From: Candidatus Zambryskibacteria bacterium RIFOXYC1_FULL_39_10
GTDB lineage: Bacteria > Patescibacteriota > Minisyncoccia > Phycocordibacterales > WO2-35-19
Assembly (NCBI GenBank): GCA_001824275.1
Contig: MHWW01000013.1
Span: forward strand, 1 to 42,356
Direction: 5' to 3'
Length of the DNA: 42,356 bases
The notes below the pieces were generated by a model. That model saw only the letters and a program-made list of their open reading frames with translations, made no database searches and was not told the origin of the DNA. How positions within the stretch are numbered: the stretch's first letter is position 1; every line of letters starts with the position of its first letter. Made by a program: the position numbers and the translations under genes. Shown here piece after piece: positions 1 to 42,356 of the stretch.

Positions 1-90
1 ATTATTATGAGTTATCATCTGTCCTACTTGAGGGGTAGCGGGAGGGGTATCTTCTGTTATTAAGTATAGCATACTTGACCTTTTTAGTCA

Positions 91-115
91 AGTGGCAAGG
101 TTGAACCTTGACACT
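91..115. repeat. 25-bp palindromic repeat, intergenic copy
   Basis: Arms AGTGGCAAGGTT and AACCTTGACACT flank a central G, with one mismatch. The same element, perfectly palindromic, sits in frame inside dusB at 8348-8372. This copy lies just beyond the 3' end of dprA and could also act as a hairpin at the end of that transcript. Confidence 0.8.
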
Positions 116-118
116 TTG

Positions 119-1051
119 CTAGGCGAGGCGGATTTCGCCGAGGGATTCACGGATTAGGCCTTTGAGTTCCAAAAGTGAAAGCAAGGTTTGAGTTTCGCCG
201 ATAGGGATTTGATGTTGAGTTAGGGCTTCACGCAAAATCTCATCACGCGCCAAAGGTTCTATTAAAAGTTTTATAATTTGCATTTCTCTTTCCGAGCAAT
301 CTTCATAATTGGTTTCTTTTTTACCAGAACTCTTTTTTGATGACGAACCCAAATCTAATTTGCCAATATTCAGAGCTTCCAAAATATCGTCGGCATTGCG
401 GATTGGAGTCGCTCCCAGGCGCAGGAGCATATGGGGACCATCAGAGTGTGGAGAAAATATGCTCCCAGGAATAGTGAGAACTTCGCGATTGTATTCGGTC
501 GCTAATTTGGAGGTAATGAGAGTTCCGGATTTTAGTTCTGCCTCCACAACCAAAATGGCGTGGCACATACCAGCCATTATCCGGTTACGCCTCGGGAAAC
601 TGAAAAAAACTTTTTTGGCCACCGTGTCGTGCATCATAAGCGATGCTTTTTGTTCTGGTTCCATTTCTGAAATTAAAGTACCACCTCTCTCTACAATTTC
701 TTCGGCAAGCATAACATGCGTCTGCGGATGTAGTGCCTCGGGGTGAAGCCCTGAGCCAGGTATAGCAATGGTAGGTAAATTATTTTTGAGCGCGGCTCTG
801 TGGGCAATGGAGTCTATACCGAGTGCTAACCCCGATACAATGGTTATGGGGTAACCAGCAAGTTCTCTTATCAAATATTCAACTGCCTCTCGGCCGTAAT
901 TTGTATATTTGCGACTACCAACAACACAAAGGAGTTTACGGTTATAATCGGGCACATTGCCAGCGAAATATAATTGCTCGGGCGGATCGTTTATTTCGGT
1001 AAGCAACGGCGGCCAATCGGTCCTTTTAAGTGTATTTATTTTATAACTCAT
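119..1051 (-). CDS. dprA: DNA-processing protein DprA (Smf)
   Basis: Loads RecA onto incoming single-stranded DNA during natural transformation; cytoplasmic. The 310-residue protein has the Rossmann-like DprA fold: VGSRK near 44-48, SGLALGID near 73-80, FPRRNRIMAG near 152-161 and SGTLIT near 175-180. The C-terminal 65 residues look like the DprA winged helix. The stretch before FPRRN is longer than in typical homologues, which go almost directly from the glycine-rich strand into that motif. The start is the ATG at 1051; an extended -10-like TGTTAAAAT lies about 10 bases upstream. It is monocistronic and divergent from serS. The family call is secure; whether this organism is transformable is not shown by the sequence. 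Confidence 0.95.
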   Translation of the reverse strand: MSYKINTLKRTDWPPLLTEINDPPEQLYFAGNVPDYNRKLLCVVGSRKYTNYGREAVEYLIRELAGYPITIVSGLALGIDSIAHRAALKNNLPTIAIPGSGLHPEALHPQTHVMLAEEIVERGGTLISEMEPEQKASLMMHDTVAKKVFFSFPRRNRIMAGMCHAILVVEAELKSGTLITSKLATEYNREVLTIPGSIFSPHSDGPHMLLRLGATPIRNADDILEALNIGKLDLGSSSKKSSGKKETNYEDCSEREMQIIKLLIEPLARDEILREALTQHQIPIGETQTLLSLLELKGLIRESLGEIRLA

Positions 1052-1111
1052 TTCACTTTTATTTTAACAGATGTTAATATTATTTACATGAAATCGGACT
1101 AACCCACCCAA

Positions 1112-1136
1112 CCCCTCCCTTAATTTAAGGGAGGGG
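1112..1136. repeat. REP-like palindrome (CCCCTCCCTT / AAGGGAGGGG)
   Basis: Ten-base perfect arms around a 5-base AT centre, in the dprA-serS intergenic region. One of a family of C/T-rich palindromes in this window (3322, 4035, 6970, 7038, 7560, 7630). All lie outside the 10-41 kb island. Confidence 0.85.
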
Positions 1137-1173
1137 CAAGGGGATAGTTAAGATAATCATTTAAAATTTCATT

Positions 1174-2493
1174 ATGTTAGACATAAAATTTATAAGAGAA
1201 AATGCGGAATTGATTGCTCTCGGTGCCGTGAAGAAGCACATTCCATTTGATGTGCAAAAACTTTTGGAAGTAGATGATAAGAGAAAAAAGTTGAGTCAGG
1301 AAGTTGAGGAAAAGCGGGCTCGGCAAAACAAGGTGAGTGAAGAAGTGGCCCGCCTGTCATCGCCTGAAGGCTCAGCCGATGGCGGACAGGCAAAGGCGGA
1401 CTTGATTAGACAAATGCAACCGCTCAAAGAAGAAACGCAAAAATTGGAGGAAGAGCTCAAAGAAGTGATGGTGGAATGGCAAAAGTTGATGGTCTCTGTT
1501 CCCAACATTCCCGATGTGTCAGTACCAGAAGGTGATGATGATGCGGCAAATGTTGAAGTTAGACGATGGGGCCCCGCCTCATCGGCGGGCGGGGATATTC
1601 CAAAATTTGATTTTACTCCCAAAGACCATATCGAACTTATGGAAAATTTGGACTTGGCTGATTTTGAAACTGGGGCCAAGGTGGCTGGATTTCGTGGTTA
1701 TTTTTTGAAAAATGAAGGAGCGGAACTTTCTTTTGCACTCTGGCAACTTTCGGTAGATTTGTTTAGAAAAAATCATCCAGAATATTCTATGATGCTTGTG
1801 CCGTCTCTGGTGAAAAGGGAAACTTTGCTTGGTTCAGGGTATCTGCCTCAAGGAGAAGATGATTTGTATCATACTCAAGACAATGATTATTTGGCGGGAA
1901 CTGCCGAGGTAGCTACCATGAGTTATTTTTCGGATAAGGTTTATGAAAAGAAAGATTTACCAATGAAAAAATTTGCATTTTCGCCAGCGTTTAGGAGAGA
2001 GGCCGGAAGTTATAGTAAAGATACTAAAGGCCTTTATCGAGTGCACGAGTTTATGAAATTTGAACAAGTTATTATTTGCGAAGCCTCACACGAAGAAAGC
2101 GTCAAATATCACGAGGAACTTTTGGCTAATGCCGAACAAATTTTGCAGGCTCTCGAGCTTCCTTATCATGTAGTAGTTAATTGTGGAGGGGATTTGGGCT
2201 TGGGACAAGTCAAAAAATATGATATAGAAACTTGGATACCATCAAAAAATAAATATGGCGAGACTCATTCCTGTTCGTATTTTCACGATTTTCAAACTCG
2301 TCGATTAAATATTAAATATCGAGACAGTGATAATAAATTAAAATTTGCTCACTCACTGAACAATACCGCTCTAGCGACTCCTCGGATTTTGATTCAACTG
2401 CTTGAAAACAATCAACTCTCCGATGGCTCAATCGTGATTCCAAAAGCTTTGCGTCCTTATATGGGAGGGAAGGAAAAGATTTCTAAGAAATAA
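1174..2493 (+). CDS. serS: Seryl-tRNA synthetase
   Basis: Charges tRNA-Ser with serine; cytoplasmic class II synthetase. The 439-residue length is normal for the family. The N-terminal arm (about 28-110) is the antiparallel coiled coil that binds the tRNA-Ser variable arm. Motif 2 is visible around residues 270-295 (SPAFRREAGSYSKD), and motif 3 around 400 (ATPRILIQLLENNQ). Two palindromic DNA repeats are kept in frame: one within the coiled-coil arm (residues about 59-73, SSPEGSADGGQ) and one in the linker before the catalytic domain (residues about 133-140). Its stop is one base before the next start, so it is probably co-transcribed with the ftsQ-like gene. Confidence 0.97.
   Translation: MLDIKFIRENAELIALGAVKKHIPFDVQKLLEVDDKRKKLSQEVEEKRARQNKVSEEVARLSSPEGSADGGQAKADLIRQMQPLKEETQKLEEELKEVMVEWQKLMVSVPNIPDVSVPEGDDDAANVEVRRWGPASSAGGDIPKFDFTPKDHIELMENLDLADFETGAKVAGFRGYFLKNEGAELSFALWQLSVDLFRKNHPEYSMMLVPSLVKRETLLGSGYLPQGEDDLYHTQDNDYLAGTAEVATMSYFSDKVYEKKDLPMKKFAFSPAFRREAGSYSKDTKGLYRVHEFMKFEQVIICEASHEESVKYHEELLANAEQILQALELPYHVVVNCGGDLGLGQVKKYDIETWIPSKNKYGETHSCSYFHDFQTRRLNIKYRDSDNKLKFAHSLNNTALATPRILIQLLENNQLSDGSIVIPKALRPYMGGKEKISKK
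1348..1391. repeat. Palindromic element in frame inside serS (copy 1)
   Basis: Begins GCCCGCCTGTCATCG and ends GATGGCGGACAGGC, an imperfect palindrome with GC content well above its surroundings. It encodes part of the coiled-coil arm of SerS. A relative with the same GCCCGCCTG...GGCGGGCAGG plan is in dusB at 8595-8630. Confidence 0.75.
1572..1594. repeat. Palindromic element in frame inside serS (copy 2)
   Basis: CCCCGCC and GGCGGGCGGGG arms around a TCATC centre. It encodes a flexible Gly/Ser/Ala segment at the start of the catalytic domain linker. Confidence 0.6.
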
Positions 2494-2494
2494 T

Positions 2495-3337
2495 ATGCAA
2501 GGTAGAAGATATAATAAGGCTTCTTCAAGAATTGCCAAAAGGAACAATGCAAGAAGAGTTTTTGGTTTGGTTTTGAAAGTTGGATTACCGATCATTTTTT
2601 TGATTGGTATTATTTTTATTTTGAGAGCCGATTTTTTGCAGATAAAAAATATTGTAGTTTTGGGTGCCGAAACTGTATCTACCGAAAATCTCAAAGCTAC
2701 AGCCCTAAGTCGGACTTCGGGCGACCATTTTTTTATAATACCAAAGACAAATATTTTGTTTTTAAATAAACAAGAATTGGCTGACACCCTGCTCACTACT
2801 TTCCCAAGATTAGAAAAAGCAGAAATTAATAAACAATATTTTAGTAAGAGTATTGTTTTGAAAGTTCTAGAGAGGGAAGCAGACTTTTTATGGTGCGCTT
2901 CTTCAGAAGAATGTTTCTATATGAATAAAAGTGGTTTGATATTTGAAAAGGCTGAAACCCTAAGTGACAAATTTATTTTTAAAGGTGGTGTGACTGGAGA
3001 CCCTATCATGCAAAGTTTTGCTACTGCAGGCAAAATTCAAAATTATTTAAAATTTATTGATGTGTTTGAAAAGGCGGGTTTTGAGGCGACATATATAAAT
3101 ATCGAGTCTTCTGACAAGGCTATATTGGGCACCAGTATCGGGGAAGTATTTTTTAGTCCGGGAGAGGCTGATCTTGCTCTGATAGCGCAAAATGCCTTGC
3201 TTTTAATAGATGAAATAAAAAGCAATAACCTTGACGCCACATTTGAATATATTGACGCTCGCTTTGGCAATAAGATGTTTTATAAGTTGAAATACCCTCA
3301 CCCGCCTCGCTCTGCTCGGCACCCTCTCCTCGACTGA
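2495..3337 (+). CDS. ftsQ: FtsQ/DivIB-like cell-division protein
   Basis: FtsQ is the bitopic scaffold of the divisome, bridging early and late division proteins at the membrane. The 280-residue protein has a basic cytoplasmic tail (1-21), one transmembrane helix (about 22-43) and then a POTRA-type region starting near 47 (FLQIKNIVVLG), followed by the extracytoplasmic beta domain. It follows serS with a one-base gap. The last 12 or so codons, after FYKLKYPH, are encoded by a REP-like palindrome and are probably a non-conserved extension created by the repeat. FtsQ-type proteins diverge strongly, so the family is supported by architecture more than by residues. Confidence 0.75.
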   Translation: MQGRRYNKASSRIAKRNNARRVFGLVLKVGLPIIFLIGIIFILRADFLQIKNIVVLGAETVSTENLKATALSRTSGDHFFIIPKTNILFLNKQELADTLLTTFPRLEKAEINKQYFSKSIVLKVLEREADFLWCASSEECFYMNKSGLIFEKAETLSDKFIFKGGVTGDPIMQSFATAGKIQNYLKFIDVFEKAGFEATYINIESSDKAILGTSIGEVFFSPGEADLALIAQNALLLIDEIKSNNLDATFEYIDARFGNKMFYKLKYPHPPRSARHPLLD

Positions 3338-3345
3338 GGAGAGGG
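3322..3345. repeat. REP-like palindrome overlapping the ftsQ stop
   Basis: CCCTCTCCTC and GAGGAGAGGG arms around GACT; a perfect 10-bp inverted repeat. It supplies the final codons and stop codon of the ftsQ-like gene. Confidence 0.85.
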
Positions 3346-3457
3346 AACACGCGAGCACTTTTTCCACCAGCCTAAATTTCTGATTTTTTCTTAAATTACA
3401 AAAAATTGTTATTTTAAAACATTTTTTTCAACTTAACTTTACAAAACAAGAAAAGGG

Positions 3458-3485
3458 TTGACAAATTTTATAGATTTGATATGTT
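3458..3485 (+). promoter_or_regulatory. Sigma70-type promoter for the 3492-3659 RNA
   Basis: TTGACA at 3458-3463, 16-base spacer, TATGTT at 3480-3485. The predicted start near 3492 is the beginning of a folded, ORF-free transcript. Confidence 0.75.
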
Positions 3486-3491
3486 GTTTAT

Positions 3492-3659
3492 CGGGTAGAT
3501 CCGGCGATGAAGTATCTCCTCCCCTTGAGGAAGCCCGCGAGTGGGCGTTCACTTGAGAGAGTAATCACTCTCGGAGGGTAGTTACTAAGGGGAGGGCTGG
3601 TGAAAGGACCACCGTACGGTAACGGATTCTGCTCAGGCCATCCTTCGGGGTGGCCTTTT
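3492..3659 (+). ncRNA. Unrecognised structured RNA with its own promoter and terminator
   Basis: No protein is encoded. The transcript folds around a closing helix of 3493-3503 with 3623-3634 (GGGTA and ATCCG against CGGAT and TGCTC). A 10-bp helix joins 3517-3526 to 3587-3596. Inside are hairpins such as GCCC/GGGC near 3532-3545 and GAGAG/CTCTC near 3555-3572. A GGTG/CACC hairpin and a CCGTACGG palindrome follow, and then the terminator. The size, strong promoter and terminator suggest a housekeeping or regulatory small RNA. I do not see the RNase P, tmRNA or SRP signature motifs. A 6S-like or riboswitch-like role is possible but unproven. No plus-strand gene follows closely, so it is not an obvious leader. 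Confidence 0.7.
3636..3659 (+). terminator. Intrinsic terminator of the 3.5-kb RNA
   Basis: GGCCATCC and GGGTGGCC pair over 8 bp with a TTCG tetraloop, followed by TTTT. It abuts the 3' end of the convergent DUF559 gene. Confidence 0.85.
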
Positions 3660-4012
3660 CATTTAAAATTTTCTTCTATTATTTTAATTACCTTATTCAT
3701 ATCTTCATCAACCTGCTTATTTTTGAATCTCAAAACTTTGTAGTCTAGTTCTTTGAAAAATTTATCTCTGATTTTATCGTATTCTCGGTTATCATTTTTG
3801 TTGTGAATTTCTCCATCAATTTCAATTATTAATCTTTTCTCAGCGCAATAAAAATCTAAAATATATCCTCCTATACTGGTCTGTCTTCTGAATTTGAATC
3901 CCAACAATCTTCTGTCTTTCAAATACCACCACAATTTTTCTTCTTGCGGAGTTTGTTCCCTCCGCAGTTCTTTCCTTCTATCTATATATTTATTTAAATT
4001 ATGAACCTTCAC
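3659..4012 (-). CDS. DUF559 (Vsr-like) endonuclease-domain protein
   Basis: This 117-residue protein is a single DUF559 domain, a small fold of the very-short-patch-repair/PD-(D/E)XK endonuclease group. Visible marks are the N-terminal RRKELRREQTPQEEKLW helix, the FKFRRQTSIGGYILDFYC core strand pair, and the IIEIDGEIH strand carrying the acidic residues. Small DUF559 proteins are common as stand-alone genes in CPR genomes; the substrate is not known. The gene is convergent with the preceding RNA and divergent from the next membrane protein. Confidence 0.85.
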   Translation of the reverse strand: MKVHNLNKYIDRRKELRREQTPQEEKLWWYLKDRRLLGFKFRRQTSIGGYILDFYCAEKRLIIEIDGEIHNKNDNREYDKIRDKFFKELDYKVLRFKNKQVDEDMNKVIKIIEENFK

Positions 4013-4034
4013 TACACATTAATTATGAGGTTTT

Positions 4035-4058
4035 CCCTCTCCTTATTCAAGGAGAGGG
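4035..4058. repeat. REP-like palindrome
   Basis: CCCTCTCCTT and AAGGAGAGGG around ATTC, perfect arms, followed by a GGCCGTAGGCC palindrome and GGGTGAGG. It lies between the DUF559 gene and the promoter of the next gene, which argues that translation does not begin upstream of it. Confidence 0.85.
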
Positions 4059-4120
4059 TGGCCGTAGGCCGGGTGAGGTGTTTTATGGATGAGGTTGTTA
4101 ATATTTTATGTAGTTATTGC

Positions 4121-4126
4121 TATAAT
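4121..4126 (+). promoter_or_regulatory. Extended -10 promoter immediately before a start codon
   Basis: TGCTATAAT (extended -10 plus perfect TATAAT) ends 6 bases before the ATG at 4133. Transcription would begin at or next to the start codon, implying a leaderless mRNA. Confidence 0.65.
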
Positions 4127-4132
4127 ATACCT

Positions 4133-4534
4133 ATGTCTGATGTTTATGAGAATGACTCATTTTTTTTAGCTTATATAAAATGGCACTATAGAAAAGGGTT
4201 AAGAGAACTCTTTTATGTGTCTCAAAACTTTTTGTGGTTTGTGACCCACTTCTTTTCATTTAGGCTTTTAATCAAAACCTTGTTTGCTCCATGGAAAAGG
4301 TTGGGCGAAACTTATGAAGGCGGTTTCAATCTGAGTGCATTTGCCTCAACCCTTATAGTAAATAGTCTTATGAGAGCGGTTGGGTTCTTCACTAAGATTT
4401 TGGTTTTGTTTGTCGGAGCCATTTCGTATATTGTAGTTTTGGCATTTTCAATTTGTATCCTAGTGATCTGGATATTGGCACCACTTATACTCGTCGGTAG
4501 CCTTGTTCTATCAGTAACATTTTTTGTGATTTAA
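4133..4534 (+). CDS. Membrane protein of unknown function
   Basis: Encodes 133 residues beginning MSDVYENDS. The reading frame is open upstream to 4001, but that part translates a palindromic repeat and precedes a good -10 box, so 4133 is chosen. A soluble N-terminal segment with many aromatic residues (WHYRKGLRELFYVSQNF) is followed by a re-entrant or short helix, then two strong transmembrane helices in the C-terminal half (about 77-130). It sits 4 bases upstream of the Clp-like ATPase gene and is almost certainly in the same operon, so it may be that protein's membrane partner. Confidence 0.75.
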   Translation: MSDVYENDSFFLAYIKWHYRKGLRELFYVSQNFLWFVTHFFSFRLLIKTLFAPWKRLGETYEGGFNLSAFASTLIVNSLMRAVGFFTKILVLFVGAISYIVVLAFSICILVIWILAPLILVGSLVLSVTFFVI

Positions 4535-4538
4535 TTTT

Positions 4539-6956
4539 ATGACTTTTAAAAAACTTAAAGAAATTTCAGAACCACATTTTTATAGTATTGCACTAGATCG
4601 GTATTTTGCTAAAAAGTGGCGGAGTGTTTTGAGGAAATTGACAGCTCTCGCTGCTCTCATCTCTTTTGGTTTGTCTTTTGATATCCTGCCTCTTTCGTTT
4701 GGCAAAGCTGACGGTATGTTTTTTGTTTTCATTTTTATTTATCTCACTCTCTCTTTTGTTGAATTCTTTTATAGGTCAATGATGGATGATGGGCTGACAG
4801 TCAGGATAAAAGAAAAAATGATAGATAAAAATGTTAGTCTCGATTATGGTCTTTCCAATATATTGTATGCTACTGATGAAATTGATGTGACGAGAGGTCT
4901 CTTTGAAACTAAAATTGGACTTATGATTTTCCTCAGACTCGGTATTCCTTATGAAAATTGTAAAAATTTTGTTTATTCAGAGAGGTCTCCGATAATGGCC
5001 TCGGCGTTAAACTTTGATAGTGATTTTGTCAATTTACCTCAATACGCAAGCACTCTTTACGATATCGATAAATCATTCCAATCATTCCTCGCCCAAAATT
5101 CTATAAACAAGGTTGAATTTGTTGGTGCAGTCCTGTGGGTGAGTAGAATGGAAGAGTCGAAACAATGCAAAGAAAGATTTTGGGGGCGCGAAAATTTGGG
5201 AGCGATCCCTTCCATAGGTACGAGTTGGTCATATGGGGTTGTGACTGACCTCGGTAAATTTGGAGTGCCTTTTGAGTACTCAGTTGACATCTCTCTTTTT
5301 GATTCAGAAAATGGTTATCGAGAAAAAGAGGTTCAAATACTTGAAAATATTCTGCAGAGGAGTAGTGAAGCCAATGCGATTATAATTGACGATGACGAAA
5401 AAGTCGCCAGAGATATCGTGGGGCGATTACTTAAAAAAATTAAACTCGGAACATCATTACCTTCGGTTGAGCATAAAAACATTATTGAGCTTGACGCAAA
5501 TAATTTGATAGCTTCATTCAAAAATAGAAGTGAACTTGAGGCAGAGATTTTAAAAATTTTGAATCAGTCGGTTTTGGCGGGCAATATTATTCTATATGTG
5601 AGCGACTTGTCAGGATTTGTCTCGAGTACCAAAAATTTGGGAATAAACCTACCATCACTCCTCTCACCTTTCCTTGCTTCAGATCACATTCAAATAATTT
5701 CTTCTGCTACTAATTCTGATTTTCATTTTATTATTGAATCGAGCCCGACACTACTCGAAAGATTTGAGAGGGTCATTCCTGATGCAATCGGGGTGGAAGC
5801 CTCTGTCAGTGTCCTCCTGGAGCAAGTTTTGCCTATTGAAAAGCAGTATGGGGTGATGTTTTCTTATCCAGCAATTTTAAATTTGGCTAAGTCGGCCGAT
5901 GAATTTATAACTTACGGAGAGATGCCAAGCAAAGCGCTTGATATGCTCATCGAAATTGCCCCTTGGGCGGCAGAGCGGAAAATTGGAGTTTTGAAAGAAA
6001 ATGATGTGTCAGTTTTTGTTTCTGAAAAGACGGGTATCTCTACCGGCATGATAAAAGAAAAAGAGATGGAAAAGATAGAGCACCTTGAAGAACTTTTGCA
6101 TAAGAGAGTGGTTGGTCAAGACGAAGCGGTAAGCGGTATCGCGAGTGCCATAAGGAGATCACGCTCTGGCATCGCCAATCCCAAAAGACCGATATCTTCG
6201 TTTCTTTTTATCGGCCCGACAGGGGTGGGGAAGACTGAAGTCTCCAAATCTTTGGCAGAAAGCTTTTTTGGTGACGAAAAAAAGATGGTGCGATTTGATA
6301 TGTCTGAATATAGTTCTCCTGAAGCTCTCTCCCAACTTATCGGGGACTTCGCTATGAACCGAAGTGGGCTTCTGGCTAGCAAAGTCAGAGATAATCCTTA
6401 TGGAGTATTGCTCCTAGATGAATTTGAAAAGTCAGCGCCGGATGTGCTGGACTTATTTTTGCAGGTGCTGGATGAAGGTGTGTTTACTGATGCGCTGGGT
6501 AGGCAGGTGAATTGTCGCAACCTCATAATTATTGCGACCTCGAACGCGGGGAGCGATATGATTTGGGAGACTATCAAATCGGGAAGTAATTTAGTCAAAT
6601 CAAAAGATGTGATAATCAATTCAATTATAAAAGATAAAATTTTCCGCCCTGAACTTCTCAATCGTTTTGATGGCATCATCTTCTTCCATCCATTACAAAA
6701 TAACGAACTTGAAAGTGTCGCTCGGATGGGGCTTGAAAAATTGGCGAGGAGGCTCAAGGAGAGGGATATTGAATTTGTCGTTAATCAAGATATTGTTAAT
6801 TTTTTGGTAGAAAAGGGCAGTGACCCGCAGTTTGGTGGGCGCTCTATCAATCGCGCAATTCAAAATGAAATTGAAGACCTCATTGCTCGCAAAATAGTTT
6901 CAGGCAAAGCTAAACCGGGGAGCAAGATTGAAATCAAAAGGGAGGAGCTCAATTAA
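4539..6956 (+). CDS. Membrane-tethered Clp/Hsp100-family AAA+ ATPase with degenerate D1
   Basis: The 805-residue protein starts with two predicted transmembrane helices (about 33-75) instead of a Clp N domain. The C-terminal half is a complete Hsp100 D2 module: Walker A GPTGVGKT at about 559-566, Walker B LLLDEFEK near 623-630, and a C-terminal small domain with FGGRSINRAIQ. Residues about 270-470 align in order with a ClpC/ClpB first AAA+ domain (for example NIIELDANNLIASF and LLERFERVIP), but the expected P-loop is replaced by IIIDDDEKVARD, so D1 should not bind ATP. Likely role: unfolding of membrane or envelope proteins. A ClpP partner gene is not present in the window. Confidence 0.85.
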   Translation: MTFKKLKEISEPHFYSIALDRYFAKKWRSVLRKLTALAALISFGLSFDILPLSFGKADGMFFVFIFIYLTLSFVEFFYRSMMDDGLTVRIKEKMIDKNVSLDYGLSNILYATDEIDVTRGLFETKIGLMIFLRLGIPYENCKNFVYSERSPIMASALNFDSDFVNLPQYASTLYDIDKSFQSFLAQNSINKVEFVGAVLWVSRMEESKQCKERFWGRENLGAIPSIGTSWSYGVVTDLGKFGVPFEYSVDISLFDSENGYREKEVQILENILQRSSEANAIIIDDDEKVARDIVGRLLKKIKLGTSLPSVEHKNIIELDANNLIASFKNRSELEAEILKILNQSVLAGNIILYVSDLSGFVSSTKNLGINLPSLLSPFLASDHIQIISSATNSDFHFIIESSPTLLERFERVIPDAIGVEASVSVLLEQVLPIEKQYGVMFSYPAILNLAKSADEFITYGEMPSKALDMLIEIAPWAAERKIGVLKENDVSVFVSEKTGISTGMIKEKEMEKIEHLEELLHKRVVGQDEAVSGIASAIRRSRSGIANPKRPISSFLFIGPTGVGKTEVSKSLAESFFGDEKKMVRFDMSEYSSPEALSQLIGDFAMNRSGLLASKVRDNPYGVLLLDEFEKSAPDVLDLFLQVLDEGVFTDALGRQVNCRNLIIIATSNAGSDMIWETIKSGSNLVKSKDVIINSIIKDKIFRPELLNRFDGIIFFHPLQNNELESVARMGLEKLARRLKERDIEFVVNQDIVNFLVEKGSDPQFGGRSINRAIQNEIEDLIARKIVSGKAKPGSKIEIKREELN

Positions 6957-6969
6957 CCTCACCCCTTAC

Positions 6970-7060
6970 CCCTCTCCTAGATGCAGGAGGGGGGAAACAT
7001 ATCTCACACAGTACTAGTTCTAGATTTTTGTATTTCTCCCTTCCCCTGCATCTAGGGGTG
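6970..7060. repeat. Two inverted REP-like palindromes
   Basis: The core CCTAGATGCAGG at 6976-6987 and its exact complement CCTGCATCTAGG at 7045-7056 are each embedded in a C/T-rich and G-rich palindrome. They lie head to head after the Clp-like gene and can pair with each other over 12 bp, so they may double as its terminator. Confidence 0.75.
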
Positions 7061-7087
7061 AAAAGCGAATACTTGGAGCTTTGCAAG

Positions 7088-7180
7088 AGTCATTGAGATT
7101 TTTTGAATAAAAAATCCAATGACTGGACAGTTCCTGTAAGGAAGGGCAATTCCACTTTAGTGGAATGGGATGAGGTTTTT
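7088..7180. other. Gene-free stretch with consecutive strong hairpins
   Basis: No gene is supported from 6957 to 7371. Within it, 7088-7104 pairs with 7109-7124 (AGTCATTG plus GATTTTTT against the complement, one bulged A, GAAT loop). TTCCT/AGGAA pairs near 7131-7143, and ATTCCACT/AGTGGAAT at 7149-7166 has a 2-base loop. A T-run follows near 7177. This could be a small RNA or a non-autonomous repeat element; the sequence alone does not decide. Confidence 0.5.
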
Positions 7181-7260
7181 TATGAGCAACAAAAAAATGG
7201 CTCTGTTAAGCCATATTTTACCACACCTACATACAAAATAGAAAAATCGTGTCAAAATGC

Positions 7261-7288
7261 TTGACAGATTTTGTGGTTGTGCTATACT
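7261..7288 (+). promoter_or_regulatory. Strong sigma70-type promoter with extended -10
   Basis: TTGACA at 7261-7266, 16-base spacer, then TGCTATACT with hexamer TATACT. It starts an isolated transcript that ends at the terminator near 7507. Confidence 0.8.
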
Positions 7289-7371
7289 ATATACAGACGT
7301 TGTGATGCTTTGGGTAACGGCGTGGCGAGTCCACCAACTCAGGTATTACAGCTATCACAAAGGAGCCAAAC

Positions 7372-7446
7372 ATGCACGCACGCAACCGCGGTGCGCCGAT
7401 GGCCACCATCGGCACCGCAAGGGCCAATTCCAATTATAGAGTCTGA
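7372..7446 (+). CDS. Putative 24-residue small protein (or small RNA locus)
   Basis: ATG at 7372 is preceded by an unusually good Shine-Dalgarno sequence, AAAGGAG at 7359-7365, with a 6-base spacer. The product begins MHARNRGAPMATIG and ends SNYRV: basic, with no transmembrane helix. Promoter, ribosome-binding site, ORF and strong terminator form a self-contained unit of about 210 bases, which is more than chance would produce. It could be a conserved micropeptide or a translated leader. Alternatively the RNA itself is functional and the ORF incidental. I do not recognise the peptide. Confidence 0.5.
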   Translation: MHARNRGAPMATIGTARANSNYRV

Positions 7447-7465
7447 ACCGCCGGCCGCCGGCAAC

Positions 7466-7507
7466 GCCCCGCCCCCTATAGTAAAAGGGGGGCGGGGCTA
7501 AATTTTT
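7466..7507 (+). terminator. Strong intrinsic terminator
   Basis: GCCCCGCCCCC pairs with GGGGGCGGGGC over 11 bp (12 with a T-G pair), loop about 9 bases, followed by TAAATTTTT. It is preceded by a second GC-rich palindrome (CCGGCCGCCGG). Confidence 0.85.
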
Positions 7508-7559
7508 ATATGACCTTATTTTTTATGTTCTTATCTAACCTCCCCGCACTTCGTATCGA

Positions 7560-7654
7560 CCCTCCTTACTTTAAGGAGGGAGCCGCGCAACTAGTTCAAT
7601 AGTTTAGAGAGAATAATAAATAGCAGTCACCCCTCCCTTAATGTAAGGGAGGGG
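7560..7654. repeat. Two REP-like palindromes upstream of dusB
   Basis: CCCTCCTT/AAGGAGGG at 7560-7580 and CCCCTCCCTTA/TAAGGGAGGGG at 7630-7654. The second closely matches the copy at 1112-1136. The region 7508-7712 otherwise holds no gene. Confidence 0.8.
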
Positions 7655-7712
7655 AAGGGGGAAGGTTAGAAAAGAGGGATAGAGTAATCTTTTTATATGC
7701 TAGGATAATGAT

Positions 7713-8777
7713 ATGAATTTTTGGAATAAAATAAAAAAATCCTTCGACAATGCTCAGGATAAACCCATTTTATGTTTGGCGCCGATGGCCGATGTCACTG
7801 ATCGGGCCTTTCGACGTATTATTACCAAATATGGTAAGCCAGATGTTTTGTGGACGGAGTTTGTTTCTGCGGACGGATTATTTCTGGGAGGATATGATGC
7901 TCTCATTAATGATCTTTCTTTTTCTCCGGAGGAGCGACCGATTATTGCTCAATTTTTTACAAGCAAACCTGAAATGATGGAAAAAGCAGCGAGATTGGCG
8001 GTAGAGTTTGGTTTTGATGGAATAGATATAAATATGGGCTGTCCTGACAAAAGTGTAGAAAAGCAAAATGCTGGAGCATCTTTGATGAAAAATCCGAGTT
8101 TATCTAAGGAAATAATTTTAGCAGCCAAACAAGGAGCTCAAACTAAAATCCAAGGCCGAACCTTGGAAATTCCGGTTTCTGTTAAAACTCGTATAGGTTA
8201 TAACAAGGATGAGTTAGAAACCTGGCTTCCCAATCTTTTGGAAACCGAGCCGGCCGTTATCACTATCCACGCGCGCACTCGCAAAGAGATGTCACTTGTG
8301 CCGGCAAGATGGGAACATGTAAAAAGAGCAGTGGAAATTAGGGATGAAGTGTCAAGGTTGAACCTTGACACTAAAACTTTGATATTTGGAAATGGTGATG
8401 TGGAGAATATTGCTGATGCACGACAAAAAGCAGAGGAGTCAGGTTGTGATGGGGTGATGCTTGGCAGAGCGATATTTGGAAATCCTTGGTTATTTTCAGG
8501 CCACATTCCAACAGTAGAAGAAAAATTAAAAGTTTTGATTGAACATACTAAACTTTTTGAGGAATTAGTTTTGCCCAAATCACCTATTGGCCAGGCCCGC
8601 CTGCCAACGCCTGGCACTGGCGGGCAGGGCAAGAGTTTTGCTGTAATGAAAAAGCATTACAAGGCTTATGTAAATGGGTTTCTCGGTGCCAAAGAGCTTC
8701 GAGTGAAGCTTATGGAAGCTCCTAATGCAGATGAGGTAGAAAAAGTAGTAAATAATTTTTTGATATCGTATAATTAA
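7713..8777 (+). CDS. dusB: tRNA-dihydrouridine synthase (DusB-like)
   Basis: FMN-dependent enzyme that reduces uridine to dihydrouridine in tRNA D-loops. The TIM-barrel marks are LAPMADVTDRAFR at the N terminus, INMGCPDKSVEKQNAG with the catalytic Cys of the Dus family, VSVKTRIGY, TIHARTRKEM, and the FMN-phosphate segment GNGDVENIADA...GVMLGRAIFGNPWLF. At 354 residues it is somewhat long. The excess is explained by four in-frame palindromic DNA repeats at codons about 10-17, 146-152, 212-220 and 295-306, all in surface-loop-like positions. It is followed after 4 bases by a small membrane protein gene. Confidence 0.95.
   Translation: MNFWNKIKKSFDNAQDKPILCLAPMADVTDRAFRRIITKYGKPDVLWTEFVSADGLFLGGYDALINDLSFSPEERPIIAQFFTSKPEMMEKAARLAVEFGFDGIDINMGCPDKSVEKQNAGASLMKNPSLSKEIILAAKQGAQTKIQGRTLEIPVSVKTRIGYNKDELETWLPNLLETEPAVITIHARTRKEMSLVPARWEHVKRAVEIRDEVSRLNLDTKTLIFGNGDVENIADARQKAEESGCDGVMLGRAIFGNPWLFSGHIPTVEEKLKVLIEHTKLFEELVLPKSPIGQARLPTPGTGGQGKSFAVMKKHYKAYVNGFLGAKELRVKLMEAPNADEVEKVVNNFLISYN
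7741..7762. repeat. In-frame repeat in dusB (SFDNAQDK)
   Basis: CCTTCGACAATGCTCAGGAT resembles a short repeat widespread in environmental bacterial genomes (CCTTCGACAAGCTCAGG type). It encodes SFDNAQDK near the N terminus of DusB. Confidence 0.55.
8150..8166. repeat. In-frame palindrome in dusB (second)
   Basis: CCAAGG CCGAA CCTTGG, a perfect 6-bp-armed palindrome related in plan to the AAGGTTGAACCTT element. Confidence 0.6.
8348..8372. repeat. In-frame 25-bp perfect palindrome in dusB
   Basis: AGTGTCAAGGTT, G, AACCTTGACACT: 12-bp perfect arms. It encodes VSRLNLDT within DusB. The same element is intergenic at 91-115, showing that it is a mobile or amplified repeat and not simply a DusB sequence. 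Confidence 0.85.
8595..8630. repeat. In-frame GC-rich palindrome in dusB
   Basis: GCCCGCCTGCCA and TGGCGGGCAGGGC arms around an 11-base centre, encoding ARLPTPGTGGQG. Same family as the serS insertion at 1348-1391. Confidence 0.7.
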
Positions 8778-8781
8778 ATTT

Positions 8782-9006
8782 ATGGAATATATTCCAAATA
8801 TTTTGGGCAAAGTTTCGCTCTCGGGCAAATCTGTCTCTGACCTCATTTTATTTTTAGTGGCGGCTTTCACAGCAATTGCGTCGCTTGTGATGTTTTTCCA
8901 TTGGAGGCGATACGGAATGGGAGGTGCGACACTCGCACTTATGGAAATAGTTTATGTCGTCGTCGCGGTGATGCTTATTGTCGTAGCATTTTTAAGTTTA
9001 AATTAA
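8782..9006 (+). CDS. Small two-TM membrane protein
   Basis: 74 residues with two hydrophobic helices (about 20-42 and 50-72) joined by a short basic loop (HWRRYGMGG). It lies between dusB and the PH-domain gene, with its stop directly followed by the next ATG, so the three are probably one operon. No recognisable family. Confidence 0.75.
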   Translation: MEYIPNILGKVSLSGKSVSDLILFLVAAFTAIASLVMFFHWRRYGMGGATLALMEIVYVVVAVMLIVVAFLSLN

Positions 9007-9546
9007 ATGATTACTTTTGAAGAAGGTGAACAAATAGTTAAAATTGTGAGGAGACATTATTTGGTAATTATCCCCATGATAATGTCACTTATGTTTGCGG
9101 CACTCGCACCACTACTTTTTTATACTTTTATCACTTCGGGCTTCGTGCCACTTGAAGCGGGGGCAATAAGCGCAATCCAAAACATATTTACTAAATGGAA
9201 GACATTTGGTTACTCATTGTGGCTACTACTGTTGTGGGTGATATTTTTTATTGAATGGACTGATTATTATTTGGACCTTTGGATAATCACTAGCAAGAGG
9301 ATTATTGATGTAGAACAAAAAGGATTTTTCCATCGTGAAATCACCAGTTTTCGCTATGAGCAGATTCAAGATATAACAGTAGAAACCCGTGGACTTATTG
9401 AGACATTTTTTAAATTTGGCACACTCCAAATTCAAACCGCCGGTCACAGCCGAGATATTATAATCAGAGATGCCCACTATCCAGAAGTTGCCAGATCTTT
9501 AATTTTGAGATTGAGTGAGAAATCCAAAGCCACAACAAACCAATAG
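9007..9546 (+). CDS. Membrane protein with bacterial PH-like domain
   Basis: 179 residues. Two transmembrane helices (about 20-45 and 70-85) are followed by a bacterial PH (bPH2/YdbS-like) domain recognised by LDLWIITSKRIIDVEQKGFF and the EQIQDITVETRGLIETFF segment. Such proteins are membrane-associated scaffolds of unknown detailed function. The 3' end overlaps the convergent PAP2 gene by 83 bases. Confidence 0.8.
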   Translation: MITFEEGEQIVKIVRRHYLVIIPMIMSLMFAALAPLLFYTFITSGFVPLEAGAISAIQNIFTKWKTFGYSLWLLLLWVIFFIEWTDYYLDLWIITSKRIIDVEQKGFFHREITSFRYEQIQDITVETRGLIETFFKFGTLQIQTAGHSRDIIIRDAHYPEVARSLILRLSEKSKATTNQ

Positions 9547-10015
9547 CATACCCCGCCAAGACATCAGATAAATAATGGACTCCCAAATAAAGTCGGCTAA
9601 CTCCGACTAATATTATTAAAGTTCCTAAAAATAAAATAAAAGGATTTTTGAGGTGGTGCCTCTGGTGTGTCCAGATGGTGTAAAAAATAAATCCATACAG
9701 TGCCATAGCCATTGCGGCGTGGCCACTTGGGAATGAATAAGTCGATTCTAAATACAGAGCTTCGGTCAAAGGTCTTGCTCTGTAAAAAATATTTTTGAGC
9801 AAGAATACTGTAATCGCACTACCGAGAACGGAGACAAGCAGAGTCAAAATTCGGAGGTAATGCTTATGAATATAAAACGAAAGAGCGGAAAGAGCGGTGA
9901 CTCCGCTTATCACTACATAACTTGCCGAATAGGTAATAATTAAAAATATGAAAGAGAGCCATTCAACCCTCAAGCTTATAAAAAAATTTAAAACACTTTG
10001 GTCAATAGATTGCAT
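9464..10015 (-). CDS. PAP2-family membrane phosphatase
   Basis: Likely dephosphorylates a lipid phosphate such as undecaprenyl pyrophosphate or phosphatidate at the outer face of the membrane. The three acid phosphatase motifs are intact: KNIFYRARP, PSGH, and SRLYLGVHYLSD. It has five to six hydrophobic helices. The start at 10015 (MQSIDQS) is preferred over an in-frame ATG at 10066, because it follows the upstream gene's stop by 5 bases. The gene gives 183 residues, normal for this family. Confidence 0.9.
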   Translation of the reverse strand: MQSIDQSVLNFFISLRVEWLSFIFLIITYSASYVVISGVTALSALSFYIHKHYLRILTLLVSVLGSAITVFLLKNIFYRARPLTEALYLESTYSFPSGHAAMAMALYGFIFYTIWTHQRHHLKNPFILFLGTLIILVGVSRLYLGVHYLSDVLAGYAIGLLWLWISHSISKLKIWQLLDSGHL

Positions 10016-10020
10016 CAGGT

Positions 10021-10182
10021 TTAACTTAAGAGAGCCAAAAGTTTGTACACTAAAATTGCTGGCCAAACAATTGCCTTAAGCAGACCAAGTATCCCTGTTC
10101 CAAAAGAAGTTGCGTGTTGGATAAAGAATACTATTGCTCCTATAAAACCCAAGCCGTATACTGTTCCTGAAGTTTTGCACAT
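10021..10182 (-). CDS. Small membrane protein (MCKTSG type)
   Basis: 53 residues from the ATG at 10182, with a GLGFIGAIVFFIQHATSF segment and a second hydrophobic helix. Proteins of this short type with a conserved IQHATSF core occur widely in bacteria without assigned function. A longer open frame begins at 10239, but a TATAAT box at 10194-10189 sits inside it. The next ATG, 10182, is therefore the probable leaderless start. It is co-transcribed with the PAP2 gene. Confidence 0.7.
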   Translation of the reverse strand: MCKTSGTVYGLGFIGAIVFFIQHATSFGTGILGLLKAIVWPAILVYKLLALLS

Positions 10183-10188
10183 ATATAA

Positions 10189-10194
10189 ATTATA
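10189..10194 (-). promoter_or_regulatory. -10 box just upstream of the 10182 start
   Basis: TATAAT on the minus strand, 6 bases before the ATG, again implying a leaderless transcript. Confidence 0.6.
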
Positions 10195-10230
10195 CATTGC
10201 CACGCCCCAATATTGCAACAAGTTGTATTT

Positions 10231-10261
10231 TTGATACAATACTGAGTGTTCTTTGTATAAA
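10231..10261 (+). promoter_or_regulatory. Probable promoter of tRNA-Asn copy 1
   Basis: TTGATA at 10231-10236 and TGTATAAA with hexamer TATAAA at 10256-10261; the spacer of 19 bases is long. It ends 11 bases before the tRNA. Confidence 0.5.
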
Positions 10262-10271
10262 AGAATATTGT

Positions 10272-10641
10272 TCCGTGGTAGCTCAGCGGTAGAGCGGTCG
10301 CCTGTGTAGTGTCACGCAGCTTCCCAAAGAAATTTGGGATTAAAAACGAGGTGAACTCGGGGAAGCCCAAACTTTAAAAAGTGGGTAATCCCGAGCCAAG
10401 CCCAGCACAACTCCTGAAAGTAAATATTTATTTTTAGAAGTTGTGCTGGGAAGGTGTAGAGACTATCTCGCAAGAGAGTAGAGTGTGAGTGTAAAGCATT
10501 TGCATTCGAAGCGCCTCGCCCCCTAACGTACCGTGCGGGTTTATCCCGAGCGTAGTCGAGGGAGATGATATAGTCCATGCTTCTAGTAATAGGAGATTAA
10601 ATGTAAGCGATTGGTCGTAGGTTCGATCCCTACCCACGGAG
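10272..10641 (+). tRNA. tRNA-Asn(GTT), copy 1, interrupted by a group I intron
   Basis: Exon 1 is 10272-10305 and exon 2 is 10604-10641. Spliced, it forms a full cloverleaf: acceptor TCCGTGG/CCACGGA, D arm GCTC/GAGC, anticodon stem GTCGC/GCGAT, loop CTGTTAA with anticodon GTT, T arm GTAGG/CCTAC, and discriminator G. CCA is not encoded. The intron splits the anticodon itself (G34-U35 in exon 1, U36 in exon 2). The 3' end overlaps the last 12 bases of the convergent serine-recombinase gene. Confidence 0.93.
10306..10603 (+). ncRNA. Group I self-splicing intron (298 nt) in tRNA-Asn copy 1
   Basis: P1 is formed by CTGTGT (10302-10307) with the guide ACGCAG (10314-10319), placing the canonical U-G wobble at U10305, the last exon base. 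The last intron base is G10603. Core R and S elements are visible as GTGTAGAGACTATC and GATGATATAGTCC (P7 AGACTA/TAGTC). A peripheral hairpin around 10408-10450 (CCCAGCACAACT with its complement) makes this copy longer than copy 2. There is no homing endonuclease ORF. Confidence 0.92.
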
Positions 10642-12285
10642 CAAAGGTCGTGAAAGTGAGGTGCAAGCCTCCTGTCGTGGCTTAACTGAGGACTTTTTTG
10701 AGGTTCGAAAATTATTTTGAGCCTCCGGAAGTTCCATCGAAGAGTGATTATTTATTTTTCGCAAAGACCCGCTAGAAGCAATGCTTTTAGTGGTTTTTTG
10801 TTGCAGTTCGAAATTTTTTTCTAGGTCGATCTTTTCTTGTACTCTTTTGGCTAGGACCGAAACGGATTCTTTCAGTTCATAAGTCGTTTCTCCGTCTTTC
10901 AATGTAAGCATCGAGAATACGTGCTTCAAAAGCATCCTTCTTTCCTCCGGAGTTCTTTTTTCATAAATTTCTCTGGCCCTTCTAGCTAGATCCATGATAT
11001 TGAGCCAAATTTCGAAATATTTAGTTTCTTCACTTTTGACCCTGTTTATCTGCTCCAAAAGAGTAGCTTGCGCCTCGTTTATTTCTTGCTGTTTCTTTTC
11101 CCAAAATTCGCGGCTGATCTTGTTATCGAGGCGATCATCATAAAGGTTATCCAAACGCCTCTGTAGGCCGCTGTAACGTTCATTGAGAGACTTTAAGGTA
11201 CTTTCCTTGTATTCAATCTCGGCGGAGTGATCATTCTTTATTTTTTCCTTAATCTGTTCAGCTTCAACATAAGTAATATTTTCAAAAAATTTGAATACCC
11301 CCATTAACTTCTGCTCAACCTGCTCCTCGGGAGTGTATTTTTTCTGACTACAACCACGATAATGAGTGCAATGGCAATAGACAGTACCTTTTTGAATTTC
11401 AAAAGTAATGGTTCCATCACATTCACCGCACTTAATCATTTTTCTGAAAGTGAATTGGTGCCTTTGGTATTTCGGGGCATCACCTCTGGTCCTTACTTGT
11501 TGGACCTTATCGTACAATTCTTTAGTTATCAAAGGTTCATGCGACCCAGCATAAACCAAATCGTTCCAACGCATGGCTCCGTAATAAAAGGGGTCTTTTA
11601 GGATATCCTCAACTTTGCTTTTTGCGGGTTTTTTACCGGCTCTATTTCTAAATCCTTGCTCATATAATTCATCCACTACTCTTTTCATGGAATAATTTCC
11701 AGTAGCATAAAGTTCAAAAATTCTTTTTACATACGAAGCAGTATTTTCATCGATCACATGAATCTTATGGCCCTTATCTCCAATAGTTTTATAACCAAGT
11801 GCTGGTTTGGTTGGCAGCCATCCCTGTCTGATTTTTTCAGCTTGGCCTTTTTTAACTTCTTCCGAAAGATTGTTTGTATAGAATCTAGCAATGGCTACTT
11901 TCATGTCCCAGACCAAATTTTCGTGGGCACGAGTATTCTGATTTAATACGAAATTTTCTTTAACAAAGTGGACTTCCTTTTCACTTTTTGTGTGGACCCA
12001 ATCGTCAACAGTGGCGGCATCCTTCAAACTACGTGTTAGGCGATCAATTTTTTCGCACAAAATGATGTTTACATCTCTTTTGTCAGCAAATGAAAGCATG
12101 TCACCGAGAGTTTTTCTGATCTGCCATTTACTTGCTGATTCCGTAATTTTAAATACCTTTGGCACTTCAAGGTTTTTCTTATCCGCGTATTCTTTCAAGA
12201 GTTTCTCTTGCGCGTCCAGAGAATAGCCCGTTTCTTCCTGTTCTTTGGAAGATACTCTGCAATAGATCACAGCCTTAGTTTTCAT
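10630..12285 (-). CDS. Large serine recombinase 1 (integrase)
   Basis: 551 residues. The N-terminal resolvase domain has the catalytic YCRVSS (Ser12, Arg10), followed by the recombinase domain (about 160-270, PALGYKTIGDKGHKIHVID). A zinc ribbon spans about 290-320 (KCGEC...CHCTHYRGC). A long coiled coil of about 355-430 is typical of the large serine integrases. These enzymes join attP and attB through a 2-base crossover and a Ser-DNA intermediate. The gene lies directly against tRNA-Asn copy 1, and its stop codon and last residues are encoded within the tRNA 3' end, as expected for an integrase next to its attachment site. It is probably the integration enzyme of the island. Confidence 0.93.
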   Translation of the reverse strand: MKTKAVIYCRVSSKEQEETGYSLDAQEKLLKEYADKKNLEVPKVFKITESASKWQIRKTLGDMLSFADKRDVNIILCEKIDRLTRSLKDAATVDDWVHTKSEKEVHFVKENFVLNQNTRAHENLVWDMKVAIARFYTNNLSEEVKKGQAEKIRQGWLPTKPALGYKTIGDKGHKIHVIDENTASYVKRIFELYATGNYSMKRVVDELYEQGFRNRAGKKPAKSKVEDILKDPFYYGAMRWNDLVYAGSHEPLITKELYDKVQQVRTRGDAPKYQRHQFTFRKMIKCGECDGTITFEIQKGTVYCHCTHYRGCSQKKYTPEEQVEQKLMGVFKFFENITYVEAEQIKEKIKNDHSAEIEYKESTLKSLNERYSGLQRRLDNLYDDRLDNKISREFWEKKQQEINEAQATLLEQINRVKSEETKYFEIWLNIMDLARRAREIYEKRTPEERRMLLKHVFSMLTLKDGETTYELKESVSVLAKRVQEKIDLEKNFELQQKTTKSIASSGSLRKINNHSSMELPEAQNNFRTSKKSSVKPRQEACTSLSRPLLRG

Positions 12286-12557
12286 GATTTTTATATTTTA
12301 GCACTTTTAATTTTTTATAAATAGAACGACTTTTACCTTTGATGTTATCTGGGGTAATGTTATTTCTTATGACACCGAGGATGCGGAGAAGTCATTGTGA
12401 TTACCTTTGAATCCAATGCTACCCTGAAGTATTCCGATGCTCTTCAAATGGCCGGGCGAGAAGTCGTCACTCGTTTCCCCGGCTTTCACAAGAACACCTG
12501 AATACTCCTTAATGGTTTTTACTAAGAGCAAGTTATCCTGATGCCCTTACAGCAGGT

Positions 12558-12743
12558 TTATCCTCGATTTTTTTGGTCCCCAGCCAACACAAACTCTTTA
12601 GAGGCTGGATCTAAAGAGTTTGTGTTGACATTCGACCCTTTCTTTAAGTGATCATTGTAATCGTACTGAGCGAGCAGGTCGAAAAATTCTGCTAGAGCAG
12701 TGATGTTATCTTCGTTTAGAGCATGATCGTTCTCAACGTTCAT
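12558..12743 (-). CDS. Small acidic protein upstream of recombinase 1
   Basis: 61 residues. The first half, NEDNITALAEFFDLLAQYDYND, is a plausible amphipathic helical segment. The second half is encoded by the 17-bp inverted repeat at 12586-12626, so the natural C terminus may be a by-product of that repeat. It reads in the same direction as the recombinase but is separated by 272 bases (12286-12557) in which I see no intact gene. That gap holds only a short open stretch in the plus frame that may be a decayed fragment. Function unknown. Confidence 0.5.
   Translation of the reverse strand: MNVENDHALNEDNITALAEFFDLLAQYDYNDHLKKGSNVNTNSLDPASKEFVLAGDQKNRG
12586..12626. repeat. 17-bp perfect inverted repeat with alternative pairing
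   Basis: AACACAAACTCTTTAGA pairs with its complement at 12610-12626 across a 7-base loop. The loop's GGCTGG can instead pair with CCAGCC at 12580-12585. The two hairpins are mutually exclusive, as in attenuators. No U-tract follows on either strand, so it is not a simple terminator. Confidence 0.75.
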
Positions 12744-12762
12744 GCTTTGATTTTCTTAAAAT

Positions 12763-12788
12763 AAAAAGCCTTAGTATATTGGGCTTTT
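12763..12788 (-). terminator. Probable terminator of the 236-residue gene
   Basis: AAAAAGCC and GGCTTTT pair over 7 bp; both flanks carry A/T runs, so it may act in both directions. Confidence 0.5.
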
Positions 12789-12853
12789 AAGGATTTTCTG
12801 TGGAAATGCCCTTAAAATAAAAGTGATTTGGTAGGGAAAAGTCCCAAAAAGTC

Positions 12854-13564
12854 CTACTCCATTTTTATTTCTAGAATATAAAGATTCTTCCCAGCACTTT
12901 CAATAGATAATGGCATCTTATATTCCCTTAGTCTCATCCTTAGTTTTTTCAGAGCTGATCGGAATGAATCTTCATCATCATAATGCCCATATTCTTCAAG
13001 ATCAATTCTGGGTATTGGCTTGCCTTTGGACAGCACGTTTCCTTTTTTAATTTTTTTTGGATTCTTTAGAAAAAAATCCATTATGGCTTTTTGCCCACTT
13101 CTTATTGGCATTTTTACAGTTCCACACATCAAATAATTATTGATAATCTTTATTTCGCTGATCTTGGAAATTACTGGGACAACAACCTGTTCTTCAAATT
13201 GGGTTAAGATAATCTCTTTTTCTTTTAGAATTGACCTCAACTTTTCCATATCTTCAAACATCCGCAGAGCATCTTCTCTTTGAAGTTTTATATTTTTACC
13301 GGAATGAATTTTGTTAAAAGATGGTAAATAATCTTTTATTAAACTCCATTTCTCAAAGAAACGATGGTATCGATTATTTTTTAAAAATATTCTACAAGCT
13401 TTTTCATCCCATTTTTTATATTCCGCATAAATTTTTAGGGCCAAGCTTCTTTTTTCATTTTTGCTGAAAGGCGCACCATCAATAAGATGGATTAAGCCAA
13501 ACAGCTCTATCCTTAAAATTTCTACTTGAGCGGCATATTGTGGACCCAACCTGTCCAAATTCAT
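12854..13564 (-). CDS. Unknown protein with possible C-terminal winged helix
   Basis: 236 residues, no membrane segment or signal peptide. The C-terminal 50 residues (SFRSALKKLRMRLREYKMPLSIES and a final beta hairpin) look like a response-regulator-type winged-helix DNA-binding domain. The N-terminal part is helical with many Lys and Glu residues. It is divergent from structured RNA A with about 40 bases between the start codons' upstream regions, so it may be the regulator of the module 1 switch. The position corresponds to the 282-residue gene in module 2, but the two sequences do not look alike. Confidence 0.65.
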   Translation of the reverse strand: MNLDRLGPQYAAQVEILRIELFGLIHLIDGAPFSKNEKRSLALKIYAEYKKWDEKACRIFLKNNRYHRFFEKWSLIKDYLPSFNKIHSGKNIKLQREDALRMFEDMEKLRSILKEKEIILTQFEEQVVVPVISKISEIKIINNYLMCGTVKMPIRSGQKAIMDFFLKNPKKIKKGNVLSKGKPIPRIDLEEYGHYDDEDSFRSALKKLRMRLREYKMPLSIESAGKNLYILEIKME

Positions 13565-13568
13565 ATAC

Positions 13569-13596
13569 TTACATATTCTCTCAATTATGCTAAAAT
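13569..13596 (+). promoter_or_regulatory. Promoter of structured RNA A and module 1 cargo
   Basis: TTACAT at 13569-13574, 16-base spacer, extended -10 TGCTAAAAT with hexamer at 13591-13596. The predicted start is near 13603, directly before the folded region. Confidence 0.6.
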
Positions 13597-13602
13597 TTCA
13601 AT

Positions 13603-13765
13603 ACAACTGAATATAAAGCCTAGTAGCCTAAACCGGTGGTCGCCGGCATGGTGAAAAGTGAAGAAAGTCGCGAACAGCGTAAAAAACCCATCATCAGGGT
13701 TGCTGTTCGCGCCATATCGGGAAACTGGTATGTGGCCTCCGGGCCATCTGGTGGTGGGCTTTTTG
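13603..13765 (+). ncRNA. Structured RNA A (bistable leader of module 1 cargo)
   Basis: A 5' hairpin domain is followed by a perfect 10-bp stem, 13669-13678 with 13702-13711, whose 23-base apical part holds AACCC/GGGTT. Next is CATATCGG-GAAA-CTGGTATG (13713-13732, GNRA loop), then TGGCC-TCCG-GGCCA (13733-13746). The 3' segment 13748-13764 pairs with the apical part 13681-13697 over 16 of 17 positions, ending in five U. The same architecture with compensatory changes occurs at 27825-27967. It ends 14 bases before the first cargo ATG. It could be a cis-acting switch or a stand-alone RNA. I do not recognise it as a named class. Confidence 0.85.
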
Positions 13766-13778
13766 TATGTAAAAAACT

Positions 13779-14018
13779 ATGTGGAAATTATTTTGGAACA
13801 TCTTGGCGGTAGTAGTCGGTTTATATACCGGATATAGAATTTTTATTTGGTGTGGGGAACATATCCCAGCTTTTGGATATTTTCCTTTGGGTGTGATTGG
13901 CGGTTTGGCTGCATTGGGATTTGGTATTTATTTGATACATGGAGTAGAACTTTTAATTTCTTGGATTATAGGGAGATTATTTAAAATTCAAAAGGAAGAA
14001 GATTTACCTTTCAATTAA
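13779..14018 (+). CDS. Small membrane protein, first cargo gene of module 1
   Basis: 79 residues, two hydrophobic helices (about 4-24 and 35-68) containing IPAFGYFPLGVIGGLAALGFG. No Shine-Dalgarno sequence is seen; translation begins 14 bases after the U-tract of RNA A, so its expression is likely tied to that RNA. It is followed closely by the protease gene. Family unknown. Confidence 0.75.
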   Translation: MWKLFWNILAVVVGLYTGYRIFIWCGEHIPAFGYFPLGVIGGLAALGFGIYLIHGVELLISWIIGRLFKIQKEEDLPFN

Positions 14019-14029
14019 AACCCACTCAA

Positions 14030-15022
14030 ATGTTAAATTTTTTCAAAAACAAATTCATTAAAACATACAAACCTATTCTAGTTATTGTGATTATCTTAAT
14101 CATTTGTATTTTTGGTTTTATTGGTGTTAGAAAATACAGCGATTACAAAAATTTGCAGCAAAACACTACCCAAGAACTGATACAACAGCAACAGAAATCA
14201 TTAGAAGAAGCAATAAAAGAAATAAATGATTTAAAATCTGCAAACCAAGCAACATCCGAAAAATTGGACCAAAAAATCAACCAAATTGAAAGCAAAAGCC
14301 AAAAAACTGATTCTATAGGTTCTACCGATTTAGAACCTTATATAACCGGTGTTGTAGAAATAACCTGTAAGGATTCGTCAGGGAGCGGCTCATTGTGGAA
14401 TATTGATTCTAAAAATGTAGTCATTACAAATGATCATGTAGTAGAAACTCCCTTTTATAGCTCGTATAACAAACAAAGCTATTGTGTTGTGTTTGCGGAA
14501 AAAATAAATGGGGATTTCGATATGATTTATACAGTATTTCCGTCTTCAAAATGGAATTGGAATAATGAAACGGATATTGCAGTTATGAATCTTGTTGAAA
14601 AGTTTTATCCGGATGGCAATCCTCTTCCTAGTGAATTGGAGAAACCAGCGAATCATTTGAATTTTAAAATTTCTACACTAAAAAAATGCCCATCACAAAT
14701 AGCAGTTGGGTCTCCTGTAGTAGTGATTGGATATCCTGCCTCTGGTATGCAAGAGACATTTAATGGTATGGGGATTGATGCAGCAAGAATTGTTACGAAT
14801 GGGGTGGTTAGTGGATATGACAAGACTGTAAATCCTCCGTATGGAGGACTATTAAACCCAAATTATTATGTATCAGCAAAGATTGATAGTGGAAGTTCTG
14901 GGGGTATAGCATTATCTAGAAACGACGACAAATTGTGTGTCTTAGGTATCCCTACATGGATAAACGTCGGTAATTATGACACCCAGGGCGTGATTCAAAA
15001 TATTCATAATGTTATGAAATAA
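14030..15022 (+). CDS. Membrane-anchored trypsin-like (HtrA-type) serine protease
   Basis: 330 residues. One N-terminal transmembrane helix (about 16-34), a coiled coil (about 40-92) and then a chymotrypsin-fold protease domain. The catalytic triad is visible: His136 in TNDHVV, Asp182 in TDIAVM and Ser290 in GSSGG. There is no PDZ domain, so it is a minimal protease facing outside the cytoplasm. It probably trims surface or secreted proteins. It sits in a plus-strand operon-like run with two other envelope proteins and the SppA-like peptidase. Confidence 0.85.
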   Translation: MLNFFKNKFIKTYKPILVIVIILIICIFGFIGVRKYSDYKNLQQNTTQELIQQQQKSLEEAIKEINDLKSANQATSEKLDQKINQIESKSQKTDSIGSTDLEPYITGVVEITCKDSSGSGSLWNIDSKNVVITNDHVVETPFYSSYNKQSYCVVFAEKINGDFDMIYTVFPSSKWNWNNETDIAVMNLVEKFYPDGNPLPSELEKPANHLNFKISTLKKCPSQIAVGSPVVVIGYPASGMQETFNGMGIDAARIVTNGVVSGYDKTVNPPYGGLLNPNYYVSAKIDSGSSGGIALSRNDDKLCVLGIPTWINVGNYDTQGVIQNIHNVMK

Positions 15023-15037
15023 AAATTTATTTTTAAG

Positions 15038-15322
15038 ATGACAAATTCATTTAAAAAAGTTGTTGCTTACATTGGCTCTGTAATAGTTTGTTTATGGCTT
15101 GCTTTAAACATTTTCATTGGCTTTGCATATCCGTCCCTAGTTGCTTTTGACGGAATAAAATTATTTTTCACAAATCCTCAAGAATTGATCAGACAAATGG
15201 TTGATCTTTTCGGAATACTTGGTCTTACTGTCATAGTTTTGATATTTCCCGGTGTTTTGATCTGGAGTTACGAAAAGTTTTCTGTTTTTTTGTTAAGAAA
15301 AAGATTATCTAAATGTAAATAA
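15038..15322 (+). CDS. Two-TM membrane protein
   Basis: 94 residues with hydrophobic helices at about 8-28 and 58-80 and a basic C-terminal tail. Between the protease and the zinc-ribbon gene, spacing 15 and 1 bases. Unknown family. Confidence 0.7.
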   Translation: MTNSFKKVVAYIGSVIVCLWLALNIFIGFAYPSLVAFDGIKLFFTNPQELIRQMVDLFGILGLTVIVLIFPGVLIWSYEKFSVFLLRKRLSKCK

Positions 15323-15323
15323 T

Positions 15324-15494
15324 ATGCCTCATCAATTTCAATCAATAAATTGTAAAAAGTGCGGTCACGGATACTGCCCGGTATGCAAGGACAAGTGTCC
15401 GAAATGCGGAGAAGTGGATGTGGCTGACGAAAAAACGATGGAGATTAGAGAGCAGATGAAAACATTATTAAAATCAAATGGAAGAAAAAAATAA
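15324..15494 (+). CDS. Small zinc-ribbon protein
   Basis: 56 residues with three CxxC pairs: C10-C13, C18-C21 and C25-C28 (CKKCGHGYCPVCKDKCPKCG), enough for one or two zinc knuckles, then a charged helix. Its end overlaps the start of the sppA-like gene by 17 bases, suggesting translational coupling. Function unknown. Confidence 0.7.
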   Translation: MPHQFQSINCKKCGHGYCPVCKDKCPKCGEVDVADEKTMEIREQMKTLLKSNGRKK

Positions 15495-16290
15495 AATATC
15501 AAAAAAAATTATTCTGTATTTTATCGGGATCGGCCTTGTCTCTTTTTTACTGGGGACCCTAGTCATGATTATACCCGAAGAAACGGGTCCGGAAGATAAC
15601 TTCTGTAATGTTATGGTCCTCTCATTAAACGGAGTACTCGCAACCTATCTACCCCCTAAATCTGAAGACGATTCGGAGATGTTCTACTCCTCCGAAAATG
15701 TTTTGGCTGCCATAGAAAAAGCGGAAAATGATCCCGATGTCAAAGGTCTCATTCTTTCAATCAATAGCCCGGGCGGCGATATTGTGGCCGGGGAAGAAAT
15801 AGCCAATGCCCTCAAGGCCATGAAGAAGCCAAATGTCGCTGTAATACGCAATATGGGAGCTTCTGCAGCCTTCCTTGCTTCCTCCGGAGCCGACAGAGTA
15901 TATGCTTCCAAACTGTCTGACACTGTTGGAATCGGGGTCACAATGTCTTACACCGATCAGACAGAGAAAAACAGGAAAGAGGGCTTAACTTTTAACCAAC
16001 TCTCAACCGGTAAATTCAAAGATGCCGGAGATCCGGATAAACCACTTACCGAAGAAGAAAAATTAATCTTCATGATTGATCTAGAAAAAGCTCACAAAAT
16101 TTTCGTTGAAGAAATAGCTCAAAACAGAAATCTCAAAATTGAAGATGTGTCTAAAATATCTACCGGCAGAACATATCTCGGGGAAGAGGCTCTCAATTTT
16201 GGCCTTATTGATGAGATTGGAAGTATAGATACTGCCGTTAAATACATTGAAAGTTTAACTGGAGAAAAAGCCGAAACTTGTTGGTATTAA
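15478..16290 (+). CDS. sppA: SppA-like signal peptide peptidase (S49)
   Basis: 270 residues. An N-terminal transmembrane helix (about 11-31) is followed by a Clp/crotonase-fold S49 domain. SINSPGGDIVAGEEIANAL is the oxyanion-hole strand. NMGASAAFLASSGADRVYAS carries the nucleophile Ser129, and TGKFKDAGDPDKPLT carries the general-base Lys179. STGRTYLGEEALNFGLIDEIG is the family C-terminal signature. SppA degrades signal peptides and membrane-protein fragments. Being in a mobile island next to another protease is unusual for this gene. Confidence 0.9.
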   Translation: MEEKNKISKKIILYFIGIGLVSFLLGTLVMIIPEETGPEDNFCNVMVLSLNGVLATYLPPKSEDDSEMFYSSENVLAAIEKAENDPDVKGLILSINSPGGDIVAGEEIANALKAMKKPNVAVIRNMGASAAFLASSGADRVYASKLSDTVGIGVTMSYTDQTEKNRKEGLTFNQLSTGKFKDAGDPDKPLTEEEKLIFMIDLEKAHKIFVEEIAQNRNLKIEDVSKISTGRTYLGEEALNFGLIDEIGSIDTAVKYIESLTGEKAETCWY

Positions 16291-16338
16291 AAACTAATTT
16301 AAAAAATATGGGATTAGCGATAAGTAAAAATAAATTAT
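16291..16338 (+). repeat. Repeat of an upstream-plus-start block (copy 1)
   Basis: The segment AACTAATTTAAAAAA, then ATGGGATTAGCGATAAG, recurs with three or four changes at 17112-17146. There it begins an intact 52-residue gene. Here the frame stops after 19 codons inside the next gene, so this copy looks like a decayed relic or a duplicated regulatory block. Confidence 0.6.
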
Positions 16339-17106
16339 ATGAAAAAATGTCCATTTTGCAAAAATGAAATTAATGTGGACGTAGCGCAATGCCCAATCTG
16401 TAAAATGATACTTATTGAAAAAATACCTCATATTAATCCTACTTCAGAACGAGTCTACACTTCATCATCACCAAAAGAACCAAAAAAGCAAACGCATACT
16501 TCTTATTACACTCCCCCTCAAAAATCTTCTTCTAAAGAGCGGTTTAAAATTCCAAATGGTAGTGGTTGGATAATTTCAATCGTTGGATCAATTGCACTCA
16601 CTTTAATTTTGAATGGTAATTATGGTTCTTCGAATCCGCTCCCCGCGCCATTATCTGATCCGACTATCGTAGATACTAATCTATCTTTAACACCAATTCC
16701 TCATACTTCATATTATTCACTTCCAAATGGCACAGTTCTCTTTTCCTCATCACTTAATGGAGAGGGCATTTTAAGCATTTCGAATGGGACCAAATCCGAC
16801 GCAGTCGTAAAACTCATTACAACAGGCGGTAGCAAAGTTTATTCTGTTTATGTGCGTGCCAATAGCAGCTATTCGATTGAAAATATAAACGACGGTATCT
16901 ATAGATTGCTTTTTTCTTTTGGTTCAAATTGGGACCCGAATCAAAATAAGTTTTTGGTTAATCCAAGGGCGGAAGCTTTTGATGATACTTTCGATTTTGA
17001 GACTTCAGATACCAAATCTACAGGTTTTACTATTACTTTAAATCCGGTAATTGACGGAAAAGCCACAACGAGCCCACTCGATTCAAATGTATTTGATAAA
17101 TACTAA
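16339..17106 (+). CDS. Zinc-ribbon membrane-anchored protein
   Basis: 255 residues. The N-terminal zinc ribbon has CPFC and CPIC pairs (residues 4-7 and 18-21). A Ser/Pro/Lys-rich linker follows, then a transmembrane helix (about 79-95) and an extracytoplasmic beta-rich domain of about 140 residues with no family I recognise. The layout, a cytoplasmic ribbon plus an exported domain, resembles other zinc-ribbon membrane proteins. The role is not predictable. Confidence 0.75.
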   Translation: MKKCPFCKNEINVDVAQCPICKMILIEKIPHINPTSERVYTSSSPKEPKKQTHTSYYTPPQKSSSKERFKIPNGSGWIISIVGSIALTLILNGNYGSSNPLPAPLSDPTIVDTNLSLTPIPHTSYYSLPNGTVLFSSSLNGEGILSISNGTKSDAVVKLITTGGSKVYSVYVRANSSYSIENINDGIYRLLFSFGSNWDPNQNKFLVNPRAEAFDDTFDFETSDTKSTGFTITLNPVIDGKATTSPLDSNVFDKY

Positions 17107-17129
17107 ACTTTAAAAATTAATTTAAAAAC

Positions 17130-17288
17130 ATGGGATCAGCGATAAGAGTAGCTATACAACTTTTAGAAGAATTTTGGAAAATGCCTTTCGAAGGAAAACT
17201 CCTGTTCATTATTCCAACAGTAATTGTAGTCAGTTTGATTATTTGGAAAGAGGAAAGAAATAAAAATAAAATATGGAATAAAAAATAA
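17130..17288 (+). CDS. Small single-TM protein
   Basis: 52 residues, MGSAIRVAIQLLEEFWKMPF, then a hydrophobic helix (LLFIIPTVIVVSLIIW) and a basic tail. Its first 35 bases duplicate the block at 16289-16324. Confidence 0.55.
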   Translation: MGSAIRVAIQLLEEFWKMPFEGKLLFIIPTVIVVSLIIWKEERNKNKIWNKK

Positions 17289-17322
17289 AATTTTTCATAA
17301 ATTCATGTTTTTGTTATTTGTT

Positions 17323-17395
17323 GCCCTCGTAGCTCAATGGACAGAGCAAGACGCTTCTATCGTCAAGGTTGGAGGTTCGACCCCTTCCGAGGGCA
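17323..17395 (+). tRNA. tRNA-Arg(TCT)
   Basis: Acceptor GCCCTCG/CGAGGGC, D arm GCTC/GAGC, anticodon loop CTTCTAT with anticodon TCT, T arm GGAGG/CCTTC (one G-T), discriminator A; no CCA encoded. The first anticodon-stem pair is an A-A mismatch. It reads AGA codons, the main arginine codon of the AT-rich island genes. It is uninterrupted and lies in the middle of cargo. Confidence 0.93.
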
Positions 17396-17485
17396 CAAGA
17401 TTAAGTGAATATGGAACCTTTGTATTGAGAGGTGTATTATGGGACCATATCGCCGATCAACTTTTGATTTTTAATATCAAAAAAT

Positions 17486-18310
17486 ATGTTTGTTTCAAAG
17501 AAAATAATTTATATATCAGCTGGGGCCATTGTTTTATTGTTCATATCTTCCATCATCTCATTTTTGGGGAGCGGAAATTCAAATTTGCCACTGGAGCAGA
17601 TAACAACTACAGAAGAAGTGGTGGAAATAAATCCACTGCCTCAGTCCGGTGATTTGTATAAAGTGGTCAAAGTAGTAGATGGCGACACGGTCACGATAAA
17701 CATGAACGGCAAATCACAAACCATTCGTTTGATCGGTTTAAACACTCCGGAGACTGTGGATCCGAGAAAACCGGTAGAGTGTTTTGGTAAAGAAGCCTCG
17801 GATAAAGCTAAAGAAATTTTAACAGGGAAAGAAGTGAGAATTGAGAAAGATCCGGGTCAAGGGGATTATGATAAATACAATCGACTTTTGGCTTACGTAT
17901 TTTTGGAAGATGGGACTAATTTCAATAAATACATGATCGAGCAGGGTTTGGGCTATGAGTATACATATAATCTTCCTTACAAATATCAAAAAGAGTTTAA
18001 AACGGCCCAAGAACAGGCTAAATCACAGAAAAGAGGACTATGGGCAGATAATGCCTGCAAAATCGAACAGTCAACCAAAACAACCACTACAACCTCTGCT
18101 CCTGCACCAATACAGCAATTCCAAACCACCACCGAAAGCAAGCCTGCCACAAATGGTAATTACATTTGTTCATACAACGCCTATAACTGCTCCAATTTCT
18201 CAACTCAAAACGAAGCACAGGCCGCTTTTGAGGCCTGTGGAGGAGTGAATAACGATATTCATGGACTGGATCGAGACAAGGATGGGGTGGTTTGCGAAAG
18301 TCTACCATAG
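17486..18310 (+). CDS. Secreted or membrane-anchored thermonuclease with Excalibur domain
   Basis: 274 residues. An N-terminal hydrophobic anchor (about 7-27) is followed by a staphylococcal-nuclease domain: VDGDTVTI, Arg81 in TIRLIGLNTPE with Glu89, and Arg133 in YNRLLAYVF. A Thr/Pro-rich linker then leads to a C-terminal Excalibur calcium-binding domain ending DRDKDGVVCE, with paired cysteines. It would hydrolyse extracellular DNA or RNA in a calcium-dependent way. For a host-attached CPR cell this could supply nucleotides or act on competing DNA; that use is inference. Confidence 0.9.
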   Translation: MFVSKKIIYISAGAIVLLFISSIISFLGSGNSNLPLEQITTTEEVVEINPLPQSGDLYKVVKVVDGDTVTINMNGKSQTIRLIGLNTPETVDPRKPVECFGKEASDKAKEILTGKEVRIEKDPGQGDYDKYNRLLAYVFLEDGTNFNKYMIEQGLGYEYTYNLPYKYQKEFKTAQEQAKSQKRGLWADNACKIEQSTKTTTTTSAPAPIQQFQTTTESKPATNGNYICSYNAYNCSNFSTQNEAQAAFEACGGVNNDIHGLDRDKDGVVCESLP

Positions 18311-18336
18311 CCGAAAAATATAATTTTTTATAAAAA

Positions 18337-19629
18337 ATGACTCAAGGATATTTATTTAAAATTCCGCCCGATAGACGCTCAATTTTTAACGATCATATCG
18401 AAGGTGAATTCGCCCAACCTGTTCCAAGTTTTTCTCACAGTCGTGGGTCAGCTCTTATAGTATTTATCTCTTTAGAGGAAGGGCTGATTACTCATTTAGC
18501 CTCTGGGCGGGCCGGTAATCACGCGGGGACTGATTTGCGTCGGTTAAATTTGGAACAAATTCATATTTTAGAAAACCCATTAAATTTTAGTGATATTTTA
18601 GAACATTCTCCTTCAAATGTTCGACGATATATTAGTAACGCATTTGAACATGGAGGTATTTTACCGCCAGGGAGTTTTAACGGAATGGTAAATGCAATCT
18701 ATGAATTAAATCCCGATGCCGGTTCTTTACTTGCCCGATACAGTACACAACGTCAAGAAACAATAGCGAATCTATCATCAAATGTCTCTAAATCACTTGC
18801 GGCTCAAAAAGAAGCACTGAACACTGCATTGAGTATTGCTGGTATTGATAGGAAGCCTTTACTTGAGTGGACACCTAACCATGTAGAACAATCATCCTCG
18901 TTTCTTACTGGCTTGCCCAATGCATATTTAAGAGAAGATCAGATGATATTAAATGATTTCAATTTCATTCCTGGTTTTGACCGAATTAGAGGCTCTGTAA
19001 CTGGTACTGTACAATTTGAAAACAGGGATACAAAATTAAATGTAATTTTAGCTAATAGACTTCCTCTGGAAGAACAAACCGGAGCGGATTTAATATATTA
19101 TAATGCTACTTATCAATCATTTGTCTTGGTGCAATATAAAGCTATGGAGGATGGGACGGATGATTATGGCCCATCGTTTCGGCTTCCTAATTGGCAATTA
19201 ACCGAAGAATTAACTCGCGCGGATGCTTTAATGGATCAAATTAGATCAGTGCCGCCGGTATCAAATCGGAATGGGTATCGTTTAGCTGAAATTCCATTCT
19301 TTTTGAAATTGTGTCCAAGAATTGTGTTAAAACCAGATGATGTTGGATTGACGCCGGGCATGTATTTTTCTCGAGATCACTGGAAGTTTCTTGAGACGGA
19401 CAGCGATTTAGTTGGAGCTCGTGGTGGGCGAAAAATAACTTATAACAATATAGGGAGACATATAAATAATACGGAATTTATTAGTCTTGTACAAAATGCT
19501 TGGATTGGAACTACTCCGGCCCAAAGTCAAATGTTAGAACCAATTATTTCAGAAATTCTTACGAATGGAAAATCTGTTATTATCGCCTGTAAATCAAATA
19601 AAGAAGCCTTGGATATTGAAGAATTTTAA
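18337..19629 (+). CDS. PD-(D/E)XK-nuclease-like protein of unknown role
   Basis: 430 residues, no membrane segment. The stretch GADLIYYNATYQSFVLVQYK (about 249-268) has the D...(Q)xK pattern of restriction-type PD-(D/E)XK cores, with Asp251 and Gln266/Lys268. The remainder has no recognisable domain. The N-terminal 140 residues (RSIFNDHIEGEFAQPV, HLASGRAGNHAGTDLRRL) could be a substrate-recognition region. It is the first of a run of five plus-strand genes ending at 22908. The nuclease assignment rests on a single motif and is tentative. Confidence 0.55.
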   Translation: MTQGYLFKIPPDRRSIFNDHIEGEFAQPVPSFSHSRGSALIVFISLEEGLITHLASGRAGNHAGTDLRRLNLEQIHILENPLNFSDILEHSPSNVRRYISNAFEHGGILPPGSFNGMVNAIYELNPDAGSLLARYSTQRQETIANLSSNVSKSLAAQKEALNTALSIAGIDRKPLLEWTPNHVEQSSSFLTGLPNAYLREDQMILNDFNFIPGFDRIRGSVTGTVQFENRDTKLNVILANRLPLEEQTGADLIYYNATYQSFVLVQYKAMEDGTDDYGPSFRLPNWQLTEELTRADALMDQIRSVPPVSNRNGYRLAEIPFFLKLCPRIVLKPDDVGLTPGMYFSRDHWKFLETDSDLVGARGGRKITYNNIGRHINNTEFISLVQNAWIGTTPAQSQMLEPIISEILTNGKSVIIACKSNKEALDIEEF

Positions 19630-19657
19630 TTTGGGTATACTATTGCAATTTACTACC

Positions 19658-20134
19658 ATGGAAGAGGGGAAATTTGAACAGAAAAAGAGGGCGGATGTGG
19701 TTATAGGTATAGCCATAGCTGCTATTGCTGGCTTTATTTTAAACTTGTTAGCAAATTTGTATTATGATCTTTTTATAATCGAAACTACTGTCTGGGCCAA
19801 GGTTAACCACTTTCAAGTTATTTGTGTTTCGTTAGCTCTTTTGGGGCTAATTGGATTTTTGGAATTTTTTATTTTTGATTATAAAAATAACTTTGAAGTA
19901 AACAAGAGTTTTTTAAAAAGATATTTAAATTATTTCTTTTATAATTTTACTCCTGGCAAAATTATTAGAGTCATTACTGGTTTATACGTGTCAGCTATTC
20001 TTGTTGGGTTCACAATTATAATTTACATTTTTATGGCCAAATCTGCCGGATATTATATTGCAACCGGAGTTTTTCTGGCCGCCTTTTTAAAAATTTATCT
20101 GGAAGAAAGAGAGAAGAAAAAGCTACTCAACTAA
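19658..20134 (+). CDS. Four-TM membrane protein
   Basis: 158 residues from the ATG at 19658, with four hydrophobic helices. An earlier in-frame ATG at 19565 would overlap the preceding gene by 65 bases. A TATACT box at 19636-19641 favours 19658. Function unknown; it sits between the nuclease-like and the papain/GNAT genes. Confidence 0.65.
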   Translation: MEEGKFEQKKRADVVIGIAIAAIAGFILNLLANLYYDLFIIETTVWAKVNHFQVICVSLALLGLIGFLEFFIFDYKNNFEVNKSFLKRYLNYFFYNFTPGKIIRVITGLYVSAILVGFTIIIYIFMAKSAGYYIATGVFLAAFLKIYLEEREKKKLLN

Positions 20135-20150
20135 TAAAGATTTAGATAAT

Positions 20151-21101
20151 ATGTATGCATATGGTCTAAAATGCGACCATTTGCGACAGTCTATTGATCA
20201 AAAAGGGCTCCACGGATTTTATCAACACCGCCGCCAGAGAATAGCTTGCTCTCCGAGAGACTTTTTTTATTTAAACATCAAAATACGGAACCGTCTGATT
20301 TTTGTTAAAATATATAGTATGGCTATAAACGATTGCGTAACCGCCTCTATGTTCATGTGTCAGCCGGAATGGATCAAGCATAATTTATCCCGGAGATTTC
20401 ATTTTTGCTTGTGTAAAATGCTTGATGGCGGTTTAAGCAGCGGAACCACTATGATTACTGGTTTACGAGCGGTCCATGGTTGGGGGATGGTCCCTGAAGC
20501 TTCATTTTTTCCATCCAACAGAAAGTTAAGCGAAGAGGAATATTCCAACTGGAGAAAAATACCACCTATCATGTGGGAATATTCCAAAAAGATAGATATT
20601 TTAGGTAACGAGCAGCTACTGAAAACACCAAATGTGCTCTACAGAAAAGAATATTTAAATAATAACAAGAAGTTTGAAGTGTACATGACTTGTTTTTCTG
20701 CACTCGGATTTTTGCATACGAATTTAAATGTCTGTACTTCTAAATTTGAAACTGCCGGTTGGCTCAATGTCATGATAAATCACAATGACCATACGGCGTA
20801 TCCGGATGATCTGTTTGTTAAACCGGAATTCAGAAGGATTGGAATTGGCAATTTCCTGCTCAAGGAATTGGAATTTTTGATCTTAAGCGGTACTCTAGAG
20901 GGGTATGTAATGGAACTGCAGACGGGGAAAAAGGCTGAGATTAAAAACGTAAACTTCAGGATTCCTTCAGTCGATATTTATACGAAAAATCGCAAGGAAG
21001 CGGCGCTTAAGCTATTTAGAAAAAACGGCTACAAACTCGTTATTGATGACTCTAAGAAAATTGTTGACTCAAAATTATTAGCAATTAAGGAAATAAAATG
21101 A
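20151..21101 (+). CDS. Papain-like (C1) region fused to a GNAT acetyltransferase domain
   Basis: 316 residues. Residues about 57-130 resemble the first half of papain-family proteases: INDCVTAS with a candidate nucleophile Cys62, LSRRFHFCLCKMLDGG, then SSGTTMITGLRAV and VPEASFFPSN, matching the order Cys, substrate loop, GxxPE strand. No clear papain His/Asn half follows. Instead residues about 215-300 form a GNAT fold with VKPEFRRIGIGNFLL, the acetyl-CoA pyrophosphate loop. The start could also be 20319 (MAINDC), preceded by an AT-rich TATAGT. Its stop overlaps the next ATG by 4 bases. The GNAT part is firm; the papain part is moderate. Confidence 0.6.
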   Translation: MYAYGLKCDHLRQSIDQKGLHGFYQHRRQRIACSPRDFFYLNIKIRNRLIFVKIYSMAINDCVTASMFMCQPEWIKHNLSRRFHFCLCKMLDGGLSSGTTMITGLRAVHGWGMVPEASFFPSNRKLSEEEYSNWRKIPPIMWEYSKKIDILGNEQLLKTPNVLYRKEYLNNNKKFEVYMTCFSALGFLHTNLNVCTSKFETAGWLNVMINHNDHTAYPDDLFVKPEFRRIGIGNFLLKELEFLILSGTLEGYVMELQTGKKAEIKNVNFRIPSVDIYTKNRKEAALKLFRKNGYKLVIDDSKKIVDSKLLAIKEIK

Positions 21102-21613
21102 AAGAAGAAAACAATGTTATTTTTGAATGTCCGGACCAGAATCTGACAGCGATTTTAAAAGAATTATTTCCAGATGTTTCCATTAATCCAGACCCTCCGA
21201 AAGAACAATCTGGCAGCAACGATGTAGATGACTACAATCCGGAACCTCTTACGGGTGGGGCCGGTTTTGATCCGAATTTTTCTTCCTTCATTCTTACCGT
21301 GATTTATACTGCCGGTTACGATGGCATAAAATTTACTCTAAAGAAAATATTCGATGCAATAAAAAACATTGACCCCAAGAAAACGGATTTTCTCCTGGTT
21401 AAATATCCGAATATTAACGACTGCAAGATCTCCTTCATATTGCCAGCACAAATGTCTTCCGAAAAACTAGATGATCTGAAAGAAAGCATGGATTCTCTTT
21501 ATAATAATTTGGGCAATTTCATCTCTTCAAATAATGGCTGTATTCTAAATTCAAAATTTGAATACTCGTACAATGATGAGGAGGATAAGTGGGAGTTTAA
21601 ATCAATGATCTAA
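21098..21613 (+). CDS. Unknown acidic protein
   Basis: 171 residues, soluble. A disordered acidic and Pro-rich segment (about 24-50) is followed by an alpha/beta-like second half. Starts in an ATGA overlap with the GNAT gene and ends one base into the next, so the three form a translationally coupled set. No family recognised. Confidence 0.65.
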   Translation: MKEENNVIFECPDQNLTAILKELFPDVSINPDPPKEQSGSNDVDDYNPEPLTGGAGFDPNFSSFILTVIYTAGYDGIKFTLKKIFDAIKNIDPKKTDFLLVKYPNINDCKISFILPAQMSSEKLDDLKESMDSLYNNLGNFISSNNGCILNSKFEYSYNDEEDKWEFKSMI

Positions 21614-22908
21614 TGAACACTCCTCTTGATGCTGCTTATAATCGTTTAGATGAGGCCCATAGGGCTTGGCACAGCGCTTTATCAGGATATCATCGAATAG
21701 ATGATTTTCGAGCCGGTATAAACGGGGCCATACAGGCACTTAGAAATTTAACTTTTGTTTTGCAAAAGCAAAAAGATAACCTTGCTAACTTTGATGTCTG
21801 GTATTCTGGGTGGAGACAAAAAATGCAAGATAATCAGCTCCTTAAAGAGCTTGTTGAAGCTCGAAATATAATTGTTAAACAAGACGATCTAAAATTACAT
21901 AGCGTCGCTAAAGCCAGAACGAGAGGGTGGGTTGACTTCGAGAGGGTTGCTTTTACTTTCGATCCGTTTGCTGACAGCTTAGAAGTCGCTACGGGTTTTT
22001 ATAATACGTATGCAAAATATTTGCCCGTACCGGAAGAACTTAAAAAGAGACTGATCTTTGAATTTGAAAGGAAGTGGGTGTACGAAAAATTGCCAGATTA
22101 TGAGTTGCTTGATGCGATCGCTCAATCCTATCATTTTTTTCACGAAATGCTCCTAGACGCATCCGATAAATTTTCAATTCATTCAAAACGAAATCTCTCT
22201 TCTGGTAATTATTGTCTCGGAGAATTAAACGATAAAAATAAACTGAAATGCATGATGGTCACAGATCAAAATCGCCGTCTTGTTTTTGGATTTAGCGATG
22301 GAAATATGCTTGGAATGAAAACCGGAAAGATTGAACGGGATGAAGTTGACTTGGAAAAGGCAAAGGAAAGATACGGTGATGGATGGAAATCTGGAGAAAT
22401 TGTTTCTTTGTTAGAAGGTATTTTCCCGGAAAAGCATCCTTTTAATCAGATGAGGTTGTTTGCTCAGTCAGGATTGAATTGCCTCAAGAAAGACAAGTTT
22501 CTTGTTCCGGTGTCTTTCATATTCGTTGAAAATGAGAAAACACCACCTATTGTTATAAATCACTTCTTTCAAAACCAAGAACAAAAAATGGTGGCTATGG
22601 ATAGCGTGGCGGCAAAAATTATCGAAAATAATGGGAAATTTGTTCTCTTGATGGTTGAATCATGGATATATCCTTTTAACAAAGAGAAACCATTGGTCCC
22701 GCCCGAGTTTAGTTCAAAAAACGCAAAGGAGGTGGTTCAAATTTTTTGCTTATCTGAAAAAACGGTAAAAGTAATTAATGTTCCTTTTCATAAAAATATG
22801 TTTGGACAAGTAACTCTATCTAAGCCGTCCGTAGAAAATTTTTCAACCGAAGATCATAATTATTTTGTTATTTCGCCATTGACGAAAGCTCTTAAAGAAA
22901 ATAAATAA
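21613..22908 (+). CDS. Unknown protein with an HEPN-like helical N-terminal region
   Basis: 431 residues. The first 110 residues are helical with RAGINGAIQALRNLTFVLQ and then LVEARNIIVKQDDL, resembling the helical Arg-Asn region of HEPN-type proteins. No clear RxxxxxH catalytic pair is seen. The C-terminal two thirds is a mixed alpha/beta domain I cannot assign. It is the last gene of the 18337-22908 run. Confidence 0.6.
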   Translation: MNTPLDAAYNRLDEAHRAWHSALSGYHRIDDFRAGINGAIQALRNLTFVLQKQKDNLANFDVWYSGWRQKMQDNQLLKELVEARNIIVKQDDLKLHSVAKARTRGWVDFERVAFTFDPFADSLEVATGFYNTYAKYLPVPEELKKRLIFEFERKWVYEKLPDYELLDAIAQSYHFFHEMLLDASDKFSIHSKRNLSSGNYCLGELNDKNKLKCMMVTDQNRRLVFGFSDGNMLGMKTGKIERDEVDLEKAKERYGDGWKSGEIVSLLEGIFPEKHPFNQMRLFAQSGLNCLKKDKFLVPVSFIFVENEKTPPIVINHFFQNQEQKMVAMDSVAAKIIENNGKFVLLMVESWIYPFNKEKPLVPPEFSSKNAKEVVQIFCLSEKTVKVINVPFHKNMFGQVTLSKPSVENFSTEDHNYFVISPLTKALKENK

Positions 22909-22944
22909 ACACAAAAATGTTTACTTTTGTTTACCTTTTTTGGA

Positions 22945-23337
22945 TTATCCTCTGTTATTAAGAAATTTCAAAACTCTATATCCGGATTGTTTTGCACATC
23001 TTGGGCTGTACCCAGATTGTATAGCCGCCTTTGTTGCATTGAACCTGTTTGTAAGAAGGTGCTTTATAAAAGTTAATCGCCTCACTGTGGGTCCATTAAG
23101 ATAACAGCCCCGCAGGTTATTTTCGACTAAGTTACCTGCTATGATGCCCGGCAAATTTTTGTATAAATAGGGTTTATAAAAAATATAATCCATAATGAAT
23201 TTAAACTCATCCATATTAAATTTTGGGCTTGGTTTTGTTTTTTCATACTTTTCCGTTTTGTAGATCTCAGTAAGCACATCTATCACATCTTTTATGGTTA
23301 ACAGTAGCTCCTCTTTTTTCTTTTCCTTTTTGGCCAT
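22945..23337 (-). CDS. Terminase-small-subunit-like DNA-binding protein
   Basis: 130 residues. The C-terminal part, RFNATKAAIQSGYSPRCAKQSG, matches the helix-turn-helix of phage terminase small subunits, which binds DNA to start packaging. No large terminase or portal is present. It is 6 bases downstream of recombinase 2 and likely in its operon, where it may serve as a recombination directionality or att-binding factor rather than in packaging; that is inference. Confidence 0.7.
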   Translation of the reverse strand: MAKKEKKKEELLLTIKDVIDVLTEIYKTEKYEKTKPSPKFNMDEFKFIMDYIFYKPYLYKNLPGIIAGNLVENNLRGCYLNGPTVRRLTFIKHLLTNRFNATKAAIQSGYSPRCAKQSGYRVLKFLNNRG

Positions 23338-23343
23338 ATTCCT

Positions 23344-25152
23344 TTAATTTTTAAGTGTCGGATCAGCAAGCAGTTCTTTTAATTCCGCCAAAGCAATTGA
23401 AGGAAAGGGGTATTCATTTACCCAATCTATCGTTCTAAAATCGTCAGCCAGTGCGATGAGGGCAGGAAATTTACCTTCAAATTCTCCACTTTCTCCTTTA
23501 TTTACAACATATTCTCTTGGTTCGAACCCCACAATTTCGGACCTTGCAACTTGGAGTCCATTTATGTAAGCAGAAATTGATTTAGTGTTGTTAATCCTAA
23601 CTTTTCCACGATTAAACAGAAGGTTCGAACCAAACTTAACTAAAGCATCCCTCTTTTTTTCAAACGGTCCATTTTCAAGTAGCTCCGACATTTCGATAGA
23701 TAAATTTACAATTTTTTTCGCTTCACTAACCCAATCTATATTTTCAATCTCGGCCAGCTTTTTATTTCCTTGAATCGGGCTAATTTGCCTCTTGGCGAGA
23801 CTAAACTCCTCGTCGTTGATCAAACCTCTGTCATGCATATCCAAGAGCCTTAGGAGCTTCTTTTGGCCGTTTTCGGAGGATTGCTCGTTTGAACGAGTTA
23901 CCGCCTTATTTTCTTGAAGCTCTTTGTCTTTGATTTCGTCAATATGTCTTAATGCCCAGTCTGCTAACCCTTTGGAAATCTGGAAGTTTTGGACCAAGTA
24001 GTCAATCACTTCGCCATTAAGCTTCTTCTCTTCGATACTCACAGCCTTAATTCCGGGGCTTTTTCTTTCTTTGACGCTGGCGTAGAAAACATAGTTTTTA
24101 AATTTCGGCCTGTTCATATTTTGGATCTTGATACCACACTTTGGGCACTGGTCCTGGTTGATGTAAGAAAACTTATGCTTGCACGCCGTGCATCTTATTT
24201 GAAATTTTGGGTCTCCGACTACAGCACAATTGTTAACCTCATCCCAAATAAGACCACCATACAGCAGGTTTCTTTTTTGTGATCGCGGCCTGCCTTTTTT
24301 ACCAAGCATGTCTTGAATTTGCCAATACTGATCCTCGGTTATCATTCTTTTCAGTTTTTTATCCAAATCTTGCCTTACTACCTCACCATCTTCTTTGGCA
24401 TAATAAAAGAAGCCGGCATATACGGGATTTCTCAAAAGAAAATACAGATATGAAAGAGAGATTAATTTACCACCCTCTCTTTTCCTTGGGGGCGTAGTCA
24501 ATTTTAGTTCGTCCCGCGCTATAAAATAAAGTTTTCTCACAGAATACGTCCCCTCAAGAAATTTTTCAAAAATCATTTTAACGAGAGGCCACCTAACAGG
24601 ATCCTCATACCAGTCTCTGTTGCCTTTCTCCCTGGTCATATCATTAAAATACCCTATATGAGCCAAACCGTTCGGTAGCCCTTTAAGGTATCTTGTTCTT
24701 AAGCCAGTCTTTACGTGCTCGCTCTTATCGTCCGAGTCCTTCTTTGAAAAAATAAGCTCTAAAGCGAGAAATGCTTTATCTGTTGCTGTATTGTAGTAAA
24801 CTTTAGAAGGAGTTCTAACCTCTACCAATTTTTTAAGATCCATAAAATAGATAATCATCCCAGCATCAACAGGATTTCTGGATAGGCGATTGGGGAAAAG
24901 GACGAGCAATCCGTTTGCCTCTCCGGCACTAATTCTCTGGATCATTTCGTTAAATTTCGGTCGGCCCGGAGTATGGGCACTCTGCGACTCGTAAATAATG
25001 TCAACAATTTCCAGTCCGTTTTTCTCGGCAAACTCCCCGAGTTCTCGGATTTGAGTTTCGATGGACTGGACCTGTCTATCCTCGGCTTCGCTCGATTTAC
25101 GGCAATATATGAAATACCTTAATTTTCTAATGACCGGCATTAAATTTTTCAT
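23344..25152 (-). CDS. Large serine recombinase 2
   Basis: 602 residues. The catalytic N-terminal domain has YCRKSS (Ser20), then LVLFPNRLSRNPVDAG with the conserved Arg residues. The recombinase domain (about 165-290) is followed by a zinc ribbon (CTACKHKF...CPKCGIK near 335-360) and a helical C-terminal region. The order of domains matches large serine integrases or transposases. It diverges from recombinase 1, so the island has two separate site-specific recombination systems or is built from two elements. The 5' side carries a striking nested inverted repeat at 25184-25273. Confidence 0.92.
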   Translation of the reverse strand: MKNLMPVIRKLRYFIYCRKSSEAEDRQVQSIETQIRELGEFAEKNGLEIVDIIYESQSAHTPGRPKFNEMIQRISAGEANGLLVLFPNRLSRNPVDAGMIIYFMDLKKLVEVRTPSKVYYNTATDKAFLALELIFSKKDSDDKSEHVKTGLRTRYLKGLPNGLAHIGYFNDMTREKGNRDWYEDPVRWPLVKMIFEKFLEGTYSVRKLYFIARDELKLTTPPRKREGGKLISLSYLYFLLRNPVYAGFFYYAKEDGEVVRQDLDKKLKRMITEDQYWQIQDMLGKKGRPRSQKRNLLYGGLIWDEVNNCAVVGDPKFQIRCTACKHKFSYINQDQCPKCGIKIQNMNRPKFKNYVFYASVKERKSPGIKAVSIEEKKLNGEVIDYLVQNFQISKGLADWALRHIDEIKDKELQENKAVTRSNEQSSENGQKKLLRLLDMHDRGLINDEEFSLAKRQISPIQGNKKLAEIENIDWVSEAKKIVNLSIEMSELLENGPFEKKRDALVKFGSNLLFNRGKVRINNTKSISAYINGLQVARSEIVGFEPREYVVNKGESGEFEGKFPALIALADDFRTIDWVNEYPFPSIALAELKELLADPTLKN

Positions 25153-25183
25153 GACTTTGTAAGTTAATCTTATAAACGGAAAA

Positions 25184-25273
25184 GGGGTAACAATAGGAAC
25201 TTTAATCGCCAGACTAAAGCATTGTTACCCCGCCTCTATATACAAAATTATTGCGTTTTAACTTTAGTCTGGC
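25184..25273. repeat. Nested inverted repeats with pseudoknot topology upstream of recombinase 2
   Basis: GGGGTAACAAT (25184-25194) pairs perfectly with ATTGTTACCCC (25221-25231). The 26-base loop contains GCCAGACTAAAG (25208-25219), which pairs perfectly with CTTTAGTCTGGC (25262-25273). In the recombinase's transcript the interleaved arms form a pseudoknot or alternative hairpins. The site could also be a recombinase-binding att or res site. Confidence 0.8.
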
Positions 25274-25275
25274 TT

Positions 25276-25872
25276 TCATATTATATTACGATTTTCCTTA
25301 ACATTCCACCTAATTTCTTTCTCCCATTTGACCCTGTCCAGATCTTCTGACAGATTATTGTATCTCAACAACTTCTTTGTTTCGCGGCCCTTCCACTTTA
25401 AGCTTCTTGGCATGTGCTTTTCAATCTTTTTCATCCTCTTTTCTATAATTATTTTTCTGATGTCTGGATGCCATCTCAATTTCTTGGTTAATAACTGAGA
25501 TATGTATTTTAGACTATGGCAGTGCCTGCACAGGAAACGCCCCTCGAAGAAATAGATGGACACTACACGGCGGAAACAGCCCGGACATATAAACCAGTAT
25601 CTGAAACCGCCAAAGTTGCAGGAAATTCTCTGCAGGTTTATTTTACAATCATAATCTATGTAAGAACTATTATAAGATCTTCTATCGTGTATATATTCAA
25701 GCTTTATATATGGGTATCTATAGTCAAGATGTATCTCGTAATAAATATCCCCGTCTACAATAAGCAAGTTGTCCCAACATAGAGTGCCCGTCTTGTATCC
25801 ATTTCTAAAATTCTCCAACATCATTCGGGTATGGATATTTTTTGATAATTCAATTATTCGTGTGGTTTTCAT
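25276..25872 (-). CDS. Mobile-element zinc-ribbon protein
   Basis: 198 residues. A beta-rich N-terminal half (DGDIYYEIHLDYRYPYI) leads into GGFRYWFICPGCFRRVVSIYFFEGRFLCRHCHSLKY, a CxxC...CxxC ribbon with an aromatic RYWFICP lead-in. This type recurs next to integrases on many bacterial mobile elements without a known function. A basic helical tail follows. It is the gene immediately upstream of recombinase 2. Confidence 0.7.
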   Translation of the reverse strand: MKTTRIIELSKNIHTRMMLENFRNGYKTGTLCWDNLLIVDGDIYYEIHLDYRYPYIKLEYIHDRRSYNSSYIDYDCKINLQRISCNFGGFRYWFICPGCFRRVVSIYFFEGRFLCRHCHSLKYISQLLTKKLRWHPDIRKIIIEKRMKKIEKHMPRSLKWKGRETKKLLRYNNLSEDLDRVKWEKEIRWNVKENRNII

Positions 25873-25916
25873 ATCGTCTCGTCAACCGAACTCATTAAGA
25901 GTTGGGTTAACAAAAT

Positions 25917-26099
25917 TTATTGCTCTTCTAAGCTTTCTTTAGGTTTAAAATAGTCTGTAAATATCTCATCAGTAAGTTTCGACATAGTCTTACCTTTATC
26001 TGTAGATTTCCATTTCAACAACTTATGGTTGTCTGTGCTTATTCTTATTAAACGCGTTTCTCTTTTATATTTCTCTTTTTGTTCTTTTATTGTTGGCAT
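25917..26099 (-). CDS. Probable ribbon-helix-helix-type regulator
   Basis: 60 residues with a short beta strand (RLIRISTDNHKLLKW) and two helices, the size and pattern of ribbon-helix-helix DNA-binding proteins. It is one base from the next upstream gene's end. Likely an autorepressor of the control block. Confidence 0.6.
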   Translation of the reverse strand: MPTIKEQKEKYKRETRLIRISTDNHKLLKWKSTDKGKTMSKLTDEIFTDYFKPKESLEEQ

Positions 26100-26100
26100 T

Positions 26101-26343
26101 TTATTTTCTTGAATAATTTTTATTAATTATACTAAGCGGATGTTCTTCGCATCTACGCGGTGCTTCTAATGCTCTCTTTATCATTTTAAACCACACATTA
26201 AACATGGCTTCCATATCTAAGTGCTTATTTTTAAGTATTTCCAATTCGATTTTGTTTAACTCTCTACCATATTTACACGTTGTTAGTTGTCGTATTAATT
26301 CCTCGTAGATTTTAAATGCATACACAGTTTTATTTTCAAACAT
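26101..26343 (-). CDS. Unknown small helical protein
   Basis: 80 residues, mostly helical (YELIRQLTTCKYGRELNKIE). Its stop is one base from the ATG of the ribbon-helix-helix gene, and the two look co-transcribed. It could be a toxin-antitoxin pair, but nothing in it marks a toxin. Confidence 0.55.
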   Translation of the reverse strand: MFENKTVYAFKIYEELIRQLTTCKYGRELNKIELEILKNKHLDMEAMFNVWFKMIKRALEAPRRCEEHPLSIINKNYSRK

Positions 26344-26656
26344 AATTTATTTTGTTAATTTATAATTTTGTTTACTTAACCCCCGGCCCGGATTTTTCGA
26401 CCCCCTCCCTCCTCCGCTTCCCTCTGATGATAAAGTCTTTCCTTGTTCCTTGCAGACAGCCCTAGTTTAGTTTGATTAGTTTCTTTCCCGTCATATTTGG
26501 GAGCAGACGGAACTAATTAAATTACCAGAGCGCGCCCTCTCTCATCATCGTCGGTCGCGTTGTCGGTTGGCCTGCAACCCTTCGGATTTCTCCGACCACG
26601 TGCAGATGTGGCCCGGGCCAAATGACCCTAAATTATCCACTTAACAAATGGACAAT
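26344..26656. other. GC-rich gene-free stretch
   Basis: About 310 bases with no supported gene, visibly more GC-rich than its neighbours and holding several short palindromes. It could hold an origin of transfer or replication, an attachment site or a structured RNA; nothing decides among these. Confidence 0.45.
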
Positions 26657-26661
26657 TTAGG
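26627..26661. repeat. 13-bp inverted repeat (CCTAAATT...AATTTAGG)
   Basis: CCTAAATT-A-TCCA pairs with TGGA-C-AATTTAGG around CTTAACAAA, one mismatch. It overlaps the end of the 57-residue gene and may be its terminator or an operator. Confidence 0.7.
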
Positions 26662-26830
26662 AACTTTTGGCTAAGCTGACTTTATATTTGATAATTACTG
26701 CCATGATCCCGAGCAACCTGGCCCCAAAGTCATTCAAATCATCTTCGCTAAAAAGCGCGAGACCCCTTTCTCCGATGTCTTTCCGGAGAATTTCTCTAAG
26801 CTCTTCTTTTGCTTTTTGGCTGAGTTCCAT
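26657..26830 (-). CDS. Small helical protein common on CPR elements
   Basis: 57 residues beginning MELSQKAKEELREILRKDIG, with LNDFGARLLGIMAVII in the second half, ending KSS. Two predicted helices; short proteins of this style are frequent near recombinases, but the role is unknown. Three overlapping ATG codons occur at the start, and this one gives the open frame. Confidence 0.55.
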   Translation of the reverse strand: MELSQKAKEELREILRKDIGERGLALFSEDDLNDFGARLLGIMAVIIKYKVSLAKSS

Positions 26831-26891
26831 TCATTCATTTTAAATTGCCCCTTGCAGTAAAACCCGACTTACTTTTTACAGATGAAAAGAA

Positions 26892-26919
26892 AAAAACCGC
26901 TTTTTATAAAGCAGTTTTT
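26892..26919 (-). terminator. Intrinsic terminator of the 282-residue gene
   Basis: AAAAAC and GCTTT arms pair with AAAGC and GTTTTT, one mismatch, loop of 4. A/T tracts on both sides mean it could work in both directions; it lies 25 bases beyond the stop at 26944. Confidence 0.7.
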
Positions 26920-26943
26920 ATTCATATTGTGTTATCCACAAAC

Positions 26944-27792
26944 TTACTGGAACTTACTCAAATTCTTTTCATAAGTGCCATTACCGATACGTTTAATTTT
27001 AATTAGAAATTTATACTCTCCATTTTCCAGTTTAATAACGTCTTTTAACAAAAATCCCGCTCTTGCATACATAGGATTGTCCTTGTTTAAATTCCAATAC
27101 TTATGTGCTTGATTTCCATAATCATCTACAGCAAGTCTGTGTGGAGACTTAGAAATATCATAGAGCAATCTGCCACTTTTATTTATTTTACCGCTTAGGC
27201 CCTTAAAGGGGGCCGTTAGAGGGGGCTTTATGGAGTAGTCATCATTTACCAGATAAATAAATTTATCACCTCGATCTTTAGTGTATTCAACTACTGTTAT
27301 GAATTTTATTTCTTTAGTTACTAGTTTAAATTTGGAAGGATGTTTCCCAACTTTTTTTCTGACTTCTTGCAGAATATCAAGTTTTTTATAAGTCTCTTCC
27401 CTTATATTTTTGACCCATTGTTGGCCTTCTTCCTCTGACACTAGCAAATCTTCTTCAAGGTTTGTTACTGGAACTGAATCGGTTCTAGAGAATTTTTCAA
27501 ACTCGTCTAGCAGATATTTTTTATGTATCTCTAATAATCTTCTTGCTGTGCTTTTCCATTTCAAATACATTCTCCTGAAATCTTGGTGGAAATATGGCTT
27601 ATTGGACTTATATCGATCTAATATACTTTCTTCCGTGTATGCAGTAATTTCTTGACCGGTGGAAATAAGCTCATAAAGTTTATTTTGGGTATCTTTGATA
27701 GAATAATCCTCTAAAAAATGGCTCAAATCAAGTTTAAAATGAACTGGACCTTTATTAGTCACCATTTTATATAGTTTATCTTTTCCTCCCAT
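26944..27792 (-). CDS. Unknown protein in the module 2 control position
   Basis: 282 residues, soluble, basic, with a helical middle (RRMYLKWKSTARRLLEIHKKYL) and a C-terminal beta-rich part. It is divergent from structured RNA B, in the same position as the 236-residue gene has to RNA A, so it may control module 2. No family recognised. Confidence 0.65.
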   Translation of the reverse strand: MGGKDKLYKMVTNKGPVHFKLDLSHFLEDYSIKDTQNKLYELISTGQEITAYTEESILDRYKSNKPYFHQDFRRMYLKWKSTARRLLEIHKKYLLDEFEKFSRTDSVPVTNLEEDLLVSEEEGQQWVKNIREETYKKLDILQEVRKKVGKHPSKFKLVTKEIKFITVVEYTKDRGDKFIYLVNDDYSIKPPLTAPFKGLSGKINKSGRLLYDISKSPHRLAVDDYGNQAHKYWNLNKDNPMYARAGFLLKDVIKLENGEYKFLIKIKRIGNGTYEKNLSKFQ

Positions 27793-27824
27793 AATGTTAA
27801 TATGTAAACATAATTGAATAGAGT

Positions 27825-27967
27825 TTGAAAGGACCTAACCTCATTGCTTCGGCAGTGAGCACGGTCCAAAGTCGAGTAAAGCGTAAAAAGGCCCAACGGG
27901 CTCGCTTTACTCGCCATATCGGGAAACCGGTATGAGAGGCTTCGGTCTCTACCCGTTTGGGCTTTTT
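27825..27967 (+). ncRNA. Structured RNA B (bistable leader of module 2 cargo)
   Basis: GGACC/GGTCC (27831-27835 with 27863-27867) encloses CTCATTGC-TTCG-GCAGTGAG. A perfect 10-bp stem, 27873-27882 with 27904-27913, carries an apical GCCC/GGGC. CATATCGG-GAAA-CCGGTATG (27915-27934) and AGAGGC-TTCG-GTCTCT (27935-27950) follow. The apical strand 27885-27900 pairs with 27952-27967 over 15 bp, two bulges, ending in five U. Compared with RNA A, three base pairs of the 10-bp stem change on both sides. It lies 32 bases before the cargo ATG at 28000. The promoter is less clear than for A. Confidence 0.85.
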
Positions 27968-27999
27968 GCGCATAAGACAAAAAGTCCACCAACAAAGAT

Positions 28000-28482
28000 A
28001 TGTTTGGCTGGACAAAAAACAATACAACAACATCTCAGTCGGATAAAAAGGAAGAAAAAACTTCTTTCTTCTCTTGGCGTATTAGTGGTCCAGAGTTAAA
28101 AAGACAAATTGAAAATTATCACACTTTTAAAATCACCGAGTCATATCGTGGCATATCAACAATAATAATTATTGCAATCTTTGGTTTGGTATCTCTCCTA
28201 AGTCTTTTTAGTATTGGTGTTGAACCTTCAGAAAAAGTAATCAGCATATTTTTTAATGCGGTGGTTATGCTACCAGTAGCATTCTTTGTGTATAAAGGTC
28301 ATCGCTGGGCAATAGTAGTTATGGTGGCGTTAATTACTTACGGTGTTGGTTCCTATCTTTTAGAAAGTGGCAAGATATCGGTTCTTGCTATTTTCATTTG
28401 GCTACTTCTTATCCCGCGTTTTTGGAAAGCGTTAAAGATTGAGAACGAAAGACGGAAAGTTAAAGCTCCGTCAACATTTTAA
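28000..28482 (+). CDS. Four-TM membrane protein, first cargo gene of module 2
   Basis: 160 residues. A charged cytoplasmic N-terminal segment (1-50) is followed by four hydrophobic helices and a basic tail. It is directly downstream of RNA B, as the 79-residue membrane protein is of RNA A. Family unknown. Confidence 0.7.
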   Translation: MFGWTKNNTTTSQSDKKEEKTSFFSWRISGPELKRQIENYHTFKITESYRGISTIIIIAIFGLVSLLSLFSIGVEPSEKVISIFFNAVVMLPVAFFVYKGHRWAIVVMVALITYGVGSYLLESGKISVLAIFIWLLLIPRFWKALKIENERRKVKAPSTF

Positions 28483-28500
28483 TAATAGTTAAACGAGTAT

Positions 28501-29340
28501 ATGAAAAAGAAATATATATTAACAACGATTGCTCTCATTGTGTTTGTTGCTCCACAAGTGGTCTTTGCCTCTTGGTGGAACCCCCTGACTTGGAAAGTTT
28601 TTAAGTTTTTACAGAAGTCGGAAGTAAAAACCGAACAAGTTATGAACGCTCAGGAAGCCTTAAACACAGAAAACAATGATCAGCCGTCAGAGTTGGAGGA
28701 GTTAAAAAAAGAAATAGAAGAGCTGAAAAAGGCTCAAACTTCTAATACCACAAAAAATACCCCCGCTAAACAGCCGGTCCAGTCAGCAACGGTAAAAGAT
28801 GTCGACCCCACACCAATTACCGTATCAATCCCCCAATATAATGCCCAACTATGCATAGCTATTAATGAGGAGGAGAAGTTGTTGAATAAAAACCTATCCG
28901 TATCCATCGGGTATTTCCAAAGGGACTTAATACCTGTATTTGATGCTCAAGTAAAAACAACAGACTATACGCAAAGATATGACAACCTAACTAAAGTAAA
29001 GACCTCATTTTTTAAAGCTTTAAGCGATTTTAAAAACAAAGATATTGCAAGAATAAGTTCTTCCTACTTGGATCCTGTTTATATAAAAGAATTAAAGGAT
29101 ACACTCACAGCTCTTGCGGACGGATATGAAGATGTTTGGGACCAATTTCAGATAGATAGTTTGAAGCTCAAAAGTATAGATTTTTACGACAGCTATGACA
29201 AAAATATAGGCTATGCCCTCATAGAAAAAGACTACGATTTGCTAAAAGAAAAAAATAAACTACTGCTTAAATCTATAGAGCTCTGGGAGCTTACATTTGA
29301 TAAATATAAAGAAGTGAAAGTTAAAAATTCTTGCTCTTAA
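28501..29340 (+). CDS. Exported protein with coiled-coil region
   Basis: 279 residues. A cleavable-type signal peptide (KKKYILTTIALIVFVAPQVVFA) is followed by a coiled coil with ELEELKKEIEELKKAQ, a Thr/Pro linker and a helical C-terminal domain. Probably surface-located. No family recognised. Confidence 0.7.
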   Translation: MKKKYILTTIALIVFVAPQVVFASWWNPLTWKVFKFLQKSEVKTEQVMNAQEALNTENNDQPSELEELKKEIEELKKAQTSNTTKNTPAKQPVQSATVKDVDPTPITVSIPQYNAQLCIAINEEEKLLNKNLSVSIGYFQRDLIPVFDAQVKTTDYTQRYDNLTKVKTSFFKALSDFKNKDIARISSSYLDPVYIKELKDTLTALADGYEDVWDQFQIDSLKLKSIDFYDSYDKNIGYALIEKDYDLLKEKNKLLLKSIELWELTFDKYKEVKVKNSCS

Positions 29341-29349
29341 TACTAAACT

Positions 29350-29640
29350 ATGAAAAATGCGCTCAATATGTTTTTAGAGTTTTGGAGGTTATATTTTTCA
29401 AGTGTATTTTGGATGATTGTATATCTGCCGCGCCTAATGCTCTGGTTCCTGATGATTTTGGGACCCGTCGCACCTATTGTCATCATTGGCCACAAAATAG
29501 CTGAGACGCCCGGGTCCGAAGGATTTTTAATTGCTACGAATGTAATCTCCGCCGGCCTAATCTATTACCTCTTGGAACACACAAAATGGGGCGAATGGAC
29601 CAAGAAAGTATCTCCGTTAAAAGACTACCCGGATGATTAA
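29350..29640 (+). CDS. Two- to three-TM membrane protein
   Basis: 96 residues. Hydrophobic helices near 17-50 and 58-75, then a charged tail ending PLKDYPDD. Ten bases downstream of the exported protein gene. Confidence 0.6.
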   Translation: MKNALNMFLEFWRLYFSSVFWMIVYLPRLMLWFLMILGPVAPIVIIGHKIAETPGSEGFLIATNVISAGLIYYLLEHTKWGEWTKKVSPLKDYPDD

Positions 29641-29659
29641 ATTTTATACATTTTAAAAT

Positions 29660-30136
29660 ATGGACAAACAGGAACTTTTTAACACAGTATTTCGCCAGAT
29701 GTTGGATTATGCTGACAATGATTTTGTTAAACATCTTGCTGATTGGGGAGTAGAAATATACGACTTGCTTGATAGTAATAATAAGATAATTTATACATAC
29801 CAAAATGAATTGAATTATGACCAATTTATATACGCAGTAGCTCTTGCCCGCATCGTTGGTTTGTTTGGAATGCGCGCCTTCAATGACCACCTATCGGACG
29901 AAATAGAATTTGGCGATCCTTTGCCAAAAACAAGACTAAAGAATATATGGGTCCCTGTGTATTCCAAAATAGACGAGATATATTCGGCGCTTATTGATAT
30001 TTACAAACAACAAGGAGAGGACGACCCAAACCACAAAATTTTGTCATCGTTAAAAGAAGTTTTTGGAGAGATTAGTCAGACAAGTTCCAATGAACCACAA
30101 GCATACGATTTTGTGAGAAATCGTTTTAATTATTGA
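29660..30136 (+). CDS. Unknown soluble helical protein
   Basis: 158 residues, acidic and helical (QMLDYADNDFVKHLADWG). Directly upstream of the zinc-ribbon gene. No family recognised. Confidence 0.6.
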   Translation: MDKQELFNTVFRQMLDYADNDFVKHLADWGVEIYDLLDSNNKIIYTYQNELNYDQFIYAVALARIVGLFGMRAFNDHLSDEIEFGDPLPKTRLKNIWVPVYSKIDEIYSALIDIYKQQGEDDPNHKILSSLKEVFGEISQTSSNEPQAYDFVRNRFNY

Positions 30137-30141
30137 ATAAT

Positions 30142-30618
30142 ATGACATATCACATTAAAAGACCGAACTATATGTGTAAAAAATGCGCTGTTATATACAT
30201 TCCTTTCAATAAGGACATTGCCTGTCCTAATTGCGGAAATCAGGCAGATACGGAGGAGCATTTTGATTTTATTATTGATATAGCGAACTCTATGAAAGCC
30301 CACAAAATACGATACGGTTCTTTTATGCCACCGGCTTTCTTTTGCGATGGCTCATTGGCCGCAAATATACAGTCAAGCTGTCTCAAGATTTTTGACAAAT
30401 TTGAAGCAGCAAAACCCAAGGATGAGAAAGGCTGGTTATCAAAGGCCGTGGTAGAAAAAATCGAGTTTTCCGAGGAATATAAATATCTGATTAAACACAT
30501 CACTGATATTATTTTTAGTATATATGGGCTATATAAAAAGCAAAACAAGTTCGCTCCATCAAAACTCAAGAGATGGCTTTCGGAAGAGTTAAAAAAATTA
30601 TTGCCTTACCTACCTTAA
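30142..30618 (+). CDS. Zinc-ribbon protein
   Basis: 158 residues from the ATG at 30142; an in-frame TTG at 30133 overlaps the previous stop and is less likely. N-terminal CKKC and CPNC pairs form a ribbon; the rest is helical. The unusual RYGSFMPPAFFCDGSLA segment is not one I recognise. Confidence 0.6.
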   Translation: MTYHIKRPNYMCKKCAVIYIPFNKDIACPNCGNQADTEEHFDFIIDIANSMKAHKIRYGSFMPPAFFCDGSLAANIQSSCLKIFDKFEAAKPKDEKGWLSKAVVEKIEFSEEYKYLIKHITDIIFSIYGLYKKQNKFAPSKLKRWLSEELKKLLPYLP

Positions 30619-30622
30619 TGTT

Positions 30623-31093
30623 ATGGCATCTAATCCTTTAAAAAGAAAGATTGAAAAAATAAAAAGAGCAGTTGTTGGAGCTATGGAAGAAAGCGAGCTG
30701 ACCCGTATGAAAGCCAAATATTACATCGATACTTTGTGGCCGGAGGAGATGGAAAAAGCCGCCAAAATACAGCTACCTAAAAAATTCTCTCGGTGGTTTA
30801 ATCAAAAGGTTATAGTCCGCAGAGGGCAAGGAAATACCATTGATGTTTCAACACTGTCTGGTTTTGAGGATTATCTCAATAAATCAAGAGAAGCTTATTA
30901 CAAAATTAAACCCGCCTCTCCTTATGAATTTAACTTCTTTCCAAGGTGGGCTTGTGGACCGATTTTTCAAACAGAGATAGATAAAGCCGGTGTGCTATTT
31001 GTGCCGAAGCAGACATATCAAAACTTAAAATTGCCAGGTGTATTCGTGTTTAAAATAACTAAAAGAGGACTTGAAATAACTGCTAATAAGTAA
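30623..31093 (+). CDS. Unknown basic protein
   Basis: 156 residues, basic N-terminal helix (PLKRKIEKIKRAVVGAMEES), then an alpha/beta region with WFNQKVIVRRGQGN. The end overlaps the convergent terminase-like gene by 11 bases. Confidence 0.6.
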   Translation: MASNPLKRKIEKIKRAVVGAMEESELTRMKAKYYIDTLWPEEMEKAAKIQLPKKFSRWFNQKVIVRRGQGNTIDVSTLSGFEDYLNKSREAYYKIKPASPYEFNFFPRWACGPIFQTEIDKAGVLFVPKQTYQNLKLPGVFVFKITKRGLEITANK

Positions 31094-31598
31094 AGGTCTT
31101 CACATCATTGAGTTTTGCATCTTTACCAGTGCTGAGCATTTTAATCAATGTGTTTATGCTTTCTAATGTTGGGTTTACATCATCCTCTTGCTTATCTGGT
31201 TCTTTTTTATAATATCCCTTGAGTTTATAAGCCATATCTAAACCTTTAATAACGGCGTTAGTATCTAATTCTTCTATCTCCATTACCAATTCCCCATGAC
31301 GCGTTGTCCTCACTTTCCGTGGCACGGTTAAAAGCTCCAAATGTTTCTTTAGCAATAAATCATCCGGTATTCTATCTGCAAAACTTTCTATAATCCTACA
31401 AATCTTAGGTTTTCTTAAGTTTTCTGAAGCTATTACAGCGGCACTGTTTCTGTTTTTTACATTATAATTTCTTACTGCTGCCTCCGTTCCATTACCAGTC
31501 AGAATATAGTCTTTTATGAACCCTGCCTCTTTTTTAGAGACCGAATATTCACCCCTATTTCTAATTGTTATTGGATTTTCTGTAAGGGTAAGTTCCAT
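31083..31598 (-). CDS. Terminase-small-subunit-like DNA-binding protein 2
   Basis: 171 residues from the ATG at 31598 (MELTLTENP). KKEAGFIKDYILTGNGTEAAVRNYNVKNRNSAAVIASENLRKP is the typical terminase-small helix-turn-helix followed by a basic dimerisation segment. A -10-like TACAAT lies a few bases upstream, so an earlier in-frame ATG at 31664 is not preferred. Again no large terminase is nearby. The intergenic stretch 31665-31788 holds a tandem TTCCACGTAT repeat. Confidence 0.65.
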   Translation of the reverse strand: MELTLTENPITIRNRGEYSVSKKEAGFIKDYILTGNGTEAAVRNYNVKNRNSAAVIASENLRKPKICRIIESFADRIPDDLLLKKHLELLTVPRKVRTTRHGELVMEIEELDTNAVIKGLDMAYKLKGYYKKEPDKQEDDVNPTLESINTLIKMLSTGKDAKLNDVKTFTY

Positions 31599-31788
31599 AG
31601 CAAAAATTGTATCATATATTATTTTAACAATACCAACAATTAACAAACTTATTCCAGCCCCCAACGAAGATATAGAGGCTATTTATTACCAAAAACCAAC
31701 CAAAAATGACCAAAATTTTCCACGTATTTCCACGTATTTTATTAGTAGCGATTTTACTGGGCTTAGACCCAAATATAGAAAAGTATAT

Positions 31789-32523
31789 TTAAAATAACTT
31801 AGGCGGATTTTCTAATGTTACTCGTCTCGAACCGCTTTTTCCAACACCTTCAAAAATAAAGAAAGCACCCTGTTCTTTTAAGTCTCTCGTATCTTCAATA
31901 GGATCAATGGTTTCCATTGAATAAATAGGTTTTATTTGGACAGATGATACTTTAAGCATAGCTCTTGCCACTTCTTTTGTTGATCCATTTTTTGGAATAT
32001 CAGATACCATAAGACCGGGAAATACAAAGAAAATGTTATCGAGACTAGTTGCCTCTTGCAGAATTATTTCCGAGTTTCTCTTAAAATCAAAAACTCCGCC
32101 TTGGGATATATAGCATACAAGTATAGTATTTGGTTCATATTGTTTACTTGAAAGTTTCTTTCTAACTGTATCAAGCAGGTTACCATCTTTGTGTTCCACT
32201 ATTTCTACTTCACGCACACACATTTCTGGAAACCCCTTGTCCTCCATAATAGTTCCAATAACGCCATCAGGTGGATCATTTTGGGGTTTAATCATCCACC
32301 ATTGCCTTTGATCTGATTTGGACATAGCTTTGGCAATTATAGACATAGCGTATATTTCCTTGGCCCTTTTTAATTCTCTATGATCCCATACATACTGAAA
32401 TGGTTTGTCGGCAAATTTTTGTGCAAGTTTTCTTTGTTCTTCCCAGAAATATCTGAGGCCATATGAGGGATTGAACCAAACTGTTCCTTTTTCTTTTAAA
32501 TATAATAGGTGGGGAGGATACAT
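31789..32523 (-). CDS. Putative PD-(D/E)XK-like protein at the end of the hsd operon
   Basis: 244 residues, soluble. PPDGVIGTI (Asp86) and CVREVEIVE (Glu105, Glu107) follow the Asp...ExE spacing of PD-(D/E)XK nucleases. The remainder, including VLVCYISQGGVFDF and FFVFPGLMVSDI, is an alternating alpha/beta pattern. It is the sixth gene of the tight operon starting at hsdR, 11 bases after the DUF4268 gene. The nuclease call is tentative. Confidence 0.55.
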   Translation of the reverse strand: MYPPHLLYLKEKGTVWFNPSYGLRYFWEEQRKLAQKFADKPFQYVWDHRELKRAKEIYAMSIIAKAMSKSDQRQWWMIKPQNDPPDGVIGTIMEDKGFPEMCVREVEIVEHKDGNLLDTVRKKLSSKQYEPNTILVCYISQGGVFDFKRNSEIILQEATSLDNIFFVFPGLMVSDIPKNGSTKEVARAMLKVSSVQIKPIYSMETIDPIEDTRDLKEQGAFFIFEGVGKSGSRRVTLENPPKLF

Positions 32524-32534
32524 TATTTTAAGTA

Positions 32535-33470
32535 TTACGCTTTTATATATTTAGGAAATACTCTGTGAAATTTCTCTGCCATATCTAACAACCATTCAAA
32601 TTCATCTTCCCAACCTTTTTCACCCTCAAAACATCCGGCCTTCAAAATTCTAGCTCTACTAGCCTTTTTGGCTGGAAGTTCCATCCATTCAAGATTTTCT
32701 CCAAGATCGATCTCAATGGCATCTTTTTGTTTAAAGAGCTTGTTATATAAGTCCTTATTATCTGGAATATATAACTCAACCCCATAAGCTTCCTCACGGG
32801 AATTGATTGTTAAAGCTATGTGAGCATCGGAGCTTCCAATGCTTATATTGGACCAGTGTTGCGGATTGCTTTTCCGTATATGTAGTTTGGTTCCTCTTCT
32901 ATCTGCATATTCCTTAAATTGGGTCCAAAACTCTAATTGTTTTATTTTTGTGTCTGTAAGCTCTGCTTTATCGGTTGAGCTTCTAACCACCTTGGCCCAG
33001 TCGTTTGGTTTAGAAATAATATCGAACTTAGGAGCAAAAGGAGAGTTTTCTATCTGCCATAGCTCTATTTTCACCAAATAAAACTCAATATCTTCGTCTG
33101 TGTGTTCGTTGAGCCAGTCAATGGCTTGTCTATGTTCTTCTCTAACATCCTTTACTACCCAAACCACTACGCGAGCATCGTATCCGGAGGCGTAAGTAAT
33201 GATCTTTCCGAGATGGTCGTGGTTAGTTATTTCAAGTTGGTTCTCAATAATAATCTTTTTGCCGGTGTTTTCTTCCTCTGCGAGAATATCTACATTAAAA
33301 CTGCCGACTTCTGCTTCCGTTTGGACCAACTTAATATCAAAACCAATCTCGTCTCCCAAAAGATCCAGATTTTCCTCTTGAGCAAGCCATTGAGTAAAGT
33401 TATTAGCTTCGTGTTTCCACGCCTCTCTTAACTCTACCTTTTTAAGCTTTCCAAGATTATTATTGTTCAT
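32535..33470 (-). CDS. DUF4268 nuclease-like protein
   Basis: 311 residues. The N-terminal nuclease core has FNVDILAEEENTGKKIIIENQLE with Asp61 and Glu76-x-Gln78, the PD-(D/E)XK variant seen in this family. It continues into TNHDHLGKIITYASGYDARVVVWVVKDVREEHRQAIDWLN and a DUF4268 C-terminal region. Such proteins are found in defence islands and cleave or nick DNA in a manner not well characterised. It overlaps the HerA gene start by 11 bases and is clearly translated with it. Confidence 0.85.
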   Translation of the reverse strand: MNNNNLGKLKKVELREAWKHEANNFTQWLAQEENLDLLGDEIGFDIKLVQTEAEVGSFNVDILAEEENTGKKIIIENQLEITNHDHLGKIITYASGYDARVVVWVVKDVREEHRQAIDWLNEHTDEDIEFYLVKIELWQIENSPFAPKFDIISKPNDWAKVVRSSTDKAELTDTKIKQLEFWTQFKEYADRRGTKLHIRKSNPQHWSNISIGSSDAHIALTINSREEAYGVELYIPDNKDLYNKLFKQKDAIEIDLGENLEWMELPAKKASRARILKAGCFEGEKGWEDEFEWLLDMAEKFHRVFPKYIKA

Positions 33471-35523
33471 ATTTTTTATTATTTAACATACTGTTATTAT
33501 TAGCTAATTTCTCATCAAAAAAATCAACTATTACGGGTTTATCACAACTTGAACCTTTCCCAACAACTATTGCTCTAAATCTTGGTAGTATACTCATACT
33601 ATCAAGATATTTTTGATTGATATAAGCACTCATAAAGTTCTTTGATGTCTCATCGAATGATTGCAAGGCAATTATTGTGTGGCACTGATAAAGTATTGTT
33701 TTAGTGACTAAGGCTGTTCTTTGGGTAATAATTAAAAAGCCGATGTTATGTTTGCGGCACTTTAGAACAACTTGAGATATGCGACTTACTTTCTTTTGAC
33801 CGAAACCCTGGTCTCCAAATGTGCTTTCTGGAATAAAATCATAGGCCTCCTCCATTGCTATACATATTTTCTGGTCCTCATTTAGGGTCTGATAAGCAAC
33901 AACCTTTTCAATTAAGTTTGCAGTAATTTCACTTAAATTTAGAGTTCCTGTGCTTTTATCTTTGTCATCAGTCTGCCAATTTATAGAAATTACGTTTTTG
34001 GTAGTCTTAGAAAGATCAAAGGTATCAGAGTTTTGCTCCTCAATTATTTCTGAGTTTATATAAGTAGTAAGAGATTGTTTATGCTTACGATCCACCTCTA
34101 AAATAACAACTTTGAACCCATCTGTAGCCATTTTTTCTAATATCTTCGCGGCCATTCTTGATTTGCCTGTCCCTGTTTTTCCTATAACTGCGATATGGTG
34201 GCTAACACTCTCTTCGAGATCAATAAATATGGGGTATTTTGAACGAGGAACAACTCCAACTTTATAACAAGAACCGTTTATTATATCTATCTCTTTTGTA
34301 TCGTTTTCAATAAAAACAGGAGAATTAACACTCGGAACCCAACCTGTGTCGGTAAATTTTTGTTTATCATCTTGCCAGTATCCAATTTGTTGGGCAGTTA
34401 TTGTTTTTGAACCCTTTTTACTTTGACCGTCGATATTCTCGGAGTCAGTTTCTACATTTATAATTTGATATTTGGTTGAATTTTTATAAAAACTTACAGA
34501 AATTAAATCGCCCTCTTTTAGAGTTTTGTTCTCATCTATACCATCTATCATTTTTACCTTAATAACATCAATATCTGAATTTGTGCTAACAAATCCAATT
34601 ATATTATCCCGATTTTTGTATACCTCTAATTCTTTTACACATTCTGGGACTTCATCTGTATTTTTATGTAAATAAATTTGTTTCGAGACATCAAGTTCTT
34701 TTTGATTTAAACAGTTAAAATGAAGATATTTTTTACTGTCAGCAGTTAATTCCTCTATAAACATAGCAAATACCAACTTTTCTTTAGTATGAGAATTATT
34801 TATATCATCTATAATCGCTATATCGCCCGTCTTTAAATTTGGGGACCCGGGTAATTGCTCTATGTAAAGTATGCCTGGATTTAATCTTTTTACTATTCTG
34901 CCAATTAATTTGGGTTTACTCTTATTCCTAATTTTTTCGAGTAAAGGATCGATTATTTTCCTATCTATTGGCTCTATAAGAATAGCTGTTCCCCAAAAGG
35001 CAATCATAAGTAATACCGCGATCTGTCCTTTATTTACGGAGGATATTCCTTCCAGATATGGAACAAAATAACTAAAAATAGAAAGTATAAACACAACAGA
35101 AAACAGCATTTTTGAACTACCAAAAAAACTCGATACAACATTTGCAGAATGAGCTATTTTTTGTGATATATGATTTTTATCTTTTTCTTCATTAATAAAA
35201 AGAAAAGAAATTATGGCGATTACCGCAATTATTGAAGCATATATAAGTAGGGGTTTATAAAGCAAGAAAGCATTTATATTATCTAATGTAGTTAAAACAA
35301 CAAAAAGCGAGGTTATGTTTACTATTACATCAAGAGGTTTTGTAAAATACTTTTCCGTCACAAAAACACCAAGAATTATCAAAAGTAAGCCACTTGTAAA
35401 CCATATCTGCGCATCCTTTCCGATATTCACGAAAATACGGTCAATAATTAAAAACCTTATAATAAACAAAGCTCCTGCAAAAAGAATAAAATATACTAGG
35501 TTTTTAATTCTTTTCGTATTCAT
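33460..35523 (-). CDS. Membrane-anchored HerA-type AAA+ DNA translocase
   Basis: 687 residues. Five to six transmembrane helices occupy the first about 195 residues. A HAS-barrel-like region (IGRIVKRLNPGILYIEQLPG) follows, then a HerA/FtsK-type ATPase: Walker A IGKTGTGKSRMAAK (about 440-450), VVILEVDRKHKQSL, and Walker B ICIAMEEAYDF (about 550-560). The arginine-finger region GFLIITQRTALVTKTIL comes next. HerA ATPases with nuclease partners form several phage-defence systems. The membrane anchor is unusual for a defence HerA. It starts 8 bases after hsdM ends and overlaps the next gene. Confidence 0.88.
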   Translation of the reverse strand: MNTKRIKNLVYFILFAGALFIIRFLIIDRIFVNIGKDAQIWFTSGLLLIILGVFVTEKYFTKPLDVIVNITSLFVVLTTLDNINAFLLYKPLLIYASIIAVIAIISFLFINEEKDKNHISQKIAHSANVVSSFFGSSKMLFSVVFILSIFSYFVPYLEGISSVNKGQIAVLLMIAFWGTAILIEPIDRKIIDPLLEKIRNKSKPKLIGRIVKRLNPGILYIEQLPGSPNLKTGDIAIIDDINNSHTKEKLVFAMFIEELTADSKKYLHFNCLNQKELDVSKQIYLHKNTDEVPECVKELEVYKNRDNIIGFVSTNSDIDVIKVKMIDGIDENKTLKEGDLISVSFYKNSTKYQIINVETDSENIDGQSKKGSKTITAQQIGYWQDDKQKFTDTGWVPSVNSPVFIENDTKEIDIINGSCYKVGVVPRSKYPIFIDLEESVSHHIAVIGKTGTGKSRMAAKILEKMATDGFKVVILEVDRKHKQSLTTYINSEIIEEQNSDTFDLSKTTKNVISINWQTDDKDKSTGTLNLSEITANLIEKVVAYQTLNEDQKICIAMEEAYDFIPESTFGDQGFGQKKVSRISQVVLKCRKHNIGFLIITQRTALVTKTILYQCHTIIALQSFDETSKNFMSAYINQKYLDSMSILPRFRAIVVGKGSSCDKPVIVDFFDEKLANNNSMLNNKKYEQ

Positions 35524-35531
35524 ACCCTACT

Positions 35532-37472
35532 TTATTTATTATCTCCCCATAGTTCAGCGACCTTTTGTTTTATTTCTTCATTGTTATTCAGTATATGTTT
35601 TTCAAGTTTTTTATTTTGAAAATTTATATCTTCAATTTGTTTTGATGTTTTACCGACAATATTCTCATAAATCGGTATCTTTAAGGATAAAAATATCTCT
35701 TTAGGAACAACCCTCCGTCTATTCGCAGTTCCTTTCATAGAATTTTTGTATAAATTAATAGCAACAGGAGATCTTAATATATATTCTAAATATATAATGG
35801 GTATATCGGATCTTTTTACTCTCCATACATCATATGCAGGACTTACTGCGGCATAGTCATATTTTGTTTGAAAACCTAAAACACCCTCATCAATTGGGAA
35901 ACCAACAACAAGTTCATCTCTCTTTACTAATTTGTATTTAGATATGTCTATATTTGCAATTCTTTTTTTAAATTTTTTAGATTGGTCTATTAACCCATTA
36001 TTCATAGTAATTGACATCACTGGTATATTTTTTCTTTTTCCAACTTTTTCTCCAGACTTTTCCAAAATAGACGACAAGGGGACCATCCCCCATATCTGCT
36101 GTGGTCCTGTATTATCAAAATAGTATTCCTGTTTCAAAAAAGCATTCTTGCTGTTCAAAATGGTCTCTTTTGATTTAAATTTAATATCAAGCGCGTTTTC
36201 AATTTCTTGACTATTTAAACTAATTGCTTTTTTAATGTCTATCAACTTATCGGTAACTAGTCCTATATTTATCGGCATTGACTGACTAATCTCGTAAGAA
36301 GTGTTTACTTGAATAGTTTCGACTTTCAAAAAATAAATATTTCTTGATTTTATAGATTTATCAATAAATAAGATTGAAGTTTTTACTTTACTGTAAGGCT
36401 GAAAGATACCAGCTGGCAAATCAACTATTGCCCATAATCCGCCGCCGACTAACTCTTTCCTTAAACTATTGTAAGTCCGACCCGATGTATTTATCACACC
36501 ATCTGGGACAATAATACCGGCTCTGCCGTCTGGTCTTAGATGCTCCTTGATATAGTCGACGAAAAGAACTTCTGAACGGTTAGCTTGCACGCTAAAGCGT
36601 TTGTGGGGCCTTATACCACCCTTTGGAGACATAAAAGGTGGGTTGGCCATTATTACGTCATAAAACTCGTCCCAACGCTCCTCACTCGACAGGGTGTCAT
36701 ATTCGTAGATTTTAGGGTCAGCAAAGCCGTGGAGATACATATTGACTTTAGAGAGCTTTACCATATCTGGAGAAATGTCATAGCCAACAAGGTTACCTGT
36801 AAGTTTTTTCTTTTCATCCGGAGTAAGTGATTGTTCTGCATTTGTAAGTTCTCCAGTTTTATTATCTCTACAGTCGTGTTGGTTTATGATATGTTTGTAG
36901 GCGGAAATAAGGAAGCCGGCAGTGCCGCAAGCTGGGTCCAAGATAGTCTCGTCTTTCTTTGGGTCTATAACATCAACTATAAAATCTATAATGTGGCGCG
37001 GGGTTCTGAATTGGCCGGCATCTCCCTGGGATCCCATTATGGAAAGCATATATTCAAAAGCATTACCCAAGTTCTCACTATGATCATATTCAAAACCATT
37101 TATTTCTTTAAGAAAAAGATTGAGTGTTTCCGGACTTCTGTATGGGAGGAAAGCGTCTTTAAAAAAGTCTCTGAATAACTGCGGAATATGCGGGTTTTGG
37201 GACATCTTCATTATTGCTTCTCCATAAAGCTCTAATCTTTCTTGACCGCCAAGCTTGGGGTCCATTAGTTTACTCCAAGCATATTTTTCAAACCCATTGG
37301 AAAAGAAACGGGACTTGCCCCCAAACACAACCGAGGCCTTATCCATATCATCCATAAATTTATAGATAAGGGCTGTAGTTATTTGCTCCACCTGCGCTTT
37401 TGGATCGGGAACCTTACCAACGAGAATATCTCTGGCCGAGTCGATTTTCTTTTTTATCTCTTGAGTAAGCAT
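35532..37472 (-). CDS. hsdM: Type I R-M methyltransferase with fused half-specificity domain (HsdM-S)
   Basis: 646 residues. The N-terminal HsdM domain is followed by the N6-adenine methylase core: DPACGTAGFL (motif I, 179-188) and MANPPFMSP (motif IV, 277-280). Residues about 430-646 form a single target-recognition domain ending in a coiled-coil helix (SKQIEDINFQNKKLEKHILNN). There is no separate hsdS gene in the operon. A homodimer of this chain would recognise a symmetric bipartite site. It modifies adenine in the host site so that HsdR does not cut it. Five genes of the operon lie close by. Confidence 0.93.
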   Translation of the reverse strand: MLTQEIKKKIDSARDILVGKVPDPKAQVEQITTALIYKFMDDMDKASVVFGGKSRFFSNGFEKYAWSKLMDPKLGGQERLELYGEAIMKMSQNPHIPQLFRDFFKDAFLPYRSPETLNLFLKEINGFEYDHSENLGNAFEYMLSIMGSQGDAGQFRTPRHIIDFIVDVIDPKKDETILDPACGTAGFLISAYKHIINQHDCRDNKTGELTNAEQSLTPDEKKKLTGNLVGYDISPDMVKLSKVNMYLHGFADPKIYEYDTLSSEERWDEFYDVIMANPPFMSPKGGIRPHKRFSVQANRSEVLFVDYIKEHLRPDGRAGIIVPDGVINTSGRTYNSLRKELVGGGLWAIVDLPAGIFQPYSKVKTSILFIDKSIKSRNIYFLKVETIQVNTSYEISQSMPINIGLVTDKLIDIKKAISLNSQEIENALDIKFKSKETILNSKNAFLKQEYYFDNTGPQQIWGMVPLSSILEKSGEKVGKRKNIPVMSITMNNGLIDQSKKFKKRIANIDISKYKLVKRDELVVGFPIDEGVLGFQTKYDYAAVSPAYDVWRVKRSDIPIIYLEYILRSPVAINLYKNSMKGTANRRRVVPKEIFLSLKIPIYENIVGKTSKQIEDINFQNKKLEKHILNNNEEIKQKVAELWGDNK

Positions 37473-37481
37473 TTGTATTTT

Positions 37482-37733
37482 TTATTTACCCCAACGTTTT
37501 GATGCTCCTAATCTTCCAATACTGGCCATATGTTCTTTACCGTATTTCTTAATTACTATTTTTCCACCTTTAGCCCCAGCTTCTTTGGTAGTAATTACTT
37601 TAAGGTTTTTACTTTTTAGTGATAATTCTTTGGTTAATTGATTATAAATACGATCAAACAATTCCAAAGCTTTTAATAATTCACCTTTATTTTTTAAATT
37701 TTTGATATTTTTCAACTCTTTTTGTAAGTTCAT
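37482..37733 (-). CDS. Small KGG-motif protein between hsdR and hsdM
   Basis: 83 residues. A helical N-terminal half is followed by KEAGAKGGKIVIKKYGKEHM and GRLGASKRWG, which resembles the repeated KGG segments of stress-induced KGG proteins that bind nucleic acid. It lies 5 bases after hsdR and 9 bases before hsdM, so it is a structural member of the operon, possibly a regulator or DNA mimic. Its role is not known. Confidence 0.65.
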   Translation of the reverse strand: MNLQKELKNIKNLKNKGELLKALELFDRIYNQLTKELSLKSKNLKVITTKEAGAKGGKIVIKKYGKEHMASIGRLGASKRWGK

Positions 37734-37738
37734 AGTAT

Positions 37739-40252
37739 TTACATAAAAATATTAAGCGAAACATAGTCCTTCACATATTCTGGAACGACATCTCTATATC
37801 CATTCAAACTGCTGAAGTCAGCCATAGTAACCTTTGGATTGGTAGCGAAACGAGCATATTCTTTTGACTCAACAATCTCTCGTATTTCAGTATCAGTTAT
37901 GTAAGCTTTTAAGTAGTTTTTGATTGGGTAGTAGTATTTGCTCTCTGGTTTGTAGATAGAAATAAATTTCTCAAATTCTTCTTCAAGAAGTTCGTCCTTA
38001 TTTTTGAATTTATCCAGCCGGCCAAATACTTTATCTAACACCTCACTTAAAGTGAGACGGCGATCTATCTTTAGGGCCTTACGAATTTTATCTAGACTGA
38101 AATACTCTTCCGGTTTATCAAATATCTCTGTTTTTACATAATCTTCAACGGCTTGCATATCGCCAGCTTCGTATTTCTCTTTAACAAATTCATCTGATTT
38201 AATCACTTCCTCAAATTTCTCAAACAGCTTCCTGTCTACTTTCATACCTTCCGGACCGATAGCCTTTTCTTGGAAAGTTTTGAGAGGATCGGGAGTGAAA
38301 ATAGTTGTCTCATCTATTGGAACGGGTCCAGGTCCTGGGCCTGGTCCGGGACCAGTGCGAGGCGGTAAAGTAAGAATTTCATCGTAATTAAATTTCTCCT
38401 CAAAGTATTCGCAGTTTGCAAAGAAATCAAAAAGCTTGAAATTATTCTTATCGTTATTACGTGTCTCTACCTCCCCGTTTTCTTTGGTCTGGTAAGAGAA
38501 GTTATATTTTCTTGTCCCTCTGCCTTTTATTTGAATAAAGTCTGTGGGAGAGAAAATGGGTCTCATTAGACAAAGGTTTAATATGTCTTGGCAATCATAT
38601 CCGGTAGTCATCATACCAACAGTTACGCATATACGAGACTTGCTCGACAAATAACCCTCAAGCCACTTAGTGTGCCCGTTTAAATTATTGTTTGAGAAGT
38701 TTATGGTGAAAGTTTGCGCATCAGATATGTTAGAAGTGACTTGGACCGCAAAATCAGAATTGTATTTACCGGGCCAGTATTTATCTGCGAATTGATTGAG
38801 TATTTGAGTGATTTTGCTTGCGTGATTTTGGCTTACACAATAAACAATACTTTTACCAAGCTCTCCGGAAATCGGATCCATAAGGGCATTCTTAAGAAAA
38901 GTCTCAGAGAATATAAGATTAGTTTTATCGGAAAAGAATTTTCTTTCAAAGTCTGTGTGATAAAAAGTTTGCTCTTCCTTACCTTCTTCTGCGTCAATAA
39001 GCAGGGAGTATCCTTTTTCTGAAAGAAGTTCGGTTGTTATCTCCGTCCTTGCATCAGCAACTACCGGATTTATAAGGTATCCTTCTTTAACTCCATCAAG
39101 CAGGCTGTATCTGAAAGTAGGTTCACCAACTTCACAACCAAAAGTTTTATAAGTATCTAAAAGCTGCCTTCTTTCCCACGCTCGCGGATCCTTTTCATTC
39201 AATTTATTTGGGTCGATACCCTTAAGGTAGTTCTTTGGGGTAGCAGTAAGGCCAAGTTTATAACCAACAAAGTATTCAAATACAGCGCGGCTGTTTCCGC
39301 CTATGGACCTATGGGCTTCGTCTGAGATAATCAAATCGAAGTCGGTAGGAGTAAAGAGTTTTTGGTATTTATTATTAGCAGAAAGACTTTGAACTGTGGA
39401 GACAACAATCTCCGCCTTTCGCCAGTCGCCTTTATTTTCCTTATAAATAACAGTTGTGTAATCTTTGGATAGCCATTTCTTGAAATTTTTGGCTGCTTGG
39501 TCCTCCAACTCAAGACGATCTACAAGAAAGAGAACTCTTTTGGCATTGCCTGTCTTTAGAAATAATTTTATTACCGCCGCGCAAGTAAGAGTTTTACCGG
39601 TTCCGGTAGCCATTTCAAACAAATATCTATCAAACCCGTTTTTAGCTGAATTTTGAAGGGCGTGAATTGCTTTTAACTGGTATGGTCGGAGAAACTTGAA
39701 ATCCTGCTCTAACACGAAACTCTTTCTCTCACCATCATTATCCCAACGAGGGTCTTCTTCATAATCAGCATTTTGAGTGAGCACAATATAATCTTCCTTC
39801 ACTTTTTCGTCTGACAATCTTCTCGTATCCGGCTTAAATTGTTCAAAATGAGACAAGGACTCCTGTGTCGGGAAAGAAGTAATGACATTGGGACTACCGC
39901 GCTCTAGATCCCAAAAGTAGTGGAGATTGCCATTTGAAAGTATTACAAAACGGACACTTAGAGATTGAGCATATTTCCTTGCCTGTTCTTTACCATCAAG
40001 AGGGTTTTTACCTTCCGATTTTGCCTCTAAAACAACGTATGGGAAGCTCTGTTGGTCCAAAAGTAAGAAGTCGACAAATCCCTCCTTTACTTTATCAAAA
40101 TCCTCTCCAAGCTCGTTTACAGCCTTTGGAGTGAGTTTTACATTCTCCTCAAGAACTATGTTGGCTGATCCTTTTTCATTATCAAAAAAACGCCATTTAG
40201 CCTCTTCCAACAGCTTGTTTATCTTTATTCTTGCTCCAGCCTCTTTTTCCAT
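37739..40252 (-). CDS. hsdR: Type I restriction enzyme R subunit
   Basis: 837 residues. An N-terminal nuclease with FVDFLLLDQQSFPYVVLEAKS (Asp61, Glu76-Ala-Lys78) is followed by a superfamily 2 translocase: Walker A MATGTGKT (about 214-221), DEAH at 311-314, and a second RecA domain with motif VI-like QIKGRGTRK. It ends in an EcoEI-type C-terminal domain. A Gly-Pro repeat (GPGPGPGPGP) separates the motor from the C terminus. It is shorter than classical EcoKI HsdR but normal for the EcoEI group. Cuts unmodified DNA after translocation. It is the first gene of the six-gene operon. Confidence 0.95.
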   Translation of the reverse strand: MEKEAGARIKINKLLEEAKWRFFDNEKGSANIVLEENVKLTPKAVNELGEDFDKVKEGFVDFLLLDQQSFPYVVLEAKSEGKNPLDGKEQARKYAQSLSVRFVILSNGNLHYFWDLERGSPNVITSFPTQESLSHFEQFKPDTRRLSDEKVKEDYIVLTQNADYEEDPRWDNDGERKSFVLEQDFKFLRPYQLKAIHALQNSAKNGFDRYLFEMATGTGKTLTCAAVIKLFLKTGNAKRVLFLVDRLELEDQAAKNFKKWLSKDYTTVIYKENKGDWRKAEIVVSTVQSLSANNKYQKLFTPTDFDLIISDEAHRSIGGNSRAVFEYFVGYKLGLTATPKNYLKGIDPNKLNEKDPRAWERRQLLDTYKTFGCEVGEPTFRYSLLDGVKEGYLINPVVADARTEITTELLSEKGYSLLIDAEEGKEEQTFYHTDFERKFFSDKTNLIFSETFLKNALMDPISGELGKSIVYCVSQNHASKITQILNQFADKYWPGKYNSDFAVQVTSNISDAQTFTINFSNNNLNGHTKWLEGYLSSKSRICVTVGMMTTGYDCQDILNLCLMRPIFSPTDFIQIKGRGTRKYNFSYQTKENGEVETRNNDKNNFKLFDFFANCEYFEEKFNYDEILTLPPRTGPGPGPGPGPVPIDETTIFTPDPLKTFQEKAIGPEGMKVDRKLFEKFEEVIKSDEFVKEKYEAGDMQAVEDYVKTEIFDKPEEYFSLDKIRKALKIDRRLTLSEVLDKVFGRLDKFKNKDELLEEEFEKFISIYKPESKYYYPIKNYLKAYITDTEIREIVESKEYARFATNPKVTMADFSSLNGYRDVVPEYVKDYVSLNIFM

Positions 40253-40345
40253 CTTATTTAGATAATTTTGTTAACATAATTACAAAAACAATACCACTTT
40301 TAAACGATTTTTGAAAGGTTAAAAATTGTTAGCTCTTTTGATACT

Positions 40346-40585
40346 ATGCGTCCAATGAGAAGATGGAAAAATAGAAATTATATATCAAAAAACGGTCTTG
40401 ATCCGGATACCAATCGCTTTATCGGCAGTCTAACTTATTTCATATTCCACTCAATTATTTTTTTGGTAAGTTATAAAATATGGGGGATTGATATGTTTGA
40501 AGAGGTATTTTTCTACCTTATGCATCTGGCCACTTTCTTTCTTGTTGGCTTTACTCTCCGCAAGTTAAAAATTTGGGTTTATTAA
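40346..40585 (+). CDS. Two-TM membrane protein
   Basis: 79 residues; a basic N terminus and two hydrophobic helices (about 30-45 and 50-70). TGATACT precedes the ATG at once, so the mRNA may be leaderless. An in-frame ATG at 40355 is an alternative. Divergent from hsdR and probably in operon with the next gene. Confidence 0.6.
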   Translation: MRPMRRWKNRNYISKNGLDPDTNRFIGSLTYFIFHSIIFLVSYKIWGIDMFEEVFFYLMHLATFFLVGFTLRKLKIWVY

Positions 40586-40600
40586 GTTTTTCAAAAATTT

Positions 40601-40756
40601 ATGAGAAAAAGTAAGGTTCCTAAAATTGAATACATTTGTATTGCTGACAAAAACCCCAAAGAAAGTGAGGACAGAATGCGCGAGGCGTATTTTATATTGT
40701 TTGAAGAAGTAGAAAGAAGAAGGAGAGAAAAAGAGGGTCAGAAAAAACAGGATTGA
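40601..40756 (+). CDS. Small charged protein
   Basis: 51 residues, MRKSKVPKIEYICIADKN, then a highly charged helix (REAYFILFEEVERRRREK). Short proteins of this style adjoin recombinases on CPR elements in my recollection, but no function is known. Confidence 0.55.
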   Translation: MRKSKVPKIEYICIADKNPKESEDRMREAYFILFEEVERRRREKEGQKKQD

Positions 40757-40812
40757 TTTTTTATAGTATGGTAATATGTTAGCGACCTTAAAAGTCATTC
40801 GTCTACGGCTTA

Positions 40813-40838
40813 GGGGCCTAATATCTTGGGTCCCTTTT
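40813..40838 (+). terminator. Intrinsic terminator after the small charged protein
   Basis: GGGGCCTA and TGGGTCCC pair over 8 bp including G-T pairs, loop ATATCT, followed by TTTT. Confidence 0.65.
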
Positions 40839-40943
40839 GCATTATAAATAAACATTAAATAAATTTGGACCTTCTTTTTAAAATTGGCATTTCTTATATT
40901 TTTTGTTAACATAATCATGTTCCTTATTTAGGAACACAGCATT

Positions 40944-41248
40944 CCTCGGTAGCTCAGTGGTAGAGCGGCCGCCTGTGTCGAATAACGCAGCTTCCAAAAG
41001 AAATTTTGGTTGAAAAACGAGGTGAATTCGGGGAAACCCCAATGGGGCAATCCCGAGCCAAGTCTCGATTAACATCGGGAAAGGTGTAGAGACTATCCTT
41101 TATGGAGTAGGACGTGATTGTAAAAATTTTACGTTCGAAGCGCCTCGCCCCTAAGTCTTAAAGATATGGGGATGATATAGTCCATACTTCTGGTAACAGG
41201 AGATTAAATGTAAGCGGTTGGTCGTAGGTTCGAATCCTACCCGAGGAG
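40944..41248 (+). tRNA. tRNA-Asn(GTT), copy 2, interrupted by a group I intron
   Basis: Exon 1 is 40944-40977 and exon 2 is 41211-41248. Spliced: acceptor TCCTCGG/CCGAGGA, D arm GCTC/GAGC, anticodon stem GCCGC/GCGGT, loop CTGTTAA (anticodon GTT), T arm GTAGG/CCTAC, discriminator G. The insertion position is the same as in copy 1, but acceptor and anticodon-stem bases differ, so the two genes are not recent duplicates. A small GTTCC/GGAAC hairpin lies just upstream (40925-40935 region). Confidence 0.93.
40978..41210 (+). ncRNA. Group I self-splicing intron (233 nt) in tRNA-Asn copy 2
   Basis: P1 is CTGTGT (40974-40979) with ACGCAG (40986-40991), again with U-G at the splice site. GGTGTAGAGACTATC and GATGATATAGTCC form the P3/P7 core. 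The last base is G. Much of the core is identical to copy 1, while peripheral stems are shorter. There is no ORF. Confidence 0.92.
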
Positions 41249-41300
41249 CTCTTGACTTTTGTATATGTTAATTGCTTGATATATGTATCTGTTGAACACA

Positions 41301-42290
41301 ATGGAACAAGATAGAGCAAAAAATAAAAAGCGGCTTTGGGCGGCAATAACAGGATTTGTTATCGCCGTTTTAGCTGTGTTTACGTATCTCATATTCTTCC
41401 AGTCGGCACGATCGGGAATGGAGACGGAAAGATTTGTTGTCCCCATAAACTCGGACCAATCGATTGCTTCCACACTTGAAGAACAAGATTTTATAAAAAC
41501 TTCTATCGGTTTTAGTATCGCCAACCTGCTTAGAGGTGTAGGAACAGTTGAGTCGGGAGGTTACAAAATTTCCAAATCAATGACAGCTTGGCAAATTGCC
41601 GGAGTTCTTGCTAAAGAGCCATATATGAAATGGGTTGTCATTCCAGAAGGTTTAAGGAAAGAAGAAATTGCCGGCTTGCTTACTCAAACTCTCGGCTGGT
41701 CCGATGAAGAAAAAAATAAATGGATCAATACTTACACTGTCATGGATTTTGATCACACCGAGGGTGTGTATTTCCCCGATACATATCTCATTCCTGTCGA
41801 CGAAGCGCCTTTGGATGTTGCTAAGAGACTAAGGGCCAAGTTTGAAGAAAAGTTTGCGCCATATGCCAAAGAGACCGTAACAGAAAATATCAAATGGACC
41901 ACACTTTTGAAAGTTGCTTCTATTGTCCAAAGGGAAGCAAATGGAAAAGAGGATATGCCTTTGGTATCGGGAATTATTTGGAACAGATTACTCAAAAATA
42001 TGAAGCTTGAAGTTGATGCAACACTTCAATATGCCAGAGGTGATACCAAAGACGGTTGGTGGGCTCCAATTACGATAGCCGAAAAACAAATCGACTCGCC
42101 TTACAATACTTATAAAAATACCGGCTTACCTCCTCATCCCATTTCAAATCCCGGTCTTTCTGCTATAGAAGCCGCTTTGCACCCGACAAAGACGACCTGT
42201 TTGTATTATTTACACGACAGCTCCGGGGAAATTCATTGTTCCGAAAATTATGAAGGGCATAAAGATAATATAGAAAAATACTTGAAGTAG
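41301..42290 (+). CDS. mltG: Endolytic murein transglycosylase MltG (YceG)
   Basis: Cleaves nascent peptidoglycan at the membrane and so limits glycan chain length. The protein has an N-terminal transmembrane helix (about 10-30), a LysM-like region and the YceG catalytic domain. That domain carries ASIVQREANG, whose Glu is the catalytic residue, LEVDATLQYA, and SPYNTYKNTGLPPHPISNPG near the C terminus. The ATG at 41301 gives 329 residues; 41283 would add six residues and remains possible. A TTGACT -35 (41252-41257) follows the tRNA directly. It is the first core gene on the right of the island. Confidence 0.93.
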   Translation: MEQDRAKNKKRLWAAITGFVIAVLAVFTYLIFFQSARSGMETERFVVPINSDQSIASTLEEQDFIKTSIGFSIANLLRGVGTVESGGYKISKSMTAWQIAGVLAKEPYMKWVVIPEGLRKEEIAGLLTQTLGWSDEEKNKWINTYTVMDFDHTEGVYFPDTYLIPVDEAPLDVAKRLRAKFEEKFAPYAKETVTENIKWTTLLKVASIVQREANGKEDMPLVSGIIWNRLLKNMKLEVDATLQYARGDTKDGWWAPITIAEKQIDSPYNTYKNTGLPPHPISNPGLSAIEAALHPTKTTCLYYLHDSSGEIHCSENYEGHKDNIEKYLK

Positions 42291-42356
42291 CCCAAAAAAG
42301 TAATCGTAACTATCCACACCCCTCACCACGCTTCATGATATAATGTCAAGGTGGAA

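Follow-up and report, generated by a model that had tools for sequence, protein, structure and literature searches.

LOOT RNAs as probable two-state leaders of accessory genes in Patescibacteria

The contig MHWW01000013.1 of Candidatus Zambryskibacteria bacterium RIFOXYC1_FULL_39_10 (42,356 nt, hereafter the window) contains two similar structured RNAs, RNA A and RNA B, each in front of a pair of genes, which raises the question of what kind of RNA these are and what they do to the genes behind them. The preliminary description of this DNA had proposed an undescribed RNA class and had named a hit in any established Rfam family as the result that would speak against it. Such a hit was found for both copies, and the proposal was dropped: RNA A matched RF03000 (LOOT RNA) with 58.4 bits (E 1.4e-08) and RNA B with 81.4 bits (E 5.8e-14), both over the full length of the model (positions 1-121) and above its curated gathering cut-off of 46.4 bits. 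Every structural element that had been described was present where it had been placed, as follows.

13589-13596, + strand: -10-like promoter element of RNA A, GCTAAAAT
13603-13613, + strand: transcript-start motif of RNA A, ACAACTGAATA (ACAAYTNAATA motif)
13625-13746, + strand: RNA A as modelled by Rfam (RF03000)
13627-13632 and 13647-13651, + strand: P1 internal loop CCTAAA/CATGG of RNA A, a putative 11-nt-type GAAA tetraloop receptor by the family counts
13669-13679 with 13701-13711, + strand: P2 stem of RNA A, 11 bp, CGCGAACAGCG/TGCTGTTCGCG, the perfect 10-bp stem of the preliminary description
13680-13700, + strand: P2 loop of RNA A, which can fold into the local apical hairpin or supply the 5' strand of the long-range helix
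13713-13732, + strand: P3 hairpin of RNA A, GAAA loop at 13721-13724 (invariant in the family)
13733-13746, + strand: P4 hairpin of RNA A, TCCG tetraloop (variable in the family)
13747-13765, + strand: 3' strand of RNA A, outside the Rfam model, pairing with the P2 loop (18-bp helix, covariation); five U at 13760-13764
27798-27820, + strand: -10-like TAATAT of RNA B and transcript-start motif ATAATTGAATA (27810-27820, one mismatch)
27832-27950, + strand: RNA B as modelled by Rfam (RF03000)
27873-27883 with 27903-27913, + strand: P2 stem of RNA B, 11 bp, CGAGTAAAGCG/CGCTTTACTCG
27884-27902, + strand: P2 loop of RNA B
27915-27934, + strand: P3 hairpin of RNA B, GAAA loop at 27923-27926
27935-27950, + strand: P4 hairpin of RNA B, UUCG loop
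27951-27968, + strand: 3' strand of RNA B, outside the Rfam model, pairing with the P2 loop; five U at 27963-27967

The window copies share with RF03000 the hairpins P1 to P4 and the conserved bases; the hallmarks CCUAA...AUGG, the A-rich linker and the GAAA hairpin were found in both Rfam alignments, with CACGG in place of CAUGG in RNA B. Among 169 LOOT RNAs, CCUAA was present in 161 and the GAAA loop in all. The Rfam model, which comprises P1, P2 with its loop, P3 and P4, ends just 5' of the 3' strand and is cut short; it contains neither the 18-bp long-range helix nor the promoter motif, and it takes in neither the leader position nor the start-site copy, all of which are described below. 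A literature search that did not include the original description (Weinberg 2017, NAR) returned no stated function; the articles on Rfam 14, on Rfam 15 and on CaCoFold list LOOT as a family or use it as an example, and no more.

The GAAA hairpin and the CCUAA/AUGG strands resemble the GAAA tetraloop and 11-nt receptor of group I and II introns and RNase P, the canonical receptor being CCUAAG with UAUGG (PMC11381326). That exact receptor occurred in 1 of 121 LOOT RNAs, whereas CCUAAA/CAUGG occurred in 68 and CCUAAC/UAUGG in 33. The difference from the known motif lies in the closing pair, canonically G-U, which in LOOT was mostly A-C (76) or C-U (34) and G-U in only 2 of the 121, while CCUAA and AUGG were retained. 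From these sequences we infer that P1 docks onto P3 through a tertiary contact of the GAAA/11-nt-receptor type.

We compared about 170 relatives overall, 121 of which were aligned for the long-range helix. In a single register the 3' strand and the P2 loop form an 18-bp helix with 95.2% of cells paired, but sliding one strand by 1-3 columns lowered this to 44-49%. Seventeen of the 18 pairs had changes on both sides, two-sided cells numbered 345 versus 111 in shuffles, and six pairs in the same register covaried against a tree-based null. When the 3' strands of 103 distinct LOOT RNAs were swapped, the pairing weakened from -25.0 kcal/mol for a loop with its own strand to -13.8 kcal/mol, and none of 2000 permutations went below -15.5 kcal/mol; 64 held-out loci gave -24.0 (own) versus -14.2 kcal/mol (swapped).

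The P2 loop can also fold on itself. The Rfam consensus has an apical stem of 8 bp above P2, and although four of these eight pairs are missing in both window copies, the family as a whole shows selection for a shorter local hairpin: own loops folded at -5.17 versus -3.08 kcal/mol for half-swapped loops, and the hairpin was kept over 40 different stem sequences. Because the long-range helix uses at least half of the 5' strand of the local hairpin in 153 of 155 cases, two mutually exclusive folds appear to be maintained, and the conserved two-state folding put forward in the preliminary description was borne out by covariation among homologues and by strand swaps. Strict exclusivity holds between these two helices. 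The P2 stem would be affected as well: next to the long-range helix the linker leaves no room for a full P2, which would therefore open. With a nearest-neighbour model, which ignores pseudoknots and tertiary contacts, the long-range fold and the P2 fold had energies of -77.0 and -75.9 kcal/mol in RNA B, about 1 kcal/mol apart, -60.8 and -65.2 kcal/mol in RNA A, and -77.2 and -75.5 kcal/mol in one homologue.

A partial pseudoknot, in which P2 stays intact and the long-range helix keeps only its inner 9-10 bp, is sterically possible. One could envisage that LOOT is a static pseudoknot in which the 3' strand always sits on the P2 loop with P2 closed, serving to bind a protein or, as an antitermination element, RNA polymerase, and never switching. 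The long-range helix is indeed near universal, and its inner 9 bp with an 8-nt linker should fit an intact P2; on the other hand, the local hairpin that excludes the helix is likewise selected, and outer long-range pairs (columns 87/194; 52/137) covary even though they leave almost no linker. We regard a static structure as distinctly unlikely, and the start-site copy, considered below, also implies that the 3' strand of P2 is free at times.

The long-range fold had been described as terminator-like. In both window copies the helix is followed directly by five U, the arrangement of a G+C-rich helix plus U run, and termination there is plausible; as a description of the family the term did not hold, as a run of five U was found in only 76 of 169 homologues. 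At the position of the U run in the helix, A-U, C-G, U-G, G-C or U-A pairs occur (n = 121), the U often being replaced along with its partner. A purely terminator-based reading of the family was rejected on these two grounds.

The genes around the two RNAs bear on how LOOT acts. Those behind RNA A and RNA B are as follows.

13779-14018, + strand: first gene behind RNA A, 79-aa membrane protein from the open reading frame list, no Pfam match
14030-15022, + strand: second gene of the pair behind RNA A, a trypsin-like peptidase (PF13365 by Pfam) whose sequence has a hydrophobic N-terminal stretch
28000-28482, + strand: first gene behind RNA B, 160-aa membrane protein from the open reading frame list, no Pfam match
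28501-29340, + strand: second gene behind RNA B, exported protein (...FASWWNPLTW...)

LOOT and the next gene shared a strand in 100 of 107 loci, the start codon of that gene lying a median of 53 nt 3' of the end of the Rfam model; in held-out loci the start codon was at most 110 nt away in 62 of 64 (median 55 nt). The claim that each RNA precedes a cargo operon extends to the family, in which LOOT leads accessory genes. The divergent arrangement with an upstream gene was seen at RNA A and RNA B but is not general: the upstream gene faces the other way in 57 loci and shares the strand of LOOT in 49. The two upstream proteins in the window, once proposed as control genes, have no Pfam match and are unrelated to each other; with orientation random across loci, a divergent regulator was discarded. 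Since the next gene is on the same strand at a tight distance and upstream orientation is random, the position of LOOT is that of a 5' leader and not that of a free sRNA.

Upstream of LOOT, ACAAYTNAATA (at most one mismatch) was present in 76 of 170 loci versus 1 of 170 in a control stretch, with a TA.AAT consensus just 5' of it. Each LOOT RNA would accordingly be expected to start from its own promoter; casual inspection revealed no pairing partner for the conserved ACAAYUNAAUA 5' end. A promoter of its own, the U run where present and the Rfam type "Gene; sRNA" would all suit a free-standing, trans-acting sRNA whose 3' end lies at the U run of the long-range helix and which has nothing to do with the next gene. 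The spacing and strand of that gene are not those of a neighbour of a separate unit, and the start-site copy links the RNA to the next start codon. We therefore consider a trans-acting sRNA very unlikely, and the Rfam type is probably wrong.

This copy repeats the 5' strand of P2 near the start of the next gene. With a length of at least 8 nt it was found in 29 of 105 loci and in 12 of 64 held-out loci, versus 0.3-1% in a foreign control. When the start codon was included as a condition, the copy adjoined the ATG in 38 of 169 loci; its end lay -3 to +5 nt from that codon, and AAA preceded the copy in 36 of these 38 versus 25 of the 131 loci without a copy. The latter include both window copies, in which a search gave a best match of 4-5 nt. 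The homologue L130, whose P2 is CCCGCTACAGG, has a copy. Within one set of LOOT RNAs of shared loop type, CCCGCTAGAG gave way to CCTAGTAGAG in P2, and the copy followed suit. With the 5' strand of P2 repeated beside the start codon, the 3' strand of P2 could cover the start site instead. The copy tended to occur where the U run was absent, an association that is only suggestive (p = 0.066); 67 of 169 loci have neither feature and fall outside both outputs proposed here.

LOOT loci lie among recombinases and phage-like genes, and P2 sequences recur at unrelated loci, as might be expected of a recombination or insertion site that folds as single-stranded DNA, the start-site copy then being an insertion duplication. 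Such a DNA-level element is scarcely credible given the concerted change of P2 and its copy, the upstream promoter motif, the RNA tertiary motif of GAAA tetraloop and 11-nt-type receptor, and the frequent G-U pairs in the long-range helix (columns 99-182 hold U-G in 108 of 121 RNAs). At E 1e-3, blastn against characterised elements gave no match of RNA A in phages or of RNA B in plasmids, and two exact P3 patterns matched only single IMG/VR contigs.

The first genes behind LOOT encode mostly membrane proteins, but also DNA methyltransferases, nucleases and superinfection-exclusion proteins; in this genome and in related ones, look-alikes of the exported protein behind RNA B occupy the first position after further LOOT copies. 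LOOT resembles riboswitch and attenuator leaders in being a short leader with conserved, exclusive helices of the expression-platform kind, some copies having a U run and others the means to cover the start site; it differs in having no evident ligand or aptamer pocket and in preceding genes of no common pathway. A metabolite riboswitch, with the same two-state platform and a small ligand bound by P1-P3, would fit the leader position, the transcriptional and translational outputs and the likely contact between hairpins, and it departs from our preferred reading only in naming the signal. We think it unlikely, because the first genes are so diverse and because tetraloop, receptor and helices together account for most of the conserved nucleotides.

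Our preferred reading, which we consider likely from comparative sequence evidence, is that LOOT is a cis-acting, bistable leader switch for cargo operons of mobile elements in Patescibacteria; LOOT RNAs are probably on/off switches. In one state, the P2 stem and the local loop hairpin would be formed and the start site free, and in a subset of RNAs the 3' strand may pair with the sequence directly following, as suggested by its pairing with the next 30 nt (-11.75 for own versus -9.25 for swapped sequences). In the other, which we tentatively read as OFF, the 3' strand would invade the P2 loop to form the 18-bp helix and P2 would open. Transcription would then end where a U run lies behind the helix, as in both window copies, whereas in the 38 loci with a start-site copy the released 3' strand of P2 would cover the start site. 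A signal would presumably shift the balance between the states.

LOOT belongs to the many RNA families discovered by computational means, and gene regulation in the Patescibacteria is hardly known. The analysis gives this family a place as a leader, a promoter, its missing 3' strand, a set of putatively controlled genes and a testable two-state mechanism, made unusually testable by the start-site copy, which predicts bases in three places that must change together. We give roughly even chances to the wider view that LOOT is a dedicated cis-acting strand-exchange switch, in which one core RNA with two outputs, the end of transcription or a start-site copy competing with its own stem, would keep genes for membrane proteins, defence and superinfection exclusion switched off or on wherever a cell harbours the element.

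Both structures that the preliminary description had placed in the window are present in its sequence, and when the window was searched against Rfam 15, each of them matched LOOT RNA (RF03000) above the curated threshold, with copy A at 13625–13746 (58.4 bits) and copy B at 27832–27950 (81.4 bits). The earlier proposal of an undescribed RNA class therefore fails, since both copies belong to RF03000. Six copies were detected in the source genome, and LOOT was found in 20 of 60 relatives, in 104 of 384 genomes sampled within the class and in 83 of 380 genomes of a phylum-wide sample; 14 well-known genomes taken as controls had no copy. When the exact pattern of the third of the four LOOT hairpins (P1 to P4, 5' to 3') was compared with named genomes, the matches were mainly to Patescibacteria (Taylorbacteria, Nomurabacteria, Zambryskibacteria, Staskawiczbacteria and others), some records being titled just "bacterium". 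A LOOT-type P3 hairpin was also seen in L252, a locus on a 3.5-kb contig (JAQUYY010000222.1) binned as Gastranaerophilales, which is probably a mis-binned Patescibacteria contig. The literature searched, the original LOOT paper excepted, states no function for LOOT, and some of the present results may be in that paper.

LOOT is a 5' leader and not a free small RNA; the curated score places the window RNAs in the Rfam family, but its "sRNA" type does not fit them. In 107 loci, whose neighbouring genes were identified with a simple ORF rule, the gene after LOOT lay on the same strand in 100, with its start codon at a median of 53 nt past the Rfam end, and the upstream gene showed no preferred orientation (57 versus 49). 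A TA.AAT element closely followed by ACAAYTNAATA lies about 17 nt ahead of P1, and LOOT appears from these sequences to have its own promoter. The conserved 11-nt motif (window 13603–13613 and 27810–27820) falls outside the Rfam model, precedes LOOT in roughly half of the loci and probably marks the transcript start. No pairing partner was noticed for it.

The Rfam model stops at the final base of P4, and the 3' strand noted in the preliminary description starts directly behind it. We aligned 107 LOOT RNAs (105 from 100 fetched loci and the two window copies), extended by 30 bases, using MAFFT without structure, and tested columns for covariation; the null was generated by replaying substitutions along a tree, with code of our own that follows the R-scape approach and is not R-scape itself. 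The long-range pairing was borne out in the homologues: six P2 loop–3' strand pairs were significant, all in one register, as were pairs of P1, P2, P3 and P4. Own loops paired with own 3' strands at a mean of −25.0 kcal/mol, compared with −13.8 when swapped, related sequences being treated as independent. A second alignment, with 121 sequences, gave a helix of 18 pairs plus two conserved mismatches and a single bulge; 95.2% of cells are paired, 17 pairs show two-sided changes, and a shift of register in either direction halves the pairing.

Only 0–3 nt link P2 to the long-range helix, and so, from what is established about the geometry of pseudoknots, P2 and a 14–18-bp helix should not both be complete at once. 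The P2 loops also fold on themselves (own −5.17 versus half-swapped −3.08 kcal/mol, again with related sequences treated as independent), and the local stems occur in more than 40 versions changed on both sides, such as CUGAAC/GUUCAG, CUAAAC/GUUUAG, CCAAAC/GUUUGG, CUGGAC/GUCCAG and AGAGAUGG/CCAUCUCU. Over at least half its length, the 5' strand of the local stem is shared with the long-range helix in 153 of 155 cases. Based on the folding energies, the two-sided changes and the shared strand, both of these exclusive folds therefore appear to be maintained by selection. The local hairpin, whose columns align poorly, gave no significant pair in the tree-based covariation test. Four of the eight pairs that the Rfam consensus draws for the apical stem above P2 are missing in both window copies, and across the family a shorter local hairpin appears to be selected. 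The energy gap between the folds is 1.1 kcal/mol in copy B and 4.4 kcal/mol in copy A.

In a subset of loci the 3' strand can also pair with the 30 nt that follow (own −11.75 versus swapped −9.25 kcal/mol, the best of 1000 permutations reaching −9.92); pairing with sequence beyond these 30 nt was looked for and was absent. At three homologous loci, L071 (G046 C10), L146 (G122 C43) and L079 (G007 C4), another terminator hairpin, of ordinary appearance, sits between LOOT and the gene. It overlaps the stretch with which the 3' strand pairs, an arrangement like that of classical attenuators.

The bases immediately ahead of the start codon repeat, in many loci, the P2 5' strand and its preceding A run (for example, P2 CCCGACCAAGA and aaaacccgaccaagacaATG). 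This start-site copy was at least 8 nt long in 29 of 105 loci, and in almost all of these the next ATG was no more than 5 nt away. Match length was bimodal, being either 8–12 nt or a background of 3–7 nt; foreign P2 strands used as a control reached 7 nt in about 1%. The copy was replicated in 12 of 64 held-out loci from other classes (foreign control, 0.3%), and in two of these loci it reaches the start codon and continues into it. Under the added condition of a start codon, the copy is present in 38 of 169 loci and is preceded by an A run in 36; both window copies lack it. In the homologous locus L130, the P2 3' strand pairs with the copy as strongly as with P2 (−22.3 versus −21.4 kcal/mol). 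The same 9–11-nt P2 sequences, such as CCTTGGAAGA, CGTATAAGGC, CCAGTTAGACA and CGCGAGAAGC, recur across genomes with differing loops.

In the core, the GAAA loop of P3 is present in 169 of 169 RNAs, and P1 contains CCUAA in 161 and YAUGG in 156. The P4 loop is variable. The P1 strand pairs CCUAAA/CAUGG (68 RNAs), CCUAAC/UAUGG (33) and the canonical CCUAAG/UAUGG (once) resemble the 11-nt receptor for GAAA that PMC11381326 describes; this would account for the only significant covariation that is clearly non-standard, A-C or C-U at columns 7 and 26.

A simple hydropathy test predicted a membrane segment in 66% of first genes, compared with 2–31% of upstream neighbours and 0–32% of later genes, except the second same-strand gene (51%). 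First genes also include DNA methyltransferases (nine of the type II/III kind and four of the D12 kind), five thermonuclease-like nucleases, superinfection exclusion or immunity proteins, and zinc-ribbon proteins. A protein cluster read from its sequence as serine recombinases lies within six genes of LOOT in 51 of 107 loci, and the window holds terminase-like genes together with the following features.

Other features of the window
10296–10596, plus strand: group I intron, 74.8 bits, above the Rfam threshold
10630–12285, minus strand: large serine recombinase
17323–17396: tRNA-Arg(TCT), between the two LOOT operons
23344–25152, minus strand: large serine recombinase
33460–40252, minus strand: restriction-modification-like operon (ResIII/HsdR-like helicase, N6 DNA methylase, HerA/DUF87 ATPase)
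40969–41203, plus strand: group I intron, 69.4 bits, above the Rfam threshold

The first genes and their neighbours fit the cargo of mobile elements or prophages, and the tRNA-Arg(TCT) gene could be an attachment site.

LOOT would act in the manner of a riboswitch or attenuator leader, but the name riboswitch would require a ligand. In the simplest scheme with a role for all of the conserved strands, P2 and the local hairpin would be the first to form during transcription. If the 3' strand then invaded the loop, P2 would open, and either a U run could terminate transcription or the P2 3' strand, once released, could cover the start site. A core that keeps P2 closed would leave the 3' strand to its downstream partner, and the gene would be expressed. 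A five-U run and a start-site copy are both lacking in 67 of 169 loci, which makes it likely that LOOT has at least one additional output.
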